From: a virus
IMG/VR virus record: IMGVR_UViG_3300005099_000012
Span: 1-36,349 of that record
Strand: one strand, 5' to 3'
Length of the DNA: 36,349 nucleotides
In this document: one piece after another, positions 1-36,349 of the stretch
How positions within the stretch are numbered: the first letter of the stretch is position 1
How the letters are laid out: each line of letters starts with the position of its first letter
Position numbers and translations under genes: made by a program
The notes under the pieces: model-generated
The model's database searches: none
Seen by the model: only the letters and a program-made list of their open reading frames with translations
What the model was told of the DNA's origin: nothing

Positions 1-2
1 AT

Positions 3-383
3 TATGGCGATTTCCACCTGAAATCCCAATATGGCAGATGGAATGGTTCGGCATGGGTCAATGATAACGAAACAAGTCCTTGTATAGATGCAGGAGACCC
101 TTCTAAAAAAGACCCAGACGGAACAAGAATAAATATGGGCGCTTATGGCGGGACGAATGAGGCTTCTAAAAGTCAACAAAGAGGCGATCTTAATAATAAT
201 GGTAAAATAGGTGATACAGGAGATTTGATATTAATGTGGCAAGCTTATTTAGGCATACGTGAAACTGATTGGAGATATGATTTGAATCAAAATGGAAAAG
301 AAGCAGATATGGGAGATATGCTAATGATGTGGTTTATATGGCAAATAAAAACAGATATTGCATTATTTCCTTTTATACTATAA
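3..383 (+). CDS. C-terminal part of a beta-helix protein with a dockerin-like domain (5' partial)
   Basis: The frame is open from the window edge to the TAA at 381-383, so the N terminus is missing. The first part carries the motif SPCIDAGDPS followed by RINMGAYGG, a recurrent end of secreted right-handed beta-helix repeats. About 15 residues later come two calcium-loop-like repeats, DLNNNGKIGDTGDL and DLNQNGKEADMGDM, each followed by a hydrophobic helix. This is the two-fold arrangement of a type I dockerin. Dockerins bind cohesin modules on partner proteins, so the product may anchor to a cohesin-bearing surface; that role is inferred. A hydrophobic tail ends the protein. The next gene starts directly after the stop. 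An internal ATG at 135 exists, but the upstream coding match shows it is not the true start. Confidence 0.8.
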   Translation, partial: YGDFHLKSQYGRWNGSAWVNDNETSPCIDAGDPSKKDPDGTRINMGAYGGTNEASKSQQRGDLNNNGKIGDTGDLILMWQAYLGIRETDWRYDLNQNGKEADMGDMLMMWFIWQIKTDIALFPFIL

Positions 384-1034
384 ATGAAAGAATTGAAAGA
401 ATTAATTGATAAGAAAAAGTTAAAACAAGAAATTGAAAAACTGGAAGATAATTTACGACGATTACACGGATTTTTAGAGGATGATTTCAAAATATTAAAA
501 ATGGAAATTGCCTATCACAATGGAAACCCGTCATATAGTGTAGGCTCACCAGAAGATGATTATTATTTTTTAGCTTCTCTTGATTATAGTGATAATTTCA
601 AAAATGAATTAATAGCAGTTGATGAAATACTACAAGAAAAGAGTAATCATGGTCGTTATATCAGTTTTAAATTAAAAAGTGAAGGAATAATAGTTTCACC
701 TATACTATCAAGGATAGAATTTGAGAATCTTATTCAATTAAAGGAAGAGAAAGAAATTCGTCAACTAATAAAGGAATATTTCAAAATCTCTCACTCACTC
801 GAAAAAATCAATCAAGAAATAGATAAATTTTCTAAAATATTAGAGTATCAAAGAAGGCTTAAAGGAGAATATCAAGATGAAGAGGTAATTGATAGCATAT
901 TTAAAATCTTGGAAAAGAGCAATACAGTAAAAGATGAATTTATTACCCAGCTACATCTCAGAGATCACGAACTAAAAGAAAGATTTGGGATAGATATAGA
1001 AGAAATCGAAAAGAAGATACGAAAAATATATTGA
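384..1034 (+). CDS. Coiled-coil-rich protein of unknown function
   Basis: The 216-residue product is charged and soluble, with no signal peptide or membrane segment. Residues about 1-35 and 120-215 are rich in Lys, Glu, Leu and Ile with heptad-like spacing and are probably long helices or coiled coils. A middle part (about 45-115) looks more globular, with aromatic clusters such as DDYYFLASLDY. The ATG directly follows the stop of the dockerin gene, and its stop lies just before the small zinc-ribbon gene, so all three are probably cotranscribed. I do not recognise a family. Its position in the early-type left block suggests an accessory function, but nothing in the sequence fixes it. Confidence 0.75.
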   Translation: MKELKELIDKKKLKQEIEKLEDNLRRLHGFLEDDFKILKMEIAYHNGNPSYSVGSPEDDYYFLASLDYSDNFKNELIAVDEILQEKSNHGRYISFKLKSEGIIVSPILSRIEFENLIQLKEEKEIRQLIKEYFKISHSLEKINQEIDKFSKILEYQRRLKGEYQDEEVIDSIFKILEKSNTVKDEFITQLHLRDHELKERFGIDIEEIEKKIRKIY

Positions 1035-1039
1035 GTAAA

Positions 1040-1252
1040 ATGAAAATATGTAAATGTATGAGATGTGGTGCAACAGGAAATTTTTATATATTTAGAGAAG
1101 CAAGTAGAGATAGTAGTAGTTTGAAATGTTATAGATGTGGATATAATAAAATAGAATGCTATGATGAAAGAGGATATGAAGATTTTGAAATTCCAGAATC
1201 CGTCAGACAAGGCTATAAATGGGCAAATTTAAAAATAGGTGAGACTACTTAA
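1040..1252 (+). CDS. Small zinc-ribbon protein
   Basis: This is a 70-residue protein with two Cys-X2-Cys knuckles, CMRCG near the N terminus and CYRCG about 26 residues later, the layout of a treble-clef or rubredoxin-like zinc ribbon. A possible TTG start at 1031 would overlap the upstream stop and add three residues; I prefer the ATG at 1040. The acidic C-terminal part (ECYDERGYEDFEIPESVRQGY) has no known motif. It is one of at least five small zinc ribbons in the window. Such proteins often bind nucleic acid or protein partners, but no target can be named. Confidence 0.7.
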   Translation: MKICKCMRCGATGNFYIFREASRDSSSLKCYRCGYNKIECYDERGYEDFEIPESVRQGYKWANLKIGETT

Positions 1253-1254
1253 AA

Positions 1255-1587
1255 GTGCAAGCTGATATTGAAATCTATAGAAGATGGATAGCAGAATTTA
1301 GACATATTTTTATAACTCACTCTCCCTATCCAGTGGGTGTTAGGTGGGCGAATTCAAAAAAACATCTTTATGAACGAATAAAGGACTATTTAGAATCTCA
1401 TCAAGATATGTTCCTTGAAGCAATTGTCAGGGAGGAGCGAGTAAAATTTAAGATTGGAAAGAAAAAATATGATTTGTTGATGGAAAGAAAATATTTTCAT
1501 CGTGGGAATTCAAGTCTTCCGATATTCAAAAAAGATGATAAGCGAATAAAGATAATTAGAAAAAAGAGATTTTTGGGATTAGAATGA
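1255..1587 (+). CDS. Hypothetical basic protein
   Basis: The start is GTG at 1255, two bases after the previous stop, with GGTGAG about 11 bases upstream as a possible ribosome site; the next in-frame Met is too far inside to be likely. The 110-residue product is basic, with Arg/Lys-rich stretches at the C terminus (KKDDKRIKIIRKKR) and an aromatic N-terminal half (IYRRWIAEFRHIF). It overlaps the start of the ribonucleotide reductase gene by four bases (ATGA), which suggests translational coupling. I do not recognise a family; the basic C terminus would fit nucleic-acid contact, but this is only suggestive. Confidence 0.65.
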   Translation: MQADIEIYRRWIAEFRHIFITHSPYPVGVRWANSKKHLYERIKDYLESHQDMFLEAIVREERVKFKIGKKKYDLLMERKYFHRGNSSLPIFKKDDKRIKIIRKKRFLGLE

Positions 1588-3257
1588 ATTTTAAAGAATT
1601 TTTAGATGGAAAAAGTATTGTTGATATAAATGCTAATTATTATCCTGATGTAGCAAATATTCGTAAACAGTTAGCTTCTTATGCAGAACTAAAATTCAAT
1701 GAACAATTAATAAGTGAATGGTTTGATAGAGGTAAGGAGATTCTATCATTACATGGAAATGAACTACATATACACGATTTGTCAAAACTTATTCTTTTAC
1801 CATACTGTTATTCAATTTCAACCGAGCCTATCATGGATCAGGGATTACCATATTATCCGCATTTCAAGAGTAAACCACCAAAGCGATTAGATTCGTTTAT
1901 AGCACAACTTATAGAATTTACTTCTTATGTAGCAAATCGTACACGAGGAGCGATAGGTATTCCTGACCTTATATTACCATTAACTTATTATGTCAAGAAA
2001 CAAAAACTAAATCTTACTGAACATCAATTTAGAAACGAATTACAAAGACTATTCTATTCATTTAATCAACACTTACGACAAGGTGCAGAATCACTATACA
2101 CTAATATTTCATTTTTCGATAGATTTTATTTAGAACACTTATTTAAAAACAATGTATGGGATTTAGATATAGAAGATTTAGAAGCGGTACAAAAATCAGT
2201 AATGAGATGGCATACTGAAGAAATAAGAGTTCAAATGCTACGATTTCCAGTAATAACAGTTGCATTAAAAACAAAGAATTCATATATACAAGATAATGAA
2301 TTTTTGAGGTTTGCACTTGAACAAAATATCGAACATACTATGTATAATTTCCTTGGTTTACCTCATCTTGATGCTATTGCTTCGTGTTGTAGACTTATAT
2401 CAAGTAAGAAGCCATTCTTTAATTCTTATGGTAGCGGGGGAGTACAAATAGGTAGCCATCAAGTTGTAAGTCTTAATCTACCTGGAATATTTATCAGACA
2501 TCAAGATGATTTCACTGAAAGAATAATAGAAGATTTAAGACTCGCACGCGAATTTCTTGATTGGCATAGAAAATTACTTAAGGAACATCAATATCTTGAC
2601 GCTACATTTGAACTTGGATTGCGGACGCTTAGAAGGATGTATTCCACAATAGGAATAATAGGTGTTTGGGATTTAAAAGAAGTAGCAGGTTATTCTTGGA
2701 ATGAAGTCGAAGAAGTTTTGAAAATCATAAGAAAAGAAATAGATTCGTGGGAAGGATTTTATAATTGTGAATTAGTGCCTGCTGAGTCTGCTGCTATTAC
2801 CCTTTATGAAGCTGACATGAAATTTGCACAAGAAACAAATTCACCATTTGCAGATTACTATGATTCAGGTAAGATGTACGCTAATCAAATTGTATCACCT
2901 TGGGAAAAGATGAATATCGGTAAACGAGTAAGAATCACAGGAAGACTATCTAAATATTTCGATGGCGGTCAGATGATGTTCATAAATGTTCCGAGTCCGT
3001 TCCAGAATATTCACCAGATGGAAAAAGTAGTAAAAGGTGTAATAAAGTTTGGAGTGCCCTATTTCGCATTCGATACATTTTTGTCTCGGTGTAAATCTCA
3101 TAATCATATAACTCTTGGAGATGCTCAGATGTGTCCTGTATGCGGTGACAAAGAACTATTTAAATTTAGAAGAATTGTAGGATATTTTGTAGAGCAATCA
3201 AACATGCATGAAAGGAGAACAAGAGACATTCCGCGAAGAGTAGTAGATGAAGGATGA
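1584..3257 (+). CDS. nrdD: Anaerobic (class III) ribonucleoside-triphosphate reductase, catalytic subunit
   Basis: The enzyme reduces ribonucleotides to deoxyribonucleotides with a glycyl radical and supplies DNA precursors without oxygen. The 557 residues show family landmarks in order: HIHDL (62-66) followed by PYC (Cys75); the SCCRL pair (Cys268/Cys269) expected to carry the thiyl-radical cysteine; VPAESAAITLYEAD (398-411); GGQMMFINV (461-469); and RIVGY (530-534), whose Gly533 is the likely radical site. The C-terminal zinc site seems to use Cys503, His506 or His508, Cys517 and Cys520, where the usual form has four cysteines. It overlaps both neighbours by four bases. The activating radical-SAM enzyme NrdG is not in this window and may come from elsewhere in the genome or from the host. 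The protein is shorter than many cellular NrdD proteins because it lacks an N-terminal ATP-cone. Confidence 0.93.
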   Translation: MNFKEFLDGKSIVDINANYYPDVANIRKQLASYAELKFNEQLISEWFDRGKEILSLHGNELHIHDLSKLILLPYCYSISTEPIMDQGLPYYPHFKSKPPKRLDSFIAQLIEFTSYVANRTRGAIGIPDLILPLTYYVKKQKLNLTEHQFRNELQRLFYSFNQHLRQGAESLYTNISFFDRFYLEHLFKNNVWDLDIEDLEAVQKSVMRWHTEEIRVQMLRFPVITVALKTKNSYIQDNEFLRFALEQNIEHTMYNFLGLPHLDAIASCCRLISSKKPFFNSYGSGGVQIGSHQVVSLNLPGIFIRHQDDFTERIIEDLRLAREFLDWHRKLLKEHQYLDATFELGLRTLRRMYSTIGIIGVWDLKEVAGYSWNEVEEVLKIIRKEIDSWEGFYNCELVPAESAAITLYEADMKFAQETNSPFADYYDSGKMYANQIVSPWEKMNIGKRVRITGRLSKYFDGGQMMFINVPSPFQNIHQMEKVVKGVIKFGVPYFAFDTFLSRCKSHNHITLGDAQMCPVCGDKELFKFRRIVGYFVEQSNMHERRTRDIPRRVVDEG

Positions 3258-3406
3258 TAATCCAGTGTAAACACTGTGGTAAAGTATTTGGTGTAATATT
3301 AAAAGAAAAAGAAAATGGAGTTACACTTAAGAAAATAAATCATTTAGAAATGGAATGTCCATATTGTGGTAATAAAATAATATGGAGAAGAAAAGATGCC
3401 ACATAA
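3254..3406 (+). CDS. Tiny zinc-ribbon protein
   Basis: A 50-residue frame starts at an ATG overlapping the reductase stop (ATGA). It has two knuckles, CKHCG at residue 5 and CPYCG at residue 35, separated by a charged beta-hairpin-like stretch. The same plan, with about 25-30 residues between knuckles, recurs at 6003-6131. Its C-terminal end overlaps the start of the next gene. The function is unknown; a structural zinc-binding adaptor is the simplest reading. Confidence 0.7.
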   Translation: MIIQCKHCGKVFGVILKEKENGVTLKKINHLEMECPYCGNKIIWRRKDAT

Positions 3407-3596
3407 AGAAAGTAATATAAAAATTAAAGAGAATCTTACTAAAGAAGATTTAACTACGATAGAAAACATCAAATGGCTTGATAACCAATTAGAAAGTCTT
3501 GTTAAAGAAGTACAAAAACGCTTTCAGGTGGATCGGGAACAAGCTTTATGGGAGATAGACATTCGACTTGTTTTTATGCATGACTTGCGAAGGTGA
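3396..3596 (+). CDS. Small helical protein, first copy of a tandem pair
   Basis: This is a 66-residue charged protein without cysteines or membrane segments. The segment QLESLVKEVQKRFQVDREQA followed by LWEI matches QLDGFIKEVQERFLLSYEEA followed by VWTI in the next gene, and the DNA is also visibly alike, so the two arose by duplication. The start ATG lies inside the end of the zinc-ribbon gene. The likely fold is two or three helices. The function is not recognised. Confidence 0.6.
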   Translation: MPHKESNIKIKENLTKEDLTTIENIKWLDNQLESLVKEVQKRFQVDREQALWEIDIRLVFMHDLRR

Positions 3597-3603
3597 TGAT
3601 AAA

Positions 3604-3834
3604 ATGGAACAACTCTCAGCTAAGGAGAAAGAATATTTTAATAAACAATTAGATGGTTTTATTAAGGAAGTACAAGAACGATTTCTTCTGAGTTATGAAG
3701 AAGCAGTTTGGACAATAATTAATGGTATTTTAAATACTCCTCAATTTCGGGAGAAATTCTATATTTCAAACAATCTAACTTGGAATGAGAAGAAGACATG
3801 GATAAGAAATTTAAAAATAGTACAAAAATATTAG
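3604..3834 (+). CDS. Small helical protein, second copy of a tandem pair
   Basis: Starting at ATG 3604 gives 76 residues. The frame is open further upstream to 3568, but the extra residues lie in DNA coding for the preceding gene and have no counterpart in the paralogue. The first 45 residues align with the preceding protein, with the shared core KEVQ-R-F and E-A-W-I. The C-terminal extension (TPQFREKFYISNNLTWNEKK and on) is unique to this copy. The function is unknown; retention of both copies suggests diverged roles. Confidence 0.6.
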   Translation: MEQLSAKEKEYFNKQLDGFIKEVQERFLLSYEEAVWTIINGILNTPQFREKFYISNNLTWNEKKTWIRNLKIVQKY

Positions 3835-3844
3835 ACTCACTCGA

Positions 3845-3907
3845 ATGTTCAAGAATATGTTTGAAGAAAATAAAGAAGATAAAGACTGGGAGGTTTTCTT
3901 TGCTTGA
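3845..3907 (+). CDS. Possible 20-residue leader or micro-ORF
   Basis: The short frame MFKNMFEENKEDKDWEVFFA ends in a TGA that overlaps the ATG of the following membrane-peptide gene. A frame this short has little statistical support. It is listed because the TGATGA junction, the acidic composition and the chain of overlapping small genes fit the local style. An overlapping longer frame from 3798 is less convincing. Confidence 0.3.
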   Translation: MFKNMFEENKEDKDWEVFFA

Positions 3908-3993
3908 TGACAGTTACAGGAGCTGTCATTTTAGTATTTCTTTTGTTTTTCCTCGCATTCTATCTATTTATAAAAGGAATCTTTGGTATATAA
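3907..3993 (+). CDS. Tiny single-span membrane protein
   Basis: This 28-residue frame is almost entirely one hydrophobic helix (VTGAVILVFLLFFLAFYLFI) followed by KGIFGI, a plausible single membrane span with a positive residue near its C-terminal end. It starts at an ATG overlapping the previous stop and is followed one base after its stop by another membrane protein. A run of uncharged residues of this length between coupled stops and starts is unlikely by chance. Small viral membrane peptides of this kind can act in membrane permeabilisation, but nothing here proves it. Confidence 0.5.
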   Translation: MTVTGAVILVFLLFFLAFYLFIKGIFGI

Positions 3994-3994
3994 A

Positions 3995-4147
3995 ATGTTT
4001 GAAAGATTTAGAAATTGGATAGATAAGTGGGTAAATCCTATAACAGATTTCTTTCTGATGATAATGTCCATGATCTTAATCGGTATGCTACTTATTGCAT
4101 TGTATATCACGCTATGCTTACTTATAGAATCTTACTTTGGCATCTAA
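3995..4147 (+). CDS. Small membrane protein
   Basis: This is a 50-residue protein with an amphipathic, basic N terminus (MFERFRNWIDKWVNPITDFF) and a long hydrophobic span (MIMSMILIGMLLIALYITLC) ending in the sequence SYFGI. It begins one base after the stop of the tiny membrane peptide. Both proteins end in a short F-G-I tail. The amphipathic plus transmembrane plan would suit a holin-like or membrane-tethering peptide, but that is inference. The longer overlapping frames in this DNA have no coherent composition. Confidence 0.55.
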   Translation: MFERFRNWIDKWVNPITDFFLMIMSMILIGMLLIALYITLCLLIESYFGI

Positions 4148-4148
4148 C

Positions 4149-4195
4149 AAAAATTCGTTGCAAGACGCTTATATCCTTGTTTCATGCAAATTTTT
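4149..4195 (+). promoter_or_regulatory. Intergenic AGACGC element, copy 1
   Basis: AGACGC lies at 4163-4168, followed by exactly 14 bases and then CATGCAAATTTTT. The upstream side is AAAATTCGTTGC. It lies in the gap before the RNA ligase gene and points the same way. Four other gaps in the window carry the same architecture. It is probably a promoter part or a binding site for a viral regulator. Confidence 0.6.
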
Positions 4196-4252
4196 CAAGC
4201 TACCCTATATCTTACTATTCCTAACCAATAAAAATTTTCTTATACGCTAAAT

Positions 4253-5110
4253 ATGAAGATAGAAGAGGTTATAAAATATCCAAAATTAGGATATATAAGA
4301 GAATCTCCTTATGGTGGTAGAGAATTACTTGGTAAATTAATATTTTGGGAAGAAAAACGAGATGGTTCTAACATACGATGTTTCTTAGATGATAGTGATA
4401 ATATCCAATTCGGAAGTAGAAATAAAATACCTGCAAGTGATGATTTGTTAAAATCAATTGAAAATACAGGTTATATAGATACACTCAAAGAGGCACTTTA
4501 TACAGAGAAACATCAATGGAATCATGATATAATTATATTTTTTGAATTATTACAAAAAGGTAAAAGTCCTTCTCGTATAGAATATCATGAAAAAGATGAC
4601 ATTGCGGTATTCGATATTTATGATATGAAAGGAGGTTGGTGGAACTATACTAAAGTATATCAATTCTGTTATCAATGGAAGTTACCAGTAGTGAAATTAT
4701 GGGCAGTATCGTCTCATTCCGCTATCGAAGGCTTGGAAAAACAGATAGAAAAGATGCTTGAGAGAGCAAAGAGAGAAAACCGAGAAGGCGTAGTATTCAA
4801 GTCCTATAATGGTGATGAAGTTTATTTCTTCAAAGATAGATTAGATATTCCACATGAAAAGGATATAGAAATTAATATAGACAAAGACACTCCTAAATAT
4901 CCAGAACTACCTGAAGCAGAAGTTATGAACGAAATACAAAAAGTTTTAGATGAAATAGGAGCTGAACAATTTGGGGAAAAGAAAATAGCTATGCCTCTTA
5001 TAGCTCAATATGTAGCAGCCGAAGCGAAAGCGAGAATGTATTCTGTACCTAAAGGACTATATTCATATTATTTAAAGAAATTAGGAGAAATACAATATGG
5101 AAAAGAATAA
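4253..5110 (+). CDS. ATP-dependent RNA ligase (Rnl2-like nucleotidyltransferase)
   Basis: Joins RNA ends through a lysyl-AMP intermediate. The 285 residues show the covalent nucleotidyltransferase motifs in order: motif I KRDGSN with the likely adenylated Lys35; GSRNK (54-58), matching motif Ia; FFEL (96-99), motif III; FDIYD (120-124), motif IIIa; EGVVFK (178-183), motif IV; and FFKD (192-195), motif V. The C-terminal 80 residues are helical and lack an OB-fold signature, which argues for RNA ligase over DNA ligase. Viral RNA ligases often repair host-cleaved RNA; no tRNA or kinase-phosphatase partner is visible here. No clear ribosome site precedes the ATG, so the mRNA may be leaderless or have a short leader. 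It overlaps the next gene by 14 bases. Confidence 0.85.
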   Translation: MKIEEVIKYPKLGYIRESPYGGRELLGKLIFWEEKRDGSNIRCFLDDSDNIQFGSRNKIPASDDLLKSIENTGYIDTLKEALYTEKHQWNHDIIIFFELLQKGKSPSRIEYHEKDDIAVFDIYDMKGGWWNYTKVYQFCYQWKLPVVKLWAVSSHSAIEGLEKQIEKMLERAKRENREGVVFKSYNGDEVYFFKDRLDIPHEKDIEINIDKDTPKYPELPEAEVMNEIQKVLDEIGAEQFGEKKIAMPLIAQYVAAEAKARMYSVPKGLYSYYLKKLGEIQYGKE

Positions 5111-5444
5111 ATTGAATATATCAATCAATTCATACTACTTCAATCTACTATTTACAATATTATTTACAGTATTAGGCTATTTTGTTTATGATGGAGTTAG
5201 GGGCGCACTGGGGATATTTCTTTTGTGTTTGTTATACAATATTTTTGTTTTGCTAAGTGTGATTCCATTTGGAGGTTGTATTGGTCAGGCAGTTTTAATG
5301 GTGATAGTTTCGCCTAAAATATTGGATTTAGTCGGTTTATATCCAACTTGGTTGACAGCTACTATGTTCTGGATTTATCTCATATATGGAATATTTATAA
5401 CTTTTGTATCTTCAATAATTTATTTAGCGATATTAAGTAAATAG
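5097..5444 (+). CDS. Multi-span membrane protein of unknown function
   Basis: The 115-residue protein has about four hydrophobic segments: near residues 14-30 (YFNLLFTILFTVLGYFVY), 35-57, 60-80 and 88-112 (MFWIYLIYGIFITFVSSIIY). The start overlaps the end of the RNA ligase gene in another frame, implying translational coupling. The stop is just ahead of the dCTP deaminase gene. I see no motif for a transporter, holin class or enzyme. Confidence 0.7.
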   Translation: MEKNKLNISINSYYFNLLFTILFTVLGYFVYDGVRGALGIFLLCLLYNIFVLLSVIPFGGCIGQAVLMVIVSPKILDLVGLYPTWLTATMFWIYLIYGIFITFVSSIIYLAILSK

Positions 5445-5445
5445 T

Positions 5446-6006
5446 ATGCTATCGGATAGTGAAATTTTAGAAGAAATAGAAAAAGGAAATATAATAATAA
5501 AACCATTTAGAAAAGAACAATTAAATTCAAATAGCTATGATGTGCGATTAGGCGAGTATTATGCAGTAGAACTTAATGGTTTTCACATTGTATATCCTCT
5601 TGATGAACAGAGTGTAAAGAGACATTGGAAAATTAAAAAAACAAATAGTGTGATAGACATACGACAAGGAGAAACAATATTAGCACATACTCAAGAGATT
5701 ATTGGAGCTCGAAAAAATATAGCAACTAAGATGAATGCGAGAAGTTCAGTGGGAAGATTAGGAATATCAGTTTGTAAATGTGCAGGATTCGGTGATGTAG
5801 GTTATATAAGTAGATGGACAATGGAAATTACTAATCATTCACGATATGCTTGGATATCTCTTCCTGTGGGTATGCGAATAGCACAAATATCATTTTTTAG
5901 AACCGGTAAAGTATTAAATGAATACAAAGGAAAATATGGTCAAGGTGAATGGACGCCTGAAGATATGATACCGAAACTGTGGAAAGATAAAGATATAATA
6001 AAATGA
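5446..6006 (+). CDS. dcd: dCTP deaminase / dUTPase-family enzyme
   Basis: Members deaminate dCTP to dUTP, and some also hydrolyse dUTP, feeding dTMP synthesis. Landmarks in the 186 residues are NSYDVRLG (29-36); MNARSSVGRLGISV (96-109), which holds the substrate-binding Arg-Ser-Ser; AGFGDVGY (113-120), in place of the common AGFIDPGW; WTMEITNHS (124-132), with Glu127 at the catalytic glutamate position; and LPVGMRIAQISF (139-150). These support the trimeric Dcd fold and an intact active site. Whether it is mono- or bifunctional cannot be decided by eye. With NrdD it forms a deoxynucleotide-supply set in the left block. It overlaps the following zinc-ribbon gene by four bases. Confidence 0.88.
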   Translation: MLSDSEILEEIEKGNIIIKPFRKEQLNSNSYDVRLGEYYAVELNGFHIVYPLDEQSVKRHWKIKKTNSVIDIRQGETILAHTQEIIGARKNIATKMNARSSVGRLGISVCKCAGFGDVGYISRWTMEITNHSRYAWISLPVGMRIAQISFFRTGKVLNEYKGKYGQGEWTPEDMIPKLWKDKDIIK

Positions 6007-6131
6007 CTATGATGTGTCCTTATTGTGGTAAGAGTTTCGATGTAGCACTGAAGGTTGAAAATGAATATACGGGTATTACTATCGTATTGTGTCCATTTTG
6101 TAATAAATATTTTGAATATAATAGGAGGTAG
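6003..6131 (+). CDS. Tiny zinc-ribbon protein
   Basis: This 42-residue frame starts at the ATG overlapping the dCTP deaminase stop. Two knuckles, CPYCG at residue 5 and CPFC at residue 30, flank the stretch YTGITIVL, the usual short zinc-ribbon hairpin. The TAG stop is followed after five bases by the next ATG, and the GGAGG within its last codons serves as the ribosome site of that gene. The function is unknown. Confidence 0.7.
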   Translation: MTMMCPYCGKSFDVALKVENEYTGITIVLCPFCNKYFEYNRR

Positions 6132-6136
6132 ATATT

Positions 6137-6493
6137 ATGCCAAGACCGAAAGAAGAAGTAATGGATTACGCAGATGATGAATTTCTTACATACCTAGAAG
6201 ATCATTTGAATTACATCGAAGCCTATACCTATCGGTTAAAGATGATGATGACCGTATATAGAGAAGTCAAGGAAGAATATGGAGAGGGATTAGGTTGGAT
6301 ACCTACAAAAGAGATCATAAACAGCATCAATGATTTAAAGAAAAATCTCGATGCATTTTTCTTTGCAATTCTTGCAGATCAACGGTCATTGATATCGTCA
6401 TTAATAATGTGGCGTAAATCAAAAGCTGCCAAGAAAAAGAAAAATAAAAAGACCGAGAAGAAACGAGAAGAAGTAGACCCTTCTATAAGATAG
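6137..6493 (+). CDS. Helical protein with lysine-rich tail, unknown function
   Basis: The 118-residue product is predicted mainly helical from its composition. The N-terminal part is acidic (DYADDEFLTYLEDHLNYIEA), and the C terminus is very basic (KSKAAKKKKNKKTEKKREE). A GGAGG sequence six to ten bases before the ATG is a good ribosome site. The charge asymmetry would suit a nucleic-acid-binding tail on a dimerising helical domain, but no family is recognised. A long T-run/A-run follows the gene. Confidence 0.7.
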   Translation: MPRPKEEVMDYADDEFLTYLEDHLNYIEAYTYRLKMMMTVYREVKEEYGEGLGWIPTKEIINSINDLKKNLDAFFFAILADQRSLISSLIMWRKSKAAKKKKNKKTEKKREEVDPSIR

Positions 6494-6510
6494 TGTTTTA
6501 AATAAGAATA

Positions 6511-6529
6511 TTTTTTTTTTAAAAAAAAA
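6511..6529 (+). terminator. T-run followed by A-run, possible transcription terminator
   Basis: Ten T followed by nine A lie between the genes ending at 6493 and starting at 6543. Archaeal RNA polymerase can terminate at T-runs without a hairpin, and the T/A palindrome could also pair. A shorter T8/A8 version occurs at 34407-34422, also between two genes. Confidence 0.4.
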
Positions 6530-6542
6530 GAGAGAAGAAACG

Positions 6543-6926
6543 ATGTGCATACTAACTTTATATTTTTGTAAAAAATGTTCTATAGAATTTTATGGAGATT
6601 ATAATGTTACTTACTGTCCATTTTGTGGAAAGGAATTGAAACATATTGGGATATTTGATATAAGTGAACTTGAAGGGATAGTTTATAATCTTAGATATGT
6701 ACCTAATGGAAAACTCAGAAAGAAATTAAAACAAAAAGACAAGAGAAAAGAAGATAAGATGAAATCTCATCATGAACATATTGAAAGGAAGAAAAAGGAA
6801 TTCATGAATGAACTAAGAGGAGTATTTCAATCAATGATCAAAGAAAATATGCCTTGGTATAATAAAACTACTACTGTTTTTGAAGAAATAGTAAACCGAT
6901 TTGAAAAGATTTTTGGTAAAGTTTAA
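6543..6926 (+). CDS. Zinc-ribbon protein with helical extension
   Basis: This is a 127-residue protein. Two knuckles near the N terminus, CKKC (residues 9-12) and CPFCG (25-29), form a zinc ribbon. It is followed by a long charged helical region (KLRKKLKQKDKRKEDKMK, then an amphipathic stretch to the end). The gene lies behind the T/A tract, with AGAGAGAAG as a weak ribosome site. The ribbon-plus-helix plan occurs in adaptor and nucleic-acid-binding proteins; the exact role is unknown. Confidence 0.7.
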   Translation: MCILTLYFCKKCSIEFYGDYNVTYCPFCGKELKHIGIFDISELEGIVYNLRYVPNGKLRKKLKQKDKRKEDKMKSHHEHIERKKKEFMNELRGVFQSMIKENMPWYNKTTTVFEEIVNRFEKIFGKV

Positions 6927-6927
6927 A

Positions 6928-7539
6928 ATGATAAATTGGAAAATTCCAGATTATTTAAAAAGAAAAATAAGAATACAAGATATACTAAAAAACTTATTTG
7001 GTCACTGTGATTGTGGTGAAAGACTAAAACAATGTGAAAAAGACAAAGCATATTGTGCAAAACGAATTAAATCTCTATCAAAAACTTTAACACATTCAAT
7101 TATTTTACCGGAAGTTACAGATCACAGAAAATATGTAAAGGAAATTAAACCTTGGAAAATCATAAGGAAATTAGGAAATTTCGATTTGGTAACTGCTGAT
7201 GAAATCTATTATGCACTACCTGTAAATTCTTGGATAAAAATTCTAAAATCTATTCAGCCTCAAGTTGAAAAGGTATTAGAAAAATGGCGAAGAGATATAT
7301 CTGACTGTGATGATTTTGCGTTAGTAACAGCATCTACCGTGGCAGCGTCATTTGCCTATGACCCTTTTGAAAGACAAGTAGCATTTGCTATTGCATGGTC
7401 AAACACTCATGCTTATGATCTATTCATAACAACAGAAGGCACTTGTGAAATCTACGAGCCTCAATCTAATGCTGTTGTTGGACGATTAGGTAAAACTTCA
7501 GGTATCTACGAAACAAAAAAGATTTGGTTTATGGGATAA
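6928..7539 (+). CDS. Putative papain/transglutaminase-fold protein
   Basis: From ATG 6928 the product has 203 residues; a TTG at 6901 in the same frame would add nine. The C-terminal half has the ordered triad expected of a thiol-peptidase or transglutaminase-like fold: DCDDFAL with Cys127, SNTHAYDLF with His161, and IYEPQS with Glu177. DCDDFA-H-EPQ resembles phage and lectin-associated (MOA C-domain-like) cysteine proteases. The N-terminal half has CDCGERLKQC with further cysteines, maybe a metal site. Possible roles are peptide cleavage or cross-linking of host surface or viral proteins. The neighbouring gene encodes a shorter protein with the same C/H/EPQ order. There is no signal peptide. 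Confidence 0.6.
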   Translation: MINWKIPDYLKRKIRIQDILKNLFGHCDCGERLKQCEKDKAYCAKRIKSLSKTLTHSIILPEVTDHRKYVKEIKPWKIIRKLGNFDLVTADEIYYALPVNSWIKILKSIQPQVEKVLEKWRRDISDCDDFALVTASTVAASFAYDPFERQVAFAIAWSNTHAYDLFITTEGTCEIYEPQSNAVVGRLGKTSGIYETKKIWFMG

Positions 7540-7552
7540 TAATATATTTAAA

Positions 7553-7900
7553 ATGCAAATTTATAAATTTATCATTTTAGGTTTAGTTCTAAGTGTTACT
7601 CTCACACAGTTTCTTTCAATAGACAATACTAATGAACATTCCTATATCAATGACACCTATGTATGCTATGACTTCTGTCGAGATTTGATTTTCTCTGCAT
7701 CAAAATATCATATATATCTTGATTATATTTATGTACCTAAAAGAAATCACATGATGACAGGATTATATAATCCAGTCAATCAGTCAATCTTAATTATTGA
7801 ACCTCAAAATGATAATATTGTAAGTAGTGTTCCTGTAAATAATAATGAGTATATTAGAATACCAGTATGGAATAATAAATTTTACTATTTTAATCTATGA
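7553..7900 (+). CDS. Small exported or anchored papain-like-fold protein
   Basis: This is a 115-residue protein with an N-terminal hydrophobic segment (FIILGLVLSVTLTQFLS, about residues 6-22) that looks like a signal peptide or anchor. The remainder shows VCYDFC (Cys38), NHMMTG (His66) and IIEPQND (Glu83), the same Cys-His-Glu-Pro-Gln order as the larger preceding protein. It may therefore be a minimal secreted relative. The compact size leaves doubt about catalysis. It sits just upstream of the PCNA promoter region. A role at the cell surface, in exit or in superinfection control, is only a hypothesis. Confidence 0.55.
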   Translation: MQIYKFIILGLVLSVTLTQFLSIDNTNEHSYINDTYVCYDFCRDLIFSASKYHIYLDYIYVPKRNHMMTGLYNPVNQSILIIEPQNDNIVSSVPVNNNEYIRIPVWNNKFYYFNL

Positions 7901-7910
7901 TACTATTAAT

Positions 7911-7952
7911 AAATTGCACCAGACGCACATATCCTTGCTACAACAAAATTTT
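7911..7952 (+). promoter_or_regulatory. Intergenic AGACGC element, copy 2 (upstream of PCNA)
   Basis: AGACGC at 7921-7926 is followed by 14 bases and CAACAAAATTTT. An inverted partner, GCGTCTATGATT, begins at 7994, 67 bases beyond the first motif. The gap leads to the PCNA start at 8029, with GGAGG upstream of it. It is likely a promoter or operator region for PCNA. Confidence 0.6.
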
Positions 7953-8028
7953 CTTCATAAGATAATAATAAAGTATTACCAACTAAAAATATTGCGTCTA
8001 TGATTGAATATGGAGGAGTTTTGATAAC

Positions 8029-8769
8029 ATGATTGAAATTGAATTGGAAAATAAAATATTTAGAGATATGTTGGAAGCTATATATGCTATAAGAGATGAA
8101 GCGGCATTGAATTTTACTGATGGCGCTATATATTCAAGAGTTACTGATTATGGAAATGTGGTATTAGTAGAAGCTACTATACCAAATGATTTATTTAGTG
8201 GTTTATCTTCAGATGAGAATAGAGAAGTGGGTCTAAATATTGAAGACTTATTAATCTATACTAGGTTAGGTCCTTCAGCAGATGATATTAAAATCATGAT
8301 TGGCGATAAATTCAGAATGAAGACTGGTAATTACGAGATAGAAATGGATATTTTTGAAACTTCATACCTTAAAAGTAAAGCTAAAATTCCCGATGAATTT
8401 GAATGTAAATGTAATGTAAATATAAATGAAATTAGAAAGATTGCTCGTGCTGCCAGTCAAATCCAAAATGATGTATTGGTGTTTGAACTCAACAACACTC
8501 ATGAATTACTAACTATTTCTTCTGAAGGCGATAATGAAACTATCAGAGTTGATATACCAGTTAAAGATAAATCTAATGTAGATGTTTTTAATAAGTTAAA
8601 ATCAGCCTACTCTGTTGATTACATGCTTAAAATCATTAATGCTCTATACAATATCGGTATTTATGAAGTAAGTGTTGCATTTAAAGATGATTTCCCTATA
8701 AAAATGTCATGTCCTCTTCATGAACAAGGCAGCCTTACGTACTATATAGCGCCTCGTATTATTGACTAG
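8029..8769 (+). CDS. pcn: DNA polymerase sliding clamp (PCNA)
   Basis: The ring-shaped clamp holds replicative polymerase and other enzymes on DNA. At 246 residues it is the normal archaeal length. Typical features are the N-terminal FRDMLEAIYAIRDEAALNFT, the inter-domain stretch near residues 115-135, and the C-terminal VSVAFKDDFPIKMSC followed by LTYYIAPRI, where clamp clients normally dock. A virus with its own PCNA probably has an archaeal-type replication machinery encoded nearby or uses host polymerase. It is flanked on both sides by the AGACGC regulatory elements, which suggests separate control from its neighbours. A GGAGG ribosome site lies about 12 bases ahead of the ATG. Confidence 0.93.
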   Translation: MIEIELENKIFRDMLEAIYAIRDEAALNFTDGAIYSRVTDYGNVVLVEATIPNDLFSGLSSDENREVGLNIEDLLIYTRLGPSADDIKIMIGDKFRMKTGNYEIEMDIFETSYLKSKAKIPDEFECKCNVNINEIRKIARAASQIQNDVLVFELNNTHELLTISSEGDNETIRVDIPVKDKSNVDVFNKLKSAYSVDYMLKIINALYNIGIYEVSVAFKDDFPIKMSCPLHEQGSLTYYIAPRIID

Positions 8770-8772
8770 TTC

Positions 8773-8818
8773 AAAATTTTGTGTGAGACGCAAATAGAAG
8801 GCGCTCATTAAAATTTTT
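8773..8818 (+). promoter_or_regulatory. Intergenic AGACGC element, copy 3 (downstream of PCNA)
   Basis: AAAATTTTGTGTG precedes AGACGC at 8786-8791. Exactly 14 bases follow, then CATTAAAATTTTT. An inverted GCGTCTAT lies at 8860-8867, 68 bases beyond the motif. ATGCGATTTTATA follows at 8887-8899 and is also found near copy 4. Confidence 0.6.
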
Positions 8819-8886
8819 ATGGTTAACGTATATAAAACTATTACCTTTATTATTTTATTGCGTCTATCATTAAATTTGTGCATCTG

Positions 8887-9151
8887 ATGCGATTTTATAG
8901 GCAGTTGTTAAGAAAAACGATTTGTCCTGACTGTGGAAGATACATACAAGAAAGAATATTATACCGGTGGAGTGATTTTGCAATGTTCATATTGTGGATT
9001 CTATCAAATGCTTCCTATAAGTCGCAAGAAACAAATACCATCTAAAAGAAGAGAGTGTACACTAAGTAGTAAAAGCTATAAAAGAAATGCGTGTAGACTG
9101 ATTCAAAAATTCAGTGTAGTTGTTTGTCTACACGCTTTAAAATATATTTAA
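8887..9151 (+). pseudogene. Zinc-ribbon gene apparently broken by a frame change
   Basis: From ATG 8887 one frame encodes ICPDCGRYIQE and then loses sense. One base over, the frame from about 8933 encodes YYTGGVILQCSYCGFYQML. Joined, they give a knuckle-hairpin-knuckle ribbon like the one at 6003-6131. A single-base change between about 8936 and 8960 would restore it. The cause may be mutation, assembly error or recoding; the sequence alone cannot tell. The second frame runs on to a stop at 9151, through the hairpin at 9089-9135. The gene's true end, its promoter and whether it works are uncertain. Confidence 0.5.
9089..9135. terminator. Hairpin between converging gene blocks
   Basis: A perfect 10-bp inverted repeat (GCGTGTAGAC at 9089-9098, GTCTACACGC at 9126-9135) has a 27-base loop and is followed by TTTAAAATATATTTAATT. 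It sits where the + strand block meets the - strand block and could stop transcription from both sides. Confidence 0.65.
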
Positions 9152-9152
9152 T

Positions 9153-11936
9153 TTATTCTATTATATTTAAATTACTTCTATAATATATGGTAAAATCATC
9201 TCCATCGCTTATCGTAGTGCAATCCACTGTTCCATTAGTTACATCCACACTTGGTACATCTATATCTGCATTATTCTTCTTTACTTTATAAACATCACCA
9301 CTGGAATATATTGGATTGGAAAGACCAAGCTTATCAGAAATACCAACAGAGACTGTAATATTTGTATTGCTTTCAGAATAGTAAGTCACTTTGGTTACGG
9401 TAGCAAATGCCTTACTGCCATAAATATCGGTGTGACCACCTGCAGCTATTTCGGTATTCGGTACCGTAAGCGTTTCTGATATGCTAATACCTCTTGCATC
9501 TATACCTCTAATCACTATGTCACCACCGTCAGGTGTTTGAGGATTCCCGCTATCTGTGTTAGTTATCCTTATCATTACATTCCTCGGAACGTCTGGGTTA
9601 GTTGTGTCTGTGTGGTCTGCTCCATCTGGTGTTATAGCTGCATGAACATAATCTACATCTTCAGCAAGAATATCCATAAAGAGGTCGGAATGGTATTCAT
9701 ACATATTTTTTACCGGTCCATCACTATTCCGTTGTAGAGCATTTACCAAATTATTACGCACAGTTGAACCGGCATCATACCATAATGAAATTCCATAATT
9801 TTGATGATAATTTACTGAATCCTCTTTATAACATAGATTTCCTAATATTACATTACGCTTCGCGCTCCATGTTGTAATTCCACCAATCCATCCTTCGTTT
9901 GCTTTGTTATTATCCACACAAATATTTTCAGTGACGACATTTTTTTCACTTTCAGGACGCAAATATATTCCACTGTATTTACAATTTTTCACAATATTGT
10001 AGCTAATAACATTATATTTAGAAGAACTTATTCCAGCACCTAAGTCTATGCCATTTACTGGAGCTTTGTAAACATAGTTACCAAGAATTGTATTCCGATC
10101 ACCAATATTTAGACCACATTCAATGAATTTATTGCCGATTATAACGCTGTCATAAGCAAGTGTTCCACCAAGCCCATCTGAATAGAACACATTACCAACT
10201 ATTCTAACATTTTGAGGATTTGCTATACCACAGTGTCCATTTTTGTAAAAAACACAATTAATAACACTTACTTGACCATTGTTCCATAACATCAAGCCAT
10301 CATGGTCATTTTCTATGAAGAAGCAATTTGATACGGTGACATCGCTTGCACATGATATCACTAAGCCATTTGCCCAGCTTCCTTTACCATTTTTGTAGAA
10401 CACACAGTTTGTTATACCCACATAACGAAGTTCGGATGATTCTATATGCACTGCACCTCTATTATTCTCGAAATGACAGTTATCAATAATTACATTCTTA
10501 CCTTTTATATGCTCAATACATATGCTCGAACTCCATTCATTTCGACCACAATTGATAACTTTACAGTTGGTTATCTTTACACCATTTACGATATTGTCTT
10601 GCATAGTAATACCCGCATGCACTGCATTCTTTATAGTACACGAATCGATTTCTAAGTTTTGGATTTCAGGAACCTGATAGCCAGCTGAAACAGAGATACC
10701 ATGGTATCCTTTTTCAATAAACAGTCTTTGCAGTAATATATTGTATTTTACAAACCATGTCTGCGCTATCTCAATTAAGGTACCATGAGAATTTATTATT
10801 GATAAATTCTTGAGAGTGATATACGACCTATTAATAATAATCGAGTAAGAGCCTCCCTGAAAGTCTATAATAGAAACTCCACCTTCTGCTGGCAATCCTT
10901 CTAATGTCAAGAAAGTTTTATCAAGATTCAAGTCATCTCCAAGTTTATAATGACCACCGAGTAATACTATTCTTATTCGTCCGTAATCGTAAGTTACGCT
11001 AAGGGATTCCCCGGATACTATTGAAGTTGTTAATGGAATAGGTTTTATCCTACCTTGTGTTACATCGAGTTCATAATCTTCATTTAATGTGTATGTCACA
11101 CCGTTATTCTTAACTATTTCAGATTTCTCATGTATGAATGGCTCGGACAATGCGCACCAGTTGTTTAATACTAAGAAATCTACTCTAAATGTGTAGTTAT
11201 TTGATGATGTTGTCACGTATATCTCTATGTTTGTAAAGTTTGCCAACGAAAAGCTGCCACCATGCCATCCTGGGCAAGTTAAATCAAATTCTATATGCTC
11301 CCAATCATCGCTACGTAAATATGTATCCCATGAATAATAATTTCCGCTCCCATCAGAGAGTTTTAACGTAATTTGCTTTCCTGCACCTGCTTTTATGTAA
11401 AATTCCACAACCGTATACGCACTCCAATCGAAATTACCTGTTAGCTTAACTCCGGGATTGTCAGTTGTACCACCTACAATTTTTAATGATGCTGTACCTT
11501 CTTTTTTATCTGATGTATCTTGCGATAATGTTTCATCCCCGCGTAATGCTGTCCAGCCATTTCCAATCGGGTCATCCATGTCATCAAACGTACTAAATTT
11601 CGGTATTATAGTATCAGTCTTAGTTTTAACTCCCGCAGCTATAGCATTTTCTATTACACGCACATCATCAACATCAGCTTCACCCACTGCTATTATATGT
11701 CCTTCTTTATCTCTCGCATATATTTTTTCATCATCTTTATATACAACAGCCGAATATGATCCTATATATTTCATATCTCCAAAATATTCCAATTCATCAT
11801 TTATATCATCTATTAAATATTCAAGACCTTCTACCTCGTCTTGTAAATTAGGATAAAGAGCACGAGTTAATCGTACCGCATTAGCCCAAATTCTTTCTAA
11901 TGCAGGATAACTATATGAAGATTGATTGTCTCCCAT
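9153..11936 (-). CDS. Tailspike-like protein with right-handed beta-helix
   Basis: The 927-residue protein has a short helical N terminus (about 1-100) that may attach to the tail, then a jelly-roll/CBM-like domain (about 110-265, including EGTASLKIVGG and VEFYIKAG). A long beta-helix follows (about 330-720) with many Asn-rich rungs such as VIDNCHFENNRG, VTNCVFYKNG-type turns and NVFYSDG. This is the fold of pectate-lyase-like and NosD-like spikes that bind or cut polysaccharide. The C-terminal 200 residues look like beta-sandwich domains. As the last gene of the tail block it fits a receptor-binding depolymerase of the host surface glycan. Catalytic residues cannot be named by eye. Confidence 0.8.
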   Translation of the reverse strand: MGDNQSSYSYPALERIWANAVRLTRALYPNLQDEVEGLEYLIDDINDELEYFGDMKYIGSYSAVVYKDDEKIYARDKEGHIIAVGEADVDDVRVIENAIAAGVKTKTDTIIPKFSTFDDMDDPIGNGWTALRGDETLSQDTSDKKEGTASLKIVGGTTDNPGVKLTGNFDWSAYTVVEFYIKAGAGKQITLKLSDGSGNYYSWDTYLRSDDWEHIEFDLTCPGWHGGSFSLANFTNIEIYVTTSSNNYTFRVDFLVLNNWCALSEPFIHEKSEIVKNNGVTYTLNEDYELDVTQGRIKPIPLTTSIVSGESLSVTYDYGRIRIVLLGGHYKLGDDLNLDKTFLTLEGLPAEGGVSIIDFQGGSYSIIINRSYITLKNLSIINSHGTLIEIAQTWFVKYNILLQRLFIEKGYHGISVSAGYQVPEIQNLEIDSCTIKNAVHAGITMQDNIVNGVKITNCKVINCGRNEWSSSICIEHIKGKNVIIDNCHFENNRGAVHIESSELRYVGITNCVFYKNGKGSWANGLVISCASDVTVSNCFFIENDHDGLMLWNNGQVSVINCVFYKNGHCGIANPQNVRIVGNVFYSDGLGGTLAYDSVIIGNKFIECGLNIGDRNTILGNYVYKAPVNGIDLGAGISSSKYNVISYNIVKNCKYSGIYLRPESEKNVVTENICVDNNKANEGWIGGITTWSAKRNVILGNLCYKEDSVNYHQNYGISLWYDAGSTVRNNLVNALQRNSDGPVKNMYEYHSDLFMDILAEDVDYVHAAITPDGADHTDTTNPDVPRNVMIRITNTDSGNPQTPDGGDIVIRGIDARGISISETLTVPNTEIAAGGHTDIYGSKAFATVTKVTYYSESNTNITVSVGISDKLGLSNPIYSSGDVYKVKKNNADIDVPSVDVTNGTVDCTTISDGDDFTIYYRSNLNIIE

Positions 11937-12152
11937 TTACTTATATTCTAATACTATTGTAGTTGATGATATATTACTACAATTTGAAATTTTTAATTGT
12001 ATACCATTAGTTGTCTCTATTACATGATTGAAGCTTTCATTGTATTTATAACCACCTGCACTACCTAAACTATAAGTCTTTTCATAAGTCCATCCATTTG
12101 CATCATCAATACTTACTTTTATATAACCACTTGAATTTGAAGTTAGTATCAT
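11937..12152 (-). CDS. C-terminal fibre domain in a separate frame
   Basis: This is a 71-residue beta-rich frame (SSGYIKVSIDDANGWTYEKT, then SFNHVIETTNGIQLKISNCS). It begins inside the 3' end of the upstream fibre gene, and its ATG has no ribosome site. The residues just before the overlap in the fibre protein (FNTTVTLTETY) read smoothly into this frame, whereas the fibre's own last residues (FKFKWLYKSKY) look like out-of-frame sequence. The natural product is probably a fusion with the upstream fibre through a frame change. It could instead be a separate small protein. Confidence 0.5.
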   Translation of the reverse strand: MILTSNSSGYIKVSIDDANGWTYEKTYSLGSAGGYKYNESFNHVIETTNGIQLKISNCSNISSTTIVLEYK

Positions 12153-13236
12153 AAGTTTCTGTAAGTGTTACTGTTGTATTGAATTGATACATTGTTGATA
12201 CTGTACCTGCACCTAATAAATATTTATCGCTTGATGATGGATTTTCAAGATGGAATGGAAGTAATCTATGCATACTTGGATTAATTCGTTCTGCACTTAT
12301 TTCAGTAAAGTATCCTTTTACAGCATATAATTCTTTCCATCTGTTACCCGATTCCCCTAAGGAAAGAGAATTATCTTGTATAGGCACAAGATTAGCATCA
12401 CCTATCCTTACCCAGCTTTTATCATATCCTCCCCATATCCAAATTCTTGTCCTTAAATTTCCTTTTCCATCTCGCGTTAGGAGGAAAATATCACTTGCAA
12501 ACTGAGGAGCATTTTCATCATATAATTCAATCGCACTCCCCTTCGTAGTTTGGAAATTACCACTATATAAAAACAATCCATCACTATCTACAATCACATC
12601 ACCCTGAATCTGAATTGATCCATTTATAGATGTGATCACATCAGTTTTTAACGATGTACTAAATATCCCTTCCGTCCCATAAATCCCCTTCCATCTATAA
12701 CTACTATTACCTAAATCTTGATAATTATCATCATAAGGTAATACATTAGATTCTCTAAATTTAATATCTACAAAATCAGCTTTACCGGGTATTTCAATAC
12801 GAGTAGATGCAGGACTATCATCACCAGGTGTACTAATTAGTATTTTACCGGGAAGACTTGAATTACATGAATACAATCTTATGGAAGGTGCATATATATC
12901 AAAATCAGAATATAACCACAACCCTACACTACTATTACCATATAATCGTGAATCTATTTGTAATGGTTTTTGACAAGTGAGCATAGCTTCTGTCATTGTA
13001 TCAATAGTATCAGTCTTTATTCCACTATTGCATTGCAGTTCGCCTGTCATTGGCTGTGAACCATCTCTCGATAATTTTATATTACTCAGATTACAAATAT
13101 CTGTTGTGTTTGCATTTATTAAAGTTTGATGATATGATATGTTACCTTCATTTGTTATGATATGGTCTCTTATAGCATTCATTCTTGCTGCATTAATAAC
13201 CGTTACATAATCCTTCCAAATCTCCAATTCAGCCAT
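12106..13236 (-). CDS. Tail fibre-like protein with repeated structural motifs
   Basis: The 376-residue protein has two copies of a phage-fibre signature: YQDLGNSSYRWKGIYGTEG (about 172-190) and NSLSLGESGNRWKELYAVKG (about 289-308). In such fibres, LG-S-RWK-LY repeats precede registration or chaperone-like segments. The N-terminal 60 residues resemble an attachment helix (EIWKDYVTVINAARMNAIRD). The C terminus probably continues in another frame at 11937-12152. It lies between the baseplate hub and tailspike genes, where host-contact fibres are expected. It ends before any complete chaperone domain. Confidence 0.72.
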   Translation of the reverse strand: MAELEIWKDYVTVINAARMNAIRDHIITNEGNISYHQTLINANTTDICNLSNIKLSRDGSQPMTGELQCNSGIKTDTIDTMTEAMLTCQKPLQIDSRLYGNSSVGLWLYSDFDIYAPSIRLYSCNSSLPGKILISTPGDDSPASTRIEIPGKADFVDIKFRESNVLPYDDNYQDLGNSSYRWKGIYGTEGIFSTSLKTDVITSINGSIQIQGDVIVDSDGLFLYSGNFQTTKGSAIELYDENAPQFASDIFLLTRDGKGNLRTRIWIWGGYDKSWVRIGDANLVPIQDNSLSLGESGNRWKELYAVKGYFTEISAERINPSMHRLLPFHLENPSSSDKYLLGAGTVSTMYQFNTTVTLTETYDTNFKFKWLYKSKY

Positions 13237-13237
13237 T

Positions 13238-14332
13238 TTATTTTAAACTCCTAAATATTGTACTTAAAGATTTATAACTTCTACCTAAATATAAAGTAGT
13301 ATATAAACCATTTTCATCTAAAGTGTATCTTAATGATTTTAATTCTAAAATTTTATTAATACCGGGTAGATTAACTCTAACTTTACCGAATACAGGATAG
13401 ACTAAATCAGCAAGTGTAATTTCTATTGCATCTGTTAATTCATTTCTTGTTTTTAGTTCTTGTTCTGCCCTTTGTCTTGCATCCCATTCAGTTAAAACCG
13501 TATCATCTTCTATATATATCTCTTTATTAGAAGTGACCATTTCATCTACCGCCTCACCTATTATATATATATCATTACCAGCACTGTCTTCTCCTATTTT
13601 AGCACCTCGTACATGACATCTTCTATAACTATCTTCTTGTGATGTTTCTACACTAATATTTGTAATTTTTGAATTTTTATCAATTGTGTATTTTATTTCA
13701 TCACTTTTATCTTCAATTACTAATGTATTACCATTAAGATATAACATACATTTATCACCAAGAATTCTATATAAACAATCTAAAAGCGATAATTCCCAAT
13801 ATTTGAAACTTAAATCTACAATATCAACATCATTTGAAGATTTGTTTGTTATGTCCATACCTGTTAGACTTATGAATTGCTGTATTACTTCAGAAAGAGT
13901 ACCATGATACTTCTGTTGGTCTCCTTCTTTTAAATACCGATGTGCTAATTCATCAAATCGTGATATACATTCTAATTCTGAGATTATATTGCCTTTGCCT
14001 ATTATTGCTTTTTGTGTTTCACTTTTTATTTTACCCATAAATACTACTTTTTTTAATCCTTTACCAAGATGGATACTAACATCCGAATCTATAAGTAACT
14101 GTCCATTATGTACAATAGTAATTATAGCACTGTCATCAGTAAAAGGCTGGTTAAGAATTATCTCTCCACTAACCAAAGGGAAAAAATATGTAAACCATCC
14201 ATCAGGTGTTGTTATTTGTGCAACTCCTTTTATATCAGAAGAGGAAACAGTTGGTAAATAATATGAAATATCACCACATATCGTATAACCACAAATTGCT
14301 ATTCCACATATCGCTCGTGTTCTTTTTCTCAT
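13238..14332 (-). CDS. Baseplate hub / tail-associated (Tal or XkdQ-like) protein
   Basis: The 364-residue protein lies straight after the two Dit-like genes, the usual place of the tail hub. Supporting features are an OB-like beta-rich N-terminal region (FFPLVSGEIILNQPFTDDSA and VVFMGKIKSE), a central helical part with FDELAHRYLKEGD and TLSEVIQQFISLTGMD, and a C-terminal end with LRYTLDENGLYTTLYLG, a pattern common at the end of XkdQ/gp27-like hubs. The hub forms the tip that opens the channel and carries fibres. The first residues hold three ICG repeats (AICGIAICGYTICG), unusual for this family. The start overlaps the upstream gene by four bases. Confidence 0.65.
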   Translation of the reverse strand: MRKRTRAICGIAICGYTICGDISYYLPTVSSSDIKGVAQITTPDGWFTYFFPLVSGEIILNQPFTDDSAIITIVHNGQLLIDSDVSIHLGKGLKKVVFMGKIKSETQKAIIGKGNIISELECISRFDELAHRYLKEGDQQKYHGTLSEVIQQFISLTGMDITNKSSNDVDIVDLSFKYWELSLLDCLYRILGDKCMLYLNGNTLVIEDKSDEIKYTIDKNSKITNISVETSQEDSYRRCHVRGAKIGEDSAGNDIYIIGEAVDEMVTSNKEIYIEDDTVLTEWDARQRAEQELKTRNELTDAIEITLADLVYPVFGKVRVNLPGINKILELKSLRYTLDENGLYTTLYLGRSYKSLSTIFRSLK

Positions 14333-16407
14333 AAATAAGCATTACGCCAAGTTAATCTAATGGAAGCGTTACTGTTAAGATTATCATATCCTATAAATAT
14401 TTTATTCTCCTTGTTTGGATAAAGATAAACAAAACCTTTATTTGCAAAACTTACAGGTGCTTGCACATCAATATTCGTTATTGTAGTAGAAGTAGTAGCA
14501 ACTAAATGCAAAAAGAAATGATGTTTACCTAAAAGATTACATTCGCTATTATAGAGAGGAAACTTATAAGGAGAATTGACAAACAATACATCATGCATAT
14601 AATTAATATCGGTTGTACTATTAAGAGTTATGTATGCACTTATATTTCCAGCACCGTTCCAATGACCTTCGGGTATATTAGAGAATGGAACTAATGAATA
14701 TAATCCAAATTGAACCCATTCACCTGAATCTAAAACTATTTGTGAAGCATTAACTTCTGCACCTGACGATTTTTCTAATATACAACTATCAACTTGTTTA
14801 CACTCAAAAGGATTAAACTTATAATAGTTAGAATCATTATAATGACCAATTTCACCTACAAATACACCATTAAAAACTAATTCTGTACTTCTATCTAATA
14901 GACTTCTAATCTTAAAATTCTTAACAGGTGTTTTGTATTTTATTTGTTTTACTATGGTTTCATAATTATGAGTGACATTAAATATTTGTTCGCCAGCAAT
15001 TGTCTTTTCATAAAATATTAGTCCATCACCAGCAGTAGAAGTGTTATAGATATTTACCTTTGGAGTAGTATCATTATAGTTAGGGTTTAACTCAATAGCG
15101 AAAGTATCATAACCAGAAGGATTAAATCTCAAAGTATGAGTGTCAGACCAATTATTTCCATTTATAGTAAAAGATTCTAAAATTATGTTAGGATTAAAAG
15201 AGCGATTATTGACTTCGATTATAGTTGCTGGATAGACATTTATAAACATTTTACCATTGAAATTCTGACTACCTGCAATTTTTACCTCGATGGGAGCAAA
15301 ATAATCAGTATCAGGTTTATGAATAACTGAAACTAAAGAGAAACCTCTTAATCCGATTTGAAATTGATTAAAGGCGAGATGGGATTTATGATAATCATAA
15401 TCATATTGAAGTGTGTTTTTGTATCCAATTAAAATAGGATTCCCATCATAATTATTTAAATGGATAAACTGAGCATCACCAAAATTTTGAATATTTGTTT
15501 GAATTACCTGCCACTCGCTTAGATTAGAATTCCAAACTGATAAACTCCAGCCATTCGATTTTCTAATACGATCAAAAATATATTCACGACCATAAGTTAT
15601 ATACAATTGTAAATAATGGATTTTTAATATAATATCTCTATCTACTGCACTGGTAGATTTAACAGCAATAAAATTAGCAACATATGGTTTACTAACGGGA
15701 ATACGATTCCAAAATACTCGTGAATCTGCATAATCTAAGAGTTTTTTCTGTCCTATATTAAGTTCTTGCCATTTCCAACCACTTTCATTTTTATAACTTG
15801 GAAATAAAATACCATTTGTATCAAACCAATTAGCATTAGGTATATTTGTTAATGCTTTTATATCACATTCACTTGCTTTAATTACACTATAACCTGTGAC
15901 ATTATATGATTTACTTGTTGATGAAAAACTCTTTATTGCTGAAGCTAATCTATAGCTATATATTGCAAATTCTAATGGGGTCTTAACTTCCCCATCTACA
16001 TTTAAAGTTATTTCTGATTCAGTATTATTTAGTTTAAAGGATGTTGTATTTTCAATCGAAGAATATTTATAGGGATCAGCAACTATGAATTCCAAATCTA
16101 TTTCTTTATTATGAAGAATAGGTGCTTCTAATCGTGAATTTCTCCTATCGAATTCAACATACTGAACATAACCATCATATCTTTGTAATTTCAATTTATC
16201 GGCACTATGTAGCTCTTGTATCAACGAACTAAGATTTTTAGAATAGGCTTTAACTCTTAAAGTTGCACTACTTACTTCTTGTGATACAAAACTCCCTCTT
16301 TCTCCTATGAATTTAGCATGAGTGGTAGCAAGTGTAGTATCTTCATCAAATTCTATTGCATTAAAAGTAGCATTTCCTATCTGCCATACTGAACTGATAT
16401 TTGTCAT
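14329..16407 (-). CDS. Distal tail (Dit-like) protein, second copy
   Basis: The 692-residue protein has an N-terminal region with the layout of a Dit ring domain: about 110 residues ending in LEFIVADPYKYS. Long beta-sandwich segments follow. The C-terminal region contains KFNPFECKQVDSCILEKSSG and VLDSGEWVQF, matching FIFNPFENIYDSYYEKSGG and NLESGYITY in the preceding gene product, and both end in R-AY. The two genes are therefore diverged duplicates. Dit forms the disc joining tail tube to hub and fibres; the inserted beta-domains may bind carbohydrate. It overlaps the upstream and downstream genes by four bases. Confidence 0.65.
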   Translation of the reverse strand: MTNISSVWQIGNATFNAIEFDEDTTLATTHAKFIGERGSFVSQEVSSATLRVKAYSKNLSSLIQELHSADKLKLQRYDGYVQYVEFDRRNSRLEAPILHNKEIDLEFIVADPYKYSSIENTTSFKLNNTESEITLNVDGEVKTPLEFAIYSYRLASAIKSFSSTSKSYNVTGYSVIKASECDIKALTNIPNANWFDTNGILFPSYKNESGWKWQELNIGQKKLLDYADSRVFWNRIPVSKPYVANFIAVKSTSAVDRDIILKIHYLQLYITYGREYIFDRIRKSNGWSLSVWNSNLSEWQVIQTNIQNFGDAQFIHLNNYDGNPILIGYKNTLQYDYDYHKSHLAFNQFQIGLRGFSLVSVIHKPDTDYFAPIEVKIAGSQNFNGKMFINVYPATIIEVNNRSFNPNIILESFTINGNNWSDTHTLRFNPSGYDTFAIELNPNYNDTTPKVNIYNTSTAGDGLIFYEKTIAGEQIFNVTHNYETIVKQIKYKTPVKNFKIRSLLDRSTELVFNGVFVGEIGHYNDSNYYKFNPFECKQVDSCILEKSSGAEVNASQIVLDSGEWVQFGLYSLVPFSNIPEGHWNGAGNISAYITLNSTTDINYMHDVLFVNSPYKFPLYNSECNLLGKHHFFLHLVATTSTTITNIDVQAPVSFANKGFVYLYPNKENKIFIGYDNLNSNASIRLTWRNAYL

Positions 16408-18791
16408 GTATAATAGGCAGCTCTGTATTTAAGAGTTAGTGTTGTATTAATATTTATATCTTTTGAATAATAGTAAGTGGTGGGACCGTTAGGAATAGCC
16501 CAGGGGAGAGGATTATACATACTACCTAAGTCACAACTAACATGAAGACCAGAAAAACTACCACCTTCAAGCTTCAAGAAGAATCGTTCATATCCTCTTA
16601 AATCTATCTCAGATGAACCTATGTAACCTGTATGATTGTTGATATAATTTATTTCATAAAATGATTCATTCTCCCCTGAAACGTAAATTTTTGAAACATT
16701 ACCATTTAAATATAAAGTAGGAACATCAATAATAGGATAATTTGGTGAAATTAAATAGGTAATATATCCACTTTCTAAATTAACAAGAGAAGAAGAAATA
16801 TTTATCCCACCTGACTTTTCATAATAACTATCATATATATTTTCAAAAGGATTAAATATAAATTTATCACTTACTTTACTATTCAGCTCATAATGACCCT
16901 GTATCCATTGTCCTTGTAGTCGAGTTATTCTTAAGGGTTCTAATTCATCATGAATTTCAATAACTTTTAAAGTTTCTATCTGACTATATTCTTTAAATAT
17001 AGATTTACCTACATGTGTATTGCTAACATATTGAGCACTTTCTTTTTGTTTACCATAGATTCTCGTATTCACCTCGACCTCCCCACCACATATTTCTAAA
17101 GTTGTCGTGCTAGGCATATTATATAATTCAACTGCTGGTAGAATTGTTGCATTCAAAAGTTCTTGCTTTAATTGCAGTAAAATTCCTATATAAGAAGCAT
17201 TGGGTAAATAATTTATTGATGCTAATGGTATAAGATGTTCACCTGACCAGTTGTTACTTGGTATTTCTATTGTACGATATATATAATCTCCTATTGCATC
17301 TGAAGCAGCATTTACTATATGAATTTGAACTGTGTTATTCGGAATATTGTTTATTCCTTTGATGATTCCATATTGTGTAATTTCATAGTATCGAGGTATG
17401 ATTGTAGCTATCCTATGATTTTTTCTAAATACACGAATACGAAGATAATTAGTACCTGTCGAACAATAAGCGCGAGTGGTATTTTTGGTATGTCGCTGAG
17501 CGTCAATTAGTAAATCCCAACCCTGAGGACAACTATTAGGATCATCATACTTAATTCCAGTTTTTTGATTATAGAATAAAAGCATTAATCCACCACTCGT
17601 ATTCCAATTATTTGAGTAATTTATGGAAATATCTATATGTTTTTTACCAGTATCCGTAGTGCGAGTATTCAAATTTCGGGTAAGCAATGGATCCCAAGAA
17701 TTATTTATATTATTCCAAATAAAAATGTTTATTCCATCAGTCCAGTCATCCCGGGGACAGAAAACTATTGGAACTTTTACGTCTCCCAAGATTTGAATTT
17801 CATCTATGTTAGTATCGTTTTTCAAATCAACAAATATTGCTCCTTTTGCAGCGGTTAATCGTTCTGTTAGTAAATTTATATCACAAGGACAAGTACATGG
17901 TATATAGGTATAAGTACTGTCGGTCATCGGGAAATCAAAATAATAATCATCCTTTAGCCATAAGCATTGAATGATGTCAGGATGGTTTAAGCTATGTTGT
18001 GAAGAATATATTCCCCAGTCCCATTTGACCATTTTATTACCACATGAAATATTACCACTTGTTAAATTGAGCGGAGGAAGGATATAATTGTAATGCCAGT
18101 TATAATTATCCCAAAAATCTCTCCATCGTGGTATAGCCACATAATGCATATAGAGATGATCGAATCCAAGTTGATCTGCTCTGCCAAACGATAATGAACT
18201 ACCAGAATCTGAACCTGTAACCGTTGTTTTATTCATATCGTAAACATCAAAGTGAAGATCAATAGGTATTTTAGTATCACCAAGTACAGGAAGAATATAA
18301 AATGAACCAGTTTGATTTTCTAAATTAGTAGTTACTTTAAACTTTTGACCATAACACAAAGGATCAGTAGAAGTAATATCAACATCTACAATATATAAAT
18401 CTTCAATTCGACCTGCTTCTATTGGGTGTTTATGTATGTGAGTAGGTACACCATAATATCTTGAAGTTTCATTATATCCAAATTCTATTTCTTCGTGTTT
18501 ATATAATTCTTGTAATAAGTTACGATATTGAGATTCATTTTGTAAATATAAAGTAAAATGATGTTCAGCGGGAAATAACCCTAAATCTTGGTAGTCGTTT
18601 CTATTTCTCCCTAATATGTCAATAGGAGCGTTACCATTTCTATAATTATATTCATAGCTGATAATCATCGCACTCGCATTATTTCCAAAAGTTACAATAG
18701 ATATATTTGATGAAGGACGGCCATTCTTGCTTTTTAACCAACTGGGATAGAAATAATAATTATCTGGTTTAATTCTGATTTTTCTTTTCAT
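16404..18791 (-). CDS. Distal tail (Dit-like) protein, first copy
   Basis: The 795-residue protein follows the tape measure gene, the standard Dit position. The N terminus (IKPDNYYFYPSWLKSK, then YEYNYRNGNAPIDILGRN) and the segment LYIVDVDITSTDPLCYG fit the ring domain seen in large Dit proteins. The middle and C-terminal parts are beta-rich and aligned in places with the following protein. It probably forms the upper baseplate ring and carries accessory domains. A short N-terminal match (DNYY-YPSWL) also occurs within the LamG protein at 25849-27684, suggesting exchange or a shared binding motif. Confidence 0.68.
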   Translation of the reverse strand: MKRKIRIKPDNYYFYPSWLKSKNGRPSSNISIVTFGNNASAMIISYEYNYRNGNAPIDILGRNRNDYQDLGLFPAEHHFTLYLQNESQYRNLLQELYKHEEIEFGYNETSRYYGVPTHIHKHPIEAGRIEDLYIVDVDITSTDPLCYGQKFKVTTNLENQTGSFYILPVLGDTKIPIDLHFDVYDMNKTTVTGSDSGSSLSFGRADQLGFDHLYMHYVAIPRWRDFWDNYNWHYNYILPPLNLTSGNISCGNKMVKWDWGIYSSQHSLNHPDIIQCLWLKDDYYFDFPMTDSTYTYIPCTCPCDINLLTERLTAAKGAIFVDLKNDTNIDEIQILGDVKVPIVFCPRDDWTDGINIFIWNNINNSWDPLLTRNLNTRTTDTGKKHIDISINYSNNWNTSGGLMLLFYNQKTGIKYDDPNSCPQGWDLLIDAQRHTKNTTRAYCSTGTNYLRIRVFRKNHRIATIIPRYYEITQYGIIKGINNIPNNTVQIHIVNAASDAIGDYIYRTIEIPSNNWSGEHLIPLASINYLPNASYIGILLQLKQELLNATILPAVELYNMPSTTTLEICGGEVEVNTRIYGKQKESAQYVSNTHVGKSIFKEYSQIETLKVIEIHDELEPLRITRLQGQWIQGHYELNSKVSDKFIFNPFENIYDSYYEKSGGINISSSLVNLESGYITYLISPNYPIIDVPTLYLNGNVSKIYVSGENESFYEINYINNHTGYIGSSEIDLRGYERFFLKLEGGSFSGLHVSCDLGSMYNPLPWAIPNGPTTYYYSKDININTTLTLKYRAAYYT

Positions 18792-18796
18792 TGACT

Positions 18797-21700
18797 TTAG
18801 AATGTAGATCGTACCGCTTTACCTATCTCTCTTCGTACTATTTCCTTGATCTCTTTCTGAGATACACCCTGAGGTGGCTGACCCTCAAACTTCAGATTTA
18901 TATCCACTTGATGTCTTTTGACTTCTGTTATTTTTTCTCCTTTAGTTATTGGAATAGTAGGAGTTGTTATCTCTTCAGTAATTTTATTCCACATCGATTG
19001 GTAAAATTTAGGTTTAACTTTGATTTCTTCTGTCCCGGTTGATGTTATTTCAGTCTTTTCTTCTACTGTAAGTTTTTCTTTTAATCCAGTACCAAATAAA
19101 TCTAATAATTTCTTTCCTTCTTCATTAAGCTCTATATTGAGAGTTATAGGCTGAGTTTCTATTTGTTCTACTATTTTATTCCAGTCTTCCATGAAATTTT
19201 CACTATTTAAATCTAAGGTTATTTCTTTTTCTGTATCTATATCTTTTACTTTTTTAACTGCATTATCTATACGCTCTAACATATCATCCCAAGTTTTGAT
19301 ATTAAGTAACTGTTTTAGATCATCGGATAATGTTATGCTCCTCAATGAAGTTTCCATTTCATTTACGTATCCCATAGCATCAGCTATTTGCTCCGGTAAA
19401 GTTTTAGTTATAGTAACTTCAGGTGCTTCAACCTCGCCCGCCTTTTTTATGATTTCTTTAATATTCTTAGGAAGCTTACTTGATTTCTTTTCGACTTCGC
19501 CATATAAATCAAGAATATCCTTAAACGATTGCTCACTGGTTTTTGATAATGATTTAGGCACACCATAAATATCATGAAGTGAAGATGTTATACCGGATGT
19601 AGCTTTATCCCATTGCTCTTCCAGATCTCCAACTCCTACCGTACTGTCATGTATTAGTCGCAAACTTCCACTTAACCATCTCCACCCTTCTTTATATGCC
19701 TCTCGCTCTGCATCAGAAGCAGCCTCCATTGATTCTTCTTTAAACCGTTCTGCAAGTGTTCGAGACTTGATTGCTGCCTCAACTATCTTTTCAGATGCTG
19801 CTGTCTTCTTACCTTGTTTTTCATATTTTATAGCCTGATTAACTAGTCGCCCGATAGTTTTAACTTCATTATTATATTCACTAATTATATCACGGGTTTT
19901 GCCTGCTGCTTTCTCTTCAATATCCTTTATCTCATCCCAGGTATCATACATTCCTGAATATGCATCCACTATATCTAAAGAAGTTTCGTATAAATTACGA
20001 GTAGAACTACTTAAATCATCAAATGTTCTTCTTAATTCTTTATTTAAGCGTTTTAAATCTACCTCAGCCTTTATTACATCTAAAATTGCACCTTCTACTT
20101 TTGCATATTGAATTTGTAACTTTTCAGTTGTTCCAAGATATTTATCTGTAAGTTTATCTCTTTCTTTTAGTAACTTATTAGTATCGAAAAATGCATCAGC
20201 TTGTTTCTTTTCAACTATTACAAATCTATCACCCATCCATAGAAGGTCATGACCCGTTTTCAATAGTGCTTCATGTACCTCAACACCTGTTTCACCGATT
20301 TTTATTGATGTGCCGTGAGCTTCGTTATATTTTTCAATTGTTCTTACTACATTTTTATAAGTTAATGAAGTTTCATCATTAAGAGCTATTTCTGCTCGTC
20401 TTGTTTGCGATTGTTTATCCCATAATCCTAATTCCTCTTCACCAAGTTTATGTGTTGCTTTAAATATATTTTGAATATCCCTAAAATTTTTAAATTCTTT
20501 TTCTGTTAGTGTATCGTGAGTATTATAAACATTAATTATAGCATCTGCTGTTTTTTGTGCTAATGCGATTGAAATCATATCAAGTTTATTTAATTCTTCT
20601 TTTCGTTTACCTTCGTCTTTTACTGTTTCAATAATATTTTGTCTCAAGACAGGCTCGATTTCTAACCATTCATCATATTCTTTAATTGTTTGTAAATCAC
20701 TTTTTCTAACATTATTTTGCTTTTTGACCCATTCAACGCCTTCTCTCAATGCTATATTTCTTTGATCCCAAATTTTACCCTCAAGTTCAAATGCTTTAGT
20801 TGCATCTTCTGCGGATTCTTTTAATTCCTGCATGCCTATTGTCATAACTCGCTGCGCTTCATTAAAATGTAAACTGGCACGGAGGAAATTACCTCCCATC
20901 ATTTCTATGCCCCCTGCAGCCAATTTGCCAAACGCCTTTGCAGAAAGAGTGACATAAGAAAAAAATCCTTCAAAAACAGAGGGTAATTTATTCACATGCT
21001 CATATAGCCTATCTATTTCCTGGATATAAACATCTGTAGCAGTTGTAGTATTTTCTATTTCATCATTTAGTTTATTAATAACCTCTAATGCTTTAGCAAT
21101 TTGTTCTTCTACTCCTACTAATGCACCCTTAACACTAAGTAATGAAGGTTGTAAAGCCTCACCTAATTCTCTCCTTGCTGCCTCAGCACGATTCTGAAAT
21201 ACTTGTAATTTGGCGGATGTTTTAGTTATAGCAATTGAATATTCTTTCTGTAATGATGTACCCCATTTTAGTTCTTCATGTGCCATTTCCATATTTTTTA
21301 CCAATTGAGGATAATTCTCAGCAAGTGTAGCAATAGCAAAACCCGCAACTTCTCCAAAATGTTCGTATGCTTTTTCTGTCCTTTTAACACGTGATGGTAT
21401 TTCATTAAGTTTCTTAAGATACATCATTAATGCCTTCATGGGGTCTTTTTCTAATGTTTCTGCCCACGCCTCAGCTTGACTTCCCATAAATTTAGTAATC
21501 TTAGAAGCGTTTGAAGCTAATTGCTGGAATACACGTCTTAACCGAGTGCCTGCTCGTTCACCTGCCATACCAGCCGCTACGAGTGTAGCAGATAACGCAG
21601 CTGCTTGATCCACTGTAAAGCCCATCATCTTTCCCGCCGCACCTATATTTTTCATTGCTGAAACTATTTCTTCAGTTGTTGCTGCTGTTGTATTCTCAAG

Positions 21701-23281
21701 TTCATTTATGACAGCACCTAATTTTTCGATTTCAGTAATAGGTAATCCAAACGCTTCACGTATTTTTGCTAATGCTTCTGCCGCTTGATCCGCTGTTAAT
21801 GTAGTAGCTATACTTAGTTTTGCAACAGCTTCGGTAAAGGAAAGTAAATTTTGAGTACCTGAAATACCAAGTCGCCCAGCTTCACTCGCTATATTTGCTA
21901 AACTTGTAACAGCCATAGGTACATCCTTACTCAACTTAGTTAATGCATCACCTAATTCATACATCTGATCAATTGTAAGATTAGCAGTTTTTCTCACTTC
22001 GTATAAAGCATCCTCAAAAGATATAAATGGATCAAATAACCAATTAACAATCTGTCCAAGAGTGCGAAGAGCAGCATCAACTAAAAATATGGGACCAAGT
22101 GTTGTAAGAAATCCCATACCAACTTTCTTAACTATACCTCCTATACGTTCAATGCCACCACCCAATTTACCCCAAGTTGTACCATGCCTGCGAAGACTTT
22201 TATCTAACGTCAATATTGCGGAATTTTGCATTTTCGTTGTAGCATCAAGTTCTCTTCCTAACAAACGAGCCGTTTCTATCTGGCGTACTCGCTCTTTTAA
22301 TTGCTGACGTAAAGCTTTATTTACTGCACTTATACCTTGTTTTTCGACTTCCGCTGCCGCTTTTAATTGTAATGCAGCTAATCTTCCTGACCGTACTTCT
22401 TCTTTAAAAACTTTTCGATTTGCGTTCAACAAAATATTGAGAAGTTTATTAATGTTCGTTTGTTTTTCCAGTTGAGTATTAACATTTCGGAATGAAGATG
22501 CAGCAGCTCTTTGAGTATCCGCCATTTGTTTTGTTCCGGTAGCTATTTTATCAATAGTGTTACCAAAAGCTGAATACTGTTTGACTGCTTTCTTAAAACT
22601 TTCTGTATCGCTTCGATGCCATTTATGTGTACGCTGTAATGAATCACTTAATTTGTCATAATTACGTACGGTAGATTGAATTATTCCTGAGCCTGACTTC
22701 TGTATCTTATATGCTCGTTGTAAAGTACTACTTAATTTACTATAGTCCTTAGACGAAGATCGTATGATATCTGCATTGAGATGCTGCCATTTAGTACTAT
22801 CTTGTAGTGTCTTACTGAGCTTATCGTGTTTTTTAATAGAAGCAGTTATTGTTTTTAAACCTGATTTTTGTTGCTTATAACTTGCTTGAAGCGAAGTGCT
22901 AAATCTATCATAGTTTTTAATTGTGGATTGAATAGCTTCGGCGTGTGACTGTTGCCACTTACTGGTTTCTCTAAGAGATTGATCAAGTTTATTATAATAA
23001 GCAGTGGAAGACTGAAGAGCCTTTGTATTACTTATATGTTGTCTTGCGATAGTCTGAGTAGATGTAGCCAACTTTGTATTTGCATCATATACACCTTGAA
23101 GTTTCTTTTCTATTCCTGAAAATAAAGGAGTAAAATTCTTAAATGAATCTCTATAAGCATTAGAAATTATTCGAGTACTATGTGCTAACTTAGTTATCTG
23201 TGCTTGTAGTCTTTGAAGTGTACGATCTACGACACCTGCACCAGAAATACTAATTCCTACATTATATTCATAATCAGGCAC
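18797..23281 (-). CDS. Tape measure protein
   Basis: At 1494 residues this is the longest gene of the tail block, and it lies directly after the tail chaperones. Residues about 85-245 contain six 28-residue coiled repeats. Residues 385-415 form a hydrophobic stretch (GFLTTLGPIFLVDAALRTLG). Residues about 430-590 match the PhageMin_Tail/TP901 type core (for example SLANIASEAGRLGISGTQNL, LTADQAAEALAKIREAFGL, FTVDQAAALSATLVAAGMAG). The rest is mostly charged helix, with a Lys/Ile/Thr-rich end. The protein sets tail length, and its extent predicts a long tail, a siphovirus-like shape. No lytic or peptidase domain is evident. Confidence 0.92.
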   Translation of the reverse strand: MPDYEYNVGISISGAGVVDRTLQRLQAQITKLAHSTRIISNAYRDSFKNFTPLFSGIEKKLQGVYDANTKLATSTQTIARQHISNTKALQSSTAYYNKLDQSLRETSKWQQSHAEAIQSTIKNYDRFSTSLQASYKQQKSGLKTITASIKKHDKLSKTLQDSTKWQHLNADIIRSSSKDYSKLSSTLQRAYKIQKSGSGIIQSTVRNYDKLSDSLQRTHKWHRSDTESFKKAVKQYSAFGNTIDKIATGTKQMADTQRAAASSFRNVNTQLEKQTNINKLLNILLNANRKVFKEEVRSGRLAALQLKAAAEVEKQGISAVNKALRQQLKERVRQIETARLLGRELDATTKMQNSAILTLDKSLRRHGTTWGKLGGGIERIGGIVKKVGMGFLTTLGPIFLVDAALRTLGQIVNWLFDPFISFEDALYEVRKTANLTIDQMYELGDALTKLSKDVPMAVTSLANIASEAGRLGISGTQNLLSFTEAVAKLSIATTLTADQAAEALAKIREAFGLPITEIEKLGAVINELENTTAATTEEIVSAMKNIGAAGKMMGFTVDQAAALSATLVAAGMAGERAGTRLRRVFQQLASNASKITKFMGSQAEAWAETLEKDPMKALMMYLKKLNEIPSRVKRTEKAYEHFGEVAGFAIATLAENYPQLVKNMEMAHEELKWGTSLQKEYSIAITKTSAKLQVFQNRAEAARRELGEALQPSLLSVKGALVGVEEQIAKALEVINKLNDEIENTTTATDVYIQEIDRLYEHVNKLPSVFEGFFSYVTLSAKAFGKLAAGGIEMMGGNFLRASLHFNEAQRVMTIGMQELKESAEDATKAFELEGKIWDQRNIALREGVEWVKKQNNVRKSDLQTIKEYDEWLEIEPVLRQNIIETVKDEGKRKEELNKLDMISIALAQKTADAIINVYNTHDTLTEKEFKNFRDIQNIFKATHKLGEEELGLWDKQSQTRRAEIALNDETSLTYKNVVRTIEKYNEAHGTSIKIGETGVEVHEALLKTGHDLLWMGDRFVIVEKKQADAFFDTNKLLKERDKLTDKYLGTTEKLQIQYAKVEGAILDVIKAEVDLKRLNKELRRTFDDLSSSTRNLYETSLDIVDAYSGMYDTWDEIKDIEEKAAGKTRDIISEYNNEVKTIGRLVNQAIKYEKQGKKTAASEKIVEAAIKSRTLAERFKEESMEAASDAEREAYKEGWRWLSGSLRLIHDSTVGVGDLEEQWDKATSGITSSLHDIYGVPKSLSKTSEQSFKDILDLYGEVEKKSSKLPKNIKEIIKKAGEVEAPEVTITKTLPEQIADAMGYVNEMETSLRSITLSDDLKQLLNIKTWDDMLERIDNAVKKVKDIDTEKEITLDLNSENFMEDWNKIVEQIETQPITLNIELNEEGKKLLDLFGTGLKEKLTVEEKTEITSTGTEEIKVKPKFYQSMWNKITEEITTPTIPITKGEKITEVKRHQVDINLKFEGQPPQGVSQKEIKEIVRREIGKAVRSTF
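22547..23029 (-). repeat. Six 28-residue repeats in the tape measure, with a 56-residue super-period
   Basis: Residues about 85-245 of the tape measure fall into units of 28 residues with the core Y-KLS-SLQ-S-K-Q-S. Tryptophans at 109, 165 and 221 are exactly 56 residues apart, while the alternate units carry Gln137 and Ile193, also 56 apart. A duplicated pair of 28-residue units is the best explanation. Confidence 0.75.
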
Positions 23282-23292
23282 TTTATCTCAAT

Positions 23293-23586
23293 TTATTCTT
23301 CCGGTAATGTCACTCTCTTAAATATTAAATCATGCAAAAATATATAATCTTCTCGTAGTAGATCATCCAACTCTATATCCTTGCCTATGATAGGGTCTTG
23401 TAAAAATACCTTAAATAATTCATCAATTACTGGTTTAGAATATATTTCTTCAGATGTAGAACTAATACCTAATTTATCTAATATTTTCAACAAGGTATAA
23501 GGTGTAATATTATTAACAGTAACTTCCAATCCACTTGGACATTTAATTTTTTCTATTTTTTTCTTTTTGTAGTCTTCTAATTTCAT
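23293..23586 (-). CDS. Second tail assembly chaperone paralogue
   Basis: The 97-residue protein begins MKLEDYKKKKIEKIKCPSGL and aligns with MNLEEYKKGKIKTYKLPSGL at the start of the chaperone at 23789-24121. The shared core continues as I-P-T-LKI and later LF-L-P-I, with E-D-F-like acidic parts. It overlaps the T-like frame by four bases (ATGA) and lies ahead of the tape measure. It is likely a duplicated G-type chaperone that helps coat the tape measure before tube assembly. An additional copy here is unusual for the common G/G-T arrangement. Confidence 0.6.
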   Translation of the reverse strand: MKLEDYKKKKIEKIKCPSGLEVTVNNITPYTLLKILDKLGISSTSEEIYSKPVIDELFKVFLQDPIIGKDIELDDLLREDYIFLHDLIFKRVTLPEE

Positions 23587-23783
23587 TTCAATAAACCTTT
23601 CCTCCTAAGCTCTTCTACACGCCTTAAATGCTCTTGGAGCTCTTCACTATTCATAGTTTTACTTCCTTCTTCAGAACGGGCAGTTGCCACTAAAAAATCT
23701 AAATACAATCGTTCCATTAGACTCAAATCTTGATATTCGTCTAACAGATCCGAGGGGCGTAAACCAAATCGTTCACATACCAC
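23583..23783 (-). CDS. T-domain of tail assembly chaperone (made by -1 frameshift or from GTG)
   Basis: The frame given starts at a GTG, but it is open further upstream to the slippery-looking tract at 23796-23804, adding FYLIRV before VCERFGLRPSDLL. CERFG-RPS-LL and the following ME-LYLDFL are typical of the T part that follows a tail chaperone G part. It is expected as a C-terminal extension of the upstream protein, not as a protein on its own. Its C terminus is helical and charged (EELQEHLRRVEELRRKG). It overlaps the paralogue at 23293-23586. Confidence 0.6.
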   Translation of the reverse strand: MVCERFGLRPSDLLDEYQDLSLMERLYLDFLVATARSEEGSKTMNSEELQEHLRRVEELRRKGLLK

Positions 23784-23788
23784 TCGGA

Positions 23789-24121
23789 TCAGGTAGAAAA
23801 ATCCTTGTTATCATCCCGAATCTCTTCAAGTTCTTTTGCATCAGTTAATCTAATTTGTTTAATAATGGCAGATAGAATAGCCTTAAAGTCTTCAGAAGTA
23901 AAATCTTCAACGGTGATTTCATCAGGAATAACTGGTGATACTAAATATGCTTTGAATAGCGCTTCGATATGTGCAGGAGAGAAATACTCATCACTCTCAT
24001 CTTTGAATTGCTTCCGTATCTTTAACGATGTAAGTGGCGAAATATCTCTTGTTTTTATTATTAGACCTGACGGTAATTTATAGGTTTTAATTTTACCTTT
24101 CTTGTATTCCTCAAGATTCAT
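23789..24121 (-). CDS. Tail assembly chaperone (G-like)
   Basis: This is a 110-residue acidic helical protein between tail tube and tape measure, the place of phage chaperone G. It begins MNLEEYKKGKIKTYKLPSGL, contains SPAHIEALFKAYLVSPVIPD and TVEDFTSEDFKAILSAIIKQ, and ends DDNKDFST. The last codons contain a GGATTTTTC tract where a -1 slip would join it to the T-domain frame. The product should bind tape measure and tube subunits during assembly. It is related to the paralogue at 23293-23586. Confidence 0.68.
   Translation of the reverse strand: MNLEEYKKGKIKTYKLPSGLIIKTRDISPLTSLKIRKQFKDESDEYFSPAHIEALFKAYLVSPVIPDEITVEDFTSEDFKAILSAIIKQIRLTDAKELEEIRDDNKDFST
23796..23804 (-). promoter_or_regulatory. 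Candidate -1 ribosomal frameshift site in tail chaperone genes
   Basis: On the coding strand the sequence is GGATTTTTC, read in the G frame as GAT TTT TCT, five bases before the TGA. Moving back one base gives TTC and then FYLIRVVCERFG, the T domain. The T-run allows re-pairing of the Phe codon. The classical X XXY YYZ pattern is only partly met. Confidence 0.55.
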
Positions 24122-24168
24122 TTGTTCACCTTATATTTTAATAAATATATTATTATACCTTAGTGAAT

Positions 24169-24654
24169 TTAGTGAGTTGATATATTTGTTGCATCATAAT
24201 CCACTGATTCAGTAACTATATCACCAGCACCGACGGATGTTCTGTATGAATGGAATTTAACACCATAAATTACTCTATTATAATCCGCAGAATCACTACT
24301 GGATGTTGTATTCATAAGTATCTTACACGACTGAAGACCTTCACCATACATACCAGTTGCAGTGAGCAAGTCAAGATGACTGTTATTACCAGCATATATA
24401 ATCTCATTATACGTAGCATTCTTGCTATATAAATTTCGTTCTAATGTACCTGTAACTTCCTGAACACCCTCAATCATCGAAACAGCATCCCTTGAACCTA
24501 TAACGAATACTTTGTCAATATCAACAGAAGTATCCATAGTAAATGTATTTAATAGCGGATTACGACCATCATGCCAAATGCTTTCATTAGAACAAGACTC
24601 TAATCCTATTCTGATTCGATTCTTCCAACCCTTAATCGCACCATATTCAGGCAT
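24169..24654 (-). CDS. Major tail tube protein
   Basis: The 161-residue beta-rich protein lies just upstream of the chaperones and tape measure. Its layout fits a tube subunit: the N-terminal RIRIGLESC, the mid portion VQEVTGTLERNLYSKNATYN (a common tube pattern with V-G-ER), and the C-terminal YGVKFHSYRTSVGAGDIVTE followed by DYDA. Tube proteins stack as hexamers to form the tail. It has its own long upstream gap with an AGACGC element and a GGAGGAGG ribosome site, which suits strong late expression. The homology is inferred from context and pattern, not from a family search. Confidence 0.72.
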   Translation of the reverse strand: MPEYGAIKGWKNRIRIGLESCSNESIWHDGRNPLLNTFTMDTSVDIDKVFVIGSRDAVSMIEGVQEVTGTLERNLYSKNATYNEIIYAGNNSHLDLLTATGMYGEGLQSCKILMNTTSSSDSADYNRVIYGVKFHSYRTSVGAGDIVTESVDYDATNISTH

Positions 24655-24765
24655 ATTAATCTACCTCCTCCTTATAACATATTATTATAAAATCGCATAA
24701 TACGCATATATTTAAGCGTGAACAAAATATTTTTCATTACCTAATATTTTATATTACCTTTACAA

Positions 24766-24808
24766 TAAAATTGCAATGAGCACTTTATATATGCGTCTCA
24801 CACAAAAT
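24766..24808 (-). promoter_or_regulatory. Intergenic AGACGC element, copy 4 (upstream of tail tube)
   Basis: Read on the minus strand: ATTTTGTGTG, AGACGC (24798-24793), 14 bases, CATTGCAATTTT. The upstream part and the CTCATT after the spacer match copy 3 at 8773-8818 almost base for base. ATGCGATTTTATA lies 94 bases beyond the motif, against 95 bases in copy 3. Confidence 0.6.
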
Positions 24809-25231
24809 CTATGCTTCCACCTTGACATGTATTACTGCTGATTGGAGTATCCATTTTTCAACTGGTGCATATTCTAAATCTACGCCGCCTTTATAATCCA
24901 ATTCATACCATTTAGATTCGTCATGACGTAAAGTTCTTAATTTTTCCATTACAGCATCTAAATCTTTCAGTAATCGTTCACCTCTATAATCATAAGGAAC
25001 TTTTGTAATCAAGTGTATTTCTAATTCTATAATCGAATATTCATCATCTTCCAATAAACCACCTCTATAAAGAGGAGTAATTCTAATAGGTACAATAAGA
25101 CATATAGGAAAGTAGTCAGAAGCAGTAGGAAACCTCAAAAAATGCATCACTTTATAACCACTAAGTACACTATCTATTTCATTCTTCAATGTATCCATTA
25201 CCGAATTTAATTTATCTATTAATGAAGTCAT
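24809..25231 (-). CDS. Tail terminator / tail completion-like protein
   Basis: The 140-residue protein lies between the connector-like gene and the tail tube. The order LIDKLNSVMDTLKNEIDSVL, CLIVPIRITPLYRGG, IELEIHLITKVPYDYRGERL and VIHVKVEA resembles the alpha/beta plan of tail terminators (gpU-like), where a central beta-sheet is followed by EL-I-V-strands. Such proteins cap the finished tail and join it to the head. The assignment rests on place and fold pattern. It overlaps the upstream gene by four bases. Confidence 0.5.
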   Translation of the reverse strand: MTSLIDKLNSVMDTLKNEIDSVLSGYKVMHFLRFPTASDYFPICLIVPIRITPLYRGGLLEDDEYSIIELEIHLITKVPYDYRGERLLKDLDAVMEKLRTLRHDESKWYELDYKGGVDLEYAPVEKWILQSAVIHVKVEA

Positions 25232-25557
25232 TTATTAACTTTCCTGATTTTATATATTTCACCTATGGAATTTATAGCCTGTTTAAGATAAGTTTCTCCT
25301 ATTTTCTTGAATTCACCTGCCGATGATGGCACTTCTTCTGTAAATCCACCTGTACTTATCGTAAATAAATATGCTGTATAGAAATTGACCGCTGCATCTT
25401 TTGCATCTGAACTCACTTCACTTAGAATATCAGAAGGATAAAATGTGTTTAACCACACATTAGCAAGGTCTTTTAAATATAATAATTTCTCTTCCTGCTC
25501 GCCAACATCAAGTTCTAATATATGCCTAATTACATTAATATCTCCATAATCACTCAT
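25228..25557 (-). CDS. Head-tail connector-like protein
   Basis: The 109-residue protein is mainly helical, with INVIRHILELDVGEQEEKLL, LANVWLNTFYP and DAAVNFYTAYLFTIS. Helical bundles of this length next to the tail terminator often form the adaptor or connector ring between portal and tail. It overlaps both neighbours by four bases, which points to one translational unit. It shows no metal site or membrane part. An unrelated small structural protein is also possible. Confidence 0.45.
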   Translation of the reverse strand: MSDYGDINVIRHILELDVGEQEEKLLYLKDLANVWLNTFYPSDILSEVSSDAKDAAVNFYTAYLFTISTGGFTEEVPSSAGEFKKIGETYLKQAINSIGEIYKIRKVNK

Positions 25558-25856
25558 TTCTTCCTACTCGGATTTATATAAAAGAATTTTTCTTCATAAA
25601 AATGATAGCCACTTGAAGTACCATGTATTATAGCATAATGACCGCCCGGTTGGAAAGAAGTATTTGATAAATAAACATTAAGAGTGTATTCACCCGTGGC
25701 TTCATGATTCATGGGTTTATTTTCTATCACTTTATTATTATCAAAATCCACAATATCAAGATAAATTTCATCAGCATCTGCTAATTCATCATTAGTGTCA
25801 CGAACTTCTATTTTAAAACTAATACTATCTCCAATTTCGTATCTTTTCTCAACCAT
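25554..25856 (-). CDS. Beta-sandwich structural protein
   Basis: This is a 100-residue protein with an immunoglobulin-like or MG2-like strand pattern: YEIGDSISFKIEVRDTND, ADEIYLDIVDFDNNKVIE, TGEYTLNVYLSN and FQPGGHYAIIHG. Domains of this kind decorate phage heads, necks and baseplates. Its location between the large LamG protein and the connector suggests a neck or adhesin-related role. It starts just inside the end of the LamG gene. No cysteines or signal peptide are present. Confidence 0.5.
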   Translation of the reverse strand: MVEKRYEIGDSISFKIEVRDTNDELADADEIYLDIVDFDNNKVIENKPMNHEATGEYTLNVYLSNTSFQPGGHYAIIHGTSSGYHFYEEKFFYINPSRKK

Positions 25857-27684
25857 CTTGCTCGATAGTCTCTATATCAATACTAATATTAAATTTCTTA
25901 ATATCAATAGTTAAGTATTTTATAAGAGCTTGTGCCTTTTTTACTGTCGTTAATATTGGAGAAAACAATAAAGGTGCAGTTAATGAATACTCATAAATCA
26001 TTTGTAAGAGTGGAACAAATTCAGCATCAGTGGATACAGTAAGTGTAGCTACACCTTCATACTCGCTACTATAAGTATCTTTAAGAATGGCTGGAATAAT
26101 TGCTTCAATCATATTTTCAAGTGCCATTTTAGAAGATACATTAAGAGTATTACTAAAATTGATTATGAAAAGTATCGTGGATAAATAATTAAAGTAAAGA
26201 TTTATAGGAATATTTAAGTCTCTAATTAAACTACTACAAACATTTGCATCCAAATTCTGGATAACATGACTATCAATAACCGTTTTTATAATAGGTACAA
26301 ATGCATTATCAATTGTGAAAGAAAGAATATTTTGTTGTTCAAGAATTTCTGTAATTAAAGGATTAATTATAAGAGGAGTATCAAATCTTGAACTAATAAA
26401 ATTTTTATAATTTGATTTTAAACTTAAAGACGAATCAGCAGAAAGAATACTGGTAAGAGAAATGTATTGAGACCCTAATGCTAAAGGTATAACCACTGAA
26501 CCTACTACATAATATTTAGAAGTACTAAATAATAAAGAATTAATTAGTGTATTTTCATGAGAAAAAGCAAAATTTTCATGAACATCGAGTGATAATTCCA
26601 CGTTTAAAGGAGTAATAGCAGATAACCAACTTGGATAAGCATAATAATAGTTATCAGCATAAATTGATGGTTTAAGAATACCTATGAGACCTTTTTTTCG
26701 AGGAGAATAATAAACGGGATAAAGATAAAGCGGAACTAAAAGTGATTGAAGTAAAGATAATTGAAATACATCACTAAGTTTACTATCAAAAATTAAATTA
26801 AATGGAATTTTACAATAGTATTTCTTTTGATATGTATCTTTTAGTTTACAATCCTTTGAAATTGAATTTTTAGAAATTAATTTAGATGAACTTTTACAAT
26901 TAAGAGGTATTTCTATATTTAAAGGGGTAATTCCGGTTATTTTTAATAATTCTTTTTCCAACGGGTGATAGAACATGCAAAATGGGTCGGTGTATAATTG
27001 CCAGATTTCATCAGCAGCCAAAGGTCGATCATAAACCATGACAATAGAGATTATACCATCGAAATATCTTCCGGTGTGTTGTGGTTGATGTCCAATTTCA
27101 AAATAATCATTTGGAGTTTCAGGAGTAGCAGTAGAAGTTCCGCTCTGTTGCACTCCGTTTACATAAAAATATAGCGTTCCCGAGACCCTTGTCATAGCCA
27201 GATGATACCACTGTCCTGTTGAGGGAAAATCATACTGGCTATCTATCCAAGCCACGTTTCCGTATAGGGCAATAAAGCTTTGATCGTCAGAACCGAAACC
27301 CCAACCCCCACTGTCATCTCCGTTATATACAAACAATCTAATACCTGAAAGAACAGAAGGATTCACCCATGCTACCACAGAAAAATTATCAACGGTATCT
27401 GTAATCCTTCCTCCAGTAGCAACAAAATCATCACTTCCATCAAACTTCAAAGCAGAGCCGATTTTTTCTACTGTCCAACTCGGACGATACCCCGCTGTGC
27501 CACCACCAAGCGTGCCATGATTCCCATGACCGCTTAAATCATACACGATATTGCCACCACCTTCATTGAACAGCCAGCACCCGACAAGCCCATAAGCGAG
27601 TGGATGATATGGATTGAGAAGCACACCGTACATGGGCTTTTCATACGGATGCCACAGTCCTGCACGATGATGAGAATGAATCAT
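25849..27684 (-). CDS. LamG-domain protein with long beta-rich tail
   Basis: Residues about 25-235 form a concanavalin-like/LamG domain: LVGCWLFNEGGGNIVYDLSG, LKFDGSDDFV, NFSVVAWVNPS, WYHLAMTRVSGTLYFYVNG and a DGIISIVMVYDRPLAADEIW ending. Such domains bind glycans or proteins. Residues 245-611 have repeated short motifs (ITPLNIEIPL, ITPLNVELSL) and many Ser/Ile/Leu residues but no known fold. Base composition shifts inside the gene: the LamG part is clearly richer in G and C than the AT-rich remainder, hinting that the domain came from elsewhere. It lies in an adhesin-like set between head and tail genes and may form a head or neck appendage. Confidence 0.75.
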   Translation of the reverse strand: MIHSHHRAGLWHPYEKPMYGVLLNPYHPLAYGLVGCWLFNEGGGNIVYDLSGHGNHGTLGGGTAGYRPSWTVEKIGSALKFDGSDDFVATGGRITDTVDNFSVVAWVNPSVLSGIRLFVYNGDDSGGWGFGSDDQSFIALYGNVAWIDSQYDFPSTGQWYHLAMTRVSGTLYFYVNGVQQSGTSTATPETPNDYFEIGHQPQHTGRYFDGIISIVMVYDRPLAADEIWQLYTDPFCMFYHPLEKELLKITGITPLNIEIPLNCKSSSKLISKNSISKDCKLKDTYQKKYYCKIPFNLIFDSKLSDVFQLSLLQSLLVPLYLYPVYYSPRKKGLIGILKPSIYADNYYYAYPSWLSAITPLNVELSLDVHENFAFSHENTLINSLLFSTSKYYVVGSVVIPLALGSQYISLTSILSADSSLSLKSNYKNFISSRFDTPLIINPLITEILEQQNILSFTIDNAFVPIIKTVIDSHVIQNLDANVCSSLIRDLNIPINLYFNYLSTILFIINFSNTLNVSSKMALENMIEAIIPAILKDTYSSEYEGVATLTVSTDAEFVPLLQMIYEYSLTAPLLFSPILTTVKKAQALIKYLTIDIKKFNISIDIETIEQDG

Positions 27685-28121
27685 ACTATTTCCTGAGAAT
27701 AAAGCATATACTTCAGAGTATTTCCACTTGATGCAAGAGACGTGCCAGCCTTATTTTTAATGAGTAATTTACCTTGATCGGGAGTAGTTAGTAAATATCT
27801 TGCGAATACACGTTGTGAGATATTCTCTGCTCGCAACGGTATAATTTTATCAGGCGCTCTTGCAGGTGTTACTGTGTCTGAACCATCTTCAAAATCACTA
27901 CCATTCGTTCTTGGAAGTAACCACAGATGAATAGCAGGATTAGTTTGTCCACTAAGATTAACCGTGTTAAGATAAATTTCAACATCCATGTACATCTTGC
28001 GATTTGTAGATGCAAAATCAATTGCTGAACCCACTTTATTGCTATTATTTCCCAAAGAGTTTAATTCTGAGCTTAAGTAGGTTACAGGCGAATTATATGC
28101 AGTCCATCTTAATTCTGACAT
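27681..28121 (-). CDS. Phage-type structural protein, unknown role
   Basis: This is a 146-residue beta-rich protein. The stretches VEIYLNTVNLSG, AIHLWLLPRTNGSDFEDGSD and TPARAPDKIIPLR, followed by TLKYMLYSQE, form a pattern I recognise from uncharacterised structural proteins of siphoviruses (LWLL, DG-yeDG, P-R-Pd). Its partner genes are fibre-like. It overlaps the LamG gene by four bases and has a GGAGGTATAA ribosome site. A subunit of an appendage or head fibre is likely. Confidence 0.55.
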   Translation of the reverse strand: MSELRWTAYNSPVTYLSSELNSLGNNSNKVGSAIDFASTNRKMYMDVEIYLNTVNLSGQTNPAIHLWLLPRTNGSDFEDGSDTVTPARAPDKIIPLRAENISQRVFARYLLTTPDQGKLLIKNKAGTSLASSGNTLKYMLYSQEIV

Positions 28122-28207
28122 TTATACCTCCTTCAATTTAATGATATGTGATAATTAGAAATAGTAAAATGAAACTTATATTTTTCTCTTTTTTCTATAA
28201 ACTATAA

Positions 28208-28606
28208 TTAACCTTGCTTCACAATAACTTGAGCAGTAATTTTCAATGCATCATTTTCACCTAAAATTTGTTTATCAAAAACAGCTCGGAGCAAACAATT
28301 TGAACTACCATTACTTGCATTTTGAGAAACTACTACTTCACTTAGCTCATTGGATGGTAAATCGTTATACACCCATGAAGAATTCCATTGTGCAATATAT
28401 GAACCATTAGCATTCGTGAAATAACTTGCATTTCCATTCTTAAATGAGACTTCATCACCCTTGAGACCAGTATCAGATTCACTTGCCGCTTCAGTATTAT
28501 TGCCTACACCCATACCATTATATGAATATGGCGAACCAAGACCAGTAAGTAACTTTGTAATATTAGTTTTACCACTATTCAATATCTTGGAACTGGTAAC
28601 TGCCAT
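28208..28606 (-). CDS. Fibre-like structural protein
   Basis: The 132-residue protein is rich in Ser, Asn and Gly. The segment YNGMGVGNNTEAASESDTGL, followed by KGDE, follows a common phage fibre pattern (GxGxxxxxxxxSDTxLxxE). The rest is predicted beta-strands (ASYFTNANGSYIAQWNSSWV, LLRAVFDKQI, LKITAQVIVKQG). It is followed by an 86-base gap without a gene, which holds a T-rich region and a possible TATA-like AATATAAG for the next gene. A role in host contact or a head appendage is inferred. Confidence 0.55.
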   Translation of the reverse strand: MAVTSSKILNSGKTNITKLLTGLGSPYSYNGMGVGNNTEAASESDTGLKGDEVSFKNGNASYFTNANGSYIAQWNSSWVYNDLPSNELSEVVVSQNASNGSSNCLLRAVFDKQILGENDALKITAQVIVKQG

Positions 28607-28608
28607 TT

Positions 28609-28809
28609 TTAATCTACCTCCTTACGAATTTCTCCTAATTTTCTTTTTAATTCAATATCATTATTAATTAAATCAAGTAATAATGCTTTAACAATTATTT
28701 TAGAATCATCATCAAGAAAGCCTGTATCACCAACAACTTTAGTACTACCATCAGCATTAATACGTTCAACAATAATACGATACCGAAGAGGTAAATTATC
28801 AATAATCAT
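28609..28809 (-). CDS. Small protein of the fibre-like module
   Basis: This is a 66-residue protein with a beta-like start (LPLRYRIIVERINADGSTKV) and a helical end (DSKIIVKALLLDLINNDIEL). It lies two bases upstream of the fibre-like gene and six bases after the DUF2341 gene. Small proteins in this position can be fibre chaperones or linkers; there is no direct evidence. No family is recognised. Confidence 0.55.
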   Translation of the reverse strand: MIIDNLPLRYRIIVERINADGSTKVVGDTGFLDDDSKIIVKALLLDLINNDIELKRKLGEIRKEVD

Positions 28810-28814
28810 TTTTT

Positions 28815-29777
28815 TTAAACAATAACAGTAGGCTCTGGGGAAACGTATTTGCGTATTCTAAAATTATCATAGTAAATATCAGTAGGGCTTCTGCTTCCAC
28901 CCGCAACATGTAAATTTCCTGAAGTATAGGTAGTGTCTGATGTAGTTAAGGTTTCTTCCCCGTTATTTATAACAACTTTTGTTTGTCCTGACGTTAATTG
29001 TATGCTAATACGAATCTCTGTATCCCAATAATTGTGAGTTCCCTCAGCTAAATTGTGCCACGAACCATCGTAGAGTCTGATGACAACATGTCCCGCGTCG
29101 TTTATCTGAAGCAAATAGCCATGCTCATGATAAGCGTGAACATCATTTTGAGCGTACCACGAAATTAAATTAGGTGGTGCAATACTCCCTGATATCTCAT
29201 GATTATACATTATGAAATCAGCGGCTTTGCCTGCCTCAAAAGCTTTTTCAGATCCATCGACTGCCGGGTCCTTGGCTAGTCCGCTTTTCTCTTCTTGGAT
29301 CTTTTTTATCTTCAGCCTTCCATCAGTCTCTTCAATTGAACCATAAGAGCCCGTAACTTTATCAACCCATTTGTTTGGGTCTTCACTATTATCATCAAAA
29401 TCATCGAAAAACTCGAAAACAGTAGAGCCATCACTCGCAGAACTGGCAGAAGGATTACCATAAATTATCCAAATATCTTTAATTCTATTTGCTGGGATAT
29501 ATGGTATTTTACACCATATAATTGCTTCAACTGAACTCCAAGATTCTATCCAATAAGGTAATTTTTTACCGGTATTATCACGAAATCTTATATCACTACC
29601 ATCTGGTTTACACTTTTCTAATGGGAAATTATCTTTAGTAAGCACTATCTTAACTTGATAATCTCTTAAATCTTGATTAACACCTTTAATATAAATTGGT
29701 CGTATGTAATTAAAATTACGATATGGTGAATGAGGATTCTTCAAAGGTAATGGATGTGGTAAAGAATATTTTGTCAT
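28815..29777 (-). CDS. DUF2341 and concanavalin-like domain protein
   Basis: I chose ATG 29777 (320 residues) over the TTG at 29792. Residues about 20-115 match DUF2341: IYIKGVNQDLRDYQVKIVLT, GSDIRFRDNTGKKLPYWIES, VEAIIWCKIPYIPANRIKDI and WIIYGNPSA. A beta-jelly-roll follows: FEFFDDFDDNSEDPNKWV, TDGRLKIKK, ISWYAQNDVHAYHEHGYLLQ and TDIYYDNFRIRKY. DUF2341 is common in secreted archaeal and bacterial surface proteins, usually beside carbohydrate-binding domains. On a virion it probably binds glycan. A T7 run precedes the start, perhaps an upstream terminator. Confidence 0.8.
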   Translation of the reverse strand: MTKYSLPHPLPLKNPHSPYRNFNYIRPIYIKGVNQDLRDYQVKIVLTKDNFPLEKCKPDGSDIRFRDNTGKKLPYWIESWSSVEAIIWCKIPYIPANRIKDIWIIYGNPSASSASDGSTVFEFFDDFDDNSEDPNKWVDKVTGSYGSIEETDGRLKIKKIQEEKSGLAKDPAVDGSEKAFEAGKAADFIMYNHEISGSIAPPNLISWYAQNDVHAYHEHGYLLQINDAGHVVIRLYDGSWHNLAEGTHNYWDTEIRISIQLTSGQTKVVINNGEETLTTSDTTYTSGNLHVAGGSRSPTDIYYDNFRIRKYVSPEPTVIV

Positions 29778-29817
29778 TCTAAATATAATCAAAAAAATAT
29801 GTTCTAATTATATATGA

Positions 29818-30189
29818 TTACACTGTACCCTGTGTTGCATATACTTTCACGTTACTTACATTCTTATCATCTTGATTCAAAACAGTAACTCTTAGATATT
29901 TAGGGTCGGGACATATAGGCACGGTTATACGAGAGGTTGAGCCCCTATCTAATTCATTGTCGAAATACCCATAGGGTGCAGTATCAACTCCACTCCAATT
30001 ATGCTGAGCTGTATAAATTCTGAGCTGGACAGGATGAGAAGCATTTGATGCATATTGAGATTCAACTGTTAACGCTAATTGTATAGTAGAAGATAAATCA
30101 ACTGTACTACAATCATTTAAACTCGATTCAGTACTCGCATTCAAACTATCAAGAGATAATATTTGCCAAGTAGATTTGTTTAATGCCAT
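29818..30189 (-). CDS. Beta-sandwich structural protein
   Basis: The 123-residue protein has strands such as STIQLALTVESQYA, PVQLRIYTAQHNWSG, SRITVPICPDPKYLRVTVLN and VSNVKVYATQG. It looks like a compact jelly-roll and resembles small siphovirus appendage subunits. The gene lies between the head-tail joining gene and the DUF2341 gene, with a good AGGAGG-like ribosome site. No enzyme motif is seen. Confidence 0.5.
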   Translation of the reverse strand: MALNKSTWQILSLDSLNASTESSLNDCSTVDLSSTIQLALTVESQYASNASHPVQLRIYTAQHNWSGVDTAPYGYFDNELDRGSTSRITVPICPDPKYLRVTVLNQDDKNVSNVKVYATQGTV

Positions 30190-30217
30190 ATTATTCCTCC
30201 CCTCTTTTTTAATATAA

Positions 30218-30718
30218 CTAACTATATATTGCTATACGTAAATGTTGTTCTGCTCTATATTTCACCCACTTACGAGCTCTTATATATGCACGCTCTATAA
30301 AATTATTTGCTTTATGACCTCTTACTCTACAATATAATTTTCCACAAATAGCACCAGCAGGCTGTCGTGGATAACAAATTTTTAATGCTTTCTTTCTTAC
30401 AGGATATATCCAACCACCTAAACGAACAGGCTTTACTACATATTTAAGATGTGGCAATTTATGAGCATCAAGAACCACAGCACCTCTGTATCTACCTTGC
30501 TTTCTAATGCAGTTTGCAGGATTCATTAAATAATTATAGATTTTATTTTCTGACCATTTATTACCTTTAGATTTACGAGGTGCTGTTCTTAATAACTCTC
30601 GCCTAATATCCTCTAATATTTTATTTCGTGCGTTATGTAGTTGTAATAGTATATCTTTCGATAGGATTGCTGGGCTCTTTCCCGCTAAATTATAATCCAA
30701 TACTATCCTGAAAGCCAT
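30218..30718 (-). CDS. HK97 gp10-like head-tail joining protein
   Basis: The 166-residue basic protein has a long helix (SKDILLQLHNARNKILEDIR), then RTAPRKSKGN, where gp10-type proteins have an AP-K-G motif, then beta-strands with HLKYVVKPVRLGGWIYPVRK, and a C-terminal AYIRARKWVKYRAEQHLRIA. Proteins of this family help complete the neck. It directly follows a 71-residue gene after the capsid gene. Two CG/YC pairs (ICGKLYC) may be structural. The family call rests on pattern and position. Confidence 0.55.
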   Translation of the reverse strand: MAFRIVLDYNLAGKSPAILSKDILLQLHNARNKILEDIRRELLRTAPRKSKGNKWSENKIYNYLMNPANCIRKQGRYRGAVVLDAHKLPHLKYVVKPVRLGGWIYPVRKKALKICYPRQPAGAICGKLYCRVRGHKANNFIERAYIRARKWVKYRAEQHLRIAIYS

Positions 30719-30720
30719 AA

Positions 30721-30936
30721 TTAAAAATCAGCTAAATATGGGAAGTAAGAAATATTCAAAACTCTTCCTCTTCTATTAACTGGTCTAAAATCTTTAGGTT
30801 GTGGTTTGTAGCCATCGGGAAATGTAAGATTAGCCCAATTGTATTCCCATGCTGTTATAGAAGATACATTCTGCATACCCTTATTTCTCAATCTCTGGTA
30901 CTTCTGTGTAAATATTTTATATACTTCACTTGCCAT
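30721..30936 (-). CDS. Small protein next to head-tail joining genes
   Basis: This is a 71-residue protein with a helical, basic N-terminal half (VYKIFTQKYQRLRNKGMQNV) and an aromatic C-terminal half (EYNWANLTFPDGYKPQPKDF). It is the first gene after the capsid gene and downstream of AGACGC copy 5, so it probably starts its own transcription unit. A minor neck or capsid component is plausible. No family is recognised. Confidence 0.6.
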   Translation of the reverse strand: MASEVYKIFTQKYQRLRNKGMQNVSSITAWEYNWANLTFPDGYKPQPKDFRPVNRRGRVLNISYFPYLADF

Positions 30937-30991
30937 ATTTTGCGTTCTATCAAAATTTTATTGTTATCCTAATATCTTTCTATGTCTCGTT

Positions 30992-31039
30992 GATTTTATT
31001 GCAATGTAACTTAAATATGAGCGTCTGATGCAAAAATTT
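30992..31039 (-). promoter_or_regulatory. Intergenic AGACGC element, copy 5 (after the capsid gene)
   Basis: Read on the minus strand: AAATTTTTGCATC, AGACGC (31026-31021), 14 bases with ATATTTAAG, CATTGCAATAAAAT. The outer ends TTTTGCAT and ATTGCAATAAAA are nearly inverted copies. It lies in the 182-base gap between the capsid gene and the next gene, beyond the terminator-like hairpin. Confidence 0.6.
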
Positions 31040-31053
31040 AAATGGGTTGTAAA

Positions 31054-31097
31054 CCCTCCCCTCTTATATAAATAATAACTATGATAGAAAGGGAGGG
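31054..31097 (-). terminator. Hairpin after the capsid gene
   Basis: On the coding strand CCCTCCC (31097-31091) pairs with GGGAGGG (31060-31054) across a 30-base AT-rich loop, followed by TTT. It begins about 20 bases after the capsid stop. It could end or protect the abundant capsid transcript. Confidence 0.55.
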
Positions 31098-31118
31098 CTA
31101 TTATTATTAATTAAGTAT

Positions 31119-32060
31119 CTACGATGATAGATTAACAGCAGCCTGGAATAACCCTTTGACATCAAAACGCATAGCAACCTTTAGATTCATCAAATCGTTC
31201 CGTGGGTCATTAAACTTCTCAAGTGTGACGTCATTGTACATACCTATTGCAAGCACTCGTGAAGAATCGAATACTGTACCCTTTATCGTACCACCCCATG
31301 AACCATTTGAGTCTGTAACCGTAAGCAAATAAGGTTTTAAACCAAGTATCTTACCACCAAGTTCCTGTGTTCTAAAGTGACCTGTCTCACCTGAATATTC
31401 ATAAGTGAAATGCGGGTCTTTGAATATATCTCGCTCCATTTCTACCGTCATTAGTAGCGAATCAGCATTGTAACCAGCATTTTTGAGTGTAAATACCGCA
31501 TCAGCTATAGAATCTATAGGTTTAGTTGCATTATAGCCCTTAGTATCCATCGCCTGACTTAAAAGTGTATCAAGAGCCTTACGATTAAGTGTATTCTCCG
31601 CTTTCTTACCCTCCTCCCTTAACCGCATCTCTACAATATCGAACATGCTATCCTTGATAAGCTCCTCTTCAATCATTGCTATTTCACCATACTTTTTCGC
31701 ATCAAACCTAACCTCTGTATAACTCTCATTCTTTGCTACCGGATAGTCAGATGTAGGCGGTATAACTGGCAATACATCATTCAATCTTGTCTGATGAATA
31801 ATTACACGATAAGAAGGTGTGGGTAAATTCCACGTCATACCTTTGAAGACATCTCGCATTACTCGTACACTATCAACACCCTCAATAACTTTCTTTAATA
31901 CCTCTGTCCGTACAAGGTAACTAGCATTCACAGCCGAAGTCTCTATTAATTCATGATAACCCGCAGTTGCCTCATCAGCCTTAAGCGCATTTAGAGCCTT
32001 AGCACGTTCATCATCAGTCTTTGCATCTAAAACATTAAACAATTTACCTAACGTACTCAT
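31119..32060 (-). CDS. Major capsid protein (HK97 fold)
   Basis: The 313-residue protein has the order expected for HK97-type shells: a helical N-terminal arm (about 1-50), an extended loop and spine region with VRVMRDVFKGMTWNLPTPSY, the stretch EVRFDAKKYGEIAMIEEELI, a long helix (EGKKAENTLNRKALDTLLSQ), the A-domain part (DAVFTLKNAGYNADSLLMTV, then LGGKILGLKPYLLT), and a final LEKFNDPRNDLMNLKVAMRF, then FDVKGLFQAAVNL. The acidic scaffold-like and decoration-like genes precede it. There is no evident N-terminal cleavage site, although a protease is encoded nearby. Codon use here looks more GC-rich than in neighbours, as is common for highly expressed shell genes. Confidence 0.88.
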   Translation of the reverse strand: MSTLGKLFNVLDAKTDDERAKALNALKADEATAGYHELIETSAVNASYLVRTEVLKKVIEGVDSVRVMRDVFKGMTWNLPTPSYRVIIHQTRLNDVLPVIPPTSDYPVAKNESYTEVRFDAKKYGEIAMIEEELIKDSMFDIVEMRLREEGKKAENTLNRKALDTLLSQAMDTKGYNATKPIDSIADAVFTLKNAGYNADSLLMTVEMERDIFKDPHFTYEYSGETGHFRTQELGGKILGLKPYLLTVTDSNGSWGGTIKGTVFDSSRVLAIGMYNDVTLEKFNDPRNDLMNLKVAMRFDVKGLFQAAVNLSS

Positions 32061-32081
32061 TTTATCTTAACCTCCTTTTAT

Positions 32082-32483
32082 TTATATACTCGATATGTTG
32101 GGCGCATCTATCAGCTTCATTAGTACTACACCAGATGATGCGGCTTTAACTGCATAACCAATAATAAGTGGATCTTTAAGACCACCAGTCGCTTGAGCTA
32201 CTTTACCTGCAGCATCAGGAACTATATATTTGCCCGCAGCAATAGCACCCGTCGCATTAGCATATACCTCAGTTGGTGCAGTTACAACACCAAGCCATTC
32301 GTCCTTAGCTACTGAATCCATAGCTATGCCAGCAAACGCATAACCACTGCAACTAGCATTTGTAGTCTTTTTTACTGTTTCGTCGCCAGAAATGTAGAGA
32401 GCGTCACCAGCCGTTATAGCCTCACCAGCTAATCTCCTCCTTATTCGAGGATTAACATCATAAACTATATCTCGTAATACCAT
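32082..32483 (-). CDS. Capsid decoration-like protein
   Basis: The 133-residue protein is rich in Ala, Gly, Val and Thr: AGEAITAGDALYISGD, GYAFAGIAMDSVAKDEWLGV and PTEVYANATGAIAAGKYIVP, ending VVLMKLIDAP. This is the repeated beta-strand plan of small capsid-stabilising proteins (DUF2190-like) that sit on the outer shell. The gene lies just ahead of the capsid gene, its usual place. A ribosome site resembling AAGGAGT is present. The assignment is by pattern. Confidence 0.7.
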   Translation of the reverse strand: MVLRDIVYDVNPRIRRRLAGEAITAGDALYISGDETVKKTTNASCSGYAFAGIAMDSVAKDEWLGVVTAPTEVYANATGAIAAGKYIVPDAAGKVAQATGGLKDPLIIGYAVKAASSGVVLMKLIDAPNISSI

Positions 32484-32500
32484 TTTTATTACTCCTTATT

Positions 32501-33043
32501 TTAAATTCGTATTGTTATACTCCCATCATCCGACTCCAAAAATGGAGAACGGTATTCTTTCTTTTCCTGTTCTTCTTTCAAGCTTTTAGCAAATGTTTCG
32601 ATAGGTGTGTCTCTAATATCATCAACCTCTTTCTTTATGGCACCAAGAGATTTCTGCAACTCTTCTATTGTACTCTGTAACTTCTCCTGTGATTCTTTCA
32701 TTGCTAACAACTCTTGAGGAAGTGAAGACTTTTCATCTTCAGTCAGAACTTCAGACTTTTTTGGATATGGATATTTTGCAGGAAACGGATATTTACCTTC
32801 CTTTACGCCTTTAATCCATTTCTTTATCTCTTCTCTTACAATTCTTCGAACATCAGCCTCTGTCAATGCCTTTCCTCTTTCCTCCTTTAATTCTGGAAAA
32901 ATATCTGACCAATCACTAAATGGGTCTTCAGTTAGCTCTTCGGATTCCTCCTGCTTCTCTTCTTGTTTCTCACTTTTTGCCTCTTCTGCAACTTCTTGTT
33001 CCTCATTCTTCTCATCATCTTTCTTTTCTTCTTCCATAATCAT
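32501..33043 (-). CDS. Scaffold-like acidic coiled-coil protein
   Basis: The 180-residue protein has a very acidic first 50 residues (strings of Glu, Lys, Gln), then ADVRRIVREEIKKWIKGVKE, a proline/aromatic insert (YPFPAKYPYPKK) and a coiled coil (LAMKESQEKLQSTIEELQKS). It lies between the protease and decoration/capsid genes, the place of a scaffold. Scaffolds guide shell assembly and are then removed, often by the neighbouring protease. The short C terminus DGSITIRI could contact capsid protein. A double Met start (MIMEEE) leaves the exact start open by two codons. Confidence 0.7.
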   Translation of the reverse strand: MIMEEEKKDDEKNEEQEVAEEAKSEKQEEKQEESEELTEDPFSDWSDIFPELKEERGKALTEADVRRIVREEIKKWIKGVKEGKYPFPAKYPYPKKSEVLTEDEKSSLPQELLAMKESQEKLQSTIEELQKSLGAIKKEVDDIRDTPIETFAKSLKEEQEKKEYRSPFLESDDGSITIRI

Positions 33044-33073
33044 ATCACCTTTCTTTTTAAACTTTTCCTATTT

Positions 33074-33319
33074 TTATTTGGAGAGTGATATATCTATGTT
33101 AGAAATATGACGAATCCTATGCTCATCATCTTCATATTTAGAATCATAAATGTTCACACTCCCAATTCTATAACCATAGTCTCTCTCTGCTATTAATGCT
33201 ACATCAACTGCCTTCTTTATATTTGTGCCACGAGCCTTTAAAACACACTCCTTAGTTTTTAATATAGCATATATATAATTAGCAATGTTTTTTGTACCAA
33301 TTTTCAATTCTTGTTCCAT
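33074..33319 (-). CDS. albA: Alba-family chromatin protein
   Basis: Alba coats DNA and RNA in archaea. The 81 residues carry the family signature in order: IGTKNIANYIYAIL (cellular form IGKKPVMNYV), VLKARGTNIKKAVDVALIAE, and a final ISNIDISLSK strand. The first of the two lysines in the cellular IGKK motif, which contact DNA and can be acetylated, is Thr here; the second is kept. The loop between the third and fourth strands is short. The gene sits inside the head module between protease and scaffold, an unusual site for a DNA-binding protein; packaging with the genome is a possible reason. This is strong evidence for an archaeal host. Confidence 0.9.
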   Translation of the reverse strand: MEQELKIGTKNIANYIYAILKTKECVLKARGTNIKKAVDVALIAERDYGYRIGSVNIYDSKYEDDEHRIRHISNIDISLSK

Positions 33320-33355
33320 TTAATTCTTCTTTCGCTTTTTTGATTCAAAATATAA

Positions 33356-34279
33356 TTATTTACTCAAAATCTCAAGAGAAGTATGTGGATTAGCAGGTGC
33401 AGATGTTACTGATGTTTCAATATAATAAGTGTCTCCAAGAATTTCTGAAATACATCTATCTCTATTACAAACTTGTTTTACATTCTGAGCAGGATTTTTA
33501 ATACCAAACTTTATACTAAAACCACGAATTTCACCATCAAGTATCTTTTGTATTATTCTTTGTGCAACTGGAATGTCATTTCTTAATTTAAAAATTAAAT
33601 ATAACTTGTTACCTATAAGTGCACTTTTTCTATTTTTATATTCCATGAGCATCTCGCCGATACAAGTGGAAGTGTGATTGTCATACAAACCTCGAAATTT
33701 CTTAGGTGTTTTTTGAATAGACTCCCAAATTTCTCGTAATGCTTCTGGTGTTAATCTCTCATTTTCTAAATCTACTGAAGTATCACTTACATAACCACCA
33801 ATTACAAATTCACTACTCTTTTCAATTACCTCACATTCGATATCATCGGAATTACTTAATGACATTTTGTGAATGGTTTCTTGTGGCACTCGCTCGACTT
33901 TTAAACGATAAAGAGGATACCAGTCCGTATAACTCCCAAATGGTTCATCATGAATATGCAGATATTCTGGCGTATCATCATAAGGAATATCAAATACAGC
34001 AGAGAATTGACGATAAAGTCTAAATCTAACTGCTTCTTTAATTATCTCTGGCATATCGGCATCCCGCATAACCAAATCAACATCTGCACCCTTACCTTGA
34101 GTAGCAAGTGAACCAACTAAAAGAATAAAAGGGTCACGAATAAGAAATGATTTAAAAAACTTATCTACATCTTCAAATGTAAATCGAGGTGGGTCTCTAC
34201 CAGAAGGTGGAGTAGGGGCATAATCTTCTTCATCTTTCAATCCTTCATAACTGAGCTTCCTTATCTCTTCCTTTTTCAT
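33356..34279 (-). CDS. Nucleotidyltransferase-like domain fused to prohead protease
   Basis: The 307-residue protein appears to combine two domains. Residues about 45-130 have the nucleotidyltransferase pattern GSLATQGKGADVDLVMRD (Gly56-Ser57 and Asp66-x-Asp68). Residues about 155-307 match HK97/XkdF-type capsid maturation proteases: VIGGYVSDTSVDLENERLTP, YDNHTSTCIGEM with His202, ILDGEIRGFSIKFGI with Ser255, and a final TSVTSAPANPHTSLEIL. The protease trims scaffold and shell proteins. The role of the extra domain is unknown, and its second-strand aspartate is not clear, so it may be inactive. An insert with two cysteines (VCNRDRC) is present. The start lies inside the preceding small gene. 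Confidence 0.75.
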   Translation of the reverse strand: MKKEEIRKLSYEGLKDEEDYAPTPPSGRDPPRFTFEDVDKFFKSFLIRDPFILLVGSLATQGKGADVDLVMRDADMPEIIKEAVRFRLYRQFSAVFDIPYDDTPEYLHIHDEPFGSYTDWYPLYRLKVERVPQETIHKMSLSNSDDIECEVIEKSSEFVIGGYVSDTSVDLENERLTPEALREIWESIQKTPKKFRGLYDNHTSTCIGEMLMEYKNRKSALIGNKLYLIFKLRNDIPVAQRIIQKILDGEIRGFSIKFGIKNPAQNVKQVCNRDRCISEILGDTYYIETSVTSAPANPHTSLEILSK

Positions 34280-34385
34280 TACTTTCTTCTTCTATCACAT
34301 ATAAACTATAACAAAACGGACAATATGCAAAGATACTTTTAGGAATTCGTTTCAATTCAATATGACACAAAGGACACTCTTCCAT
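34245..34385 (-). CDS. Small zinc-ribbon protein
   Basis: This 46-residue frame has knuckles CPLC at residue 4 and CPFC at residue 22, followed by a charged tail (EEESNEKGRDKEAQL) that overlaps the start of the protease gene by about 35 bases. The T/A tract at 34407-34422 is upstream, with GAAGG as a weak ribosome site. It resembles the zinc ribbons of the left block, though it lies on the other strand and in the structural block. The function is unknown. Confidence 0.6.
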   Translation of the reverse strand: MEECPLCHIELKRIPKSIFAYCPFCYSLYVIEEESNEKGRDKEAQL

Positions 34386-34406
34386 GTTTAATATGCCTTC
34401 AGTTCG

Positions 34407-34422
34407 TTTTTTTTAAAAAAAA
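34407..34422 (-). terminator. T8/A8 tract, possible terminator after the sugar module
   Basis: On the minus strand the transaldolase-family gene ends at 34426 and is followed within a few bases by TTTTTTTT and AAAAAAAA. It separates the sugar module from the head module. It resembles the longer tract at 6511-6529. Confidence 0.4.
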
Positions 34423-34425
34423 TTG

Positions 34426-35121
34426 TTATAATCCACGAGAATTACAAGAATCCGAATGCCAGCCTTGAAGTCTCAGTATTTCAGCATCTTTTTTAAATGT
34501 TTCTGTTCCTTTATCAGTGAGGGGATGATAAAACATTTGTGCTAATATATTTGGACGAATTGTAATTGCATCCACGCCTATCATATAGGACTTAATAACA
34601 TGCTGAGGATGACGAATACTTGAAGACATTATTTTAGTCTCTTCGTTATTTACTATAAATGCAGATTTCATAATTTCAAGATTCTCAATAGCATCATGAC
34701 CAATATCATCAAGTCTACCTATTAATGGACAAATATAAGTGGATTTAACTAATGCTGCTAATAATGCTTGGTTTAGTGAATAAATTAAATGTAAATTTGT
34801 TTTGATACCGACAGAAAGTAATTTTTGAGTGAGTTTAAGTCCATCCTCAGAAAATGGTATCTTAAATACTAATTCCTTTTCTTCAAGGTCATCACATAAC
34901 CTAATCGCATTATCAAACATCTCAGTAGTATTAGCTCCACTTACTTCAAGATGAATCTCACCAGTAGGCATTCTTTTTCTTATTTCTCTTATCATCTGCT
35001 TAGTATCTGCTATTCCTGCTTCTCGCTGGAATGTAGGATTTGTAGTCACTCCTTGAATTATACCTAAATTATAGTAATATTCGATAGCATCAAAATCAAC
35101 GGAATCTAAAAATATTAACAT
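34426..35121 (-). CDS. Transaldolase / fructose-6-phosphate aldolase-family protein
   Basis: The 231-residue enzyme belongs to the short TalC/FSA group. Signs are MLIFLDSVDF, GVTTNPTFQREAG (24-36), IHLEVSG (57-63), LVFKIPFSEDGLK (84-96) with the likely Schiff-base Lys87, TNLHLIYSLNQALLAALV, PLIGRLDDIG, SSSIRHPQH, and a C-terminal HPLTDKGTETFKKD. The family moves or cleaves three-carbon units in sugar phosphates. Because it directly precedes the capsid block and follows KdsA, it may make the sugar phosphate used by that enzyme; the true substrate is unknown. The start lies 13 bases downstream of the KdsA stop. Confidence 0.85.
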   Translation of the reverse strand: MLIFLDSVDFDAIEYYYNLGIIQGVTTNPTFQREAGIADTKQMIREIRKRMPTGEIHLEVSGANTTEMFDNAIRLCDDLEEKELVFKIPFSEDGLKLTQKLLSVGIKTNLHLIYSLNQALLAALVKSTYICPLIGRLDDIGHDAIENLEIMKSAFIVNNEETKIMSSSIRHPQHVIKSYMIGVDAITIRPNILAQMFYHPLTDKGTETFKKDAEILRLQGWHSDSCNSRGL

Positions 35122-35134
35122 TTTATTAACCTAA

Positions 35135-35917
35135 TCAGTTATGCAAGGCATCCCAAACAGGCTTAACAACTTGTATCAGTTTCTCAAACTCTGAAAACGA
35201 TAACTGAGTAGCATTATCACATAATGCGTGCATAGGACTTGGATGACACTCAACAAAAATACCATCAACACCCGCGGCTATCATAGCTTTTGAAAGAGTA
35301 GGAATATATTGTTTCATGCCTCCTTGAAGAGAATGAGAAGGAATACCATATTTTCGGACTGTGTGACCGGTATCAAAATAAACAGGATAGCCAAACTGTT
35401 TTAGTTCGTAGATACTACGAGGATCAACAACCAAATCATGATAGCCAAACATTGTGCCTCGTTCTGTAATCATTATCTTATCATTCCTGCAACTCTTAAT
35501 TTTATTTATGATATATCCAACATCTTGAGGCGCTAAAAATTGTCCTTTCTTAATGTTTATTGGTTTATTAAAAGAAGCCATCCGTTTTGTCAATTCCGTT
35601 TGCATACAAAGAAAAGCAGGTAACTGAAAAATATCTATAATTTTTACTAAGTCAGTATCAAATTCACAGAGATTATGAAAATCCGTAAGGAGAGTTAAAT
35701 TGAATTCATCTTTTAGTTTCTCAAATATCCTAGTACTTTCTTCAATAGAAAGACCCGAAAAATACTCCATACTTGTTCGATTGTCTTTCTTAAAAGAAGA
35801 TTTATATATTAGATTGAAATCATATTTCTTACTCATCTTAACTAAGAATTCGGCTGTTTCTAATGAGATATTCTCAGACTCTAACACACAATTCCCAGCT
35901 ATAATATTTAGTTTCAT
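35135..35917 (-). CDS. kdsA: 3-deoxy-8-phosphooctulonate (KDO-8-P) synthase-like enzyme, metal-dependent type
   Basis: Condenses phosphoenolpyruvate with a five-carbon sugar phosphate (arabinose-5-phosphate in the classical enzyme) to make an eight-carbon sugar acid phosphate. The 260 residues match KdsA along their length: AGNCVLES, YKSSFKKDNRTS, LLTDFH, FQLPAFLCMQTELT, INIKKGQFLAPQDV, TERGTMFGYHDLVVDPRS, VYFDTGHTVRKYG and VECHPSP. The metal ligands of the metal-dependent class all appear: Cys10, His185, Glu223 and Asp234. KDO is a hallmark of bacterial lipopolysaccharide, so its presence in an archaeal virus is notable. The substrate could be a different pentose or tetrose phosphate. It is followed by a transaldolase-family gene and preceded by a cytidylyltransferase. 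Confidence 0.87.
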   Translation of the reverse strand: MKLNIIAGNCVLESENISLETAEFLVKMSKKYDFNLIYKSSFKKDNRTSMEYFSGLSIEESTRIFEKLKDEFNLTLLTDFHNLCEFDTDLVKIIDIFQLPAFLCMQTELTKRMASFNKPINIKKGQFLAPQDVGYIINKIKSCRNDKIMITERGTMFGYHDLVVDPRSIYELKQFGYPVYFDTGHTVRKYGIPSHSLQGGMKQYIPTLSKAMIAAGVDGIFVECHPSPMHALCDNATQLSFSEFEKLIQVVKPVWDALHN

Positions 35918-35918
35918 A

Positions 35919-36224
35919 TTACATTACACATGAAATATATTCTGCTATCCTTAATTCATCCATTGTATCAATATCCCAACCTTCAAGCATATCCACAATC
36001 TTAATATAGGGATTAAATCCAATCCTTCTTTTATATTTCTTAAACAACTCCTTTGAAAATATATAGAGTCCTGAAGTTTCTTGTATAATCGGTTTTAAAT
36101 CCTGAGTTCTTGGTACGTTATCTAACTCATAATTCAAAGGTTTACCATCAAACCAACAAAAAGAATAAAGTTCAGTAGCTAAAAATGCAGAATCGTAATC
36201 TCCTATCTCTATTTTATTAATCAT
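35919..36224 (-). CDS. C-terminal part of CMP-sugar-acid cytidylyltransferase (frame-split)
   Basis: The 101 residues match the second half of NeuA/KdsB-type enzymes: DYDSAFLATELYSFCWFDGK, PLNYELDNVPRTQDLKPIIQ, ETSGLYIFSKELF, RRIGFNPYIKIVD, EGWDIDTMDELRIAEYI. These enzymes transfer CMP to a sugar acid such as KDO or sialic acid. The N-terminal half is in a different frame directly upstream (36221-36349). The ATG used here overlaps the upstream TGA. The halves could be joined by a -1 shift, be two coupled chains, or reflect an indel. The pattern leans towards the acylneuraminate type, although the neighbour is KdsA. Confidence 0.75.
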   Translation of the reverse strand: MINKIEIGDYDSAFLATELYSFCWFDGKPLNYELDNVPRTQDLKPIIQETSGLYIFSKELFKKYKRRIGFNPYIKIVDMLEGWDIDTMDELRIAEYISCVM

Positions 36225-36349
36225 ATCCTGAACTGAATAGTCTCAGGCTTAATAAACGGAGATGTGCAGCTTAGAAATACAATGTAATCACCGTCTATAT
36301 CATCTATTATACTTTCAAGAATATCATTAAATGTAATATTATCTCCATC
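36221..36349 (-). CDS. CMP-sugar-acid cytidylyltransferase, upstream part (5' partial, frame-split)
   Basis: The frame runs from the window edge to TGA at 36221-36223. It encodes the middle of a cytidylyltransferase, including DGDYIVFLSCTSPFIKPETI, the TSPF segment typical of NeuA/KdsB enzymes. The following expected sequence (around DMINKIEIGDYDSAF) lies in the -1 frame, so the gene looks disrupted at ATATGATT. The true start and nucleotide-binding N terminus lie beyond the right edge. Confidence 0.65.
   Translation of the reverse strand, partial: DGDNITFNDILESIIDDIDGDYIVFLSCTSPFIKPETIQFRI

Follow-up and report, generated by a model that had tools for sequence, protein, structure and literature searches.

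Transcription control in archaeal viruses is, to our knowledge, known from few systems only. One case is the intergenic repeats of the tailed halovirus HF2 (Haloferacalesvirus), 58 bp long in class I and 29 bp in class II, which are proven promoters, some of them bidirectional, and have a TATA box at a fixed distance and the transcription start site (TSS) ~26 nt after it (PMC8707807). In crenarchaeal viruses, namely SSV1 (F55), SIRV1 (SvtR) and the AvtR system, a single viral regulator serves several viral promoters through related binding sites, which overlap the TSS or the TATA/BRE region, or lie ~80 bp away (PMC5569661).

A further intergenic element is present in IMG/VR record IMGVR_UViG_3300005099_000012, of which the whole stretch analyzed (36,349 bp) is referred to as the window. 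It is part of a tailed virus encoding an HK97-type capsid protein, PCNA, anaerobic ribonucleotide reductase, dCTP deaminase, and RNA ligase. PolB, ThyX, a terminase, a primase-like protein and an ERCC4-type nuclease are encoded in addition by related contigs. The genes for PCNA, the primase-like protein and the ERCC4 domain suggest that the host is archaeal. ThyX and NrdD have been reported for viruses of ANME-1 (PMC9894754). No paper describing the element was found in a search of freely accessible journal literature.

Structure of the Element

The window contains five AGACGC anchors, each followed by 14 bases and CA, at all the places where the original prediction had put them, and ATA occupies spacer positions 3–5 in 5/5 copies, also as claimed (Table 1). 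The pattern AGACGCNNATAN9CAW has 5 matches in the window vs. 0.00 expected, being absent from all 100 dinucleotide shuffles, and the reversed pattern has 0 matches there. The AGACGC hexamer by itself is not enriched in the window (7 vs. 4.25 expected); all seven hexamers fall within elements, and right arms hold two of the seven (7994 and 8860, both on the minus strand).

Table 1. Elements and associated genes in the window (strand in brackets).
Feature	Position	Arm anchors	TATA-like centre	Gene context	Relatives
Element 1	4149..4275 (+)	left, AGACGC 4163 (+); right, ~4261	~4204–4222	includes ATG 4253 of RNA ligase gene (AAATATG); weakest copy	not found at orthologous locus in G1
Element 2	7907..8033 (+)	left, 7921 (+); right, 8019	~7960–7979	followed by GGAGGAG and ATG 8029 of PCNA	orthologous in G1, G4, G5, G6, G7
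Element 3	8772..8899 (+)	left, 8786 (+); right, 8885	GTATATAAAACTATTACC	upstream of small zinc-ribbon-like ORF (ATG 8887)	orthologous in G1, G4, G5, G6, G7
Element 4	24686..24812 (-)	24798 (-) and 24700 (+)	GGTAATATAAAATATTAGG	upstream of tail-tube-like gene 24169–24654	orthologous in G1 and G7
Element 5	30914..31040 (-)	31026 (-) and 30928 (+, weak)		includes ATG 30936 of 71-aa gene	orthologous in G1
PCNA gene	8029..8769 (+)			between elements 2 and 3; Pfam PCNA_N 1.7e-7	
HK97-type major capsid protein gene	31119..32060 (-)			upstream of element 5; Pfam PF25209, PF05065	91% identical in G1

The rigid ~45-bp unit of the original prediction exists but is only one arm, half of an element of ~126 bp, because each copy faces an inverted partner arm. 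In the alignment of the window copies, similarity continues for another ~80 nt downstream of the 45-bp unit, and scanning with a weight matrix built from the AGACGC arm reveals an inward-facing second arm 97–99 nt away at almost every locus. The complete element consists of two inverted arms around a TATA-like centre with the consensus RGGTATA-N6-TATACCY. A profile trained without the window recovers eight of its arms with scores of 20.9–41.1, vs. a maximum of 15.2 in 100 Markov shuffles; a match at 9957 (+, score 14.2) is a false positive. The weak partner arms of copies 1 and 5 stand at the fixed spacing with P = 0.0011 and P = 0.0017, respectively, and weak single arms are accompanied by a partner where the spacing predicts one, mostly with P ~ 0.001–0.01.

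The eleven contigs that carry the element (see below) have 94 arms after removal of mirror matches, with 36 inverted pairs at 97–99 nt, 22 of them at exactly 98, and five direct pairs spaced 77–78 nt; within arrays, neighboring elements are spaced 101–103 nt. The arm matches its own reverse at an offset of 19 nt and is an imperfect palindrome. The dyad formed with an upstream AATTTT, as noticed originally, is this palindrome of the arm: the symmetry is there, but it belongs to the arm itself. Since the arm is an imperfect palindrome, inverted and direct pairs both set the arm centres 77–80 bp apart, and this common distance suggests a dimer site for which orientation is indifferent and distance is fixed. 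It is plausible that the fixed AGACGC-N14-CA spacing reflects contact by one protein, but this is not the whole picture: a larger constraint is the 78–80 bp between arm centres with the TATA-like sequence midway.

Inverted arms might also form the stem of an RNA hairpin or DNA cruciform, serving as terminator, processing site or attC-like recombination site, and those of copy 4 and of G1 26706–26804 do fold into long hairpins. Such a function is very improbable. The arms are less alike within an element than between elements (0.42 < 0.47; permutation P = 0.9986 for ≥), within-arm positions lack covariation (0.363 observed vs. 0.379 expected), the five direct-repeat pairs cannot form such a stem, and Rfam and tRNA scans gave nothing except one chance Rfam match under the cut-off. 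Arms that do not covary argue that the element is not a selected hairpin.

Read in the direction of the gene, the consensus comprises the upstream arm AAATTTTGCATGAGACGCNCATATTTNNGNNTCATTGNAATTTT, the centre RGGTATATAAAANTATACCY, and then AAAAATATTGCGTCTAT..TAAATATGNGCGTCTCATGCAAAATTT; the centre is followed by ATTGCGTCTA and AAATATG, and at PCNA by GGAGGAG after that. The TATA-like centre is ~40 nt before AAATATG, which provides the start codon in copies 1 and 5, and ~40 nt is also its distance from many of the start codons downstream. The upstream arm is different in type from the downstream one. In a leave-one-family-out analysis, seven of the 14 families have a polarity above +13 in gene direction, four a weak one (-2 to +1.3) and three an opposite one, two of the latter resting on unclear small ORFs in the tandem array; arm polarity lends modest support to a direction of the element.

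Two side observations concern the sequences following elements 3 and 4. After element 4, ATGCGATTTTATAATAATATGTTATAA at 24672–24698 (-), read by eye, could encode a short leader MRFYNNML, and the ORF after element 3 likewise begins with MRFY, both MRFY starts deriving from the outer end of the right arm. The latter, zinc-ribbon-like ORF (8887–9151) seems split, with CPDC in the frame of ATG 8887 and CSYC in the frame of GTG 8933, as would result from a frameshift, an assembly error or the presence of two ORFs.

Genomic Position

All five window copies are intergenic, and precede the genes for RNA ligase, PCNA, the zinc-ribbon-like ORF, the tail-tube-like protein and the 71-aa protein that follows the major capsid protein. 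A GTG ORF overlapping copy 1 (4027–4224) is probably not a gene, because a short ORF with ATG at ~3995 appears to stop at ~4147, directly before the element. In the eleven contigs, 83 of the 94 arm centres are outside predicted ORFs of ≥60 aa, vs. ~10.5 expected, and several of the 11 exceptional arms are at uncertain gene starts or in small ORFs. Most elements adjoin the start of the next gene. The claim that no copy lies inside a gene is true of the window but not of the family: a clear exception is an element-like direct pair spaced 77 nt at 67972/68049 in G8 (L194 ~7972–8049), within an 1821-aa ORF homologous to the 1494-aa gene at 18797–23281 of the window.

In G1, G4, G7, and G9, a mostly non-coding stretch holds a tandem array of three to four elements; where both sides are present, this stretch marks the change from leftward early to rightward late genes. 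An array of 3–4 copies at such a strand switch could be expected of a replication, partition or packaging site. This function is quite unlikely, as it leaves unexplained the single copies at operon starts and the TATA-like centre at a fixed distance from the start codon.

Many intergenic gaps of ≥90 bp lack the element, so other promoters must exist, and the element is not the sole promoter of these viruses. Coordinated timing of particular units, which had been suggested, finds no support in the positions of the element, which precedes replication, capsid and tail genes alike.

Distribution among Related Viruses

Ten further contigs were found in IMG/VR via the capsid protein, the arm pattern and the RNA ligase: 3300021563_000009 (G1), 3300021509_000217 (G2), 3300024423_000001 (G3), 3300021491_000005 (G4), 3300022552_000407 (G5), 3300021587_000002 (G6), 3300021513_000057 (G7), 3300033156_000439 (G8), 3300021590_000003 (G9), and 3300021507_000078 (G10). 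At least eleven contigs, all from uncultured tailed viruses, thus carry the element, the GC content of the ten relatives being 32–47%. Other matches to the arm pattern in IMG/VR, sorted by profile, are mostly chance. G1 is near to the window, as seen from its capsid protein (Table 1). Distant relatives are G2 and G3 (GC 45–47%) and G8 (38.5%), and most homologues that G3 shares with the window and G1 are 22–46% identical. In INPHARED, the only match to the capsid protein, at 24%, was in Halorubrum virus BLv36.

Orthologous elements are on average 86% identical vs. 66% for elements within one genome, which indicates that the element has not moved recently. Its inverted arms of 45–50 bp and several copies per genome resemble those of a MITE-like miniature inverted-repeat transposon spread through these viruses. 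This origin is highly improbable in view of these identities and of the positions kept across viruses, and neither a transposase nor, on unsystematic inspection, target duplications were noticed. Gain or loss of the element does occur, as element 1 is missing at the orthologous place in G1.

The window PCNA is only 52–54% identical to its relatives, vs. 80–91% for the capsid protein or nearby enzymes, and both flanking elements are kept. The divergence of this gene may possibly be due to gene replacement between elements. Another protein of these viruses, encoded in the late operon of G1 (L153 10916–13282, -), has 788 aa and an ATP-dependent ligase/mRNA-capping-enzyme-like nucleotidyltransferase domain. 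This DNA-ligase-like late protein is conserved in G3 and G8, and has no match among INPHARED phages.

Copies in hosts were sought with the exact pattern TTGYRTSAGACGCNCATAT in GTDB genomes, giving 11 matches, two of them weakly over the profile print threshold (9.4 and 15.5). These matches look like chance, because none resembles the element beyond the pattern. The pattern itself fits a minority of arms only, so a host version may have escaped this search.

Putative Promoter/Operator Function

The virus-specific promoter or regulator site of the original prediction is the best-supported reading, given the intergenic position at operon starts, the TATA-like centre, and the conservation at orthologous loci and in divergent relatives. 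Each copy is probably a virus-specific archaeal promoter/operator, having a TATA box between paired regulator sites. Host TBP/TFB, together with host RNA polymerase, would assemble at the central TATA-like box, and initiation is predicted 24–27 nt after the centre, within the right arm between ATT and GCGTCTA. Such a start would fit archaeal spacing, and would immediately precede either the start codon or the ribosome-binding site of the operon that follows. The TATA box has an imperfectly palindromic ~45-bp site on each side, with its centre ~40 bp away, and one dimeric regulator, either virus-encoded or from the host, may bind both sites. Through pairwise action or a short loop, this regulator could switch virus operons together, by activation or repression. 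A limited search in these viruses, several of whose contigs are fragments, identified no HTH or RHH regulator common to all. An early protein family of G3, G4, G6, G7, G8, and G9 was considered as a candidate regulator and rejected, having no Pfam match and not being obviously DNA-binding.

The main rival of the promoter/operator reading is silencing by lysogeny operators similar to stoperators, in which a repressor bound to paired arms genome-wide would shut off or stop transcription, covering the TATA-like centre. It is consistent with the many intergenic copies, the tandem array at the early/late divergence and the element inside a G8 gene. It also has parallels in archaeal viral repressors such as F55 of SSV1, which occupies several viral promoters over the TSS and BRE (PMC5569661), and in mycobacteriophage stoperators, which are spread over the genome (PMC9283540). 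However, no repressor or integrase gene was identified, and stoperators are described as asymmetric single sites, whereas the present sites are palindromic and enclose, as a pair, a TATA-like box at a fixed distance. Silencing of this kind is a real possibility, though not a probable one.

More tentatively, the promoter/operator might be a symmetric two-way module, with a palindromic BRE-TATA-BRE centre that is flanked in both directions by a start region and a dimer site for the regulator; we consider this rather doubtful. If it were true, one nucleoprotein loop per element would gate both directions, coordinating the genome of widespread uncultured, probably archaeal viruses.

The element offers a sequence handle on the organization of transcription in uncultured tailed viruses, apparently archaeal. 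It predicts operon starts and marks the early/late switch region. Scans for it can link contigs to the virus group, and it can serve as a defined bait for a new viral regulator.

Comparison with Known Systems

In the literature searched, nothing was encountered that is comparable to this fixed frame of two sites around a TATA box. Like mycobacteriophage stoperators, the arms are many putative regulator sites spread over the genome, but the stoperators are bacterial, short and asymmetric sites for a monomeric repressor, whereas the arms are paired, imperfectly palindromic and at fixed spacing (PMC9283540). The F55, SvtR, and AvtR systems differ in having fewer sites, with different sequences, and no fixed two-site frame around the TATA box has been described for them.

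The nearest precedent for the putative promoters is the HF2 intergenic repeats, which are unrelated in sequence: HF2 bases 1–40000, IR1c–IR4 included, reach an arm-profile score of at most 1.0 vs. 21–41 for the window arms. The element would therefore work like the HF2 repeats without being a member of them. Both are multi-copy, intergenic and kept at orthologous positions, with a TATA-like centre at a suitable distance, promoter activity being predicted in the present case. Unlike the HF2 repeats, which have 29–58 bp and one alpha motif, the element extends over ~126 bp, its two palindromic arms being placed symmetrically around the centre, and it is found in several diverged viruses.

Follow-up and report, generated by a model that had tools for sequence, protein, structure and literature searches.

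Gene content of the locus

The window, that is, the whole stretch of 36,349 nucleotides analysed here, carries on its minus strand, at 34426–36349, a segment of sugar-acid genes that forms one end of a viral cassette in the head-gene block (Table 1). A preliminary description had listed three consecutive genes in this segment, for a cytidylyltransferase, a KdsA-like synthase and a TalC/FSA-type enzyme. The KdsA-like and TAL/FSA-family (hereafter TAL) genes are indeed intact, while the cytidylyltransferase is incomplete, broken in frame and cut by the contig end.

Table 1. Features of the window relevant to the sugar-acid cassette and its viral setting.
Feature	Position	Strand	Evidence
PCNA-like sliding clamp, archaeal indicator	8029–8769	+	PCNA_N, E 1.7e-7
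HK97-type major capsid protein	31119–32060	-	
Alba-like protein, archaeal indicator	33074–33319	-	E 1.2e-6
Prohead protease, start of head-gene block directly after the cassette	33356–34279	-	PF04586
46-aa ORF with two CPxC motifs, between cassette and head protease	34245–34385	-	
TAL/FSA-family class I aldolase, 231 aa	34426–35121	-	PF00923
KdsA-like 3-deoxy-ulosonate-phosphate synthase, 260 aa	35135–35917	-	PF00793, NF003543
NeuA/KdsB-type cytidylyltransferase, C-terminal part, in a different frame from the upstream part	35919–36224	-	
Same cytidylyltransferase, middle part, running off the contig end	36221–36349	-	

The full cassette is seen in two related IMG/VR contigs (L002 and L003), where it lies between the portal and head-protease genes, with portal (PF04860)/terminase on one side and head protease/capsid on the other. 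Besides TAL and a KdsA 88–89% identical to that of the window, the full set comprises a HAD-type hydrolase, an MptE-like protein, an intact NeuA-like cytidylyltransferase and a methyltransferase, and the relatives also carry glycosyltransferases and tailoring enzymes. The adjacency of KdsA and TAL is kept in all three viral contigs, whereas two things are missing from the window: the methyltransferase gene that separates NeuA from KdsA in the relatives, and the CBS pair to which their TAL is fused. Because a collinear relative has the same arrangement, the segment is not a bacterial misjoin, a concern of the preliminary description, and the gene content of the window and its two collinear relatives supports the viral module for ulosonic-acid synthesis and CMP activation proposed there. 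The suggestion that glycosyltransferases, a phosphatase or an isomerase might lie beyond position 36349 was followed through the two relatives: glycosyltransferases and a weakly assigned HAD-type hydrolase are present, and a domain search of the longer relative (66.5 kb) found no KdsD-type isomerase, SIS domain or sugar-phosphate isomerase.

Scans with KdsA, TAL-family, NeuA-like and terminase queries and with the Met105/Gly184 motifs returned no contigs beyond the same two relatives, and the capsid scan returned the longer relative only; with the MptE-like query one further sequence came up, a distant MptE homologue (L187). A promoter and terminator scan of 34200–36349 gave no excess, with 8 promoter-like sites against 12.5 expected and 0 terminator-like ones.

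The KdsA-like synthase

The KdsA-like reading frame is open (PF00793, E 1.3e-49), scores 288.7 bits against the NCBIfam KDO8P synthase model NF003543 (cut-off 242) and falls short of the cut-off of TIGR01362 (277 against 314). As had been described, Cys10, His185, Glu223 and Asp234 occupy the metal-ligand columns of the alignment, in which His, Glu and Asp occur in 163 of 163 compared KdsAs and Cys in 161. The viral enzyme thus resembles bacterial KdsA (PDB 1fwn, 6mdy) in its metal ligands, as it does in fold family, the KxNR core and other catalytic-core residues, but five near-invariant residues are replaced: Ala by Asp45, Arg by Met105, Thr by Gly184, Gln by Arg188 and Pro by Tyr190. The Met105 column (FLCRQ) is Arg and the Arg188 column (HSVQ) is Gln in all 163 KdsAs, and the viral KDNR replaces a KANR motif whose Ala is found in 162 of the 163; the viral half of this set was collected partly through a pattern permitting only Arg or Met at 105, and the 80 cellular sequences without that pattern. 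We take KANR, the Arg of FLCRQ and the Gln of HSVQ to be acceptor-side residues with roles in arabinose-5-phosphate binding. The changes in this pocket could even mean a different reaction altogether. The gene is under purifying selection (dN/dS 0.060–0.070 in three pairs).

In the tree, a long branch (0.99) carries the viral KdsA trio, which is joined by two other viral sequences, first L014 (support 0.89) and then L030 (0.91); deeper nodes are unsupported. A scan of cellular genomes confirmed 234 of 271 stretches, the best 80 of which, all bacteria or their MAGs by title, are at most 47% identical to the viral KdsA. An earlier cellular scan with 39-residue KdsA fragments confirmed nothing, a weak test with so short a query. 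Both scans were pattern-limited, and therefore a closer cellular relative is possible.

The TAL/FSA-family aldolase

The TAL reading frame is also open (PF00923, E 1.5e-40) and under purifying selection, with a core dN/dS of 0.031–0.115 against the relatives. It keeps Asp6, Asn28, Glu59, the Schiff-base Lys87, Arg136 and Ser168, and it has unusual residues in His57, His111, Cys131 and Leu133. The last three (positions Thr109, Ser129 and Phe131 in FSA numbering) are absent from all 13 compared enzymes, which have Thr (13/13), Ser (12/13) and Phe (12/13) at those columns. Set against TalC/MipB transaldolases and fructose-6-phosphate aldolase, with which it shares Lys87, Asp6 and Asn28, the viral enzyme shows the changes Thr to His111, Ser or Ala to Cys131, and Phe or Tyr to Leu133; a further difference is the CBS pair of its viral relatives.

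The label TalC/FSA-type is correct for the family and does not hold for the FSA type. Position 59 is Glu as in transaldolases, in contrast to the Gln of E. coli FSA, and Leu133 is found where FSA would have Tyr131; the best PDB match is the transaldolase 3r8r (E 2.7e-41, against E 1.6e-18 for E. coli FSA, 1l6w), and the score for the FSA model TIGR00875 (174.8 bits) is below its cut-off of 245.95. As a transaldolase (TalC/MipB), the enzyme has the Schiff-base Lys, Asp6, Asn28 and Glu59 and lacks Thr109, Ser129 and Phe131. E. coli FsaA is described as forming arabinose-5-phosphate from glycolaldehyde and glyceraldehyde-3-phosphate (PMC9947464), and we considered such a synthesis as a substitute for the isomerase; FSA-type chemistry is disfavoured because the viral TAL has Glu59 and Leu133, which leaves this a lesser possibility.

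A transaldolase-like Glu59 would also suit an auxiliary gene of central metabolism as in cyanophages, serving pentose-phosphate flux for nucleotides, with its place beside KdsA being incidental. Among phages, 502 records have a TAL/FSA gene, most of them cyanophages, and the virus encodes an anaerobic ribonucleotide reductase and a dCTP deaminase, with ThyX in the relatives. We nevertheless judge this explanation unlikely, given the KdsA–TAL adjacency in every one of the three contigs, the replacement by His111, Cys131 and Leu133 of residues common to the 13 compared enzymes, and the CBS fusion in the relatives. Among the 40 matches of that CBS pair, which include 9sr9 (5.7e-17), the CBS domains of KdsD are present (4o9k, 3.8e-8; 3k2v; 3fna) and none is the best; a KdsD-derived pair with CMP-sugar feedback was set aside, the KdsD matches being unspecific.

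The cytidylyltransferase and accessory proteins

The window contains roughly the last two thirds of the cytidylyltransferase gene, split into two pieces in different frames that alone have no Pfam match. An intact copy is found in L003 (8756–9403, 215 aa), to which the C-terminal piece is 91% identical in amino acids; the copy in L002 is a CTP_transf_3 protein (PF02348, E 2e-16, above cut-off) and is only 50% identical. The NeuA-like protein scores below every NCBIfam cut-off for enzymes of KDO, sialic or pseudaminic acid (in L003, PseF 54.9 against 205.7 and kdsB 21.1 against 155.2). Between the window and L003, dS is 0.166 in the cytidylyltransferase and 0.866 in KdsA, and the sequences indicate that the cytidylyltransferase has been exchanged between viral lineages.

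The frameshift is either a genuine lesion or a product of misassembly, and it lies about 120 bases from the contig end, a region where assembly errors are likely. This bears on whether the segment is a decayed copy, another concern of the preliminary description: the broken frame and the missing methyltransferase gene and CBS pair are what an island in the course of being lost, with no current function in this virus, would show, whereas KdsA and TAL are open and constrained (dN/dS 0.06–0.12 against the relatives) and the L003 cytidylyltransferase is intact, with 94% DNA identity over the shared part. Loss of function of the whole cassette is, in our view, improbable.

The MptE-like protein of the relatives matches PF01973 above cut-off in two of three records. 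A structure model built from 19 sequences (mean pLDDT 66.9; a two-sequence model of mean pLDDT 35 was set aside) aligned with the sialyltransferase ST6Gal1 (Z 9.4, rmsd 4.0, 175 residues) and the Maf transferase 5mu5 (Z 9.0, rmsd 4.2, 157 residues), and equally well with the archaeal pterin pyrophosphokinase 8sd5 (Z 9.3, rmsd 4.8, 146 residues), the best Foldseek hit; Foldseek TM-scores are low, 0.40 for that hit. None of the rows of this model's structural comparison is a KDO transferase by title, and WaaZ, a KDO transferase, is matched weakly in NCBIfam (E 4e-5, below cut-off). Of 80 other viral KdsA loci, 22 have an MptE-like gene no more than 3 kb from KdsA. The HAD protein has a weak BT0820-like assignment (E 1.7e-5, below cut-off).

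Host setting

Alba and PCNA are both encoded in this genome, as the preliminary description had stated, and the HK97 capsid protein has a sole match among 50,697 phage records, the Halorubrum tailed virus BLv36 (23.7%). From PCNA, Alba and this one weak capsid match we infer an archaeal host. All 13 phage records matched by the relative's terminase belong to Thermus or Meiothermus phages (23–27% in the 12 listed). ANME-1 archaea were considered as a candidate host because ANME-1 viruses are reported to carry ThyX and NrdD (PMC9894754).

With a bacterial host, the segment would be an ordinary cassette of the kind that many phages have, in which KdsA makes KDO-8-P and LPS or capsule is altered; the archaeal marks would then be misleading or incidental. 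Viral contigs often carry KdsA (at least 535 confirmed among the 600 candidates listed), the best 80 cellular relatives are bacterial as noted above, and on bacterial capsule plasmids NeuA-like genes are found together with MptE-like ones, in one case with KdsA too. Opposed to it are the archaeal marks and haloarchaeal capsid match, the replaced KdsA residues, the absence of a SIS domain from the 66.5-kb relative, and the neighbourhoods themselves: none of 80 viral and none of 80 cellular KdsA loci has a TAL gene, and 17 of the 80 cellular ones have a KdsD-type isomerase. We consider this explanation a minor one.

Proposed pathway

The reading that we hold probable is a viral route to a CMP-activated, KDO-like 3-deoxy-2-ulosonic acid for a virion or host-surface glycan. 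Gene content and order, the purifying selection on KdsA and TAL, and their kept catalytic and changed pocket residues are seen in the sequences; the reactions, acceptor, product and glycan target are proposals. Mechanistically, the TAL-family class I aldolase would make or reshape a phosphorylated aldose acceptor, with the CBS pair, where present, as a regulatory sensor; the KdsA-like metalloenzyme would condense this acceptor with phosphoenolpyruvate; the small HAD protein would remove the phosphate; the NeuA-like enzyme would make the CMP-sugar; and the MptE-like protein, perhaps with viral GT2/GT4 enzymes, would attach the sugar to a glycan. A methyltransferase, an alcohol dehydrogenase and an SDR could tailor it in some strains. 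For the virus of the window, the genes for dephosphorylation and transfer lie outside the contig and the one for activation is frameshifted. Since the genes sit between portal and protease/capsid genes, the cassette is probably expressed late, with the virion or the dying host's envelope as its target.

The earlier idea of a possibly new product is strengthened, because the pocket residues of both C–C bond-forming enzymes are unlike those of every compared homologue, and the sugar may differ from ordinary KDO. More tentatively, KdsA and TAL might have been re-specialised together for an undescribed sugar acid: TAL, in place of KdsD, would supply an acceptor other than arabinose-5-phosphate, KdsA would accept this compound in a remodelled phosphate/hydroxyl pocket, the CMP-sugar would be sensed by the CBS pair, and lineages would vary the surface sugar by exchanging their cytidylyltransferase and tailoring genes. 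Changed active sites in both enzymes lead to a specific prediction that can be tested, namely a new acceptor and possibly a new sugar.

Relation to known systems

Viral KDO pathways are already known from phages and giant viruses; the variant described here is new. Cafeteria roenbergensis virus (CroV) and Fadolivirus are reported to have a KDO pathway with genes for synthase, phosphatase and cytidylyltransferase, the CroV cytidylyltransferase grouping, like the NeuA-like enzyme here, with N-acylneuraminate cytidylyltransferases (PMC9614988). These are giant eukaryotic viruses with an arabinose-5-phosphate isomerase domain, and the part of that report describing the pathway names no TAL, in contrast to the HK97-type tailed virus with archaeal marks studied here. 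NeuA and KdsA also occur in one genome, with WaaG, among the LPS/capsule genes of a marine virus whose structural genes are T4-like, and a change of the host surface was proposed; the role was assigned to bacterial LPS/capsule, and the account of these genes names no TAL (PMC5332604). The capsule-type cluster of the Thalassovita gelatinovora plasmid pAge77 also holds KdsA, SDR, MptE-like and NeuA-like genes together, but it differs in encoding a manno-octulosonate cytidylyltransferase and a KpsF/GutQ isomerase, with no TAL annotated in the 38-kb stretch.

No report of KdsA in an archaeal virus came up in a search of the open-access literature, which counts only weakly as a sign that none exists. 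Ulosonic acids, KDO and sialic acids among them, are known mainly as surface signatures of bacteria and eukaryotes. That a virus with archaeal marks has genes for making, activating and probably transferring such an acid suggests a role for the acid in archaeal virus–host recognition, and the swapping of the activating gene among close viral lineages resembles surface-glycan diversification.

A fuller cassette in related viruses

A single-sequence IMG/VR scan with KdsA retrieved two relatives, L002 (on the 66,547-base record G001) and L003 (on the 18,993-base record G002), whose KdsA proteins are 88 and 89% identical to the window copy. The window is collinear with G001 across most of its length, at ~70-85% DNA identity per block, which excludes the bacterial contig misjoin considered in the preliminary description. 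In the order of transcription in the relatives, terminase and portal (annotated in G001; portal end in L003) and a large ligase-like protein are followed by a glycosyltransferase (GT2), a radical SAM-SPASM protein, ThyX, a HAD-type hydrolase (109-110 aa), an MptE-like protein, a NeuA-like cytidylyltransferase, a zinc alcohol dehydrogenase and SDR (L002 only), a methyltransferase, KdsA, a transaldolase/fructose-6-phosphate aldolase (FSA) family enzyme (TAL) fused to a CBS pair, and a prohead protease; domain names are from the L002 copies, those of L003 being assigned via alignment or ORF order. Near the terminase, G001 also encodes a GT4 enzyme, as well as a two-part protein that includes an FkbM methyltransferase domain. 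The glycosyltransferases and phosphatase sought beyond position 36349 have candidate counterparts here (GT2, GT4 and the HAD-type hydrolase). As for the isomerase, the 66.5 kb of G001 yielded no SIS (KdsD-type) domain.

The window record (36,349 bases) is classed as linear and is therefore probably a fragment. Its cassette is transcribed towards the head genes, with a small CPxC ORF, prohead protease, Alba-like gene and capsid gene following TAL on the minus strand. Compared with the relatives, it lacks the methyltransferase gene and the CBS pair, and its cytidylyltransferase has a frame break ~120 bases from the contig end, whereas the L003 copy is intact. Decay of the enzymes does not fit KdsA and TAL, which are open and have dN/dS of 0.03-0.12, although the cytidylyltransferase is broken. 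The main idea of the preliminary description thus holds in part: the sugar-acid module is real and fuller in the relatives, but some of it may no longer work in the window.

Coordinates of the cassette and of other features
Feature	Location	Strand	Remark
Cytidylyltransferase fragment	window 36349-35919	-	two frames, truncated by contig end; stretch compared
Cytidylyltransferase	L003 8978-9402		stretch compared
Cytidylyltransferase	L002 7050-7700		stretch compared
KdsA-like gene	window 35917-35135	-	open frame
TAL/FSA-family gene	window 35121-34426	-	open frame
TAL-CBS fusion	L002 10792-11805		
TAL-CBS fusion	L003 10796-11806		
Ligase-domain protein	L003 1079-3445		788 aa
KdsA fusion	L019 5950-7356		example from L015-L024
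Anaerobic ribonucleotide reductase	window 1584-3257		plus-strand side
RNA ligase	window 4253-5110		plus-strand side
dCTP deaminase	window 5446-6006		plus-strand side
Tail-region protein	window 12106-13236		PF12219, E 4e-6
Laminin_G_3/DUF2341 proteins	window 25849-27684, 28815-29792		virion region
Look-alike paralogues	L002 15983-17059, 18069-19557		by eye
Disaggr_assoc ORF	window 3-383		open at contig start

KdsA and TAL retain chemistry residues in altered pockets

KdsA of the window, L002 and L003 (the viral trio) was aligned with 163 others, comprising 80 viral loci drawn from at least 535 viral KdsA, 80 bacterial loci (the best 80 of 234 confirmed stretches) and three phage-collection records. 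The trio keeps the metal-ligand columns Cys10, His185, Glu223 and Asp234, as well as Lys39, Lys44, Asn46, Arg47, His81, Lys124 and Arg153. It differs at Arg188 (Gln in all 163 others), at Asp45, Gly184 and Tyr190 (Ala, Thr and Pro, each in 162 of 163) and at Asn9 (Pro in 158). Met105 replaces an Arg present in 163 of 163, a position at which the viral rows are biased because one of two viral scan patterns permitted Arg or Met only, the bacterial rows having been drawn by other motifs. The KANR motif distinguishes KDO8P from DAHP synthases, and in Aquifex KdsA the FLCRQ Arg and the HSVQ Gln presumably contact arabinose-5-phosphate. In a viral scan for the changed motifs, no contigs came up besides those of L002 and L003.

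Thirteen TAL/FSA sequences taken from phage and plasmid records served for comparison with the viral TAL, which keeps Asp6, Asn28, Lys87, Arg136 and Ser168. Position 59, where Gln or Glu tells FSA from transaldolase, is Glu, the transaldolase state. Further differences are His111 (Thr in 13/13), Cys131 (Ser in 12, Ala in one), Leu133 (Phe in 12, Tyr in one) and His57 (Ser in 12, Phe in one); the matching FSA active-site residues are given as Asp6, Asn28, Gln59, Lys85, Thr109, Ala129 and Tyr131 (PMC13259622). From these comparisons, both carbon-joining enzymes retain their chemistry residues in altered pockets and are under purifying selection. Across the three pairs of the trio, dN/dS is 0.060, 0.066 and 0.070 for KdsA and 0.115, 0.105 and 0.031 for the shared part of TAL, values that fit working genes.

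A TAL gene accompanies KdsA at 0/80 viral and 0/80 bacterial loci, many of them short, so that such absences are weak evidence; within the searched loci, the KdsA-TAL pairing therefore appears particular to this viral lineage. KdsD-type isomerases occur at 17/80 bacterial and 1/80 viral loci, and cytidylyltransferases, by profile search, at 12/80 viral and 8/80 bacterial loci. The annotated matches listed in phage and plasmid searches are stand-alone fsa/talC genes, as opposed to the TAL-CBS fusion of the relatives. In L015-L024, phage contigs, KdsA is fused to ~200 extra residues (456-479 aa in total).

Activation and putative transfer genes

Among NCBIfam models, PseF fits the NeuA-like proteins best, though under cut-off; CTP_transf_3 is above cut-off in the L002 copy, and a two-copy profile finds sialic acid cytidylyltransferases of solved structure (1qwj, E 1.4e-12). 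The MptE-like protein matches PF01973, and WaaZ weakly. Its structure model (19 sequences, mean pLDDT 66.9) can be superposed on sialyltransferases of mammals (ST6Gal1, Z 9.4) and on Maf (Z 9.0), but aligns equally with pterin pyrophosphokinase (Z 9.3, also the top Foldseek hit) and the cell-division protein SteA (Z 9.6), and the predicted fold alone does not decide between a transferase and another function. Genomic context leans towards a transferase: an MptE-like gene lies within 3 kb of KdsA at 22/80 other viral loci vs 0/80 bacterial ones, 12 of 42 viral clusters at 80% KdsA identity contain one, and on Rhodobacterales plasmids such genes are paired with NeuA-like genes in glycan clusters. 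Their presence anywhere in 23/80 viral KdsA loci (e.g. L031, L043, L051, L052, L054, L056, L059) suggests that the family includes KDO/ulosonate transferases.

Between window and L003, the cytidylyltransferase part shows 94% DNA identity and dS 0.166, against 0.866 for the adjacent KdsA. L002 and L003 share only 50% protein identity in the cytidylyltransferase (dS 1.98) and 72% in the MptE-like protein, vs 95.5% in TAL-CBS (dS 0.27); in DNA, identity falls from ~0.93 to ~0.6 within the MptE-like gene and stays mostly at 0.55-0.8 up to the cytidylyltransferase end. By these divergences, close viral lineages have exchanged the cytidylyltransferase; genes for activation and putative transfer are replaced while KdsA and TAL remain.

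Relation to known viral pathways

Excerpts of earlier reports describe KdsA together with NeuA in marine viral genomes (PMC5332604), kdsA/kdsB among common glycan auxiliary genes (PMC10653327), and, in CroV and Fadolivirus, a predicted KDO pathway that includes an isomerase domain, with a NeuA-like cytidylyltransferase in CroV (PMC9614988). Given these cases, the present pathway is a variant of known viral ulosonic-acid pathways. In contrast to the isomerase domain described there, the present cassette has a TAL-CBS enzyme, and no isomerase was found in it; what is new is this combination in a tailed virus that bears archaeal marks, together with the putatively re-specialised pockets. The pathway probably yields a CMP-activated ulosonic acid, perhaps one other than KDO. 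For ANME-1 viruses, the auxiliary genes named in the excerpted account concern nucleotides, amino acids, carbon, phosphate and sulfur, and the words 'glycosyl' and 'sugar' do not occur in its main text (PMC9894754).

Host and other virus genes

The archaeal setting proposed from PCNA and Alba gains support: both are above cut-off (PCNA by PCNA_N), and the window capsid has a Halorubrum tailed virus as its sole match among 50,697 phage records, features that together make an archaeal host likely. Anaerobic ribonucleotide reductase, RNA ligase and dCTP deaminase genes are also present. The L003 protein between portal and cassette combines an ATP-dependent DNA ligase domain with a long N-terminal part without assignment. 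One tail-region protein has a weak partial match to the endosialidase catalytic domain, of interest given the sugar-acid genes in the same virus. Virion-region proteins carry Laminin_G_3 and DUF2341 domains, and L002 has look-alikes. The ORF at the contig start, with a dockerin-like repeat by eye, may encode a glycan enzyme that is secreted or sits at the surface.
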